In this document: piece after piece, positions 1 to 64,000 of the stretch
How positions within the stretch are numbered: position 1 is the stretch's first letter
Layout of the letters: each line of letters opens with the position of its first letter
NCBI RefSeq assembly: GCF_027579695.1
Contig: NC_083569.1
Location: 71,683,149 to 71,747,148, forward strand
Direction: 5' to 3'
Origin: Neoarius graeffei
Taxonomy: Eukaryota > Chordata > Actinopteri > Siluriformes > Ariidae
DNA: 64,000 nucleotides
Position numbers and translations under genes: made by a program
Notes under the pieces: model-generated
Databases searched by the model: none
What the model was told of the DNA's origin: nothing
The model's input: the letters and a program-made list of their open reading frames with translations, nothing else

Positions 1-1005
1 GAGCAGCTTATGAGGTGTACATGAGCAGTAGTGCAAATGAGCAATAGCAGCAGATACAACAGGAATGCAAATGATTGTAGTGTGATGTGCAAACGGATGA
101 GATAGAGTTTCTTGTGTGAATGAATGTGTTACAGACCAGGGGTAGGTAGTGAACAGTGTTCAGCATCCTGACAGCTTGGTGGATGAAGCTATTCAGTAAT
201 CTTGTGGAGCAGGCCCGGAGGCTCCGGTACCTTTTCCCTGAGGGCAGGAGGCTGAAGAGTGAATGTGAAGGGTGGGAGGTGTCACCAGCGATGCTGACGG
301 CTCTGCGGGTGAGACGGGAGTGATAGATGTCCGTAAGGGAGGGCTGAGGGGTACCAGTGATCTGGCTGGCCGTGTTCACTATGCATTGCAGAGTCTTCCG
401 GCAGGAGGCATTGCAGCCTCCGTACCACACAGTGATGCAGCCAGTGAGGACACTCTTAATGGTGCCCCTGTAGAAAGAGCACATGATGGGGGGTGGGACT
501 CGTGCACTCCTCAGTTTGCGGAGGAAGTAGAGGCGAGTTTGAGCCTTCTTGGCCAGCGATGCGGTGTTGTTGGACCAGGAGAGGTCCTCAGCGATGTGCA
601 CCCCTAGGAATTTGGTGCTGCTCACCCTCTCCACTGCAGCACCGTCGATGGTCAGAGGGGGATGCTGTGAGTGACCTCTTCTGAAGTAGACCACAATCTC
701 TTTGGTCTTCCCCACATTCAGGAAGAGATTGTTGTCTTCACTCCACTGGACCAGTTGGCTCACCTCATTCCTGTAGTTGGCTTCACCTTTGTTAGTGATG
801 AGGCCCACCACAGTCACGTCATCCGCAAACTTGATGTGGTTGGTGCTGTAGATTGGTACACAGTCATGGGTTAGCAGGGTGAAGAGCAGCAGGCTGAGCA
901 CACACCCTTGTGAGGCCACTGTGCTCAGCATGATGGTCCTAGAGGTGTTACTGCCAACCCGAAAGTTCTGTGGCCTTCCTGTGAGAAAGTCCAGCACCCA
1001 GTTAC
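1..1005 (-). mobile_element. LINE-A copy 1: 3' part of a CR1/L2/Rex-group non-LTR retrotransposon
   Basis: The minus strand encodes the C-terminal half of a reverse transcriptase. Visible motifs are QGCVLS, the catalytic FADD (here FADDVTVVGL) and the downstream block TKFLGVHI...LSWSNNT, then HPSHSLFSLLPSGKRYRSL near the C-terminus. The reading frame from 997 down to 8 is open but begins inside the RT domain. The element continues off the left edge. On its upstream side it is interrupted at 1005 by a TIR transposon and resumes at 2120. A second copy lies at 18698-20094. The clade call is by motif memory; the RT identity is certain. Confidence 0.85.
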
Positions 1006-2119
1006 CAGGGATGAGAGTGGGTGGTCACCAAAAAAGCAGAAAACAAGATGGCGCCCAAAGCCGGGGGTCTGGGAGGGAAACCCCCCCAGGAAATTTTTGA
1101 AAAATAAGGTCTTACAAACCACTTTTCCTGCAATCTGAGCTGTAGTAGATGAAAAATCTGTTGTCTTTTTTTATATATTTACATGAAAATATGTTTCAAA
1201 TCAATAGGAGTGTTGTTTGAATTCAAAATAAAATCACATTCTACATTCAAGGGTATGGTTATAATTTATGATCAACAAAAATGACAAACTAAATTCACAT
1301 TAAATGTAAGTTTTATTAATTATCAAAATGTTCATATATTAAATAAAATTTCTTATGGGGAAAAGGTCAGTCACCCTATGTCCTCATTAGTTGCATATGA
1401 TTTCAAAGTCTTTTGAAATATTTAAGTTTTCAAAACTGTCAGCATTAATTCAGATTTACTGACCATCATATACATGTTCAATGTATTAAATCAAACGAAT
1501 GCTAAGTTTATGGGATAATGTCTATGTACACTTTATACAATTATTTATAGTTCACAGTCACTTCTCATTTTCATTTAATAATTTCGACGACTTCTTCAGC
1601 CTTTTGGCCAAAGACAAAAGCTTGTCAGTCCTCTCTCTGTTTTTTATACCAGCATCGATTTCACGTACCTTCGCTTCGTCTCGCTTGTCAATTGTATTCG
1701 GCATTTTGAGTAAAAAAGCCGATACGAAAGAGAAATGTATTTTTGAAGCGCAGCGACGATAAATATGTGCAAGTTTCGATAAAATAGAACAGATGCGGGT
1801 ACTTTTGTAAGAACTGTTATGATTGGCTTTTGTTCTCTCCCACACTCTTGTAAGAACTGTTATGATTGGCTATCATGCTCTCGCCAGCGATGTTTTGGCC
1901 AATTACATTGTAGATAACACGTATTCTACCGCGAGACTTAGTGAGACTAAAGATGGCGAAAATGCAAACATGTAACATCGTCGTACGCTTGAGTATCACG
2001 AAGGAACATACCCCAACCCCCCTCAATGAAAAAAAAAAATCTCAACGGATTTGGCATAATATCGATTTTTGCTCAGAAAAAGCGGAAATTTGCCGAAAAG
2101 CGGAAAACTCTCATCTCTG
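1006..2119 (-). mobile_element. TIR DNA element inserted in LINE-A, 6-bp target duplication
   Basis: The ends are imperfect inverted repeats: CAGGGATGAGAGT at 1006 and the complement of CAGAGATGAGAGT ending at 2119. They are flanked by the direct repeat AGTTAC (1000-1005 and 2120-2125). LINE-A sequence is continuous once the insert is removed, and the uninterrupted site is seen in the second LINE-A copy near 19930. Inside, a 27-bp direct repeat (1802-1828, 1845-1871) places two CCAAT boxes on the minus strand, upstream of a small ORF at 1558-1704 (48 residues, Lys/Arg-rich, starting MPNTIDKRDEAK). A splice-donor-like AAG/GTACGT falls after codon 12. No transposase is visible. The superfamily is undetermined. 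Confidence 0.65.
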
Positions 2120-2330
2120 AGTTACAAAGAGAGGTGTTGAGTCCAAAATGTCTGAGTTTTTGTATTAGCTGCTGGGGAATGATTGTGTTGAATGCCGAAC
2201 TGTAATCCAAGAACAGCATTCGTACATAGGTGTTCTTTGAGTCCAGGTGAGGGGGGGTTGGGTGTAGGGCAGTGGAGATAGCATCCTCTATGGACCTGTA
2301 TAAAGGTATTGTGTTTTAATTTAAAAAAAA
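2120..2330 (-). mobile_element. LINE-A copy 1, upstream fragment
   Basis: This is the continuation of the LINE-A reverse transcriptase beyond the TIR element. It matches 19926-20094 and 20578-20790 base for base apart from scattered substitutions. The strand-reversed sequence encodes the region just before the QGCVLS motif ([19 protein letters not shown] in the other copy). It ends in an A-rich run at about 2320-2335, which I take as the 5' truncation point. Confidence 0.7.
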
Positions 2331-2649
2331 AAAGCCACAACAGTTAATCCAGGAGAAGGGAAGTGTTTCTCCACAGGACAGAGAGCCCGGATCCTTCACT
2401 CGGTTTTCTCACCAACACATTAAACAATGACATGAAATAAAATCTACCACTTGGTTCATGTAAAATATGGTGGCAGTTTTACTTAAATCACTACACACAA
2501 TGAACATAATTCAAAGAAAACTGATGACAGCTCAACATTATTAGCTCTTTAAAATAAAAATACACCCAATAGCCAGCATTAACTACACAGATATTCTGGT
2601 CACAGACCATTCAAACACTGATCTCTTCTGTTTTTCCACTGTATGAGGG

Positions 2650-2834
2650 AAATGCACCGTTCCCAGAAGTACTGCAATACCGGGTCGATGCGTGGAGTGG
2701 ATGGAGCAAGTCCCTATTCCATCTCCCTGTCCCAAAAATCAATTTAATATATGGTCCCCAGGTAGGGGACATATCAGATATTAAACTAAGAACAGATAAT
2801 ACACTTCATCTTAGCCAAAAGGCCGAGAAACAAT
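2650..2834 (-). pseudogene. RNU2: U2 snRNA copy 1 (decayed)
   Basis: Read on the minus strand, this follows vertebrate U2 snRNA from its 5' end (ATTGTTTCTCGGCCTTTTGG) through the Sm site ATTTTTGG to the 3' stem-loops (CTCCACGCATCGACC.GGTATTGCAGTACTTC). U2 base-pairs with the intron branch site through GUAGUA. Here that element reads GTATTA, and three bases after it (the GAT that aligns with GATAAG) are missing, so this copy should not support splicing. A 3'-box-like AAAAACAGA follows the 3' end at about 2625-2635. Identification rests on recall of the U2 sequence. Confidence 0.88.
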
Positions 2835-3097
2835 ACTTTAGCTGATGAACGATGAGGGATATCCTTCACTACACAACACACAAGGACTGAAGATAATGCT
2901 TTATTCACTAAACCGTTAATAAAATATAAAAATCACATAATTACCATGTAAACAGCCCAAAGGAGATGCAATAAACACAAATTTACAGCTTTAAAATGCG
3001 CACACAAAGAAGGAAATGAGAATGAGTTCACAAACTGGCCAATCAGAAGGATACAATCTCATCTGTACTAAAAAACATTGTAGTCTTTTCTAAATAA
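2835..3097. other. U1-U2 intergenic spacer, left piece
   Basis: No gene is seen. The stretch matches the spacer to the right of U2 copy 2 (22059-22322) almost throughout. It is cut at 3097 by the LINE-B insertion and resumes at 10389. The last 13 bases (CTTTTCTAAATAA, 3085-3097) are the target-site duplication of that insertion. Confidence 0.7.
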
Positions 3098-3640
3098 GGT
3101 TTAGAAATTTTCAGGGCAGTGGCTAGACTTTGCTTGGAGCCGGTCTAGAATGGAGACGTAAGGCACCTCCTTCCCACCACTAGACTGGGTGGACACCTTG
3201 GGCAAGCGTTAGTACACCCTTAGCCCCCCTAGACCAGGGATATGGTTCCTATTGCCTTGTAGGCGACTAGGGATAGTCAAAGGCTAAGGGAGTAAACCCC
3301 TACAGAAAAACCCGGAGTGGAGCCCCATGAGGCAGTCTGATGTTACTTCAGTTACTGGCAACTCCTGCAGTCGACCTGGTCCCAAACGTATTGGTTATGC
3401 CTTTCCTTTGGACCCTACCAGCAAGACCGAGAGGTGGATTCTGGGAGATGGGCAAACCAGTCTCTCCTCACACACAGCCCTGGCTAGCGCCTGGAGAGGC
3501 AACTTCAGCGTGTCGCTTGGCTCTGTCTGACACAAATCAAACCGAGGAGTGTGCAGTTACCGGTTAAAAGTCATGGCTAAATTGGCATATGGCCTGACGC
3601 CTGGGGCCACTCCTGACAGTAGGAGGGGCTGTTAGCCCCA

Positions 3641-4426
3641 TTGGATAGCTACCACCCACTGAAACTGGGCAGCCCCCAGTCAAGAAAGTGCTTCCCGCCA
3701 CCGTCCGCCTGTTCTGCTGGGGTGAGCAGAATTGAAGCCTGGAAACAGACTGACAAGTGGACTGTGACTACTTCACCCAAGAAGAAAGGATCTACCAGGA
3801 AAAGACCAACTCTCACCCTTGAGAGTTGGAATGTTCGAACGATGCTGACCGGCCTGACCAAGGACATACAAAACACTGATGGCCTGTGCAAGACTGCCAT
3901 AATTAGCAGAGAGCTAGAAAGGCTTAATGTCGACATTGCAGCGTTGCAGGAAACCCATCTTGCTGGCTCTGGCAGCCTCAAAGAAAAGGAATACACATTC
4001 TTCTGGCATGGTAAAGGCGAGGACGAACCTAGGGAACACGGTGTTGGTTTTGCTATAAGAAACAAACTTCTCCAGTTAGTGGAGCCTGGCTCAACCATAT
4101 CAGAGCGCCTCATGCACATGAGACTTAACACCGATGAAGGCGTCACAAACCTGCTTTCTGCTTATGCCCCAACCTTGACCTCTACCTTGGACGCCAAAGA
4201 TGCTTTCTACAGCAAGCTCGATGAAACTATTAAATGCATCCTAAAGAATGAGGCCCTGTTTCTTCTAGGAGACTTTAATGCTAGAGACTTTAATGCTAGG
4301 ATCAGGAGTCTTGGCCCATCTGCTTGGGCCACTTTGGTGTTGATAAGTGCAACAAAAATGTGCAGCGCCTGCTGGAACTTTGTTCTTACCATCATCTCTG
4401 TGTCACGAACACCTTCTTTGCTGTGA
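3641..4426 (+). pseudogene. LINE-B endonuclease domain
   Basis: The open frame encodes an AP-endonuclease-like domain: LESWNVRTM (metal-binding Asn), DIAALQETHL (catalytic Glu), GVGFAIRN, SAYAPT and GDFNA. This enzyme nicks the target for target-primed reverse transcription. A perfect 15-bp tandem duplication (4271-4285 and 4286-4300) doubles the GDFNAR motif in frame, and a frameshift follows at about 4300. The expected next residues (SWP.CLGHFGV.KCN) continue in another frame. The region before about residue 55 is poorly conserved leader sequence. Confidence 0.8.
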
Positions 4427-6609
4427 AGTTGTGACACAGGTTCTCGTGGGTACACCCCAGATCCAAACATTGGCACCAGCTGGACCTTATTATCACATGA
4501 CGGGATCATCTCAATAACATCCGCATTACAAGATCTTTTGACAGTGTCGATTGTGACACTGATCACTCCCTTGTCTGCTCAAAGGTCCAGTCGTGCCCAA
4601 AGGAACTTCACCGTGCTCAGAACCCTGCCAAATCTCGCATCAATATTGCTGCAACTGCAATCCCCAGGAAGGTCCTAGCCTTTCGAGAACTTCTCCAAAC
4701 CAAGCTAGAAAATTACCATGCGCTCGGAATAGAGGACCACTGGCAGCATGTTAAAGACGCGACTCCCGATGCAGCAATGCAGGCTTTCGGCAAGAAGGAA
4801 TCCAAAAGTCAAGACTGGTTCAATGCAAACACCACGACTTTGCAACCTCTTATCGAAGCAAAGAGAGTTGCCCTGCAGAATTACTAACGAAACCCTACAC
4901 CACAGTCCCTAGAAGAACTACGTGAGGCCAGAAGACGCGCAAAAGAAAAATGCAAGGAATGTGCTAACGACTATTGGACGAGTCTCTGTGCTAAGATCCA
5001 GGCTGCAGCTGACACCGGCAATGTCAAGGGTTTGTTCAACGGAATTAAGAAGGCCATTGGACCTACACAAGCGAAGTATGCCCCACTGAAGTCGTCAACT
5101 GGAGAGATTATAACTGAAAAGTCTAAACTGATGGAGTGCTGGGTTGAGCATTATAGCAAGCTCTATGGTGGCACCAGCTCCATTTCACCTTCTGCTCTCA
5201 ACCAAATCGAAAGGCTCCCCACATTGTACGAGTTAGATGTGATTCCCACCAAAGAAGAGCTCTCCAAGGCTATCACAGAAATATCTTCCAGCAAGGCTCC
5301 TGGAATAGATGGCATCCCGGCTGAGGTCTTCAAATGTGGCGGAAGCAAGCTCCTTGACACCCTCCATCAGCTTCTCTGTAAGTGCTGGGAGTTAGGATCC
5401 GTCCCACAGGAAACGAGAGATTCCTCTATTACTAATCTGTACAAGAACAAGGGAGACCGTAGTGATCAAAATAACTACTGTGGTATCTCACAACTATGCA
5501 TTGCTGGTAAGCTGTTTGCTCGAGTAGCTTTGCGCTGCCTACAGAAACTCGTCAAGAGGGTCTACCCCGAATCTCAATGTGGTTTCCGTCCCAATCGCTC
5601 GACAGTGGATATGATATTCTCTCTGAGGCAGCTACAGGAGAAAGGTCGAGAGCAACAAAGACCCCTCTTCATTGCCTTTATCGATCTAACAAAGGCCTTC
5701 GACATGTTCAGTAGGGAAGGTTTGTTCAACATCTTGCAATTAATTGGTTGCCCTCCTAAACTCCTCAACTTCATCAAGTCGTTTCACGACGGGACCCGAG
5801 GCACTATTAAATTCGACGGCAACATGTCCGAGGCCTTCGACATTAACAATGGTGTTAAACAAGGATGTGTACTAAGCTCCAACTCTCTTCAACATCTCCA
5901 TTCTCCTGAAACACGCTTTTGGGTCAGCCGATGAAGGCGTCCTACTACGTACTCGATCAGATGGGAAACTATTCAACCCAGCTTGTCTCCGAGCCAAGAC
6001 CAAAGTCCGCAAGTGTATGCTACGCGACCTTCTATTCGCTGCTGCTGCTGCTCTTGTTGCACATAGTGAAAGAGAGCTGCAGACCCTCCTGGACCGATTT
6101 TCAAGCGCTTGTGCGGCATTCAGTCTTACCATCAGCCTGAAGAAGACGAAAGTCATGCACCAAGGCTCTGAAGCCACGCCTACTCTAACCATCAATGACT
6201 ACACCCTGGAAGTCGTCCCACAGTTTACCTATCTTGGTTCCACCACCACTGCAAACGGATCCCTGGATGCGGAACTCGGGAAAAGAATTGGTAAAGCAGC
6301 AACAAACATGATGAAGCTTTCCTCCTGAGTGTGGGAAAATAAGAAACTGACTACCCAGACGAAGATTGCTGTATACCGTGCCTGTATTTTGAGCACCTTG
6401 CTCTATGGCAGTGAATCATGGTCTACCTACGCAGGGCAGGAAAAGCGATTACACACTTTCCATTTAAGATGTCTATGCTGTATCCTTTCGATTAAACGGA
6501 CAGACAAAGTCTCCAACAACAATGTACTCAAGAGATCTGGTGTCCCCTCGCTTTTCACCCTACTCAGGCAATGCAGGTTGAGGTGGCTGGGCCACGTACG
6601 TTGGATGAT
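4370..6609 (+). pseudogene. LINE-B reverse transcriptase and linker
   Basis: The frame at 5032-5934 carries RT motifs APGIDGIPAEVFK, LYKNKGDRSDQNNYCGIS, SQCGFRPNRSTVDMIFSLRQ, FIDLTKAFD (first catalytic Asp) and NNGVKQGCVLS. A frameshift follows at about 5880. In the next frame the palm motif that should read FADD is FAAAAALVAH, encoded by GCT x5 at 6038-6052, so both catalytic aspartates are gone. The thumb (LTISLKKTKVM, FTYLGSTT), KLT.QTKIAVYRACILSTLLYGSESW and RWLGHVRWM follow. One stop separates LSS from VWENKK at about 6326. The protein resumes at 9972 after the LTR insertion. Confidence 0.82.
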
Positions 6610-9600
6610 TGTCACGGCTTGGCTCAAACCATGACAAAGAGGAGGACACGGGGTAAAGTTCAAATAATAATTAATTTATTATAATAACAAAATACAAGAA
6701 AAATCAACAAAGTAGAACGCGTGAACAATGAGCTCGTGCGTGTTACATACAAAAAAAAGAAAAACAAAAGGAAAGAAAACAAAAGAAGCTCCCACAGGAA
6801 ACGGGGAAAAAGTGGTTTTAAGGACGTGGCGACACCGGGCCCAGGTGTCGCCAATTCCCGGGATGGTCTGCAGCCACGCCTACAAGGAACACACACACAC
6901 ACAAAGCAAAACAAACACAGACAAGGCCAGCAGACCATCACACCCCCTCCCACAAAAGCGGGCTCCCAAAATGGAGTCCCGCCCACCAGTCAGGGCTAAC
7001 AAATAAACAGCCATCCCAACAAAATTAAACATAATAGAAATTAATTTAAACATTTAGACACATTAGACCAGCTACTATACAATTATCTAACCCTCTTAAT
7101 AAATTCACAAACCATAACCTGGAGATGTTAACGTCTGTCCCACAGCTCAACACACACAACCCCTCCCCAACTCGGCAACCGGTGCACCTAGGAAGCACAT
7201 TTAAGAGTACAGGAAGGGGCAAAAGGCAAAGAACTGTGAGAGCAGAGAAGTCCACCACGCCTAGGGGGCCCTAGACAACGCGTCTGCCACCACGTTGTCT
7301 GTCCCCTTGATGTGGTGGATATCCAGGCAATAAGACTGCAGGAAGAGAGACCATCTGATTAGTCTCTGATTCGGACAATGTAAAGAACTAAGAAATGTGA
7401 GTGGATTATGATCTGTAAAAACCAATACAGGAGTACTACCACCAACATACACATCAAAATGTTTCAAAGCAAGAACCAATGCCAAAGTCTCCTTCTCCAC
7501 AACAGAATAATTCCGCTGATACGCATTAAACTTTCTTGAGAAGAAGCTAACAGGCTTGTCTATGCCACGCTCATCCTCCTGAACCAGAACAGCCCCTGCA
7601 CCCACAAGACTAGCATCGACAAAGAGCTTAAAGGGACAATCAAAACGTGGTGCTGCCAAAACTGGTGCATCACAAAGGAGCCTCTTCACCTGTTGGAAAG
7701 CCACATGGCAAGCAGGAGACCAGACAAACCTTTCCTTCTCCCTCAAAACATTAGTAAGAGGGGCCACAACCGTAGAAAAGTTCTTACAAAAACTCCTATA
7801 ATAGCCCACAAGACCAAGGAACCGCATCAACTCCTTTTTAGTTGCTGGTACAGGAAACTGCTCAACAGCCCGGACTTTTGCATCAACGGGACGAACCTGT
7901 CCCTGCCCCACCACCCGGCCAAGGTAGGTCACAGTCGCCCTCGCAAACTCACACTTTGCGAGGTTGACTGTGAGCCTTGCCTCCGCCAAACGAGTGAAAA
8001 GTTCCCGCATCCGCTGCATATGAACATCCCAAGTATCTGAAAAACACACTACATCATCTAAATACACCGCACAACCTTCCATATCACCGACAACGCGATT
8101 CATAAGACGCTGGAATGTTGCTGGAGCATTTCGAAGCCCAAATGGCATAACTGAATAGGAATACAATCCCTTAGGTGTTATAAAGGAAGCAATCTCCTGA
8201 GCACGGTCTGACAAAGGTACTTGCCAGTAACCTTTTAACAAATCAAGTTTACTGACAAACTTCGCAGAGCCCACCTGATCTACACAATCTTCCATTCTCG
8301 GAAGAGGAAACAGATCAGGTTTGGTGACGGCATTGACTTTGCGAAAGTCTGTACAAAAGCGTAACATGCCATCTGCCTTTGAAACCAGCAAACAAGGAGA
8401 CGCCCAACTAGAGGAACTAGGTTCGGCTATACCATTCTCAAGCATATATGCAATTTCACTGTCTAGACATTTCAGTTTCTCTGCATTTGCCCGATAGAAC
8501 CTTTGTTTTATTGGCTTAGCATCTCCAACCTCAATGTCATGTTCAATCAGATGTGTACGACCAGGTGTATCAGAGAACAAACAAGGGAAGCTAAGTATCA
8601 GATCTATTAGCTCAGCAGAACGGGATGTGGGCAAGTATGCCAGCAACTCTTCAAGATTAGCAAGGACTTCAGAGTTTTTCAAACAGCCAAGCAAGAGCGC
8701 CTGATCAGGCGCAATAACTTCATCCTCCTGTTGATCACAATAATTGGTGACCCAGTTAGCAGGTCCAGCTACACAAGCTGCTTGCGGAACACTTACTTTT
8801 CAATTAGCACACCTGTAGCGACTAAGTTACTCTTCACAATTGCCTTAACCTTATCCTTCGCAAATTGACCATTTACCTCCAGCTGATAATGCTCTGCTAA
8901 CTTAAGCAGCTGATCCTTCGTACACTGGTCTAATATCTCCTCCGACGGAGAAGCAATAAAATCTTTAACTTCCACCGTCGGCATTATACCGCAGTGCGCA
9001 ACGTTGAACAAAACAAACAAAATTAAGTGTCTGACTCCATGCACAAGCCCACCAAACTGAAAGCCAAACAAAAACAATGCCTGTCCCACTACCTACAAAG
9101 CCCCACAACCTAATTAAGCTGCGGCCTAGCTCTTCATGTAGCTACTGGCGGTGGGTAATTAAGTGCCAAAGCCCAGTAGGGAGAAAAAGCAACCAGAAAC
9201 TGGCGACTCCTCTCACACTATGGAAACACTCCCGAGACAATTGCTCTAACCGCTTTCACTACAACACTACAGAACCCCCCCTGACAAAGTCCAAAGGAAC
9301 AATGCCGCTCCACCTAACAAGGGACATTCATCGCTCATTTAACTCGAACCAGTGCAACAAGTCAAACACTTACCTTATTAAGCGTTGCGCACCGAGGCAG
9401 AGCTTCCAAACTTTACCTCAAACAAAACTGCGCCTCCTCAAACAATAGAGACTTCCCGTTTCATTAGCTCTACACCTGTAACCTGAGCTAAACATAAGGG
9501 AATACCCACTACGAAGTGACATACCTAATGACGACATGCCATTCACAAAATTAACCCGCAACGCTTGCAGACCAAAAAAATTGCATCAAACAATTTAAGA

Positions 9601-9976
9601 AAAAACAAACGGGTTCTAACTTTGACGAGCCCCCATTTGTCACGGCTTGGCTCAAACCATGACAAAGAGGAGGACACAGGGGTAAAGTTCAAATAATAAT
9701 TAATTTATTATAATAACAAAATACAAGAAAAATCAACAAAGTAGAATGCGTGAACAATGAGCTCGTGCGTGTTACATACAAAAAAAAGAAAAACAAAAGG
9801 AAAGAAAACAAAAGAAGCTCCCACAGGAAACGGGGAAAAAGTGGTTTTAAGGACGTGGCGACACCGGGCCAAGGTGTCGCCAATTCCCGGGATGGTCTGC
9901 AGCCACGCCTACAAGGAACACACACACACACAAAGCAAAACAAACACAGACAAGGCCAGCAGACCATCACAATGAT
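6605..9976 (-). mobile_element. Ty3/Gypsy-type LTR retrotransposon fossil nested in LINE-B
   Basis: Two LTRs of 333 and 334 bp (6610-6942 and 9638-9971) begin TG and end CA and are bounded by the 5-bp target duplication ATGAT (6605-6609, 9972-9976). The LTRs differ at only about 1% by eye, so the insertion is young relative to its neighbours. The element reads on the minus strand. A primer-binding site resembling the tRNA-Pro class (TGGGGGCTCGTC) abuts the right LTR, and a purine-rich tract abuts the left one. Recognisable parts are a short gag-like N-terminal segment (about 8793-8985) and a reverse transcriptase plus RNase H region (7261-8694). The internal region is only about 2.7 kb, so the copy is incomplete and broken. 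Confidence 0.92.
7261..8694 (-). pseudogene. Gypsy-type RT/RNase H region of the LTR fossil
   Basis: This part of the fossil shows the Ty3/Gypsy reverse transcriptase signature (ADGMLRFCTDFRKVN, FPLPRMED, YLDDVVCFS) and the RNase H start (KLFVDASLVGAGAVL) with FTDHNPLTFL and DNVVADALSRAP near its end. It belongs to the broken element at 6610-9971 and has no host function. Confidence 0.9.
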
Positions 9977-10375
9977 GGACGGTCGAATCCCAAAGAACCT
10001 CCTTTACAGCGAACTGGAATACGGTTCAAGGCCCGTGGGTCGTCCGAAGCTTTGCTTCAGGGACCTATGCAAGAGAGATATGATTGCAATCGGCCTGGCT
10101 GTTGATAACTGGGAGCTGCTTGCCGCAGATCGCGCCAGATGGAAGACCAGTTGCAGCGTGTCCCTTGAAGCAGGAGAGAGGAGGATAAGGAACAAGGCTG
10201 TGGCGTAAAAGGAAAGAAGAAAGGTGGCTAGAAATGCTCCGCCAACATCGGATTTCGTGTGCGTTGGCTGTGGTCGACCCTGCCGTTCAAGGATCGGGCT
10301 CTTCAGCCACAAGAAGCGGTGTCATCTCTTGCGCTAAAGTCATGGACATGCGTCCGAATGACAGCCTACTACTTA
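9972..10375 (+). pseudogene. LINE-B C-terminal region with zinc knuckle
   Basis: The LINE-B protein resumes directly after the Gypsy element (MDGRIPKNLLYSEL, RPVGRPKLCFRDLCKRDM, LAADRARWK). After one stop at about 10207, a different frame encodes the C-terminal finger FVCVGCGRPCRSRIGLFSHK, followed by KRCH (10254-10325), with stop TAA at 10335-10337. The Cys/His spacing resembles the terminal finger of this LINE family. The 3' UTR is only 38 bases and there is no poly(A) tail. Confidence 0.8.
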
Positions 10376-10388
10376 CTTTTCTAAATAA

Positions 10389-10497
10389 ACATACAATGTA
10401 CTTAAACATGTTTTAAAATGGATAAAGCTATATTAAACGTGTACTGTTCAATACAAGATCAAAATGTCTCAGATTAAAATTACAAATAAGTTGCCTC
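10389..10497. other. U1-U2 intergenic spacer, right piece
   Basis: This is the continuation of the 2835-3097 spacer after LINE-B. It matches 22323-22430 with a few substitutions and ends where a SINE begins. No gene is seen. Confidence 0.7.
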
Positions 10498-10871
10498 GGG
10501 GCAGCATGGTGGCGTAGTGGTTAGTGCTGTCACCTCACAGCAAGAAGGTCCGGGCTCGAGCCGTGGCCAGCAAGGGCCTTTCTGTGCGGAGTTTGCATGT
10601 TCTCCCCGTGTCTGCGTGGGTTTCCTCCAGGTGCTCTGGTTTCCCCCACAGTCCAAAGACGTGCAGGTTAGGTTAACTGGTGACTCTAAATTGACCGTAG
10701 GTGTGAATGTGAATGTGAATGGTTGTCTGTGTCTATGTGTCAGCCCTGTGATGACCTGGCGACTTGTCCAGGGTGTACCCCGCCTCTCGCCCGTAGTCAG
10801 CTGGGATAGGCTCCAGCTTGCCTGCGACCCTGTAGAACAGGATAAAGCGGCTACAGATAATGAGATGAGAT
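10498..10871 (+). mobile_element. tRNA-headed fish SINE, type A
   Basis: The head carries pol III box A-like (TGGCGTAGTGGTTAG) and box B-like (GGTCCGGGCTCGAGCC) sequences. The shared body reads GAGTTTGCATGTTCTCCCC...CACAGTCCAAAGACGTGCAG. The 3' part reads CTGTGATGACCTGGCGACTTG...GATAGGCTCCAGCTTGCC, followed by a GATGA tail. The body resembles DANA/Mermaid-type fish SINEs. It is absent from the paralogous site at 22431, so it postdates the duplication. Confidence 0.9.
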
Positions 10872-11460
10872 AAAACCTGTAATTTGCTAACACCGAGCAA
10901 AGACATGTCTGAATCCTGAATGACTCCTATTTGTATAAATAGGGACTAAATAGGCGGCAAAATGTAGTTGTCATTTTTTTACTGTTCATTTGAATGCTTA
11001 GACTGGACTAGGCAGGGCAATCTATTAGCACACCAGCCCCAACAAGAACTTTTTTTTTTTTTTCACCGGCCGCTACTGGTTGTTTGCCTCTGTGTGTCAG
11101 CCCTGTGATGACCTGGTGACTTGTCCAGGGTGTACCCTGCCTCTCGCCCAGTCAGCTGGGATAGGCTCCAGCTTGCCTGCGACTCTCTAGAACAGGCTAA
11201 GCAGTTATGGATAATGAATGTTTTTTTTTTTTTTTGATGGCCAGTTAATGGTCCAAATCAATGGAGCAGATGTTAATTTTTGTGCTTGATACATTCCTAA
11301 GACTGAATAAAATTACCTCAAGTGATCAAACCAGTTCATCACAATGGGTAAATGGTTCTCCCCCCCAACACACAAATTTCACCACGGTTCTAAAACTGCC
11401 TTTGAAAACATCGTTATCTGGTTTTTATTAAGAAGTACAATCATGACATACATAGACATT
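10872..11460. other. No gene; SINE 3' fragment and T-runs
   Basis: No coding signal is seen. A 3' piece of type A SINE lies on the plus strand at 11077-11220 between two T-runs (11050-11063 and 11221-11235). The rest, including 11236-11460, is unassigned, apart from a short match (GTACAATCATGACATACATA, 11437-11456) to the truncated U1 junction at 13008. Confidence 0.6.
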
Positions 11461-11660
11461 CCTATTGAGGTATTTCACCTGACGTCACAGGGTCACGTGA
11501 CGCCCCGGTGTCCACCATTTTGGACGGCAAGCTAGCTAATGTCAACAACAATAGCTAGTATGTTACTGTAGCAATATTTACGTTCAGTCATTTGGATGAC
11601 TGTTAAAACCTTTCAGTCTCAAGTTTTTCCTTTACTGGATTTACTAGTTTACTGAGCTAG

Positions 11661-11828
11661 CGCGCGATGGCTCCCGGCTCGGCCGGCGAGCGCGCGATGG
11701 CTCCCGGCTCGGCCGGCGAGCGCGCGATGGCTCCCGGCTCGGCCGGAGAGCGCGCGATGGCTCCTGGCTCGGCCGGAGAGCGCGCGATGGCTCCCGGCTT
11801 GGTCGAGCGCGCTAGCTCAGTAAACTAG
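11661..11828 (+). repeat. 30-bp minisatellite, 5 units, in frame as (MAPGSAGERA)n
   Basis: Five 30-bp units (11661-11810), each starting CGCGCGATGGCTCCCGGCTC, form the loop of a large palindrome. Thirty bases is ten codons. From the ATG at 11667 the repeat is open and reads MAPGSAGERA repeatedly, ending at TAG 11826-11828 (53 residues). Units differ by one to three bases, the last being the most diverged. There is no evidence that it is translated. The extreme GC content contrasts with the AT-rich surroundings. Confidence 0.7.
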
Positions 11829-12130
11829 TAAATCCAGTAAAGGAAAAACTTGAGACTGAAAGGTTTTAACAGTCATCCAAATGACTGAACGTAAACATTG
11901 CTACAGTAACATACCAGCTACGATGTTGTTGACATTAGCTAGTGCTAACAGCTAGTTGCTAATACACTGCTACAACTACACCGACCCTAATAATACAGTT
12001 CTTGGTCATTGCCTGGTAACAGCAAATTTATAACGGGCCATGTCTCAACAGACTAAGAAGTTATTTCAATGACATTTAATAACATTTTGTTTATCCTGAG
12101 GACCGAAAGTAAATGAAAATGTGAACAAAC

Positions 12131-12478
12131 CTTAGCTGTAATCAGATGGCGACCACCGGCTCCAGGGACGACCCACTGATGTAGGCATGTTACCCAGCCT
12201 GACACAAAATATTTGTAGGCATCCAAACTCTTATACGCTTTCAGATCAATACCTGTGTATGGCGATGGGTTTTTAACGACATAGGTATACAGATCATGTG
12301 GGCCGAAGTCAGGTAAAGACGAGGGCTTCGTGTACTTCCGTACGTCAGTGAGCAATCCTGGTGGAAGCAGGTAAACGTCGTTCTCTAAGCCTGCTAACCT
12401 CAATTTTTGCAAATACCTCTCCCTCTGCTCACCCTGTAAATGCCCTACGTCGCTGGATAGTGAAGGTGTTTTCTGCAT
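12131..12478 (-). pseudogene. Isolated exon like the N-terminus of fish SWIM/YqaJ-domain proteins
   Basis: From the Met at 12478 the exon reads MQKTPSLSSDVGHLQGEQ..., then NDVYLLPPGLL, HDLYTYVVKNPSPYTG, LKAYKSLDAYKYFVSGWV and HLITAKV, ending in a phase-0 donor (AAG/GTTTGT at 12131). The DLYTYVVKxPSPYTG...LKAYKSLxAYKYFxSGWV block is one I recall from large fish gene families whose later parts carry SWIM zinc-finger and YqaJ-type nuclease domains. Those domains are absent here. The frame stays open upstream to 12622. It is probably cargo or coding remnant of the TIR element around it. Confidence 0.5.
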
Positions 12479-12602
12479 CTCGCTCCTTTTTCTTTTATGT
12501 TTTTCGTTTGTCGCCTTCCTCACATTCAAACTGATTCGAGCCGTGCCGTCCAAAATGGCAGCATCACATGACTTGGTCACGTGAGTGAAATACCTCAATA
12601 GG

Positions 12603-12930
12603 TGAACTTCCGCGGAATACAAAAAAAAGTCACGAGACTGAAAATACTGCTTAGATTTGTTGAAATTGACACGAGCATGCCAAAATTATGGGAGTGCCAG
12701 AAAATACCCTCAGACCCCAGAATCTCATGATATAATTAATTATTAATATATAACTGATCTGTTACTGTGTTGTATTCTAGTGTATTACATGAGCTATAAT
12801 GACAACCCACATTAGTATTTCCAAAAAAAAGCATATAGATTACTTACTTAAACAGTTAATAAGTCTTAAATTGCACTCTCAAGAAACACTGAAAAGAACA
12901 ATAGAAAAAACAACGCTATTATTTGTTTTT
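12603..12930. repeat. U1 spacer repeat R, copy a
   Basis: This is the first of four copies of an AT-rich spacer starting near GGTGAACTTCCGCGGAATAC, then AAAATACTGCTTAGATTTGT, and ending just before a U1 3' box. The other copies are at 13025-13330, 13740-14199 and 17508-17815. No gene is seen. Confidence 0.65.
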
Positions 12931-12942
12931 ATACAGTGAAAT

Positions 12943-13007
12943 CAGGGGAGAGCGCGAACACAGTCCCCCACTACCACAAGATTCCCACATCCGGGGAATT
13001 CGCAGGG
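12943..13007 (-). pseudogene. U1 snRNA 3' fragment, copy a
   Basis: The minus strand holds the last stem-loop (GTGGGGGACTGTGTTCGCGC...CCCCTG) plus part of the stem III region (GGGAATCT-like). The 5' half of the gene is replaced by unrelated sequence. The Sm site AATTTGTGG and its neighbours are lost by a deletion of about 14 bases. It cannot make U1. Confidence 0.85.
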
Positions 13008-13024
13008 TACAATCATGACATACA

Positions 13025-13645
13025 TACGTTACTGTAGGTGAACATCTGCGGAATACAAAAAAAAAGTCACGAGACTGAAAATACTGCTTAGATTTGTTGA
13101 AACTGACAGAGAATATCAAAATTGTAGGAGTGCTAGAAAAATAACTTCAGAGTCTCATGATAAAATTGTTAATATATAATTAATCTATTACTGTGTAGTA
13201 TTCTAGTGGGTTTCATAAGATCTAACTAACAGCAGCACATAAGTATTTGAGAAAAAACTATTACTCAAACAATTAATAGATAACAAACCACACTCGCAAA
13301 TTAGAAACCACGAAAAAACTTTAAGACGTCAAAATCATCTGTTTTTGGGCCAATTCACCTCAAATGGCTTGATTTCAACTGAATTTTTCTGGTATTGCGC
13401 AAGGTAAAAAAAATTGCACAAAATGTGACAGATATTTGACCAAAGTTTAATATAAAATAGGAGAATTACATTGATCTCGCTCCTGAATTTACCCAAGATG
13501 TGCCCTTTGCCCCTGTGCATTGTTAACATCATAAAAAGCTAAGCAAAGTCTTCCTTAGATTATCTTCAATTATAGACTATTCTTTCACAAAAAAACCCCC
13601 CAAAACTCAAAAACAACACATTTATCTGCTTTTATACAGTGAAAT
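13025..13645. repeat. U1 spacer repeats R (copy b) and X (copy b)
   Basis: 13025-13330 is a second R spacer. 13331-13645 is a different spacer, X, which recurs at 24181-24488 in front of U1 copy e (both contain CAATTCACCTCAAATGGCTT and a 3' box TATAAAAGCAGA). No gene is seen. Confidence 0.65.
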
Positions 13646-13725
13646 CAGGGGAGAGCGCGAACGCAGTCCCCCACTACCACAAATTATGCAGTCGAGATTC
13701 CCACATCTGCGGAATTCTCGCAGGA
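13646..13725 (-). pseudogene. U1 snRNA 3' fragment, copy b
   Basis: The minus strand keeps the 3' stem-loop, the Sm site AATTTGTGG and the sequence CTGCATAATTTGTGG, but it stops matching U1 after about 80 bases. It joins the R-spacer junction GTTACTGTAGGTGAAC seen also beside copy a. The same breakpoint style in both fragments suggests one truncated unit that was later duplicated. Confidence 0.85.
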
Positions 13726-13739
13726 AACAATTACGACAG

Positions 13740-14199
13740 TTACTGTAGGTGAACTTCTGCGGAATACAAAAATAAAAAAAGATCACGAGATAGAAAATAC
13801 TGCTTGGATTTGTTAACACTAAGAAGAGAGCATACAAAAACCATGGGAATGCTAGAAAATACCCTTAGAGTCTCATGATATTAATATATAATTGACCTAT
13901 TACTGTGTTGTATTCTAGTGCATTTCATGAGCTGCAACTAATAGCAACCCAAACCAGTATTTTAAAAAAAATCTACGTAAGTTAAGCACTAAAATAACTA
14001 AAAAAAAAAAAACATTCAAGAAATAACATACGCAGAAAAACAACCGCAAAACATCATAATCATCTGCTTTTATAATGTGGATAAAGGAATAACAACACGA
14101 AAAGCCTAATGTTAATAGATAGACTTCAAAAGTGTTAAATGAGTATGCAACCTAAATAGATAACCTATAAAAAACTCCATTATCTTATGCTGAGTATTA
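13740..14199. repeat. U1 spacer repeat R, copy c
   Basis: This is a third copy of the R spacer (GGTGAACTTCTGCGGAATAC onward), cut at 14199 by the DD35E transposon. No gene is seen. Confidence 0.6.
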
Positions 14200-14815
14200 C
14201 AGTTTTTCTCCATTGGTTTGGCTCATTTCTTGAAACTGAGATGACATTCTCAAAACAACATGGACAAATCCCCAAACTAACTTGCAGTTTCTCACAACAG
14301 AATGGCATTTATCATTGCTTTCATCAATATTTCAAATGCTTTGTACATGTCTCAAGCAATTAGTACATCCATGCAAATGGCTATGTACAAGTATCCTACA
14401 GTTAACACAATCAGCCTACATTTAGTACATTTTTCAAATGAATGTATCTTGCTGATCTATCCCAATTGGTTGGTTCTCAGTGTAATGGTCATTGTCCTCA
14501 AAACATGTCAGCACATTTTCATCGTATAAGTCATCATATGCAGAATAGTCTGCTCAATTGTCAAAATAGTGTTAGGAAATTGGAATAGAATACAGTACAT
14601 ATTTTGTAAGATGTCATAGTAAATTTAGGATAATCATGTTAGTAGGTAATAGGTGAAATCAGTTTCTGACTAACGAAGGAGGAGTGTCCCACTTTGCAGG
14701 TGACCAATCCATCTGTTTGTTGAGTTACCTGACAGGTGTTATCTATGTTTTGGAGTGCTGGCATTGCTGTATATATACAGCTTGGCCTGGTGCTAGTACT
14801 TTTTCCTATGTCAAC

Positions 14816-16822
14816 ATGGAGAGAGAGCAAGTGCATCAACCAGGGCAATCTCCACTTGGAGGAAGGGGAAGAGGAAGAGAAGGAAGAGGAGGTGGAGGAT
14901 TGAGGGTGTGTGGAGGTAGAGGAGAGGGAAGAGGAGGAGGAGTGAGGGTTCGTGGTGGTGGAATAGGAGGAAATAGAGTTCGCAGACATCATGTTGTCCC
15001 AGATGAAATTCGGGCCACCATTATTGATCATGTCATCAACCATCACCTCACAATGGCAGAGGCAGGGCGCAGAGTGCAGCCTAACGTGCCACGCTCCACA
15101 GTTTCCTCCATCATTCAAACCTTTTGGCGGGAAAACAGGTATGCACTCAGGCAATGACAACTGTTTGACTGTGTGCGTGCGTGTGTGTGTGTGTGTGTGT
15201 GTGTGCGTGTGTGTGTGTTTAGACCCAGGCCGAAAATCTTACCTCGATGTGAAGTCACAGTATTATACAGTTCACTACTGTAGAATGACAAAGGAAATAC
15301 TGTTGTAAATTGGACAAAATACAGCAAGAATTCGCAATAGAATGGCAGTGCAATTGTAAGTACAGTAGCCTACAAATACAGTAAAGTGGTGTGTAATGCA
15401 GTCATTACTGTACAGTGATTGATAATCTGTAACAAACACATAAGGCAAGGACAACAAATAGTTATGTTGTCTATGTGCAGGATTGGCCGACAACCTCATG
15501 CGGGTGGAAGAAGAAAACTTCTAACCGATCGCCAAGAACAGGAGATCTGTAACATGGTGATAGCAAATAATGCCATAACACTGACACAGATCCGGGATGC
15601 AGTCCTCCAAAACAATGGCGTCTTCCAAAACATCGACTCCATCAGCATATCAACAATAGACCGGGTTCTGAAGAAGAACCTAATCACCATGAAACAGATA
15701 TACAGAGTACCATTTGATAGGAACACTGCCAGAGTAAAAGAGCTGCGGTACCAGTATGTGCAGGTAAGTCAATTATTCATTGTCTATCATTTTGTAACCT
15801 ATAAGTAGCCAACACTGCAGAGGTTCCAATTTCTGAGGGTTTCAGTATCCTCCTCTTTACCTTTGGATTCCAGCTTTACAATATATGACCACAGCATTTT
15901 GCTGAACTGTAACAGAACACTGTCAACAGTATGTCTCTGTTCTCTTTGTATCAAAAACTACCCCAGAAAATCTGCATAAGTCTGCACTCTAGGATTGGAA
16001 CCACAGTGGGTTATATTGACTTTGTGAAGAACATATTGTGTAGCATTGCTGTGACCATATGACCCATCTACATGATTGATTTTTTTTTACTCTATTTATC
16101 TCTTTTCCAGAGAATCCTGGCACTGGAGGGGAGTGAAACACCACACATCCTAGTGTTTGTTGATGAGGCAGGCTTCAACCTGGCCAAGGGCCGCAGGCGT
16201 GGCCGAAACATCATTGGCCAGCGGGCCACAGTGGATGTCCCAGGCCAGCGGGGGGGAAATATAACCATGTGCGCGGCTATTTCAGAAAATGGTGTGGCCA
16301 CCCACACTGCAAGCTTGGGCCCGTATAACACAGAGAAACTCCTCCGTTTCCTGGACCAACTATATGTATATTTGGTCCCAGAAAATGAGAGGGGTCTCGA
16401 AGGGCCCCACCTACCCCAGTTTGTCATTGTATGGGACAATGTTAATTTCCACCGTGGTCCACGCATCCGGGCATGGTTCAACATGCATCCAAGAATGCAT
16501 AATGTCTTGTTACCACCATATTCTCCATTCCTGAATCCTATCGAGGAGTTTTTTCTCTGCTTGGAGATGGAGAGTATATGAACACCATGCTGAAAACCAG
16601 AGGTCTCTCCTCAATGCTATGGATGCTGCCTGTGAGGATATAACAGGTGATCAGTGTAGAGGATGGCTCAGGCATTCACGACGCTTCTTCCCACGCTGCA
16701 TCTCAAGAGAAAACATCAGATGTGATGTTGATGAGAATCTGTGGCCGAACAGAGCACAGAGAATGGATGGCCAGGAAGATGAGGATGGTGACCAGGCGAG
16801 AGAGGGGAGTGACCGCGACTAA
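14816..16822 (+). pseudogene. Transposase of the DD35E element (exons 14816-15138, 15481-15763, 16111-16822)
   Basis: Exon 1 encodes MEREQVHQPGQSPLGG, a Gly/Arg-rich tract of about 45 residues, then a helix-turn-helix-like part (MAEAGRRVQPNVPRSTVSSI). It splices (AACAG/GTATGC to GCAG/GATTGG) so that R-IGRQPHAGGRRKL is restored. Exon 2 encodes a second HTH-like part with STIDRVLKK. Exon 3 carries VFVDEAGFN, VIVWDNVNFHRG and LNPIEEFF. The spacing from the second Asp to Glu is 35 by my count. One extra T in the T6 run at 16549-16554 shifts the frame just after the catalytic Glu. The remaining C-terminus (AWRWRVYEHHAEN...) continues in the next frame to 16822. Confidence 0.82.
15173..15219. repeat. 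(GT)n microsatellite in transposase intron 1
   Basis: This is a nearly pure GT run with a few GC steps, inside the first intron of the DD35E transposase. Confidence 0.9.
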
Positions 16823-17507
16823 ACAAAATGTCTTCATTTGTGACTCTTTATTTACAGTATTCATTTTTTGTTTGTTTTTGTGGGTTTTTGTATTTTGTGT
16901 ACACAGTATACACAGCGTATACATTTTCCTTTTTATTGTTCCCTACCTACAGTAATGTGTACAATTCACGTTAGCTGAGAATAAAAATGAAAATTCCTCG
17001 GCAGAATGAGTGCAGCGTGTGTGTGTGGTGTGAAAACTGTATTCCTATAGTTAGACATATGCCATGACAAAGCGTCTAAGCATTTTGACTCGCAGTACTT
17101 ACACAATACCAAAGGGACAATGCATTTTGGAGGCACTGACTAGTTATATGAGAAGGGAATGTAGTTTTGACAGATGGGTAAACTGTTTTGGGAGCTGTAC
17201 AAACATTGCCAGGTGATCCATGTAGTTGTGCTGTCCCATCCAAGTTATTTTGACAGAAGAACTGAATGAATGAAAATGTGCCAAAGCAATTGAGAAGGAT
17301 TTATGCCATTTTTATGGTACTGACTATTTAGATGGGAAAGGGATTTCATTTTGAAGCATGGATGAGTAGTTTTGGGAGACAAATGACATTTTGCTGGTTA
17401 TCTGAAGTGTTGTGCAGAACTGTAAGTCTGTTTGGCCAAATTGCCTTATAGTTATGAGAATGTCATCTCAGTTTCAAGAAATGAGCCAAACCAATGGAGA
17501 AAAACTG

Positions 17508-17815
17508 TAAAAAAAAAAAAAAGCATGAGATTTTAAAAATATTACTTAGATTTGTTGAAATTGACAAAACATGCCAAAATCATAGAAATTACAGAAAATA
17601 CCCTCAGACCCCAAAGTCTCATTATGTAATTAATTATTAACATACAACCTATTTATAACTGTTATATTTTAGTACATTTCTTAAGCTATAATTAATAGCT
17701 ATCATAGCAACTCTTAAAACCTAAGCTATTATTCAAAGAAGAAAAACTTCTATATAGTATGCTCGTTAAGACAAATAACACGCGACAGATTAATCGAAAA
17801 ACAAACAAAAAAAAG
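17508..17815. repeat. U1 spacer repeat R, copy d
   Basis: This is the R spacer between the DD35E element and U1 copy d (TTAGATTTGTTGAAATTGAC near its start). Together with copy c it is one spacer split by the transposon or two adjacent copies. No gene is seen. Confidence 0.6.
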
Positions 17816-17818
17816 GTG

Positions 17819-17830
17819 TCTGTTTTTATA
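17819..17830 (-). promoter_or_regulatory. U1 3' box, copy d
   Basis: TATAAAAACAGA on the minus strand lies about 10 bases past the U1 3' end and fits the snRNA 3'-box pattern (AAARNNRGA core) that directs 3' processing by the Integrator complex. Confidence 0.6.
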
Positions 17831-17839
17831 CAGTGAAAT

Positions 17840-18002
17840 CAGGGGAGAGCGCGAACGCAGTCCCCCACTACCACAAATTATGCAGTCGAGATTCCCACAT
17901 TTGGGGAATTCGCAGGGGTCAGACAGCCGGAGTGCAATGGCTGAGCCTCGCCCTGGGTGAACCACCTTCTTGATCATGGTATCTCCCCTGCCAGGTAAGT
18001 AT
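17840..18002 (-). ncRNA. RNU1: U1 snRNA gene, copy d (full length)
   Basis: The 163-nt sequence starts ATACTTACCTG, which pairs with 5' splice sites. It carries the U1-70K loop GATCAAGAAGG, the U1A loop ATTGCACTCC, the Sm site AATTTGTGG and the terminal stem ending TCTCCCCTG. Human U1 is 164 nt; the one-base difference lies in stem-loop II. All key elements are intact, and the sequence is identical to copy e at 24489-24651. A candidate PSE sits upstream and a 3' box downstream. It is probably a functional pol II snRNA gene, though expression cannot be judged here. Confidence 0.93.
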
Positions 18003-18697
18003 GAGTTCACAACCCACTGCCGAGCGCCGCCACCACCACACACACTCTTCACCATCATGGTGAGGATAACATTTCCCATGATGCACTGCTCCTGACCATA
18101 TACGGAGAGCCACGCTTTTCCGGAAGTAGTTCTTCACTCCAACTTGATCACTCAGTTCACAATTGGTAAAACAAATCTTTCCACATTCTACTTCGAGAGA
18201 CAATATAACATTTGGCATGATCTTGCAAAACAAAAATGATGAACTCTAATGTAATTCCATGTTTGGCCATTTTTTTTTAAATACACAAGAACAGTATCCT
18301 GAAATCATCCCCCAAATTTGTTTCTTTCTTGAACGAGTTTAAATGATACTTAAGAGTCTTTAAATGTGTAAAAAGGTGCAAAAGCAGAAAGATTGATATT
18401 TTAAAACATTTTCCCACTGAACTAGATAACTGAGATAAAACCATTTCCCCCTTGGACACGTTTTTCTTAATTGTTCATTTTCTTGTGTGTTTTCTTTTGT
18501 CTCCCCCTTCTGTCCATGGATATCTTTAACTACAGCATTTCATACATAATTTATTTTCAATTTTGTAGCGTATTATAAAAGCTGTTTATCCAGGATTTTT
18601 ATTAGATTGTTCCCTTTGATAACTTCTCTGTTCTTTCCTATATTTAGTAGGATAACACGATATTATACTATATTGGTTTTGTACTTTCAATAAAGAC
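18003..18697. other. U1 upstream block shared with copy e
   Basis: Apart from the PSE candidate this holds no gene. The block is nearly identical to 24652-25340, showing that the U1 gene was duplicated with about 700 bases of upstream DNA and the adjoining LINE-A tail. Confidence 0.7.
18044..18065 (-). promoter_or_regulatory. Candidate proximal sequence element of U1 copy d
   Basis: On the minus strand, CTCACCATGATGGTGAAGAG spans about -63 to -42 from the U1 start, where the SNAPc-binding PSE of vertebrate U1 genes lies. It resembles the human U1 PSE as I remember it (GACCGTGTGTGTAAAGAGTG). Copy e has the same element with one substitution. Confidence 0.45.
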
Positions 18698-20094
18698 TCA
18701 AGATTCAAAGATTTTTTATTTTCAATTCACTATATATCCAGGACATATAGGAGAATCGAAATGCTGTTTCTCTCTCACCTTACAGATAAAAAATATTTAT
18801 ATTAAGAAAAATTATATATATATATAGATAATATAGGTAAAAATACACTAAAATCAAACAATGTACAAAATAGCAGTAATGCAAATACAGTACAGTATCT
18901 GTAACGGAGAAGGTGCTTAGAAGAGCAGCTTATGAGGTGTACATGAGCAGTAGTGCAAATGAGCAATAGCAGCAGATACAACAGGAATGCAAATGATTGT
19001 AGTGTGATGTGCAAACGGATGAGATAGAGTTTCTTGTGTGAATTAATGTGTTACAGACCAGGGGTAGGTAGAGGACAGAATTCAGTACCCTTACAGCTTG
19101 GTGGATGAAGCGATTCAGTAATCCTGTGGAGCAGGCCCAGAGGCTCCAGTACCTTTTCCCTGAGGGCAGGAGGCTGAAGAGTGAATGTGAAGGGTGGGAG
19201 GTGTTCCCAGTGATGCTGATGGCTCTGCGGGTGAGACAGGAGTAATAGATGTCCGTAAGGGAGGGATGAGGGGTACCAGTGATCTTGCTGGCCGCGTTCA
19301 CTATGCGTTGCAGAGTCTTCCGGCAGGAGGCACTGCAGCCTCCGTACCACGCAGCGATGCAGCCAGTGAGGACACTCTCAATGGTGCCCCTGTAGAAAGA
19401 GCACATGATGGGGGGTGGGACTCGTGCACTCCTCAGTTTGCGGAGGAAGTAAAGGCGAGTTTGAACCTTCTTGGCCAGTGATGCGGTGTTGTTGGACCAG
19501 GAGAGGTCCTCAGCGATATGCACCCCTAGGAATTTGGTGCTGCTCACCCTCTCCACTGCAGCACCGTCGATAGTCAGAGGGGGATGCTTTGAGTGACCCC
19601 TTCTGAAGTCGACCACAATCTCTTTGGTCTTTCCCATATTCAGGAAGAGATTGTTGTCTTTACTCTACTGGACCAGTTGGCTCACCTCATTCCTGTAGTT
19701 GACTTCACCTTTGTTAGTGATGAGGTCCACCACAGTCATGTCATCCGCAAACTTGATGTGGTTGGTGCTGTAGATTGGTACACAGTCATGGGTGGATCAA
19801 CGGGGTGAAGAGCAGCAGGCTGAGCACACACCCTTGTGGGGCCACTGTGCTCAGCATGATGGTCCTGGAGGTGTTACTGCTGACCCGAACGTTCTGTGGC
19901 CTTCCTGTAAGAAAGTCCAGCACCCAGTTACAAAGAGAGGTGTTGAGTCCCAAATGTCCGAGTTTTTGTATTAGCTGCTGGGGAATGATTGTGTTGAATG
20001 TCGAACTGTAATCCAAGAACAGCATTCGCACCTAGGTGTTCTTTGAGTCCAGATGAGGGAGGGCTGGGTGTACAGCAGTGGAGATAGCATCCTC
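18698..20094 (-). mobile_element. LINE-A copy 2
   Basis: The minus strand encodes the same reverse transcriptase C-terminus as copy 1 ([15 protein letters not shown] at 19990-20031, QGCVLS, VGKTKEIVVDFRRG, TKFLGVHIAEDLSWSNNT, YRGTIESVLTGC). The FADD motif lies outside the longest open frame because of frame breaks near 19660-19800. The 3' UTR ends in a run like AATAAAAAATCTTTGAATCT near 18698-18720, a typical LINE tail. The window-start copy lacks this end. Confidence 0.85.
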
Positions 20095-20577
20095 CTGTTT
20101 TTTATACCAGCATCGATTTCACGTACCTTCGCTTCGTCTCGCTTGTCAACTGTATTCGGCATTTTGAGTAAAAAAGCCGATATGAAAGAGAAACGTATTT
20201 TTGAAGCGCAGCGACGATGAACATGTGCAAGTTTCGATAAAATAGAACAGATGCGGGTACTTTTGTAAGAACTGTTATGATTGGCTTTTGTTCTCTCCCA
20301 CACTCTTGTAAGAACTGTTATGATTGGCTATCATGCTCTCGCCAGCGATGTTTTGGCCAATTACATTGTAGATAACACGTATTCTACCGCGAGACTTAGC
20401 GAGACTAAAGATGGCGAAAATGCAAACATGTAACATCGTCGTACGCTTGAGTATCACGAAGGAACATACCCCAACCCCCCTCAATGAAAAAAAAAAATCT
20501 CAACGGATTTGGCATAATATCGATTTTTGCTCAGAAAAAGCGGAAATCCGCCGAAAAGCGGAAAACTCTCATCTCTG
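20095..20577 (-). mobile_element. Right half of the 1006-2119 TIR element, unit 2
   Basis: The segment matches 1637-2119, including the duplicated CCAAT boxes and the right TIR, and is followed by the same AGTTAC junction (20578-20583). Its left half is missing. On that side it is joined to LINE-A sequence that lies beyond the insertion site. The start codon of the small ORF is at 20162 on the minus strand. Confidence 0.75.
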
Positions 20578-20790
20578 AGTTACAAAGAGAGGTGTTGAGT
20601 CCAAAATGTCCGAGTTTTTGTATTAGCTGCTGGGGAATGATTGTGTTGAATGTCGAACTGTAATCCAAGAACAGCATTCGCACCTAGGTGTTCTTTGAGT
20701 CCAGGTGAGGGAGGGCTGGGTGTACAGCAGTGGAGATAGCATCCTCTATGGACCTGTATAAAGGTATTGTGTTTTAATTTAAAAAAAAAA
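20578..20790 (-). mobile_element. LINE-A fragment repeated after the TIR element
   Basis: The segment repeats 19926-20094 of the same LINE-A and extends to an A-run near 20780-20791, like 2120-2330. The stretch from 20791 to 21108 matches 2330-2649 and is the U2 downstream spacer, including a 3'-box-like AAAAACAGA at 21086-21094. Confidence 0.75.
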
Positions 20791-21108
20791 AAGCCACAAC
20801 AGTTAATCCAGGAGAAGGGAAGCATTTCTCCACAGGACAGAGAGCCCTGATCCTTCACTCGGTTTTCTCACCAACACATTAAACAATGACATGAAATAAA
20901 ACTTACCACTTGGTTCATGTAAAATATGGTGGCGGTTTTACTTAAATCACTACACACAATGAACATAATTCAAAGAAAACTGATGACAGCTCAACATTAT
21001 TAGCTCTTTAAAATAAAAATACACCCAATAGCCAGCATTAACTACACAGATATTCTGGTCACAGACCACTCAAACACTGATCTCTTCTGTTTTTCCACTG
21101 TATGAAGG

Positions 21109-22058
21109 AGGTGCACAGTTCCCAGAAGTACTGCAATACCGGGTCGATGCGTGGAGTGGACGGAGCAAGCCCCTATTCCATCTCCCTGTCCCAAAAATCA
21201 ATTTAATATATGGTCCCCAGGTAAGGGACATATCAGATATTAAACTGATAAGAACTGATACTACCAGGACCACCATAAAACCATTAGCCTCTCTTTACAA
21301 AATGGCTTTAAAGATTTTGGATAAAAAGCCAAGATATTACCATCATTGTGCTATTATATCAAAATACAACATGCTGTCCTTTGAGAGTTTTATTTGTTTT
21401 GCTCATATGTGTTTATTGTATAAACTTTTCCATGATCTTGCACCATCACCTCTTAGGCAGTGTATATCACTGTGCAGAGACAATTTAAGAGTTTCAAGGT
21501 CCTCTGTGAGAGGTGATTGCTATGTGGGTTATAGGAAAACTTCCTTTGGTCAATCAGCTTTTTCTGTTAGTGCAGCTGAAAAATGCAATGCAATTCCAGT
21601 TCACATTAGAAACAGTGCAAGCTTTAGCCAGTTTAAATTATCATTAAAGGTATGGCTTAAGGCTAATCAAATATGTGATCATTAATCAGTGTGCTGTTTT
21701 ATAGTAAGTATTGTGAAATGGTATGTGTATTGTTTTATATGACGATGTCTATTGTTGTATGTGTGTTGTTTTTATGTGATGATGTGATAGTATATGTTTT
21801 TTATATGCTTTAGTATGATGCATGTTTTAGAATGCTGTTGCTATTTTAGTGTGTACTTCATATTGGCAACAGTAAGTCATGTGTGTATGTTTGTGTTTTT
21901 ATAGCTCCCTGCCCAGGGACCACAGACGCAAATTAGCTTTCTAGCTAACTCTGGTACTAGCGATGTCTTGTACATGGTCCCTGTCAAATAAGCTAATAAA
22001 CTAAACTAAACTAACTAAACTACTACACTTGATCTTAGCCAAAAGCCCGAGAAGCGAT
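21109..22058 (-). pseudogene. RNU2: U2 snRNA copy 2, split by a LINE
   Basis: The two halves (21109-21264 and 22021-22058) together follow U2 closely. The 5' end ATCGCTTCTCGG, the branch-pairing GTAGTA and the Sm site ATTTTTGG are present. The gene is broken at GTAGTA by LINE-C, which duplicated TACTAC (21259-21264 and 22021-22026). One base differs near the 5' end (CGGGCTTTTGG where vertebrate U2 has CGGCCTTTTGG). Confidence 0.9.
21265..22020 (+). mobile_element. LINE-C: 5'-truncated non-LTR retrotransposon inside U2
   Basis: From the 5' junction the frame reads RTTIKPLASLYKMALKILDK, then RYYHHC and FGQSAFSVSAAEKCNAIPVH, and stops at 21685. This is the extreme C-terminus of a jockey/Rex-like reverse transcriptase ORF. 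A 3' UTR of about 335 bases ends in CTAAACTAAACTAACTAAAC. The 6-bp target duplication TACTAC flanks it. The coding remnant has no stop before its natural end, so the insertion may be young. Confidence 0.75.
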
Positions 22059-22489
22059 ACTTTAGCTGATGAACAACGAGGGATATCCTTCACTACACAA
22101 CACACGAGGACTGAAGATACTGCTTTATTCACTAAACCGTTAATAAAATATAAAAATCACATAATTACCATGTCAACAGCCCAAAGGAGATGCAATAAAC
22201 ATAAATTTACAGCTTTAAAATGTGCACACAAAGGAGGAAATGAGAATGAGTTCACAAACTGGCCAATCGGAAGGATACAATCTCATCTATACTAAAAAAA
22301 CATTGTACTCTTTTCTAAATAAACATACAATGTACTTAAACATGTTTTAAAATGGATAAAGCTATATTAAATGTGTACTGTTAATACAAGATCAAAATGT
22401 CTCAGATTAAAATTACAAATAAATTGCCTCCTGGTGGCCAAATGTGGTACTGCAGGTTGGAGTGAAGCGGCCATTTTATGTGTGGAGGA
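22059..22489. other. U2 upstream spacer, unit 2
   Basis: No gene is seen. It matches 2835-3097 plus 10389-10497 of unit 1 and includes the LINE-B empty site at 22310-22322. Beyond 22430 it continues as TGGTGGCCAAATGTGG..., which recurs at 26829 in unit 3. Confidence 0.7.
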
Positions 22490-22884
22490 AAAAGAAAGCA
22501 CAGCTTTATTCATCACACACTTGTGAAATTTCCTCTCTGCATTTAACCCATCTGAAGCAGTGAACACACAACACATGCACACAATGAGCACACACACACA
22601 CACACACACACAGAGCAGTGGGCAGCCATGCTAACAGCGCCCGGGGAGCAGTTGGGAGTTAGGTGCCTCGCTCAAGGGCACCTCAGCCCAAGGCCGTCCC
22701 ATATTAACCTAACCTGCATGTCTTTGGACTCTGGGGGAAACCGGAGCACCCGGAGGAAACCCACACAGACACGGGGAGAACATGCAAACTCCACACAGAA
22801 AGGCCCTCGCCAGCCACGGGGCTCGAACCCAGAACCTTCTTGCTGTGAGGCGACAGTGCGAACCACTACACCACTATGCAGCCC
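22490..22884 (-). mobile_element. tRNA-headed SINE, type B (different 3' tail)
   Basis: The head and body match the type A SINEs. After the CATGCAGG block the 3' part is different (minus strand: GGGACGGCCTTGGGCTGAGG...GGGTTAAATGCAGAGAGG). The same tail occurs in the split SINE at 28183-29229. A CA run lies at about 22589-22612. Confidence 0.85.
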
Positions 22885-23779
22885 TGGATGTGCATGCCCC
22901 CCCCCAAAAAAAAACGCCACATTCCTTAGGCCTGTGTGGTTTTCTCTCTGTGTGTCACTCCAAGTTTTACATTTATACATCATGTATTTAAAAAAATCAG
23001 AATTATTAATTATCCATTAAACTTTAATCATCAGAAGTGAACACACCTGTAACGCATTTTAGTGCATTTAACTCTAATCTGAGCCTGATCCTCACATAGA
23101 GAGCCTCTACAGGGACATGTTTATTTTAAATAGATAGATAAATAAATAAAAATGACCCACTGTATTTCGTGCGCACAAAAAAATAATGCTTGATGCAGCA
23201 AAACAGTGAAGGCCAAACTGCTGCTCCTTATTAACCGCACATTCACACCAAACACCATCAAAATACTCTCACCAACCTGACAACGACGCTGGTAAAGTTC
23301 GTGGATGCTTTGTGATACAGATAAAATAGGGTAAAGCCATTCAGAATCCATCTTGCAAACTATGTAAAAGAACCGCAAAGCAGACACATGTCAACTGGTA
23401 TCTTATTCCTTAATACTATAGTTTAAGTTTGGTTGTCAATACCTTTAGGGTAGACTTTTTAACTTTTTATTGCCTTATTGCAAACAAATAAATACAAGTG
23501 ACTGCTTTCATTTTAACATATCCAACAGTATCCTTCACGTCCTGTCTAAGTAAATAGTCGCATGCTATGGAGCTAATTAGCATAAAATTCTTATTTTCAC
23601 AAAATAAATATATTATGCACTTCAACTCACCTGAAACACCTACACTTTCCAACACCTCAGTCCATGCTTCCTAAGGTTTTTTCCCCTTCCGTCATAAATA
23701 AAGGGGAAACTTGTCACCGCAATTTCCAATTTCTCCTTCATGGTAATCTACAGAAAAAAATAACAAAACGCGTCTGGAA
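22885..23779. other. No gene recognised
   Basis: I see no coding signal, RNA gene or repeat that I can name. The stretch is AT-rich with a short GATA/AATA run at 23127-23150. Confidence 0.5.
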
Positions 23780-24180
23780 AAATCCCAAAGGAGTCAGATT
23801 CGTGACGTCATCTGCGGAAGCGCCAACAGGCTGCGCAAGCTTTGCGCAAAATTCAAAACGCAAATTTCTTCAACGTTATCGCGTAATTAAAATGGTGAAC
23901 AGATGTATCGTAGGAGGGTGTAGCAACACCAATCGTGATGGGATTAGTACTCATCGTTTTCCAAAAGACCGGACAATGAGAGAGAAATGGGAGCGCTTGG
24001 TCTAGGCAGACCAACCATTTTAATAATTACGCGATAACGTTGAAGAAATTTGCAGAAAACCACCAGGTCGTTTTCTCATAAACAAACCAGCACTGACGTA
24101 GGATTCAGAGGGACGCGTCCCACACGCGACGTCATGAAAATCAGTGTTTCCCGGGAAATCCAAATGCCAAGTTTTTTCAG
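23780..24180 (+). mobile_element. Remnant of a THAP-encoding DNA transposon (P-element-like)
   Basis: An inverted repeat of about 40 bp (TTCTTCAACGTTATCGCG at 23867 and its complement ending near 24050) brackets a truncated THAP exon at 23892-24005. That exon reads MVNRCIVGGCSNTNRDGIST, then HRFPKD...REKWERLV and a stop. The Cys-x4-Cys...His and FPKD features are those of the THAP zinc-binding domain, found in P-element transposases and THAP proteins. The rest of the domain is missing. The element boundaries are uncertain. Confidence 0.55.
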
Positions 24181-24488
24181 AGGCGGACCAATTCACCTCA
24201 AATGGCTTGATTTCAACTGAATTTTTCTGGTATTGCGCAAGGTAAAAAAAAAAAAATTGCACAAAATGTGACAGATATTTGACCAAAGTTTAATATAAAA
24301 TAGGAGAATTACATTGATCTCGCTCCTGAATTTACCCAAGATGTGCACTTTGCCCCTGTGCATTGTTAACATCATAAAAAGCGAGGCAAAGTCTTCCTTA
24401 GATTATCTTTAATTATAGACTACTCTTTCACAAAAAAAACCCCCAAAACTCAAAAACAACACATTTATCTGCTTTTATACAGTGAAAT
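24181..24488. repeat. U1 spacer repeat X, copy e, with 3' box
   Basis: This is a near-copy of 13331-13645. Its right end carries the U1 3' box TATAAAAGCAGA (minus strand, 24468-24479). Confidence 0.7.
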
Positions 24489-24651
24489 CAGGGGAGAGCG
24501 CGAACGCAGTCCCCCACTACCACAAATTATGCAGTCGAGATTCCCACATTTGGGGAATTCGCAGGGGTCAGACAGCCGGAGTGCAATGGCTGAGCCTCGC
24601 CCTGGGTGAACCACCTTCTTGATCATGGTATCTCCCCTGCCAGGTAAGTAT
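24489..24651 (-). ncRNA. RNU1: U1 snRNA gene, copy e (full length)
   Basis: This copy is identical over all 163 nt to copy d by my comparison, with the intact 5' ATACTTACCTG, protein-binding loops, Sm site and 3' stem. The candidate PSE is at 24693-24714 (one substitution from copy d) and the 3' box at 24468-24479. The flanks have diverged slightly while the RNA has not, which is consistent with purifying selection, gene conversion or a recent duplication. Confidence 0.93.
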
Positions 24652-25511
24652 GAGTTCACAACCCACTGCGGAGCGCCGCCACCACCACACACACTCTTCA
24701 CCAGCATGGTGAGGATAACATTTCCCATGATGCACTGCTCCTGACCATATAAGGAGAGCCACGCTTTTCCGGAAGTAGTTCTTCACTCCAACTTGATCAC
24801 TCAGTTCACAATTGGTAAAACAAATCTTTCCACATTCTACTTCGAGAGACAATATAACATTTGGCATGATCTTGCAAAACAAAAATGATGAACTCTAATG
24901 TAATTCCATGTTTGGCCAATTTTTTTTTTAAATGCACAAGAACAGTATCCTGAAATCATCCCCCAAATTTTCTTTGTTGAACGAATTTAAATGATACTTA
25001 AGAGTCTTAAAATTTGTAAAAAGGTGCAAAAGCAGAAAGATTGATATTTTAAAACATTTTCCCACTGAATTAGATAACTGAGATAAAACCATTTCCCCCT
25101 TGGACACGTTTTTCTTAATTGTTCATTTTCTTGTGTGTTTTCTTTTGTCCCCCCCCTTCTGTCCATGGATATCTTTAACTACAGCATTTCATACATAATT
25201 TATTTTCAGTTTTGTAGCGTATTATAAAAGTTGTTTATCCTCGATTTTTATTAGATTGTTCCCTTTGATAACTTCTCTGTTCTTTCCTATATTTAGGAGG
25301 ATAACATATTATACTATATTGGTTTTGTACTTTCAATAAGGACTCAAGATTCAAAGATTTTTTATTTTCAATTCACTATATATCCAGGACATATAGGAGA
25401 ATCGAAATGCCATTTTTCTCTCACCTTACTTGTAAGAACAGAAAAAATATTTATATTAAGAATATATATATATATACACACACAAGTTATACTAGATTAT
25501 GATGTTACCAT
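24652..25511. other. U1 upstream block and LINE-A tail, unit 3
   Basis: 24652-25340 matches 18003-18697. 25340-25455 is the 3' end of a LINE-A copy on the minus strand whose body is missing. A TA/CA run follows at 25458-25485. No gene is seen. Confidence 0.65.
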
Positions 25512-25893
25512 AGGGGCGGCACGGTGGTGTAGTGGTTAGCGCTGTCGCCTCACAGCAAGAAGGTCCTGGGTTCGAGCCCCGGGGCCGGCGAGGGCCTTTC
25601 TGTGCGGAGTTTGCATGTTCTCCCCGTGTCCGCGTGGGTTTCCTCTGGGTGCTCCGGTTTCCCCCACAGTCCAAAGACATGCAGGTTAGGTTAACTGGTG
25701 ACTCTAAATTGACCGTAGGTGTGAATGTGAGTGTGAATGGTTGTCTGTGTCTATGTGTTGCCCTGTGATGACCTGGCGACTTGTCCAGGGTGTACCCCGC
25801 CTTTCGCCCGTAGTCAGCTGGGATAGGCTCCAGCTTGCCTGCGACCCTGTAGAAGGATAAAGCGGCTAGAGATAATGAAATGAGATGAGATGA
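25512..25893 (+). mobile_element. Type A SINE, GATGA tail
   Basis: This is a full-length type A SINE. The target duplication GATGTTACCAT is at 25501-25511 and 25894-25904. Confidence 0.92.
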
Positions 25894-26046
25894 GATGTTA
25901 CCATATTGGTTTTGTACTTTCAATAAAAGGTGTTTTAAAAAAACAGTTGATCCAGAAGAAGGGAAGCATTTCTCCACAGACAGCCTGATCCTTCACTCGG
26001 TTCTCACCAACATTTTTTTTATGGCTTGGAAACCACTACAGCTTGC

Positions 26047-26222
26047 GCCAATTACAGTGACCCCATTGTACAATCCGTATGTCTTTGGACGGGTGGGCGA
26101 ACCCTCGCAGACACGGGGAGAACATGCAAACTCCACGACAGAAAGACCCCTGTCGGCCGCAAAGTTCGAACCCATAACCTTCCTGCTGTGAGGCGACAAG
26201 GATGATAACTACACTGCCACAC
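26047..26222 (-). mobile_element. Old SINE head fragment in the U2 downstream spacer
   Basis: The SINE body and head are diverged (CACGGGGAGAACATGCAAAC, CTGCTGTGAGGCGACA). The flanks 25905-26015 and 26223-26430 match the U2 downstream spacer of units 1 and 2, so the SINE entered unit 3 separately. Confidence 0.75.
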
Positions 26223-26430
26223 AGTGACATGAAACAAAATCTACCCCTTGCTTATGTAAAACATGGTGGGATACATACAGAAAATACATTATCAAGGAAA
26301 ACTAATGACAGCACAACATTAAAAGTTCTTTAAAACAAAAATATACCCATGCTCAAAATTAACTTACACATATATTGTAGTGACAGATTATCTAAACACT
26401 AGTCTTTTTCGTTTTTCCACTGTATAAAGG

Positions 26431-26618
26431 AGGTGCACTATTCCCAAAAATACTACAATATTGAGTCAATGCGTGGAGTGGCCAGAGCAAGCCCCTATTC
26501 CACCTCCCTATTCCAAAAATCAATTTAATATATGATCCCTAGATAGGAGACGTATAAGATATTAAACAGATAAAAACAGATACTACACTTGATCTTAGCC
26601 AAAAGGCCAAAAAGCAAT
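26431..26618 (-). pseudogene. RNU2: U2 snRNA copy 3 (decayed)
   Basis: Its 188-nt length equals human U2. GTAGTA and the Sm site survive, but many scattered differences from the other copies (several of them C-to-T or G-to-A type, e.g. CTTTTTGGCC near the 5' end and TCAATATTG in place of CCGGTATTG) affect stems. It is probably an old pseudogene. The right spacer 26619-26890 matches that of units 1 and 2. Confidence 0.85.
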
Positions 26619-26971
26619 ACTTTAACGAACGACCAGGAGGGACATCCTTCACTACACAACACACGAGGACGGAAGATACTGCTTTAGTCACTAAACAGTT
26701 AATTAAATATAGAAACTGCATCATTAATAAAATGCATTTAAACATGTTTTAAAATGGATAAAGCTGTATTAAACAATACACATTTAATACAAGGTCAGAA
26801 CGTCTCGGATTAAAATAAGTTGCCTCTCGGTGGCCAAATGTGGAACTGCAGGTTGGAGTGAAGTGGCCATTTTACATGTGAGGAGAATGTGGGCACGCAC
26901 ACCTAATGCCGCATTCTTTACTTAGGCCTGTGGGGTTCTCTCTCCCTGTGTGTCCTTGTCCAAGTTTTACA

Positions 26972-27050
26972 TTTATCCATCCATCCATTATCCTGTCCTA
27001 CAGGGTCGCAGGCAAGCTGGAGCCTATCCCAGCTGACTATGGGCGAGACA
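26972..27050 (-). mobile_element. SINE 3' tail fragment
   Basis: A CCAT-repeat tail is followed by the type A 3' end (CAGGGTCGCAGGCAAGCTGG) and breaks off after about 80 bases. 26891-26971 and 27051-27133 hold nothing I recognise. Confidence 0.75.
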
Positions 27051-27145
27051 GAGGCTCCAACTTGGGAAATTGCAAAGATTCTCCCTCTCTGCGAGTAGTT
27101 TGGAGGGAGACAAGTTTGAGCGCCGTAGGCGCGAAGGCGATATAT

Positions 27146-27520
27146 CTCATCTCATTTCATTATCTCTAGCCGCTTTATCCTTCTACAGGGTCGCAGGCAA
27201 GCTGGAGCCTATCCCAGCTGACTACGGGCGAAAGGCGGGGTACACCCTGGACAAGTCGCCAGGTCATCACAGGGCAACACATAGACACAGACAACCATTC
27301 ACACTCACATTCACACCTACGGTCAATTTAGAGTCACCAGTTAACCTAACCTGCATGGCTTTGGACTGTGGGGGAAACCGGAGCACCCGGAGGAAACCCA
27401 CGCGGACACGGGGAGAACATGCAAACTCCACACAGAAAGGCCCTCACCGGCCCTGGGGCTCGAACCCAGGACCTTCTTGCTGTGAGGCGACAGCGCTAAC
27501 CACTACACCACCGTGCCGCC
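27146..27520 (-). mobile_element. Type A SINE
   Basis: This is full length, with target duplication AAGGCGATATAT at 27134-27145 and 27521-27532. A (TA)n(CA)n run follows at 27533-27569. Confidence 0.92.
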
Positions 27521-27527
27521 AAGGCGA

Positions 27528-27568
<41 letters not shown>

Positions 27569-27570
<2 letters not shown>

Positions 27571-27681
27571 GTGGGGCAAAAAAGTATTTAGTCAGTCACC
27601 AATTGTGCAAGTTCTCCCACTTAAAAAGATGAGAGAGGCCTGTAATTTTCATCATAGGTATACCTCAACTATGAGAGACAG
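27569..27681. mobile_element. One end of a Tc1-like transposon
   Basis: CAGTGGGGCAAAAAAGTATT begins a familiar fish Tc1 terminal repeat of about 110 bases. The rest of the element is absent; a SINE follows directly. Confidence 0.6.
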
Positions 27682-27683
27682 AA

Positions 27684-28058
27684 TCTCATCTCATATTATC
27701 TGTAGCCGCTTTAGCCTGTTCTACAGGGTCACAGGCAAGCTGGAGCCTATCCCACTGACTATGGGTGAGAGGCGGGGTACACCCTGGACAAGTCGCCAGG
27801 TGATCACAGGGCTGACACATAGACACAGACAACCATTCACACTCACATTCACACCTATGGTCAATTTAGAGTCATCAGTTAACCTAACCTGCATGTCTTT
27901 GGACTGTGGGGGAAACCGGAGCACCCGGAGGAAACCCGTGCAGACATGGGGAGAACATGCAAACTCCACACAGAAAGGACCTCACCAGCCACAGGGCTCG
28001 AACCCAGAACCATCTTGCTGTGAGGTGACAGCGCTAACCACTACACCACCGTGCCACC
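27684..28058 (-). mobile_element. Type A SINE
   Basis: This is full length with the GAACAGG variant of the 3' end. Frames open across it are translations of the repeat, not genes. Confidence 0.9.
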
Positions 28059-28182
28059 AGAAGAGCAATATAGCCCTTTTTAAATACTTGAATTCTGTAC
28101 CTTGAATGATAATATTAATGCACATTAAAAATTCACACTGATTTGTTAAATGGAGAACCAAGGGAACTGTGACTGATCAACT

Positions 28183-29229
28183 GGGGCGGTATGATGGTGT
28201 AGTGGTTAGCACGGTCGCCTCACAGCAAGAGGGTTCCAGGTTCGAACTCAGCGGCTGGCGAAGGCCTTTCTGTGTGGAGTTTGCATGTTCTCCCCGTGTC
28301 CACGTGGGTTACCTCTGGGTGCTCCAGTTTCCCCCACAATCCAAAGACATGCAGTTATGGCCCTTTTCCACTACCCTTTTTCAGCTCGCTTCAGCTCACT
28401 TCAGCCCGACACGGCTCGCGTTTCGACTATCTCAGAGCAGCACGACTCAGCTCGCTTCAGCCCTGCTTAGCACCCAAAACTCGCACCGTTTTGGAGTGGG
28501 GCTGAAGCGAGCCAAACCGAGCCGAGTGGGGTTAGGGGCATGAGGAGACACTCCCCTGTGCACTGATTGGTGAGGAGGAGTGTCCTCACACGCCCACACA
28601 TGCCCCGCGAGCACGCTGGGATCTGTAAACCCGGAAGAAGAATAATTACGAATTACGAGAATTTCTGAAGCCTTATGTGCCTCGCCTCATCTATACGCTC
28701 TTGCCAGTATCTGTTGGCGTTGTCGGTGACAACAAGCCACAGAACCAAGACCAGCAACACTAACGAATTCATGTCCTCCATGTTTATTGTTTACTATCCG
28801 GGTCATGAGACTACCACTTAAAAGATCACTGATGTCACTGTTTGCGCCGCCTAATGACATCATGTGACGTCCACCCACTTTCGCTAACTCCACCCAATGT
28901 GTCCACCCACTTCCAGCCAGCACGGTTCAGCGTGGTTGTAGTCGAAATGCAACTCCAACAGCCCCACTCAGCTCGACTCAGCACGGCACAGCTCAGCCCA
29001 ACTCAGCCGCGTTGGTAGTGGAAAAGCAGCATTAGGTTGACGTGGGGCGGCCTTGAGCTGAGGTGCCCTTGAGCAAGGTACCGAACCCATAACTGCTCCC
29101 TGGGCACTCTGGTGTGGCTGCCCACTGCTCTGAGTGTGTGTGTTCACTGCTTCAGATGGGTTAAATGCAGAGGATGAATTTCACTGTGCTTGAAGTGTGC
29201 ATGTGACAAATAAAGGTTTCTTCTTCTTC
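28183..29229 (+). mobile_element. Type B SINE split by a MITE
   Basis: The head and body are at 28183-28357. After the insert the type B tail continues at 29035-29229 (GGGTTAAATGCAGAGGATGA, ending in a TTC run). The interruption is the MITE at 28358-29031. Confidence 0.85.
28358..29031. mobile_element. Harbinger-like MITE, TTA target duplication
   Basis: The ends TGGCCCTTTTCCACTAC and the complement of TGCTGCTTTTCCACTAC match at 14 of 17 positions. The flanking TTA (28355-28357, 29032-29034) is the 3-bp TWA target typical of PIF/Harbinger. The interior has long subterminal inverted AGCTCGCTTCAGCTC-type repeats and no coding capacity. Confidence 0.7.
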
Positions 29230-29815
29230 AGCAGCCATTTTAATACCCAAATACAATGAGTATTTTAGGTCAGTTTATAGTGTTTATACATCCATCTTCA
29301 AAATTTTGTTTTGAAATGGATCAGTGTTAGAGTTGTTGGTCTATTTATTTATGTGTGTTTTTTTAACTTGCAGTTTGCACAGTAAAATTTGTTTACATTC
29401 TGCAATTGTTTCATGCATACAATATATGAAGGAATCAGGTGTCATTTTGTGGGGCTGAGCAAACCTTGTAGTAATCAAAGCCTTCATTATATACACATGA
29501 TGAAATAAAAAAAAAAGAAGAAGAATCAAAAAATGTGTACACACACACACCAGAATCTTAAACACAGTGATACAAGTTTTGGGTCATACTACCTAGCACT
29601 ATTAAGAAGCAAGGAACAGGACAAATTCCATGTTGGCATTAAAAATATGACTCTTAATTGATTCCAAGAGCAGATGGACTCCCCTTAGGAATAACAATCT
29701 TGTTACTCCTGATACTTCCCTTATGTGTTTTAAAATGTTCTGTCTGGCAGTCAGGGACGCAAGTCCTGTATTTTACAATCATCTCCTGCAGAAATTTATG
29801 CTCTTATAATGCAAG
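29230..29815. other. No gene recognised
   Basis: This stretch is AT-rich. I see no ORF with family features and no repeat that I can name. Confidence 0.5.
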
Positions 29816-29819
29816 TTAA

Positions 29820-32219
29820 AGGCGATTCTATTAGGGCAGATATGTCTACAACAATTTACACTAGCTTTTAATTTATGGCCTTTCAATTTCATAAAATCAG
29901 TGAAATTTAGTTCCCTCTGAAATTTGGTCATTGTGATATTTGTTTATTTCTGTAATATCTCAAAAATCAGGCCATTTTGTAGCTAAGTTATTTAGTTTGA
30001 GGGGATACCCTAGCAAATAATTTGCATGAAATTACTCGCTTCATGCAGTCAAGTAAACAGAGGAAGTCTGTGTGCACATGTGCAAGTTTACCTGTTGCTG
30101 CTTCTTCCTCCTCCTCCTCCTCTTCGTCTTTTGGGTTTTACGGCAGCTAGCATCCAGTGTTGCATTACTGCCATCTACAGGTTTACCTTGACCGTGCACT
30201 GACAGTTACATCATTCTATCACTAAACGAACAGCTGATCACTGAGGTGCTCACTGACCGCTGATATTTATTAGTTTCATCCTGCGTTTCCTTTCCTTGTA
30301 GTCGGTCTTTTACGTTTCATTTGCATCCTCCATTTTCCTCTTCTGTTACAAATTTGTATCCCACAATGCCTTGCATGAACGGGGAAAGCCCACCACGTGA
30401 TGCATGACATACAACCCCGATTCCAAAAAAGTTGGGACAAAGTACAAATTGTAAATAAAAACAGAATGCAATGATGTGGAAGTTTCAAAATTCCATATTT
30501 TATTCAGAATAGAACATAGATGACATATCAAATGTTTAAACTGAGAAAATGTATCATTTAAAGAGAAAAATTAGGTGATTTTAAATTTCATGACAACACA
30601 TCTCAAAAAAGTTGGGACAAGGCCATGTTTCCCACTGTGAGACATCCCCTTTTCTCTTTACAACAGTCTGTAAACGTCTGGGGACTGAGGAGACAAGTTG
30701 CTCAAGTTTAGGGATAGGAATGTTAACCCATTCTTGTCTAATGTAGGATTCTAGTTGCTCAACTGTCTTAGGTCTTTTTTGTCATATCTTCCGTTTTATG
30801 ATGCGCCAAATGTTTTCTATGGGTGAAAGATCTGGACTGCAGGCTGGCCAGTTCAGTACCCGGACCCTTCTTCTACGCAGCCATGATGCTGTAATTGATG
30901 CAGTATGTGGTTTGGCATTGTCATGTTGGAAAATGCAAGGTCTCCCCTGAAAGAGACGTAGTCTGGATGGGAGCATATGTTGCTCTAGAACCTGGATATA
31001 CCTTTCAGCATTGATGGTGTCTTTCCAGATGTGTAAGCTGCCCATGCCACACGCACTAATGCAACCCCATACCATCAGAGATGCAGGCTTCTGAACTGAG
31101 CGCTGATAACAACTTGGGTCGTCCTTCTCCTCTTTAGTCCGAATGACACGGCGTCCCTGATTTCCATAAAGAACTTCAAATTTTGATTCGTCTGACCACA
31201 GAACAGTTTTCCACTTTGCCACAGTCCATTTTAAATGAGCCTTGGCCCAGAGAAGACGTCTGCGCTTCTGGATCATGTTTAGATACTGCTTCTTCTTTAA
31301 ACTATAGAGTTTTAGCTGGCAACGGCGGATGGCACGGTGAATTGTGTTCACAGATATTCCTGAGCCCATTTTGTGATTTCCAATACAGAAGCATGCCTGT
31401 ATGTGATGCAGTGCCGTCTAAGGGCCCGAAGATCACGGGCACCCAGTATGGTTTTCCGGCCTTGACCCTTACGCACAGAGATTCTTCCAGATTCTCTGAA
31501 TCTTTTGATGATATTATGCACTGTAGATGATGATATGTTCAAACTCTTTGCAATTTTACACTGTCGAACTCCTTTCTGATATCGCTCCACTATTTGTCGG
31601 CGCAGAATTAGGGGGATTGGTGATCCTCTTCCCATCTTTACTTCTGAGAGCTGCTGCCACTCCAAGATGCTCTTTTTATACCCAGTCATGTTAATGACCT
31701 ATTGCCAATTGACCTAATGAGTTGCAATTTGGTCCTCCAGCTGTTCCTTTTTGGTACCTTTAACTTTTCCAGCCTCTTATTGCCCCTGTCCCAACTTTTT
31801 TGAGATGTGTTGCTGTCATGAAATTTCAAATGAGCCAATATTTGGCATGAAATTTCAAAATGTCTCACTTTCAACATTTGATATGTTGTCTATGTTCTAT
31901 TGTGAATACAATATCAGTTTTTGAGATTTGTAAATTATTGCATTCTATTTTTATTTACAATTTGTACTTTGTCCCAACATTTTTGGAATTGGGGTTGTAG
32001 TATCTTGAATTAGGTCATGGTGAAGCAAGAAAAAATAGTGGAGAATTTAGGGCCACGTGGCCCTAATTCATTAATTGTTCTATTTAAAAAAAAACTAATA
32101 AAATTGGAAGTCTGTGATTCAAATTCAGTAGCTTTCGGTCCACTAAACAAAAATAACTGGGTGTCGGGGAAAATTCTTTTTATGGCCTAAACTTGAAAAA
32201 TCTGAAAGGCAGTCTACCT
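29820..32219. mobile_element. TTAA-target element, copy A (Kolobok/piggyBac type), split by a Tc1
   Basis: It is flanked by TTAA (29816-29819, 32220-32223), with termini AGGCGATTCT and the complement of AGGTAGACTGCC. It is interrupted at 30412-31997 by a Tc1-like element. Without that insert it is about 815 bp and matches the inverted copy at 38375-39184 along its length (e.g. CTGATGGC-free core CAATGCCTTGCATGAACGGG versus its complement at 38625-38645). No transposase is visible. Confidence 0.6.
30412..31997 (-). mobile_element. Tc1-like transposon with decayed DD34E transposase
   Basis: The termini CAACCCCGATTCC and the complement of CAACCCCAATTCC are flanked by TA (30410-30411, 31998-31999). 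The minus strand encodes MGRGSPIPLILRRQIVERYQ and a helix-turn-helix (31348-31689). After a frame break at about 31350-31370 it continues to [18 protein letters not shown] and LSPIENIW (30782-31369). All three acidic residues remain. A TGA where the family has an Arg codon ends KRKI at 30782, and the missing tail (QKRPKTVEQL) continues in the same frame beyond it. Confidence 0.88.
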
Positions 32220-32223
32220 TTAA

Positions 32224-34193
32224 TTCTACAAAATCAACAGTACATATAAATGCAGTTTCAGGTCAGACTGAGTAATTACTCAAACTAATAATAAAAATAT
32301 ATGATCATTAAGTAAGTTTTTGTAAAACACCTTTATACAATGTGTTGTAGAGATGCATGTACTGTTTATGTATAGCTCATTTTCATTTAAGTCATTCAGT
32401 AGTAATTAAAATGTCCTGCTCTGAACTCTTTAAATAAACAATTTGTCCCAAGACGCATTACAGGCTACCACTTGTAAGAAGAGGAGGAGGTGGTCTTACC
32501 AAGGAAGGCAAGCTGAGGGGCAAGGAAAAGGCATTAGTATATCTCCCCTAACAGACCACAGGCAGCTTTGAATCGACTCTGAGGTGAAGGAGAGGAGAAG
32601 CTAAGAGAGTGTTTGATGATTTAAGAGACTAATGCTTTGCTACTTTATATTAGCAAAAGAAACAGAAATTCCTTAAATGTATAGCGCTATATACCTGAAA
32701 CTTTAACAAGCAGAGCAAAACTGAAGATTTTTTTTTTTCAATTTCAAGTTAGCATTTGTGAAACCACTGAGATCCAAATATTTCAAGAAAGACATTACAG
32801 AAAGGCTTGGCAAATTTTTTTTGGGGTGGTATCTTTACACTGGTGTATTAACAAGGATTTACTTAAAGGACTCTCTAGAAGAGGACAACTAGACTCCATA
32901 CCACACGGTGAGTGCTTGCAGAGGAGGAACATGATGAAGTGCAGATGATGGCCACCTATCTGATCTAATTCTCATGGAATGTGAGGTATTCCCACTACCA
33001 GACCATAGGTTTTAGGGGTAAATTTCACTTAAAAATGAAACCTTTTGAACATACTCAAGATTTATAGGAAGTACGGTAGTAAACCTATGCACTTTGGGCA
33101 AATTAGTACAGGGTCTGAAATAGAGCTGAAATGTTTTTTTTCTTTTTTTTAAATAATTAATTAATTTAAAAAATCAGCAGAATTGTCATAGAGTATATTA
33201 AATGGACATCAAGTGTGCAATCTAATTCTTAATGCAGTACAATGCCCTTCTAATCTAATAATTAATGCCCTTTTGGAAATTACTTTCAATTAATGAAATA
33301 CACAAAGCTTTCAGAGAATGAAAATTGAATAATGACAATGAAAACAGGACAACTATTGATCTACAAAACCTAGGCAAGTTTAATGTCACATTATCCAATG
33401 TGTGGGAAAACTGCAGAAGTGTTGCAGGCCAAATAGAATTTAGCATCAAATATCAAAACATGACCATATCCCCTCCCATTAAATCCCTCAGAAATCATGT
33501 GAATGTTTATTTAACAAAAAAAGGGGGGGAAATTCAATTGTGTAGTTCCCAGAAAGGCAGACGTGAACAGGAATGCAGATTTTAAAGAACCGTACAAAAT
33601 ATTGTTTTTAGATTCTGATTGGCACTTGATACATGCACTCTGATAAAGTGCGCCAGCATCCAAAAAACACAACAGCAGGAAATCCTTTGTATGGAATTTA
33701 AATATAGATCTTTAAAACTTCCTGACTCATACCTTACCTCAGTCTCACAGTACTTGTGTGTGTAGCTTTTTATTTATCAGTAAAGAAGGGATTAAGTTCT
33801 GTGCAATTTTTTTTCCAGGATGTAAACCTCAGCATGATTACTGTGTGTAGATATGGTCACATCTCTTCACTATTGAGACTTTTGCATACTATTTCACTAG
33901 AAGACATTTCTCCACAAAGGAATTCATTTCAGACTAAATGTAATCCAGGTCCAATAAACCTACAGGCATTTTAGACATTATGTTTGGTGCAGCATACAAT
34001 TGTCATTGAGTATTCTTTGATTTTTAAATCCAATCTTTAATTTTTTGCTTAATCAGTGTCTGAAAAACTAAATTTTCTGTTCAGTGAGCAGAAAGAATCC
34101 TTTGCTACAGATTGATTGATTTTTCCAGTAATGTTCTCAGTGATCAGAGTCAGTTGCTGTTTCCACTTTTATCCTTTAATATGATATACATTA
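32224..34193. other. No gene recognised
   Basis: I see no family features in any frame over about 2 kb. It is AT-rich with short homopolymer runs. Open frames such as 33325-33585 have no recognisable domain, so I do not call them. Confidence 0.5.
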
Positions 34194-35289
34194 GGGCGAC
34201 ACAGTGGTGTAATGGTTAGCACTGTCGCCTCACAGCAAGAAGGTTCTGGGTTCAAGCCCAGTGGCTGATGGGGGCCTTTCTGTGTGGAGTTTGCATGTTC
34301 TCCCTGTGTCTGTGCGTGGGTTTCCTCTGGGTGCTCTGGTTTCCCCCACAGTTCAAAGACATGCAGGTTAGGCTAATTGGTGGCTCTAAATTGACCGTAG
34401 GTGTGAATGTGAATGGTTGTTTGTCTCTATGGTGGGGTTTACATTAGACCGTATCAGCGGATCATCAGATTAACGTTTTTAAAACGATTAGCGTGCACAC
34501 AGCAATGCCAATACACGATTCGCTTGCACACAGCAACGCCAATACACGGATACGCTCGGCTCCGCAGGCATCCTGCGCTCCAAATCACTCCGCCCTGAAC
34601 AGCGAGTGCCCTCTGGAGGGTGCGCACTCCGGCCCTGCGCAGCTCACAGAGCGCGCGAGTGAAGCGCACGAGCAGTGATTCGGGACTGAGCCGCTGTGTG
34701 TGTGATCTCAGTGCATATCGGGTATGCGTGTCACTTACCACTTGCAAGTGGAAGGATGGCAAGCCTAAAGACAATCATAACTACACAATGGGCAGTATTT
34801 GGATCAGTATTTGCAGTATTTTCATACTTTTATACTCTTTAATGAAGGGTGATACCAGGCGGAAGTCCGCGCCGTTTTTTAGCAGTCGTGTCACATGACC
34901 AACACCAGCGAATCAGGAAGGTGGATGTCACAGTGACGTTGTCCAATGACGACGCCAGCTAGAGCTCAGCACAGCGTATCCGCGTATCCGTGTATTCTCA
35001 ATGTTTACACAGCACCGGACCAGACACGATCTGGATTGAACACGTGGACCCTGGCGGATTCCCGTTTCCCGGCATTTCCAGGCGTTTTAATGTAAACGGA
35101 CAGTGCATCCGCGAAGAAAACGAGACAGATACGGTCTAATGTAAACTTGGCCTATGTGTCAGCCCTGTGATGACCTAGCGACTTGTCCAGGGTGTACCCT
35201 GCCTTTCGCCCATAGTCAGCTGGGATAGGCTCCAGCTTGCCCACAACACTGCACAGGATAAGCGGTTATGGATAATGGATGGATGGATT
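34194..35289 (+). mobile_element. Type A SINE split by a MITE
   Basis: The head and body are at 34194-34430. The 3' part with a GATGG tail is at 35156-35289. The break coincides exactly with the MITE at 34431-35152. Confidence 0.87.
34431..35152. mobile_element. MITE with 25-bp TIRs and TAT duplication
   Basis: The ends share GTTTACATTAGACCGTATC in inverted orientation (21 of 25 bases overall). The 3-bp TAT (34428-34430, 35153-35155) is duplicated. The GC-rich interior (about 34540-34720) contrasts with the host DNA. The superfamily is undetermined; the 3-bp target is compatible with Harbinger- or CACTA-type elements. Confidence 0.65.
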
Positions 35290-35340
35290 ATATATATTAG
35301 GGGAAAGAAAATACACTTCAGAAGTAAAATGTAATGCACA

Positions 35341-35555
35341 GGGACAGCCATGGTCTAAAAGGTTAGAGAAGCAGCCTTGAGCCCAAAGGGTCACTAGTTC
35401 GATTCCCTGGACTGGTAGGAAAATCCCTGGCTGAAGTGCCCTTAGGCAAGGCACCTAACCCCCAACTGCTTCAAAGGCCCAGGGGATGTGTGTGTGTGTG
35501 CTTGTTGAATGTTGCTCTGGATAAGATCATCTGCTAAATGCCTATAATATTATGT
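35341..35555 (+). mobile_element. tRNA-derived SINE with CTCTGGATAAGA tail
   Basis: A tRNA-like head (box B-like GGTCACTAGTTCGATTCC) leads into AAGGCACCTAACCCCCAACT and ends in GCTCTGGATAAGATCATCTG, a 3' end shared by many fish SINEs and their partner LINEs. Confidence 0.7.
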
Positions 35556-36266
35556 AACAGTGGGATACAATTTAAAAGATTATAACCAGATTAACAAACA
35601 ACAATAATTTAAAATATTTGCACAGCCTACAAGGCACCCAAAACAAGCACATACATTGTTTGCACTAGCTGGAAATCATACCACTGTTTCAATCCAATAA
35701 TAGAACAATTATTTCATAAGATTCTAAAACCACTGCCATGAGAGGCATATGATATTGATGAGAACTGGTTGAGTCGATTGCTGTTATGGAGTGAGGTTAG
35801 CTGGATGAACTCCAAATAATAATTTAGGAAAGTGAAAAACAAAAAAACACCCAGCTTCCTATGTGGCTAGTAATGGCAGTTACTAAAAGCCTCTCATAAT
35901 TAATTATTACATCAACACTCGATCACAAACACTTGCAGAGCAGCTTCCAGCCAAGCTGATTAACTTTTATATCATTCAAGTTTATCTTCACTGTCAAAAG
36001 GCACATTCCTTCACTATGATCTCTCATTCAATATAATAAAATTTGATATGCATTACTAAATTGGATAAAATGCAACCGACATTTGAATACAACATTACAA
36101 GGAACACTGACTGACTATCATCTTAAAGTTCATGAACTAAACATTCTGTGCAGAGAATTCTGGACCAACACTCAAGTAAACTCTGCTCTGTATACTCACG
36201 TAAAGGCTCCATAGCAGTATTAACAGTTGAAGAATAATGTAAATTGTATGAATATGAGCAAAAGAC
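35556..36266. other. No gene recognised
   Basis: AT-rich sequence without recognisable features. Confidence 0.5.
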
Positions 36267-36646
36267 GGGTGACATGGTGGTGTAGTGGTTAGCACTGTCA
36301 CCTCACAGCAAGAAGGTCCTGGGTTTGAGCCCAGCAACCAACGAGGGCCTTTCTGTGTGGCGTTTGCATGCTCTCCCACATGGGTTTCCTCTGGGTGCTC
36401 TGGTTTCCCCCACAGTCCAAAGACATGCAGGTTAGGCTAATTGGTGGCTCTAAATTGACCGTAGGTGTGAATGTGAGTGTGAATGGTTGTCTGTGTCTAT
36501 GTGTCAGCCCTGTGATGACCTGGCGACTTGTCCAGGGTGTACCCCGCCTTTCGCCCGTAGTCAGCTGGGATAGGCTCCAGCTTGCCTGCAACTCTGTAGA
36601 AGGATAAAGCGGCTAGAGATAATGAGATGAGATGAGATGAGATGAG
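36267..36646 (+). mobile_element. Type A SINE, first of a tandem pair, GATGA tail
   Basis: The head is GGGTGACATGGTGG. It shares a private deletion in the body (GCATGCTCTCCCACATGGG) with the next copy. It ends in (GATGA)n. Confidence 0.9.
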
Positions 36647-36648
36647 AC

Positions 36649-37027
36649 GGGTGACATGGTGGTGTAGTGGTTAGCATTGTCACCTCATAGCAAGAAGGTC
36701 CTGGGTTTGAGCCTAGCAGCCAATGAGGGCCTTTCTGTGTGGCGTTTGCATACTCTCCCACATGGGTTTCCTCTGGGTGCTCTGGTTTCCCCCACAGTCC
36801 AAAGGCATGCAGGTTAGGCTAATTGGTGGCTCTAAATTGACCGTAGGTGTGAATGTGAGTGTGAATGGTTGCCTGTGTCTATGTGTCAGCCCTGTGATGA
36901 CCTGGCAACTTGTCCAGGGTGTACCCTGCCTTTCGCCCATAGTCAGCTGGGATAGGCTCCAGCTTGCCTGCGACTCTGCAGGACAGGATAAGCGGCTACA
37001 GATAATGGATGGATGGATGGATGGATG
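36649..37027 (+). mobile_element. Type A SINE, second of a tandem pair, GATGG tail
   Basis: It begins directly after the tail of the preceding copy. It shares that copy's body deletion but has the other 3' subtype (GACAGGATAAGCGGCTACAG and a GATGG tail). Confidence 0.9.
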
Positions 37028-37703
37028 ACCAAAAGGCAAAAATAAAGGAAGCTAGGTAAAAATCTCATACCATTATACTGTACATTAAAGAGAGTCTACT
37101 TGTGACAAGAATATTACATATAAAGCCATGGAATAACAGCAATTCCATTTCCAGTTTTATGTGATCATAACAAAAATGCATCTATGCACCCATTATCCAT
37201 ACTGCTTATCCATCAGGAGGGAAGCTGGAGGCAATCCTACCAGACTTCGGGTGTAAAGCAAGGTATGCCCCGGGCATGTCTATTGCAGGGCTTGGGGGGA
37301 GGAGGACCATCATTTTGAAAATGATTATTAATATATTAATAACTTCTCACTCATTTTATCACCTTGTCAAATTATATAAATGCTTCACTGAGTAAGGGGG
37401 AAAGTATAATTAGGTATTTAAATGAACATAAGGAAAAGAGAGGGGCAGATGGTCATGTGGCATCCTGGAACATATGAACAAGATCTAACCATCCACACTC
37501 AGTTAATACCCAGTCATCGGCTGCATTCAAATATGCATATTTACGTACATATTATTAGTACACAAACAGTTGTATGTAGGATGTCTGAATACACAGAAGG
37601 CATTTAGTAGTAGCTGAATGGTACCTGGATGATCTACTACATTTGTAGTATGTAAACGTACTACACTACACTACCCCAGAATCCAGCTGGAGCCTCCGTA
37701 TAA
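37028..37703. other. No gene; one degraded SINE-like tail
   Basis: 37183-37300 resembles an old type A 3' end (CATTATCCATACTGCTTATC, CATGTCTATTGCAGGGC). The rest shows nothing I recognise. Confidence 0.5.
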
Positions 37704-37716
37704 CCTAAGAAGAATT

Positions 37717-38093
37717 CTCATCTCATCTCATTATCTCTAGCCACTTTATCCTTCTACAGGGTCGCAGGCAAGCTGGAGCCTATCCCAGCTGACTACGGGC
37801 GAAAGGCGGGGTACACCCTGGACAAGTCGCCAGGTCATCACAGGGCTGACACATAGACACAGACAACCATTCACACTCACATTCACGCCTACGGTCAATT
37901 TAGAGTCACCAGTTAACCTAACCTGCATGTCTTTGGACTGTGGGGGAAACCGGAGCACCCGGAGGAAACCCACGCGGACACGGGGAGAACATGCAAACTC
38001 CTCACAGAAAGGCCCTCGCCGGCCCCGGGGCTCGAACCCAGGACCTTCTTGCTGTGAGACGACAGCGCTAACCACTACACCACCGTGCCGCCC
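37717..38093 (-). mobile_element. Type A SINE
   Basis: This is full length, with the 13-bp target duplication CCTAAGAAGAATT at 37704-37716 and 38094-38106. Confidence 0.93.
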
Positions 38094-38374
38094 CCTAAGA
38101 AGAATTCCCCAGAGAAAACATAGATGGCTGTCCGAAGCAAAGCAAGTTGTTGCAGTGGTGTACAAATGTATCAGGAATTGTTTCAACATTTCTGCCATTG
38201 CAGAAATTATTATTATTTTTTATTTAGCAGCATATGTGGGTATACGTCATCTGTGAATATCCAGGTCAGAGGACAGGCAAGATGGCAGAGAGAGTACATC
38301 TGAATTGTGTCTTTGCTACTCGTTCGCATATCCATAGAATGTACTACAGTTATGGTTGTGTTGTAGGTACTTAA

Positions 38375-39184
38375 AGGTAGATTGCCTTTCAGATTTTTCA
38401 AGTTTAGGTCATAAAAAGAACTTTTCCTGACTCCCAAATAGTTTTGTTTAGTGGACCGAAAGTGACTGAATTTGAGTCACAGACTTCCGATGTTATTAGT
38501 TTTTTTTTTTTAAATAAAACAATTAATGAATTTAGGGCTACATGGCCCTAAATTCTGCGTTATTTTTTCTTGCTTCACCGTGACCCAGTTCAAGATACTA
38601 TGTCATTTGTCACGTGGTGGGCTTTTCCCATTCACGCAAGGCATTGTGGGATACAAATTTGAAACAGGAGAGGAAAATGGAGGATGTGAGTGTGCGAATG
38701 AACCATGAAAGACCGACTACAGTAATGGAATGTGAGAAGAAAAGATGTTATGTTGTGAAGGAAAGGAAATGCAGGACCAAACTAATAAATATCGGCAGTC
38801 AGTGAGCACCTCGGTGTAATCAGCTGTTCGTTTAGCGACAGAATTATGTAACTGTCAGTGCACAGACAAGGTAAACCTGTAGATGGCAGTAATGCAACAC
38901 TGGATGCCAGCTGCCGTAAAACCAAAAAGAAGAAGGGAAAGAAGAAGAAGCAGGTAAACCTGCGCATGCGCACACAGACTTCCTCTGTCTGCTTGACTGC
39001 ATGAAGCAAGTGATTTCATGCACGTTATTTGCTAGGGAATTGCCTCAAATTAAAAAACTTCCAAGTCACAGAAAGGCCTGTTTTTTTTTCCAAGATATTA
39101 CAGAAATAAACAGATATCACAGTGACTAAATTTCAGAAGGAACTAAATTTCACCGATTTTATGAAATTGAAAGGCCATATAGCT
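38375..39184. mobile_element. TTAA-target element, copy B (inverted relative to copy A)
   Basis: It is flanked by TTAA (38371-38374, 39185-39188), with termini AGGTAGATTGCC and the complement of AGCTATATGGCC. It is about 810 bp, has no recognisable coding capacity, and is the uninterrupted relative of 29820-32219. Confidence 0.65.
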
Positions 39185-39235
39185 TTAAGTCATTAGTACA
39201 TACTGAGAATTCGGATGCAGCCATGGAGTCATGTA

Positions 39236-41212
39236 CAGTGGTGCTTGAAAGTTTGTGAACCCGTTAGAATTTTCTATATTTCTGCATAAATATGACCTAA
39301 AACATCATCAGATTTTCACACAAGTCCTAAAAGTAGATACAGAGAGCCCAGTTAAACAAATGAGACCAAAATATTATACTTGGCCATTTATTTATTGAGG
39401 AAAATGAACCAATATTACATATTTGTGAGTGGCAAAAGTATGTGAACCTTTGCTTTCAGTCTCTGGTGTGACCCCCTTGTGCAGCAATAACTGCAACTAA
39501 ATGTTTCTGGTAACTGTTGATCAGTCCTGCACACCAGCTTGGAGGAATTTTAGCCCATTCCTCCGTACAGAACAGCTTCAACTCTGGGATGTTGGTGGGT
39601 TTCCTCACATGAACTGCTCGCTTCAGGTCCTTCCACAACATTTCCTTTGGATTAAGGTCAGGACTTTGACTTGGCCATTCCAAACATTAACTTTATTCTT
39701 CTTTAACCATTCTTTGGTAGAATGACTTGTGTGCTTAGGGTCGTTGTCTTGCTGCATGACCCACCTTCTCTTGAGATTCAGTTCATGGACAGATGTCCTG
39801 ACATTTTCCTTTAGAATTCGCTGGTATAATTCAGAATTCATTGCTCCATCAATGATGGCAAGCCGTCCTGGCCCAGATGCAGCAAAACAGGCCCAAACCA
39901 TGATACTACTACCACCATGTTTCACAGATGGGATAAGGTTCTTATGCTGGAATGCAGTGTTTTCCTTTCTCCAAACATCTCATCTCATCTCATTATCTCT
40001 AGCCGCTTTATCCTTCTACAGGGTCGCAGGCAAGCTGGAGCCTATCCCAGCTGACTATGGGCGAAAGGCGGGGTACACCCTGGACAAGTCGCCAGGTCAT
40101 CACAGGGCTGACACATAGACACAGACAACCATTCACACTCACATTCACACCTACGGTCAATTTAGAGTCACCAGTTAACCTAACCTGCATGTCTTTGGAC
40201 TGTGGGGGAAACCGGAGCACCCGGAGGAAACCCACGCGGACACGGGGAGAACATGCAAACTCCGCACAGAAAGGCCCTCGCCGGCCACGGGGCTCGAACC
40301 CGGACCTTCTTGCTGTGAGGCGACAGCGCTAACCACTACACCACCATGCCGCCCTTCTCCAAACATAACACTTCTAATTTAAACCAAAAAGTTCTATTTT
40401 GGTCTCATCCATCCACAAAACATTTTTTCAATAGCCTTCTGGCTTCTCCATGTGATCTTTAGCAAACTGCAGATGAGCAGCAATGTTCTTTTTGGAGAGC
40501 AGTGAATTTCTCCTTGTAACCCTGCCAGTGTTCTCCTGATGGTGGACTCATGAACATTAACATTAGCCAATGTGAGAGAGGCCTTCAGTTGCTTAGAAGT
40601 TATCCTAGGTTCCTTTGTGACCTCAACAACTATTATACACCTTGCTCTTGGAGTGATCTTTGTTGGTCGACCACTCCTGGGGAGGGTAACAATGTCTTGA
40701 ATTTCCTCCATTTGTACGCAATCTGTCTGACTGTGGATTGGTGGAGTCCAAACTCTTTAGAGATGGTTTTGTAACCTTTTCCAGCCTGATGAGCATCAAC
40801 AACGCTTTTTCTGAGGTCCTCAGAAATCTCCTTTGTTCGTGCCATGATACACTTCCACAAAAATGTGTTGTGAAGATCAGACTTTGATAGATCCCTGTTC
40901 TTTAAATAAAACAGGGTGCCCACTCACACCTGATTGTCATCTCATTGATTGAAAACACCTGACTCTAATTTCACCTTCAAATTAACTGCTAATCCTAGAG
41001 GTTCACATACTTTTGCCACTCACAGATATGTAATATTGGTTCATTTTCCTCAATAAATAAATGACCAAGTATAATATTTTTGTCTTATTTGTTTAACTGA
41101 GTTCTCTTTATCTACTTTTAGGACTTGTGTGAAAATCTGATGATGTTTTAGGTCATATTTATGCAGAAATATAGAAAATTCTAAAGGGTTCACAAACTTT
41201 CAAGTACCACTG
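39236..41212 (-). mobile_element. Tc1-like transposon (CAGTGGTGCTTG family) with nested SINE
   Basis: The ends CAGTGGTGCTTGAAAGTTTG and the complement of CAGTGGTACTTGAAAGTTTG are flanked by TA (39234-39235, 41213-41214). The transposase (minus) begins MARTKEISEDLRKSVVDAHQ (about 40845), has a frame break near 40690, then runs on to VMQQDNDPKHTS (near 39750) and, after another frame shift, LNPKEMLWKDL. It is also split by a SINE at 39979-40354. The catalytic Glu is kept, although the preceding Ile is Lys. It is dead. Confidence 0.9.
39979..40354 (-). mobile_element. Type A SINE inside the Tc1 transposase
   Basis: This is full length, with the 12-bp target duplication TTCTCCAAACAT (39967-39978, 40355-40366). 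It inserted after the Tc1 element arrived. Confidence 0.94.
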
Positions 41213-41341
41213 TATCCTGATGAAAGAGAAGAAATGAATACCCCCCAAAATTAAATTTCTATAATAAACAATAAACTAAAAAAAAAAAATTAAACCTCAA
41301 TAACAACAGCAACCGCATTGATTCCTTCTACACAGGTCACC

Positions 41342-41719
41342 ATGAGTATGACTGGCACCCTAGAGAAGGGAGCTCATCATCAGGCCCTTGACCTCTCTGA
41401 GGAGCTCCCACCAAACCACCACCATCAACAGGTTCATCTCCAGCACAGTGGTTCCACAGCCTCCACATCTGCAGCTGGGACTCCCATCAGTGGCTCTGGG
41501 GTGGTGGTGCCTCCTCCATATTCTGCACCAGTGTCTGGAGGTGGTGAGGTTCCCCTTGAGCTGAGGGGCTCTCTGGACTGTTGGGCATGTTCAGTACTTG
41601 TAACAGCCCAGAACCTGGTGATAACCATTATTAACGTGTGCCTGGCTGCTCTGGTTTTTGGCCCGATTCTCACTCCTGTCTTAGTTATGGTGGTGTTTGG
41701 GTTTCTGTGCCACTCCACT
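41342..41719 (+). CDS. tmem88: tmem88 coding exon 1
   Basis: This is 126 codons from the ATG to CTGTGCCACTCCACT, followed by the donor GTAAGT. It covers the N-terminal tail and the first membrane segment. Reading on past the donor gives only 15 more codons, which do not resemble TMEM88. Confidence 0.93.
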
Positions 41720-44700
41720 GTAAGTATTTTACAACACATCATTTGGCAGAAGATATTAGAATAAATGATAAACATACTTAAATAATATTATTGCTATATG
41801 ATTATATGAACTGAAAAGATATGAAATTTAGATAACTATGCCCAATTACAACAAATTTTAACCACAAAAATCAGAATGGTGTGGGGTCTCTCCCCCTTTT
41901 AGTATATAATCTCTTAATCTCTGGTGTTTCCCAGATGTTTAAACAGGAGGTCAGGGGAGTTCATATCATCCCAGGAGCCCACTGCAGACTCTTCAGGGGC
42001 TCCAGTAATTAAGTGATCCACTCTTAGATAGACAAACAAGTAATCAAATAAGAGATATAACATTTCAAACAGCCATACTCTTCATGTTGGGCTGAGTTCT
42101 TAACTCTTTCCACCTTCATACTGTATGCTTGTTCACACAAGTAAAACACTTGCATATAACATTATCTTTGGACACTTGTATTTTTCTTCTGTGACTTTGT
42201 AGCACTGAATCTTAGTCAGTAAAGGTCAAACAGGAGATTCATTTTACCTTCTCCACATCTTTTTAACATGCCAATCGATTAGTGGTCTTAGGACACCAGA
42301 TTAGTGAAGGGATTAAGCAAAAAAAGAAAACTTTTTACAAAATGAGGGAGAGCCAGAGACTGAAAGCAGGCCATGAACAAAATCCAACCTAAATTTAAAA
42401 GCTTTTGCTGTACACTGAAAGCAAAAAGCTTACATTTTCCAGACCTCTGAACAGCCACTAAGGTATTTGAGACTAGAGGTTTTAAAAATCAGAAGTAGTT
42501 TATAATACTTAAAACATCACAACACAAATCCTTGCTTTCTGTAGGGCATGCTTTAAGATGAGGGCTTGAGATAGCAAGTAAGGAAGTTTATTTATCTGTA
42601 TAAGCCTTATAATAGAGTATGATAACATTACAACTTGGCTTTGTAGTGATTGTGTATTCTCCACACCTCTGTTTCAAGTGTCTCTAACTAATTCCTTACT
42701 CGTGTATTTATCCCAAGTTTTCCACAGTTACACTGAGGATTTCGTCCTCTGTGTTGGAAATGGTGATCCATTTCCCTCTTCTGGTCCCCTATTCTTTTTT
42801 TTTCCTTTATGCAAGTGCCTTTTTACTCAAATGTGCAAATGTTCTTATAAGTGACTTGCCAGTGTATTTGCACATAATACTAGGGGACAAAAATCACATG
42901 AAATGAGAATCTCATTTCCTATTTCAGTACTGACTTCTGTGTTACTGTACTCTTAGTCAAAAATGTCAAAAATTATCATTAAATGTTTGGAAAGGGGACA
43001 GAAAAGGTCGTTTTCTGCACAGAAGAACAGGAGTCAAATAGGCATGGACATAGCACATAAAAGGGAATAATTATCAACCTAAAATCTTTTCAATTTTAGA
43101 CAGCATTCCTAGTTATATATTAGTAGACATTATTCTATCCACATTCACTGGATATGAGCAATCACATGTTCTGATTGGCTACTCTACTACTAGAATATCA
43201 GCTCATATACCATGAGTAGAGAAAAACAAAATGGCGGAGCAACCGAGGATGAAATAAAAACTCTACTCAAAAACAAAACCCCCAAAATTGTCATCAAGTA
43301 TTTAAAAGAAACAGAAATAGCTAAAAGAGTATAGTCCCGTCTCCCCCCAATATCTCCTGTTTCACACTCCAGCCCAGTCGGTGGCAGTAATGCACCTTTA
43401 AGCACCAAAAAACACTAAAGAAGAAGAAGAAGCCACCCACAAAAAAAGGCAAAAAAACCTACATCCATCCATCCATCCATCTATCTATTATCTGTAGCCA
43501 CTTATCCTGTTCTACAGGGTCACAGGCAAGCTGGAGCCTATCCCAGCTGACTATAGGTGAGAGGCAGGGTACACTGTCCTTGGACAAGTCACCAAGTTAT
43601 CACAGGACTGACACATAGAGACAAACAACCATTCACACCTATTTAGTGCCACAAATTATCCTAACCTGCATGTCTTTGGACTGTGGGGGAAACCAGAGCA
43701 CCCAGAGGAAACCCACGCAGACACGGGGAGAACATACAAACTCCACACAGAAAGGGCCTCACCAGCCGCTGGGCTCGAACCCAGGATCTCCTTGCTGTGG
43801 GGTGATAGTGCTAACCACTACACCACCGTGTCACCCCAACAAGACGATGATCTCTCCCCCCAAACAAAACAAAACCATGGAATAAAATTATTTGATGGTA
43901 AGAATGTATCTTTTTTTATTTTTCAATAATGATTATTATTGCATTTTTAACAATTTGCTTTTCTCCGGATTGTTTACATTCTAAGCGGAAATGATTTTGT
44001 CGGATGTTTTGTATAAAGTTTTTATTTATCGAATTTGCAAAAAATAAAAATAATAATGCTCTGTTTCTCAAAATCCAGTGAATGTGGACAGAATAAAATG
44101 GCTATTCCACTCAATCTCATCGTACATTGTTGGCTTATAGCCAACTTAATGCTACGCGCTTCATTGGCTATCAGCTCACGTATGACTCAATTTTGTGGAA
44201 TAACTCTTAAATATTCTACCCTTCATAGCATCACAGTGTCATTATATCATGCCAGTCATCTGCATTCTTTCCAGTGAAGGGGGAAACCAGAAGAAAGAAA
44301 AAAAAAACACCCACAACACAACCACAGCTGAGTTTGAAGAAGTCTTATCAGCATACCTCCTGCCCCATCCACCCTACATTCTCTGTTCAGCCTTCTGTTA
44401 ATTTCTCCCCTTCAGACGGCCATATCAAATGTTTTCTCTCACATTTTTACACCAGACCTCTTCCCTCAGTTGTGCAGTCTTCATTATAAATTATTATGAC
44501 ATCCAAGTGCTGCCAAATTTTACAGATACTAGATTCCCATGTTTATGGACACTTCACATAAAGAGCAAATCTATAGTTTTTTTTTTCTTTTTGTCAAAAC
44601 AGACCGTAAAACTTCTGGTTAACGAGGGAAGCCTAAATGGAACTTGGAACTGATTTACATGTTTACAGCACACATGATCAGTGATGTATTTTACAACTAG

Positions 44701-47700
44701 TGTGTAAGTGTACATGTAATAATGCAACAGATATTTGAGCCTTATGTGTCTGTTCTTCGTCTGTCTGCACTTCAAAAGCACATTCTTTCAGCAGCACCTC
44801 ATCCCTTAACTTCTCCTCTGAAAGAATTCTCTGTTATCTCCTCCAAGTTAAACACCAAGCCCTACTATGCACTGAACCTATAACCCCAAATCAGTAAAAG
44901 TTGGGACGGTATGGAAAATGCTAATAAAAAAGAAAGCAGTGATTTCTAAATTTACTTTGACTTATATTTCATTGCAGACAGTATGAACCCAAGCTATTTC
45001 ATGTTTCGCCTGGGCAGCTTCATTTCATTTGTTAATATACAGCTATTCCTGTGTTTCAGACCTGCAACACTTTCCAAAAATGTTGGGACAAGGGCAATTT
45101 AAAGCTAGTAATGAGGTAAAACAATCAAATGATGACAATGTGATTTGAAACAGGTGATGTCAACAGGTGATTGTAATCATGATTTGGTACATGATTTGCT
45201 ATCCAGGAAAGACCTCGTCTTTGAGGATCAAAGATGGGTCGAGGATCTTCAGTTTGTCAATAAATACATGAGAAAATTATTGAAATGTTGAAAAACAATG
45301 TTCCTCCAAGAAAGATAGGAATGGATTTGGATATTTCACACTCTATGGTGCAGATTATAAAATGATTCAAGGAATTTAGAGGAATTGCAATGCGTAAAGA
45401 GTAAGGGCGTAAGCCTAAGCTGAACTCCAATCCTCAGATGGCACTGCATCAAGAACCGTCATTCATCTATAGCTGATGTAATCACGTGGGCTTGAGATTA
45501 CTTTGACAAACTTTTGTCAAGCACTGCAATACACAGTTACAGCCACAAATGCCAGTTAAAAATTTACTGTACAAAAAGGAAGCCTTATATTAATTGTGTC
45601 CGGGAGCACTTTTCACCTCTTCGGGCTCTGAGGTATCTGGAATGGACCATCACACAGTGGAAATGTTTATTGTGGTCAGATGAATCAGTATTCCAGGACT
45701 TTTTTTGGAAGAAATGGATGCAGTGTGCTCTGGAACAAAAATGAAAAGGACCATCCAGCCTGTTACCTGCAACAAGTCCAAAAGCCAGGGTCTGTCATGG
45801 TATGGGTTTGTGTCAGTGCTCTTGGCAAAGATAACTTACACTTCTTTGATGGCAGCATTAATGCAGAAAAGCACATTGAGATTTTGGAGCAACATATGCT
45901 GCCTTCAAGACGACATCGTTTCCAGGGAGATTTTAACAAGCGAATGCAAAACTACATTCTGCACACATTACAAAGGCATGGCTGTGGAAGAAGAGGGTGC
46001 CTGTCCCCTCTGTCCCCAATAGAGAATGTGTGGTGAATTTTGAAACAAAACATATGACAACAACGATCCTGTACTGTTGCACACCTTAAGACTTGTTTGC
46101 AGGAAGAACGGGACAAAGTAACACCTGAAACGCTTCATCACCTGGTGTTTTAGTCCCTAAACATCTTAAGTGTTGTGAGAAGGAATGACAAAGTGGTAAA
46201 TGCTTTGCCTTCCCAACTTTTTTTGAAATGTGTTACAAGAATCAAAATTGAAATGTGTTTATTTTGAAAAAGAAAAACCAAAAGCAATCAAACTCATGAG
46301 GTAAAACATCAAATAATATGCTGTTGTATTGTTTTGAGTGCAATACAGGTCTAAAATTATTTACAAATTATTGTTTGCAGTTTTAATTTCAATTTACCAT
46401 CCCATTTTTTTCTAATTTGGGGTTGTAGTTTCAATCCAAAATATAATGCACATTGTTGAAAATATCAACCAAACCCCTTATATGCAGTGTGACAAAAAGA
46501 GGTTCGTGTGTGTGTGTTTGAACAAATGGGTTAGTCTATATTCCTAAAAAAGTATTACGTAAAGTAATGTAAACTTACAGCACCAGTAAAAAGCATTAAG
46601 AAGGCAAATAATTGCACTAATTAACTTTTGACAAAGTACACCCGCTAACTGAAAAGCATTCCAGGTGACTACCTCATGAAGTAGATAGTTAAGATAATGC
46701 CAGTAGTGTCATCAAGGTAAACAGTGGCTACTTTGAAGAATCTAAAATATGAAACATTTAGTTTTTTTAACACTTTGTTTACCACATAATTCCATATATG
46801 TTCCATGTGTTATGTCATGGGGCGGCACGGTGGTGGAGTGGTTAGCACTGTCGCCTCACAGAAAGAAGGTCCTGGGTTTGAGCCCAGCGGCTGGTGAGAG
46901 CCTTTCTGTGTGGGGTTTGCATGTTCTCCCTGTGTCTACGTGGGTTTCCTCTGGGTGCTCCGGTTTCCCCCACAGTCCAAAGACATGCAGGTTAGGTTAA
47001 CTGGTGACTCTAAATTGACCGTGAGTGTGAATGGTTGTTTGTCTCTGTGTCAGCCCTGCGATAACCTGGCGACTTGTCCAGGGTGTACCTCGCCTCTCGC
47101 CTGTAGTCAGCTTGGATAGGCTCCAGCTTGCCTGCGACCCTTTAGAACAGGATAAGCGGCTACAGATAATGGATGGATGGATGTTATGTCATAGTTTTGA
47201 TGTCTCCAGTATTGTTCTACACTGTAGAAAATAGCCAAAATACAGAAAAACCTATGAATGAGTAGGGGTGTCCAAACTTTTGTCTAGTACTGTACGTGTG
47301 AATGATTAAAAAAAAAAAGTTACCACACTTGTGATACACAACTGCATCTGACTGGTCTAAATCGGACAAAACATTTTAATGACATTCCTCTGTTCAAGTT
47401 TAATTTGTCACCTTCTCCATACTCTCTCTCTAAGGTGCGTCCACATGGTACATCACCCTACTGTTTGGACCTGCTGAGTGACGGAGGCTGTGTGGCTTTG
47501 TTAATCATTGGCTTCCTGCTCGTCACCCCACTGCTTGTTCTGGCATTGGCTGCCTATTGCAGATTAGCTCGTCACCTGCAGCTCAGCCTCTGTTTCATCC
47601 CTTACAGTCGCGCTGTCTACAAAAACCTGCCTGTCACATACCACTACGGCCTGGGAGGAGGCTGCTGTATACAAGACGCAGGTCAAGACAGAAAGAAGGG

Positions 47701-47716
47701 AAAAGTTTGGGTATGA
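41342..47716 (+). CDS. tmem88: TMEM88, Dishevelled-binding membrane protein (two coding exons)
   Basis: The 219-residue product joins exons 41342-41719 and 47435-47716 in phase 0. The N-terminus (1-76) is His- and Ser-rich with a PPPY motif at 57-60. SLDCWACSVLVTAQNL leads into membrane segment 1 (about 92-120, ending FGFLCHS). Segment 2 spans about 144-167 (CVALLIIGFLLVTPLLVLAL), followed by YSRAVYK and the C-terminal KVWV. In vertebrates TMEM88 binds the Dishevelled PDZ domain through its VWV end, lowers Wnt/beta-catenin signalling and promotes cardiomyocyte specification. Human TMEM88 is 159 residues as I recall; the extra length here is mostly N-terminal. The start ATG has a fair context (GTCACCATGA), and CACAG just before it may be the acceptor of a 5' UTR intron. 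Paralogue a or b cannot be decided. Confidence 0.93.
41720..43132. other. tmem88 intron, left part: nothing recognised
   Basis: I see no repeat or gene that I can name. The remainder of the intron is made largely of the transposable elements listed next. Confidence 0.55.
43133..44092. mobile_element. TIR element in tmem88 intron, TA flanked
   Basis: The ends TTCTATCCACATTCACTGGAT and the complement of ATCCAGTGAATGTGGACAGAA match at all but one base. TA is present on both sides (43131-43132, 44093-44094). There is no coding capacity. A SINE sits inside. 44095-44880 beyond it shows nothing recognisable. Confidence 0.6.
43462..43836 (-). mobile_element. Type A SINE, CCAT tail
   Basis: This is a full-length, moderately diverged copy on the minus strand, inserted in the TIR element. 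Confidence 0.88.
44881..46425 (+). mobile_element. Tc1-like transposon, strongly decayed
   Basis: The right end GGGGTTG is flanked by TA (46426-46427) and the left by TA (44879-44880) before TAACCCC. Transposase fragments on the plus strand include CQLKIYCTKRKPYINCVREH, TITQWKCLLWSDESVF, GSVMVW and SPIENVW (45514-46036) in at least two frames. It differs from the two other Tc1 families here. Confidence 0.8.
46560..47292 (+). mobile_element. Tc1-derived MITE, 5'-shortened, with nested SINE
   Basis: It matches the MITE at 63176-63717 from GCATTAAGAAGGCAAATAAT to the right end CTAGTACTG followed by TA (47293-47294). The left end is eroded. Confidence 0.7.
46819..47182 (+). mobile_element. Type A SINE, GATGG tail
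   Basis: This is full length, with target duplication GTTATGTCAT at 46809-46818 and 47183-47192. Confidence 0.93.
47435..47716 (+). CDS. tmem88: tmem88 coding exon 2
   Basis: The acceptor CTCTCTCTCTAAG precedes GTGCGTCCACATGG. The exon encodes 93 residues and the stop TGA at 47714-47716, including the second membrane segment and the KVWV PDZ ligand. Confidence 0.93.
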   Translation: MRPHGTSPYCLDLLSDGGCVALLIIGFLLVTPLLVLALAAYCRLARHLQLSLCFIPYSRAVYKNLPVTYHYGLGGGCCIQDAGQDRKKGKVWV

Positions 47717-48763
47717 TGGTGGAATTTGATGGGTCTCAACCAATTTGCCATTTGCAGTATGTTTAATTAAAATACTACAACTCTTACAAATGATAGCCAA
47801 TTCATAGCCATACGAGGTCCTTGAAACATGTAAAATATTTTTATTAACAAATTCTGTCAAAAGTGAACCAAATTCTCAACTATTTAGTATGTGTTTGCTA
47901 CATGTCTCAAAATGGAGGAAAAGGGGAAACAAAAAAGGTAAACAAACAGGGTCAAGAAGAAGAGGGTTTTTTTCTTATGTATTTTCAAATCACCATCACA
48001 GATACCTTATCTTATATAACCAAGATCGCATATTTTCTGTTTTGTATAAATACTCCATGTATAGCAGCACTGTTATATAAACCAGAGTTTTTGCCAAGCT
48101 ATCAGCAATTTACAAGTCTATATTAAAAGCTAATTAGACTTTCGTAAATTACTACTTTTATCATAAAAACACTGGATTTTTTTCCCTAAATAAAGCTGGA
48201 TTATTTGTACTAGATTGTAATGTTGTATGCATTTATCACTCCATATATGATGGCCTTAAAAACAAAACTTTTAAAATGTGTGTCCCCATATTTCCCCCTT
48301 CTTTTTAAAAATTAATTTTTGGATAGTGAACTATTTGATCCTGTCCATTTGTTTACACCTGCTATGCGTTTTTATCCTCTGCATTCTGTAGCATTGTGAT
48401 AGGATGTTCTTCTCCTGGACGATACGTAAAATGACATGGAAATTCAGGCAGTTAAAAGCGTGCCTGTATGCTCAAGGAAGGACAAATGAAGGATTACACT
48501 AATACTGGCAATGTCATGTGCTTGTCCATGATTAGGAAAAGAGTTCTGTGAAGAAATATAGCTGCCATAAGAGTCTGCAAATAAAGCTTGTCCACTATAA
48601 AACCATAGTAGTAGTAGCAGCTTATAACTAATGGAATCAAAACCACTGTAACCTGTTTGTAAAGTCACCTCGTGGAGCCCCCTATTGTTTCACTCACAAT
48701 ACAGCAGCATATCATCATTTGCACCAGGGGGCATTATCGTCCCTGCTCTGTGGGTGTAATTTA
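47717..48763. other. tmem88 3' UTR and downstream DNA
   Basis: AATAAA at 48189-48194 is the first plausible polyadenylation signal on the plus strand; another lies near 48583. I see no further gene. Confidence 0.4.
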
Positions 48764-49131
48764 TCTCATCTCATTATCTCTAGCCGCTTTATCCTGTTCT
48801 ACAGGGTCGCAGGCAAGCTGGAGCCTATCCCAGCTGACTACGGGCGAAAGGCGGGGTACACCCTGGACAAGTCGCCAGGTCATCACAGGGCTGACACATA
48901 GACACAGACAACCATTCACACTCACATCTACGGTCAATTTAGAGTCACCAGTTAACCTAACCTGCATGTCTTTGGACTGTGGGGGAAACCGGAGCACCCG
49001 GAGGAAACCCACGCGGACACGGGGAGAACATGGAAACTCCGCACAGAAAGGCCCTCATCGGCCACGGGGCTCGAACCCGGACCTTCTTGCTGTGAGGCGA
49101 CAGCACTAACCACTACACCACCGTGCCGCCC
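48764..49131 (-). mobile_element. Type A SINE
   Basis: This is full length, with target duplication GGTGTAATTTA at 48753-48763 and 49132-49142. Confidence 0.93.
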
Positions 49132-49142
49132 GGTGTAATTTA

Positions 49143-50775
49143 TTTTTTAACCTCCACTGACTTTATTGGAGGTTGTTTTCGCCTCCATTTGTTTGTCTGT
49201 TCCCAGTGTAACTCAAAAAGCAGTGGACAGATTTTGATGAAATTTTGAGGAAAGGTGGAAAAAAAAGTAAACTTTGGGGAAACACTGTTTTCAATGTAGT
49301 GGGGCCTAAAACCCCACAGGGCCTAGTGCCTCCCTTTCCCTTATTTACATGCATATCCAGATTTATTTTTTTACCTTTAATCATATTTAAGTATAAGTAA
49401 AATATGTACCAGGTCTATAGACATAGGGCACAGTTAAAAAATAGATTCAGGCAAAAACCTGCACTTCTTTCTGTGTTCACATTATTAGGTCAACTTTACA
49501 ACACACTCTCTGGGGCCGAGGCCCTAACATTAATTTTCCTACAACTATTCTGACTACTGTCAAATCCGTGGTGTTAAACTATTGTCCAATTCACAGATTT
49601 ATGCCACAATGAATGTGGTCGACGTTGCATATAGTTATTAGGGAATTTAGGGCCAACAAATATACATTCACATTGAGTGTATGTGCATGAGTGACGGCCA
49701 CGACAGTGGAATGTGGAGCAGCCACTCGCCGTGGGATCAATTCTGATTTGTTTCCTTTTGTTGGTAAAACTTTGTATTCAAAATCATCATTTTAAATTAT
49801 ACACTGAATTTTAGGAAACATTATCATGAAGCAGTTTAGCTCCAGGGACATCTGTTTCTATGAATTTTATTTGATAAAATGGACTAGAAGTCGTCACCAT
49901 TGTACACGTAAATACACTTGCTCCTTGTTTTCCTTGTACGAGTCTTGAGCACTTGTGTATCACGTGATGCACAACATCAAAAATGATAATGCATTAGTAG
50001 AACTTGGCTATTAGTAAAATAAAATGGCTGCCTTACTGAAATCACCTGCTGCTCAAGTCTAATTAGTGTTTGTGAGGGCGGGCACAATCTCTAAGAGGCC
50101 AAAGGTTATGTCTGAAATTTGTGTGCGCTCAAAAATATTATCAGTCATAGACAAGTGAAAATGATTTGTTATACAGGTTTTAAGCAAATATTAGATAGCC
50201 TATATTATACTGAGAATAAATGTTAGAGTGCATATGTCACCCTTTTTCTATGTATTTTCAAATTCACACTGAATCTTAATCAGTGGAGTTTTTAATTTTA
50301 TGAAGACTGAGTTTTCCACCAAAAATAACTCCTATCAAAATGTATAACCAACTGCAACTGAGTAGAATCCACACAATTTCATCCCAGAAGCACTTTAGGG
50401 ATGCAGCAGCAGTGGATGAATGTAACCATGGGGTGAGACCAAATAGGAGAGTCACATAAACAGCTTGAAGACTGTGATATACCAATATCTTATATGGACA
50501 TGAGTGTTTTACTGGGAAATACATCACTCGTATTTTTCATGCGTGATACATCCGGGCCATCAAGAATGGCAACCATGACATATTTCTCAAAATGTCACTC
50601 ATGGGGAAATTGATGAATTGTTTTGATAAATTTGGGTACTTTTTGTTTGTGAATGAGTCTATATAAGAAAAAGAAAATCACAGGTTGGCTTGAAGATATG
50701 AAGTTTATCTTCTCGTGTTGAAAATTTGCATTTTTCAGATGAAATACATTGTGGATCTGAGTGACATATTTAAAT
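49143..50775. other. No gene; low-grade repeats
   Basis: 49143-49300 (GGTTGTTTTCGCCTCCATTT, GTGTAACTCAAAAAGCAGTGG) looks like part of a widespread fish repeat, by memory only. The stretch GAAGTTTATCTTCTCGTGTTG at about 50700 recurs at about 51522. No coding features are seen. Confidence 0.4.
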
Positions 50776-50908
50776 AATATTGGCTGGCTTTTTCATGGTA
50801 TATCAGATATAACGTATTCCATTCAGCTAGCATGATATTGAATGACTCGTTCAATATCATGCTAGCTGAATGGAATATATCTGATATACCACGAAAAAAG
50901 CCAGCCAA

Positions 50909-50912
<4 letters not shown>
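50776..50912. repeat. Large hairpin followed by (TTA)n
   Basis: The arms 50776-50842 and 50849-50912 are almost perfectly complementary (AATATTGGCTGGCTTTTT versus its complement) around a 6-base loop. An ATT microsatellite follows to 50945. It is probably the collapsed core of a palindromic MITE. Confidence 0.75.
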
Positions 50913-50945
<33 letters not shown>

Positions 50946-51583
50946 CATGCACACTCCCTTTTCCAGTTTTTCGATGTCCGTTGGTATATTTTTCTCTTGT
51001 AAATATGGGTAAAGAATTTCTAATGAAGTTTTGGTAGCCCTCGGGTGTTCAACGCGTCTTTCTCTTTCTTGATGAACAAAGAAATGCTTCTATGCATGCG
51101 CAGCAGAAAACTTTCTCATTGGATATTCACGTCAGTTCAGATGTGTGACGTCATGTTTTCTTGACAACCATGCAATATGGTAAACCATATTCAATGCTCA
51201 TTCTCCACTGGGTAGAGTGATCTAATACACATAGGATAAGCGAAATGCGAACAATATTGCATGCTATCAAACCAAATGGATGGAACAGGCTAGAAGGGAA
51301 TAGAATACATGTTTTTATTCCATCGAAAATGTGTCCTGTATGTATAATAATTCCCGATATTTCACTCTGATGATGGCACTCCCAGTGTTTTCCTGCTGTC
51401 TGGACGTGCATTGTCAAAATGGTGAACTGGTTCAAAATTAAAATTATTTGGATTAATTTGCATATTTTTTGTGGATGTGTCTGTATAATATAAAGAATAT
51501 TCTACGGTGGCGTGAAAATATGAAGTTTATCTTCTCGTGTTGAAAAATATATCACTCATTTGCTGTGCTCACTCATGAATACA
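50946..51583. other. Repeat flank of the hairpin, no gene
   Basis: It shares GAAGTTTATCTTCTCGTGTTG with about 50700, and its complement-like counterpart (AGATAAACTTCATATCTTTG) lies just right of the Tc1 at 53195. A composite inverted-repeat element therefore probably surrounds the Tc1. No ORF is supported. Confidence 0.4.
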
Positions 51584-53177
51584 CAGTGGTTCTTGAAAGT
51601 TTGTGAACCCTTTAGAATTTTCTTTATTTCTGCATAAGTATGACCTAAAACATCATCAGATTTTCACACAAGTCCTAAAAATAGATAAAGAGAACCCAGT
51701 TAAACAAATGAGACAAAAATATTATACTCGGTCATTTATTTATTGAGGAAAATTATCCAATATGACATATCTGTCAGTGGCAAAAGTATGCGAACCTCTA
51801 GGATTAGCAGTTAATTTGAAGGTGAAATTAGAGTCAGGTGTTTTCAATTAATGGGATGACAATCAGGTGTGAGTGGGCACCCTGCTTTATTTAAAGAACA
51901 GGGATCCATCAAAGTCTGATCTTCACAACACATGTTTGTGGAAGTGCACGAACAAAGGAGATTCCTGAGGCCCTCAAAAAAAGCATTGTTGATGCTCATC
52001 AGGTTGGAAAAGGTGAAAAAAACATCTCTAAAGAGTTTGGACTCCACCAATCCACAGTCAGACAGATTGTGTACAAATGGAGGAAATTCAAGACCATTAT
52101 TACCCTCCACAGGAGTGGTCGACCAACAAAGACCACTCCAAGAGTAAGGCGTATAATAGTCAGCAAGGTCACAAAGGACCCCAGAGTAACTTCTAAGCAA
52201 CTGAAGGCCTCTCTCACATTGGCTAATGTTAATGTTCATGAGTCCACCATCAGGAGAACACTGAACAACAATGGTGTGCATGGCAGAGTTGCAAGGAGAA
52301 AGCCACTGCTCTCCAAAAAGAACATTGCTGCTTGTCTGCAGTTTGCTAAAGATCATGTGGACAAGCCAGAAGGCTATTGGAAAAATGTTTTGTGGATGGA
52401 TGAGACCAAAATAGAACTTTTTGGTTTAAATGAGAAGCGTTATGTTTGGAGAAAGGAAAACACTGCATTCCAGCATAAGAACCTTTTCCCATCTCTGAAA
52501 CATGGTGGTGGTAGTATCATGGTTTGGGCCTGTTTTGCTGCATCTGGGCCAGGACGGCTTGTCATTATTGATGGAACAATGAATTCTGAATTATACCAGT
52601 GAATTCTAAAGGAAAATGTCAGGACATCTGTCCATGAACTGAATCTCAAGAGAAGGTGGGTCATGCAACGACCCAAACCACACAAGTCATTCTACCAAAG
52701 AATGGTTAAAGAAGAATAAATTTAATGTTTTGGAATGGCCAAGTCAAAGTCCTGACCTTAATCCAAACAAAATGTTGTGGAAGGACCTGAAGCGAGCAGT
52801 TCATGTGAGGAAACCCACCAACATCCCAGAGTTGAAGCTGTTCTGTACAGAGGAATGGGCTAAAATTCCTCCAAGCCGGTGTGCAGGACTGATCAAAAGG
52901 TACCAGAAACATTTATTTGCAGTTATTGCTTCACAAGGGGGTCGCACCAGATACTGTAAGCAAAGGTTCACATACTTTTGCCACTCACAAATATGTAATA
53001 TTGGATCATTTTCCTCAATAAATAAATGACCATGCATAATATTTTTGTCTCATTTGTTTAACTGGGTTCCCTTTATCTACTTTTTGGACTTGTGTGAAAA
53101 TCTGATGATGTTTTAGGTCATATTTATGGGGAAATATAGAAAATTCTAAAGGGTTCACAAACTTTCAAGCACCACTG
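51584..53177 (+). mobile_element. Tc1-like transposon, same family as 39236-41212
   Basis: The ends CAGTGGTTCTTGAAAGTTTG and the complement of CAGTGGTGCTTGAAAGTTTG are present, with TA at 53178-53179 on the right. The transposase frame at 52069-52602 runs from YKWRKFKTI through DETKIELFG and KHGGGSIMVW. Beyond a stop at 52600 the QQDNDPKHT motif is lost to a short deletion (reads MQRPKPHK), and NPIEMLW reads NPNKMLW, so the second Asp and the Glu are both gone. The start codon is also lost near 51942. Confidence 0.9.
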
Positions 53178-53232
53178 TATACATTCGCCACTCAAAGATA
53201 AACTTCATATCTTTGCACCACTGTGTAATATC

Positions 53233-53272
<40 letters not shown>

Positions 53273-53314
53273 CTGTCCAAATATATGGGAACCAAGGCAG
53301 CTGTCCTTCTAGAC

Positions 53315-53570
53315 CAGGGGTGTCAAACCTGATCCATAAAGGGCCGTGTGGCTGCAGGTTTTCATTCCAGCCATGCAGCAGCACCCTGATTTGGCTTATT
53401 CAATCAACTGACACACCCACCCTTTAATCAAGGGTGGGTGTGGCTGCAAGTATTTGACTGTGTGAAGACAGTTCAGTTGATTGAATGAGCCAAGTCAGGT
53501 GTGCTGCTGCATGGCTGGAATGAAAACCTGCAGCCACAAGGCCCTTTATGGATCAGGTTTGACACCCCTG
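53315..53570. mobile_element. hAT-type MITE, 8-bp target duplication
   Basis: The termini CAGGGGTGTCAAACCTGATC and the exact complement at the right end, plus the 8-bp duplication TTCTAGAC (53307-53314, 53571-53578), are diagnostic of hAT. The 256-bp element is a near-perfect palindrome and can form one long hairpin. Confidence 0.9.
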
Positions 53571-53578
53571 TTCTAGAC

Positions 53579-55125
53579 CTTTATTATGGTATGTGATATT
53601 TTACTGAATAAAATAATGAATGTATATTTAATAATTAATTAGCTGCAGTAGTACCAAACACATTTGTCTGATTAAAGAGGGTAGGAACATAAAGATTGTG
53701 CACAAATTGGTAATTGATCTGTGTTATTAGACACAAGGTATTAGCTACAATTGCATGAGCTTTTTCAGATTAATCCACCAACACTATTAACACAGATGTG
53801 TGTGCAAGAGAAGCTGAAACTGAGTATGAAATGTTGACCCGCATATTAGAGATAAAATTAGAGTATTTAGAAATCCACCCTGACCTGAGGTTCCTAATAG
53901 ATATTTTCATCATTTATAGAGCCTGTAAATCTACATGGTCTGGAATGCAGTTTGGTTGTCTTGGAGAGAGATTAATTGAGAGATTACGCCAAGGTGTGAT
54001 AGGGTGATTGTGGGTATTTTTATTTATTTATTTATTTTTTAAGGTTATGTCTAGGAAACACTTGTAATAACAGGGACAAAGCCACAAAACCATCCTGGAG
54101 ATGCAGTTCTATGTAGCAGAGACTAATTAGAATCTAATGGAGTCTAATTGGTTTACAATTTGCAGAAATATGTTTTTGAAATGGCTATCCATTTGCTAAA
54201 CTATATGGATACAAGGTCTTCGCTGTTGTACAGAGTACAGTGAAAGATGTGTAAAATGGCATGAACATGGCTGTACGTCAAGGGAGAAAAAAGCTCAGCC
54301 ACACACAAAGACATTTTGCTTGTGAAATTCCTCAGCTGAACCACAGAAATAGAGTCATTGGCCAACAGATGTAATGATCACTGCAAGACCTTAGCTTTAG
54401 AAAATGAGAGTGGCAGTCATGGAAAAAACTGACCTGTAATCAGACGACTAACAGACAATATGACTAGACTTCTCCCAGACAACATGACTATGTCTATCTT
54501 TCATCCAAAAGAAACAATTGAAGGAAATCTGCCCAGTTCTCTGGACTGAAGCTTAATGTACACTGTCCCTACAACTGTGGAATTTTTTTCTTATCTAAGG
54601 TCAGCAGCAGGCTGGGAATACATCATGACATGTACAATAATAACTGTAATTTGGCATATCATTAATGAATTCAGAAGACAGCAGGTAAACAGTAGAGTTT
54701 GATTGAGTTCACTGATTGAGTTCAGTGAAAAGCAGCACAGAGAAGTTGTGTAAATCTAGTTTTACATATCTATAAAATAAAGCACATTATTTTACCTTTA
54801 GGGGTACAATGGCTTCTCACTGGGGCAGTACCCTCTAGGGTAGTTATTTGTACTCTTTATGTACTGCTTGGGAACATATATGTACCTTTTTGGCCCTAAA
54901 AGGTGCACATAGTTACCTTGAGGTCCAATAATGAGCCCTAGGAGGTACATTAGTGTAGATTGTAGCTTGGGGGACAGAAATTGACTCCTACTGTACCCTT
55001 ATCTCTGACAGTGTAGTGTTTCTTAAATGTGCTCACTAATTTTAAAGCCATCTTATTAAATTAATTTTAAATCTTACTTTGAAACCGTTGCATGATTTTA
55101 ATTTAATAGTCATTGATTTATTTGT
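53579..55125. other. No gene; one probable MITE fragment
   Basis: 54795-55018 (GGGGTACAATGGC, GGTGCACATAGTTACC, CTGACAGTG) resembles a widespread fish MITE rich in GGTAC repeats. The frame at 53798-54007 has no recognisable domain. Confidence 0.4.
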
Positions 55126-55494
55126 GGGCGGCACGGTGGTGTAGTGGTTAGCGCTGTCGCCTCACAGCAAGAAGGTCCTGGGTTCGAGCCCCGGAGCCGG
55201 CGAGGGCCTTTCTGTGTGGAGTTTGCATGTTCTCCCCGTGTCCGTGTGGGTTTCCTCCGGGTGCTCCGGTTTCCCCCAAAGACATGCAGGTTAGGTTAAC
55301 TGGTGACTCTAAATTGACCGTAGGTGTGAATGTGAGTGTGAATGGTTGTCTGTGTCTATGTGTCAGCCCTGTGATGACCTGGCGACTTGTCCAGGGTGTA
55401 CCCCGCCTTTCGCCCGTAGTCAGCTGGGATAGGCTCCAGCTTGCCTGCAACCCTGTAGAAGGATAAAGCGGCTAGAGATAATGAGATGAGATGA
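55126..55494 (+). mobile_element. Type A SINE, GATGA tail
   Basis: This is full length except for a short body deletion, with target duplication GATTTATTTGT at 55115-55125 and 55495-55505. Confidence 0.92.
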
Positions 55495-55505
55495 GATTTA
55501 TTTGT

Positions 55506-56149
55506 TCATTACCTAAATTCATATTATATATTTCAATGTCCATCTGTTCTTCCTGGGCAAATCTTTCTCTGTTTCACTTTAATTATAATACTCAGATGAG
55601 CTTGATCACTGTTCCTCTACCTTTATTTTGTACAAGATTAATAAAATAATCCAATCCAAAGCTACAGTAATAAGACAATTTTACCTTGCACTTGTATTTC
55701 CTGAAGATTTAAACAAGAACTGCAATTCCTTGATAAAGCCCTGGGCCATAAGTATGTGTAAACAAAATTGTTTAGCATTTATTGGAGAACAAAAAGATAT
55801 GGAGTGTGCCCCTCAGGAAGACAATGTATTGTACAGACGTGAGAGTTCAGTCAAGCTAATAGAATATATACTGGAAGAATGAAGAATGTGCAGATATACA
55901 ATCGTTCTTGCTCTAGCACCACCCGCATAGAACCAAAACCCTCTAAATCCAAAGGAATTGTTCTGGATTAGTGGTGCACACATGAGCGAACCACAGGAAG
56001 GAAGGATGAGGAGGAGAAGCGTTTTTGGTTCATAGATAAAGAGCCATGACTTAAAACTTGACCTTGGCTAATGATAGTTTGCATAAAATGTGTTATCCTT
56101 GGATTCTTTGTTTCTACTGAAAAAATATACATTACTTAATTTGTTGAAT
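55506..56149. other. No gene recognised
   Basis: A single 84-codon frame (55628-55882) lies here. It has no domain, splice context or codon bias that I can support. Confidence 0.4.
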
Positions 56150-56161
56150 AATGTTATTAAT

Positions 56162-56542
56162 GGTGGCACGGTGGTGTAGTGGTTAGTGCTGTTGCCTCAC
56201 AGCAAGAAGGTCCTGGGTTCGAGCCCCGGGGCCGGCGAGGGCCTTTCTGTGTGGAGTTTGCATGTTCTCCCCGTGTCCGCGTGGGTTTCCTCCGGGTGCT
56301 CCGGTTTCCCCCACAGTCCAAAGACATGCAGGTTAAGTTAACTGGTGACTCTAAATTGACCGTAGGTGTGAATGTGAGTGTGAATGGTTGTCTGTGTCTA
56401 TGTGTCAGCCCTGTGATGACCTGGCGACTTGTCCAGGGTGTACCCCGCCTTTCGCCCGTAGTCAGCTGGGATAGGCTCCAGCTTGCCTGCGACCCTGTAG
56501 AAGGATAAAGCGGCTAGAGATAATGAATGAATGAAATGAATG
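56162..56542 (+). mobile_element. Type A SINE, GAAT tail
   Basis: This is full length, with target duplication AATGTTATTAAT at 56150-56161 and 56543-56554. The 3' tail is (GAAT)n rather than GATGA or GATGG. Confidence 0.93.
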
Positions 56543-56554
56543 AATGTTATTAAT

Positions 56555-58026
56555 ACCATTTCAGAGAATTCCTGCATGGAACATTTTGATTTTCATATAC
56601 AAACACAATGATCACAGACACACACACAATGACCACAGACACTATGTTTCCAATTAAAAGAAATTAATTTAATTTTAATTTATATAAAATAGGTCTTGTC
56701 TTTGTCCAGCAAAAGAACTTTAGATTTGACAAAGTCAATAATATCTTCATCCATAGCATCAACCTTTACATTTTATTCTGTCTGGCTTATTTGAGTCCTT
56801 GGCCTGCTTGGACTCCTAGACTATCAACACCATCAACAAAACAGGTTTCCTTCAATCAAAATTATAGTTCCTACGAATATTTAGGATTCAAGACAGCATT
56901 TATAGTAGTGTTACTAAATAAATAGGCTCCAGGCCTTTTTAGATTAGTAGGGCATAGAATTGTTAGTGCATAAGTAACTAGAAAATAACATGTGTAGGCT
57001 GTCATTCTCACATACACTAAGTATGAGAACATGACGACCATTGACTTACTGAGATACAGCCAAGCACAAAATTGTTCTCTCACTCAAAAAGAAAAAGAAA
57101 ACAAACTGGTCCATACCATACCAAATATGAATCCAAATATGGCTAACTCCCATAAGCATTGCTTTTTCTACTTGCACAGACGTTCTTCCACTTCACAGAC
57201 AAAATGATACAATTTCACATTATATCAATCAGATTCTCGTTCTTTATCCTTCTCACACATACATATCATTTCATCACACTTTTCCTGTCCATCGCTTCAC
57301 ATTTCAGATCTCACCCATTTAAAAAAATATATATTAATTTCTTACTCAACTTTACTTGTACTTCTTTGTTATCCATCTAAACTCCTAACACACACTCCTC
57401 CACAAACCAATTACATTACTTTAGGAATTACCATCTACTGAACTGAAATATTTCTCGTAGTTATGTTACTCCAAGAGACAGCTGTAAATAACTTGCAGTT
57501 TACTGTGATTAACAGTAATATTAATTTAAAAATGACATTCTTTCCATTTTTGAGAGATGTATCAGAAACTAATATTTTTATCATTTTTGTTCTTTTTAAA
57601 ATGTACTGTCCCTGTCTTTTGTCCACAAATAGTATATAAAAACCAAGCGAGAATGAGAACAAAGCCAGGCAAATAAATAATAAAGTAGAAAAGTATGATA
57701 ATTAATAAATGTCAGCACGTCAAGTGCAGGAGAACAGCATTCCTGGAAGGCATTTGTGTGTTTTGATGTGCATATGCTTTCCAGGAATGCAACACTCCAC
57801 CTCATTTTGTAAATCATAAAAGCCTAGGAGTAGTTTCCATGCCTTTCTCTTCATATGGAGCAATTTTGTAAGCCTTTGCCAATATCAGAAGTTACAGAAT
57901 GCTAATCTGGGATTTTTCTGAGTATAATAAACCTAACTGGAATACTAGAATGATATTATATCAGACCTTGAAACTTGTCAGGACATTGTAAAATGGGTGA
58001 CGATGGTATTAGATCCTTCAGGAGGC
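56555..58026. other. Downstream of bcl6b, probable 3' UTR, no other gene
   Basis: The sequence is AT-rich. The stretch just left of 58027 must hold the bcl6b 3' UTR, but I find no convincing nearby AATAAA on the minus strand. No other feature is supported. Confidence 0.4.

Positions 58027-64000
<5,974 letters not shown>

Follow-up and report, generated by a model that had tools for sequence, protein, structure and literature searches.

The window analysed here, a stretch of 64,000 nucleotides of Neoarius graeffei DNA, forms the right-hand portion of a locus of linked U1 and U2 small nuclear RNA (snRNA) genes in which, we propose, the U1 genes of one isotype (S) have been kept by selection while the U2 genes duplicated with them are dead, a reading to which we give a probability of about two in three. 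The locus (locus A, C1:71.62-71.71 Mb) is partly palindromic: its arms, 71631886-71653204 and 71662802-71688486, match in blocks that are 95.8-98.0% alike, and it contains some direct duplications besides; a sister locus (locus B) lies 2 Mb away at C1:73.69-73.75 Mb. Together, the stretches read of the two loci hold 14 U1 and nine U2 copies. Our genome-wide searches scored best candidates only, and snRNA counts are therefore lower bounds.

A preliminary description of the window had seen a decayed tandem array of linked U1 and U2 genes, all on one strand. Rfam searches and alignments support its core, namely that U1 and U2 are adjacent, that their spacers are shared, that the whole U1 copies are intact and that the U2 copies are altered: on the minus strand U1 matches RF00003 at 164 bits and all three U2 copies match the RF00004 covariance model, at 116.5-153.3 bits. 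The single strand, however, holds only inside the window and is an effect of its edge, because the search for further units to the left showed that locus A continues there as an inverted copy, with its genes on the plus strand and with further U1 and U2 copies. Nor is the array a head-to-tail tandem: its arms are inverted, some direct duplications notwithstanding, and near the palindrome centre there are four consecutive U1 copies that have no U2 between them. Flanks can thus reverse readings such as "tandem" or "one strand" taken from a 64-kb window. The features of the window are as follows.

1-1005, minus: LINE fragment ("LINE-A"), reverse-transcriptase match, presumably Rex1-like
1637-2646: U2 3' flank, ~97% like 20095-21105
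2647-2834, minus: U2 copy W1, pseudogene (Rfam, 153.3 bits)
2835-3097: U2 upstream region, common to 22059-22322
3098-10375: LINE inserted into the U2 upstream spacer, with an apparent 13-bp target duplication
10376-10497: U2 upstream spacer, continued
11454-12603: DNA element bounded by inverted termini CCTATTGAGG..CCTCAATAGG (by eye) and lying within a TTAA-repeat copy
about 12944-13006, minus: U1 3' fragment A, starting at nt 86, with a 13-nt internal deletion
near 13057-13340, minus: U1 3' flank with 3' box, without U1 (by eye)
about 13646-13723, minus: U1 3' fragment B, starting at nt 87
near 13766-14080, minus: another U1 3' flank and 3' box, U1 gone (by eye)
14199-17511, plus: DNA transposon, inverted ends by eye, which we take to be of the Tc1/mariner-like class
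17840-18002, minus: intact-looking U1 gene, isotype S, 163 nt (Rfam, 164 bits)
18003-18122, minus: its promoter, with two conserved blocks common to copies at loci A and B
18923-19931, minus: second copy of the LINE-A fragment
21106-21284, minus: U2 copy W2 as matched by Rfam (116.5 bits)
21106-21264, minus: distal part of W2, nt 33 to the 3' end
21265-22020, plus: 5'-truncated LINE 3' end inside W2, antisense to U2, presumably of the L2-like class
22021-22058, minus: W2 nt 1-38, with a C to G change in stem I
24489-24651, minus: second intact-looking U1 gene (Rfam, 164 bits)
24652-24771, minus: promoter of the second U1 gene
26428-26618, minus: U2 copy W3, pseudogene (Rfam, 143.9 bits)

The two window U1 genes are letter-identical, full length (positions 1-166 of 166 of the RF00003 covariance model) and above the gathering score, and each has a 3' box and the snRNA promoter blocks, which we assume to be Staf/SPH-like and PSE-like elements. 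These blocks align in 13 of the 14 U1 copies, the 14th (71658499) being interrupted; in copy 73753906 an insertion of ~109 bp lies between them. The earlier count of two whole U1 copies and two 3' fragments stands but is incomplete, as by eye there are two more remnants made of a 3' box plus flank. Both fragments score under the Rfam gathering threshold, and fragment A abuts internal sequence of a dispersed repeat whose end is TTAA. A 26-nt likeness to the 3' end of 18S rRNA at the U1-fragment junction is taken as chance, because dispersed copies of the same repeat resemble 18S less there, as judged by eye.

The spacers of the units match at 78-98%, in nine block pairs (78.3-97.5%): 1-1005 with 18923-19931 (94.6%), the two LINE-A fragments, 1637-2802 with 20095-21264 (96.9%), 2782-3097 with 22007-22322 (93.1%), 10376-10497 with 22310-22430 (97.5%), 17819-18826 with 24468-25476 (95.8%), 13347-13724 with 24185-24565 (95.8%), 2424-2943 with 26221-26726 (79.4%), 22325-22487 with 26727-26885 (81.9%) and 20883-21264 with 26221-26586 (78.3%). 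The homology is real, but part of what is shared downstream of U1 is the dispersed TTAA repeat. The LINE at 3098-10375 encloses an LTR retroelement, and we take the direct repeats 6609-6942 and 9637-9971, 99.1% alike, as its LTRs. Pfam matched two of six window frames (zinc fingers; reverse transcriptase); the other four, including a TMEM88-like reading made by eye and the LINE inside U2, matched no family. A tRNA scan of the whole window found none, and exact U1 and U2 patterns were not found in viral contigs.

In none of the three window U2 copies is the core intact, as judged from the branch-recognition site, the stems and the absence of insertions. In W1 the branch-recognition site GUAGUA has become GUAUUA, 3 nt are deleted in stem IIa and GAUC has become GAUG, changes that are also present in its mirror partner at C1:71634383; W1 retains 37 of 45 model pairs, and one U2 copy from the array described below retains 42. 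W2, the middle one, does not end at 21284 as first described but extends to 22058, the gene being split by the 756-bp LINE 3' end, which was inserted after U2 nt 38 with a 6-bp target duplication, TACTAC. W3 has many substitutions, several of which unpair stems. Judged by sequence, all nine U2 copies found at loci A and B look damaged. In two U2 mirror pairs both members share their lesions, which are therefore most likely older than the inverted duplication. Later gene conversion could also make such lesions shared. In older pairs the U2 RNA is less diverged than the downstream flank (0.170 against 0.250 for W1 and W3; 0.106 against 0.370 for W1 and the locus B copy B73.727), which points to constraint during part of their history, although the upstream flank is not always more diverged than U2 (0.183 for W1 and W3; 0.081 against 0.105 in the RNA for W3 and B73.727).

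The U1 copies have fared otherwise. Over 78 pairs among 13 of the 14 copies, the mean difference rises from 0.011 in the RNA to 0.073 for the promoter and to 0.22 for positions -250 to -121. The window pair shows 0/163 differences in the RNA against 25/835 in the flank (P ~0.007), and five of the 14 copies, spread over both loci, are identical. Not every U1 copy has been kept, however, as the mirror pair 71638112/71682080 differs at 4/163 positions, near the 3.8% of its arm, and copy 71682080 (153.9 bits) looks released from constraint.

Gene conversion alone, without selection, could keep the U1 copies alike, which we consider unlikely. The copies are clustered and palindromic, an arrangement in which conversion is common, and loci A and B hold identical U1 RNAs; however, the promoter differs by 7% beside an RNA differing by 1.1%, so long conversion tracts are unfit as the cause, the U2 genes of the same palindrome were not kept intact, and one U1 mirror pair differs at four positions. 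Conversion could be a partial cause of the homogeneity of the U1 copies. It is more doubtful still that an old U1-U2 array is collapsing as a whole, with U1 intact through chance or recent duplication. The many transposon insertions, the U1 fragments, three window U2 copies that all look dead and the U1 copies that drift like their surroundings would be consistent with this, but a mean of 1.1% in U1 RNA against 22% at -250 to -121 is not, nor are five identical copies across two loci 2 Mb apart; "decayed" fits the U2 copies, not the U1 copies, apart from single ones such as 71682080.

We regard it as very improbable that target-specific transposons broke the genes, Dada-U1 in U1 and Keno or Utopia in U2. 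The U1 fragment ends at nt 86-87 do adjoin the published Dada-U1 site (CTGCGAAT), and the LINE after U2 nt 38 sits at the published Keno/Utopia border. But the sequence adjoining the U1 fragments comes from inside a dispersed repeat and is no transposon end, and no such end was found beside a duplicated GCGAAT in U1. The LINE in W2 is antisense to U2 and is matched elsewhere at 96-99% in 14 full-length and three partial places, none of the 17 coinciding with a scored U2 place; in all six of these copies that were read the flank is not U2, and no U2-specific LINE with U2 resuming at nt 39 was found. That the locus is a mere store of retrocopies is scarcely credible, for although the genome does contain isolated snRNA copies attached to a SINE, the locus copies carry promoter blocks and 3' boxes and have long flanks in common, features that the SINE-fused copies examined do not share.

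A second U1 and U2 isotype (M) fills an array at C1:18.9-30.8 Mb. Of 46 U2 matches scored genome-wide among best candidates, 36 fall in this array, at C1:18.9-30.3 Mb and with 156-187 bits; none of the 46 is a window U2. In two 10-kb stretches of the array Rfam found U1, U2, U5 and tRNA, and neither 5S nor U6. Comparing one copy each, U1-S and U1-M differ in 24/167 columns, with five two-sided compensatory pairs and none paired in S alone, and U2-S (a C21 copy) and U2-M differ in 35/192 columns, also with five two-sided pairs; such pairs in both RNAs argue for two structurally maintained isotypes. U1-S, presumably the closer to human U1, is without one stem-loop II nucleotide that is present in a C8 copy and in M. 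At C21:22.29 Mb a nearly intact S-type U2 stands alone (176.3 bits), and one locus B U2, whose main lesion is a 10-nt duplication, scores 178.5 bits; S-type U2 may therefore not be extinct. SINE-fused copies of the 163-nt U1-S at C8:60.39 and C28:52.76 suggest germ-line transcription of U1-S. Such fusions involve U1 as well as U2, of either isotype, and in them the snRNA directly precedes a tRNA-like SINE that looks complete, at its 5' end. Around 13 solitary copies, in a span that ran 70 bases past the snRNA and so stopped short of the SINE end, possible target duplications reached at most 7 bases. A pattern with the U1 3' end at most 30 bases from the SINE start gave 43 matches against 0 in the control, but few resemble U1, and in a genome rich in this SINE a string as short as CTCCCCT makes a weak pattern.

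The sequence shows that an ancestral U1-U2 pair was duplicated, in direct orientation and also by a large inverted duplication, and that RNA and promoter have stayed nearly unchanged in most U1 copies. Lesions gathered in the U2 copies, those of two mirror pairs most likely before the inverted duplication. Loss of U2-S would have been tolerated, since the giant array of isotype M on the same chromosome may supply U2, and transposons would be bystanders that caused some of the breaks. If zebrafish and Xenopus are a guide, S may be the somatic and M the oocyte or embryo type. As a possible extension, somewhat less likely than not, S and M would be co-evolved snRNA sets, each comprising a linked U1 and U2 of its own, of which S kept U1 and lost U2, leaving a spliceosome of U1-S and U2-M. 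If so, this is a natural experiment in which isotype systems can uncouple gene by gene, and the palindrome perhaps helps to preserve the surviving member, U1-S. Linked snRNA genes have met opposite fates at one locus, U2 decaying beside a largely kept U1, and with the M array on the same chromosome this offers a case, open to testing, of one genome with two spliceosomal RNA sets and of one set losing a partner. A palindromic layout with two isotypes, in which U1 survives and U2 is lost, may be new.

Parts of this have known counterparts. U6 chimeras with LINEs and SINEs arise by template switching (PMC4476161), and SINEs with snRNA heads are named SINEU (PMC8010984); the fused copies here likewise join an snRNA to a retroelement, but they involve U1 and U2 of both isotypes, upstream of a seemingly whole tRNA-like SINE. 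Like Xenopus and mouse, which have developmental U1 isoforms (PMC4291461), N. graeffei has more than one U1 isotype per genome, here distinguished by sequence (24/167 columns, one copy each). The zebrafish maternal snRNA block, given as Chr4R Region-2 in PMC11075544, which cites Pagano et al. 2020, is similarly a one-chromosome snRNA and tRNA block with other types elsewhere, whereas Rfam found no 5S or U6 in the two 10-kb stretches examined of the N. graeffei array. Finally, linked U1-U2 genes are already published for several teleosts, with linked U1-U2(-U5) genes in European hake (PMC4696792) and in Soleidae (as cited in PMC3464664), which weakens the preliminary remark that such linkage is easily missed; in hake the U2-U1 spacer contains a degenerate U2 piece (PMC4696792). 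N. graeffei shares with these fish the physical linkage of U1 and U2 but differs in that its locus is partly palindromic, multi-copy and isotype-specific, and the U2 copies found in it look damaged.

Scanning the whole window with Rfam cmscan identified two U1 and three U2 copies (W1 to W3), five matches in all that pass the gathering score and lie on the minus strand, and a looser Rfam threshold over positions 1-30000 added U1 3' fragments and one U2 5' piece below that score. Along the plus strand the series reads U2, U1 fragments, U1, U2, U1, U2, and self-BLAST found spacers common to the units, so that the gene content and shared spacers of the preliminary description are borne out. Neither 5S nor U5 reached threshold in the window with cmscan, and ARAGORN found no tRNA there.

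U1 and U2 features, in window positions
2647-2834, minus strand: U2 (W1), Rfam cmscan
near 13057-13340: U1 3' flank with 3' box, without U1
near 13766-14080: U1 3' flank with 3' box, without U1
17840-18002, minus strand: U1, Rfam 164 bits
21106-21284, minus strand: U2 (W2), Rfam cmscan
24489-24651, minus strand: U1, Rfam 164 bits, identical to 17840-18002
26428-26618, minus strand: U2 (W3), Rfam cmscan

Both whole U1 genes retain the 5' end and the Sm site, along with the promoter blocks and a 3' box. In W1, GUAUUA replaces GUAGUA and stem IIa has a 3-nt deletion, among other changes; W2 is interrupted after nt 38 by a 756-bp LINE 3' end; and W3 carries numerous substitutions, several of which unpair stems.

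The window (C1:71683149-71747148) contains the right-hand part of locus A (contig C1:71.62-71.71 Mb), which has a sister, locus B (C1:73.69-73.75 Mb), in a genome of 2.34 Gb in 38 contigs that looks teleost-like from its repeats and neighbouring genes; genome searches scored the best candidates only, so their counts are lower bounds. Further units are present left of the window. Fifteen 10-kb stretches around both loci contain 12 U1 and 7 U2 by Rfam, one of the latter being W1, and with the window the scanned parts of the two loci hold 14 U1 and 9 U2. Locus B has two U2 and six U1, the U1 lying on both strands; since its stretch starts just left of the first U2, further copies may lie to the left. 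The single orientation first described holds for all five matches within the window but not for locus A, a partial palindrome in which 71631886-71653204 is inverted relative to 71662802-71688486 (three blocks, 96.2, 98.0 and 95.8%). The arms differ by 2-4%, which argues against an assembly duplicate.

Mirror pairs in the arms of locus A, in C1 positions
71634383 and W1: U2
71638112 and 71682080: U1
71639332 and 71680898: U2
71651735 and 71664145: U1

The two window U1 genes differ at 0/163 RNA positions against 25/835 in their flanks (P about 0.007). Fourteen U1 copies were aligned and 71658499, with its interrupted promoter, was left out of the divergence count; over the remaining 13 copies (78 pairs) RNA differences average 0.011 per pair and promoter differences 0.073, while the mean is 0.22 at -250 to -121 and 0.29 at +1 to +37, rising to 0.58 further downstream and 0.49 at -330 to -251 (66 pairs), the largest values being inflated by partly non-homologous distant flank. 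By eye, all nine U2 copies look damaged, by deletions, a replaced end, a LINE, many substitutions or a 10-nt duplication (73726709), and in two U2 mirror pairs both members share lesions. Differences in U2 RNA, upstream and downstream are 0.058, 0.038 and 0.011 for W1 and W2, 0.170, 0.183 and 0.250 for W1 and W3, and 0.106, 0.142 and 0.370 for W1 and a locus B copy, indicating no constraint in recent pairs and a trace of it in older ones. The earlier claim of intact U1 beside altered U2 thus stands for the window genes, but U1 constraint is not uniform, since 4/163 positions are unlike between the mirror partners 71638112 and 71682080 (1/163 between 71651735 and 71664145).

Targeted transposons were considered as causes of the breaks. 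In W2, the LINE occupies the U2 border known from published Keno and Utopia insertions (PMC4640811, in excerpt), but it is antisense, and of its copies elsewhere (14 full-length and 3 partial matches, 96-99%) the six whose ends were read all lack U2 there; targeting was rejected. Dada-U1 was likewise rejected: its published site adjoins the ends of the window U1 fragments (PMC3706591, in excerpt), but the fragment junction is interior to a dispersed repeat with CCCCAGAGGGTTAA at its end, for which 40 of 157 first-look candidates were scored. We interpret the fragments as products of tandem duplication of a segment comprising the 3' portion of U1, the adjoining flank and some of that repeat.

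Other elements were also seen. An LTR retroelement inside a LINE (6609-9971; direct repeats 99.1% alike) is probably a recent insertion; a GC-rich 30-bp repeat (11659-11799; 4.7 copies, 97% matches) lies within an element with inverted ends; and a 382-bp SINE unit forms a head-to-tail pair (36263-37023, 94% matches). Frames at 41294-41764(+), 47306-47716(+) and 61081-61464(-) resembled TMEM88-like exons and BCL6-like zinc fingers by eye, of which Pfam confirmed the zinc fingers only. Nearly complete copies of U1 or U2, representing both isotypes described below, lie directly 5' of a tRNA-like SINE of which the window too has many copies (e.g. 25513-25890), and from their sequence these U1 and U2 copies look like template-switch retrocopies; the U1-M end joined to TCACATAATT occurs 24 times with at most two mismatches (control, 0).

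SINE-fused U1/U2 copies
C8:60389816, C28:52763400, C10:25468926, C3:66871452, C14:40429712
C16:10693722, C26:24814273, C4:81359759, C29:1381746, C20:12956324

Two isotypes are present, S at loci A and B, presumably close to human U1, and M in a large array of about 12 Mb (C1:18.9-30.8 Mb) with U1-M, U2-M, U5 and tRNA genes. Fourteen of the 42 scored U1 matches fall within C1:71.638-71.708 and 73.69-73.754 Mb; the interval C1:19.5-30.8 Mb has 17, and the remaining 11 map elsewhere. A DNA query of U1 plus promoter also found diverged copies with promoters on C2, at 5.86 Mb (91%; Rfam 125 bits) and 6.87 Mb (88%). U1-S (163 nt) and U1-M (164 nt; C1:19-31 Mb), one copy each, differ in 24/167 alignment columns, and these differences recur in aligned array copies. 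Among 46 Rfam pairs, five are changed on both sides yet pair, two are changed on one side, two form in M only and none in S only (43 formed in S, 45 in M, one copy each). The array region C1:18.9-30.3 Mb accounts for 36 of the 46 U2 matches scored, none of which is a window U2 (lowest entry 154.6 bits), and two 10-kb array stretches contain degenerate U2 (80 and 89 bits), U5 and tRNA by Rfam. Several array U2 genes are paired on opposite strands with a distance of about 2 kb between them, an arrangement also seen at C18:6.15 Mb. Loci A and B apart, the top S-type U2 among the matches scored is a solitary copy (C21:22.29 Mb), whose upstream 60 bases are common to none of 40 matches scored; it differs from one array copy in 35/192 columns, with 12 changed pairs (5 two-sided, 3 one-sided, 3 M-only, 1 paired in neither). 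A further S-type locus (C8:69.90-69.99 Mb) has one U1 with an extra stem-loop II base but an altered Sm site, with six U2 3' pieces (115-121 bp, 92-93%) nearby.

We propose, from sequence, that U1 at loci A and B is probably made by Pol II from the conserved promoters, that the linked U2 genes probably yield no functional U2, and that functional U2 would most likely be supplied by the M array. U1-U2 linkage itself is not new, because it has been described in European hake, together with a 1211-bp U2-U1 amplicon that includes a degenerate U2 piece (PMC4696792, in excerpt), and is cited for soles (PMC3464664, in excerpt); among the open-licence PubMed Central papers surveyed we found neither a palindromic U1-U2 locus nor a two-isotype case with selective U2 loss. 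By likeness to zebrafish, and to Xenopus and mouse (PMC4291461, in excerpt), S may be the somatic and M the maternal isotype. The array resembles the zebrafish Chr4R maternal block, a single Chr4 block crowded with maternal U1, U6 and 5S and many tRNA genes (PMC11075544, in excerpt).
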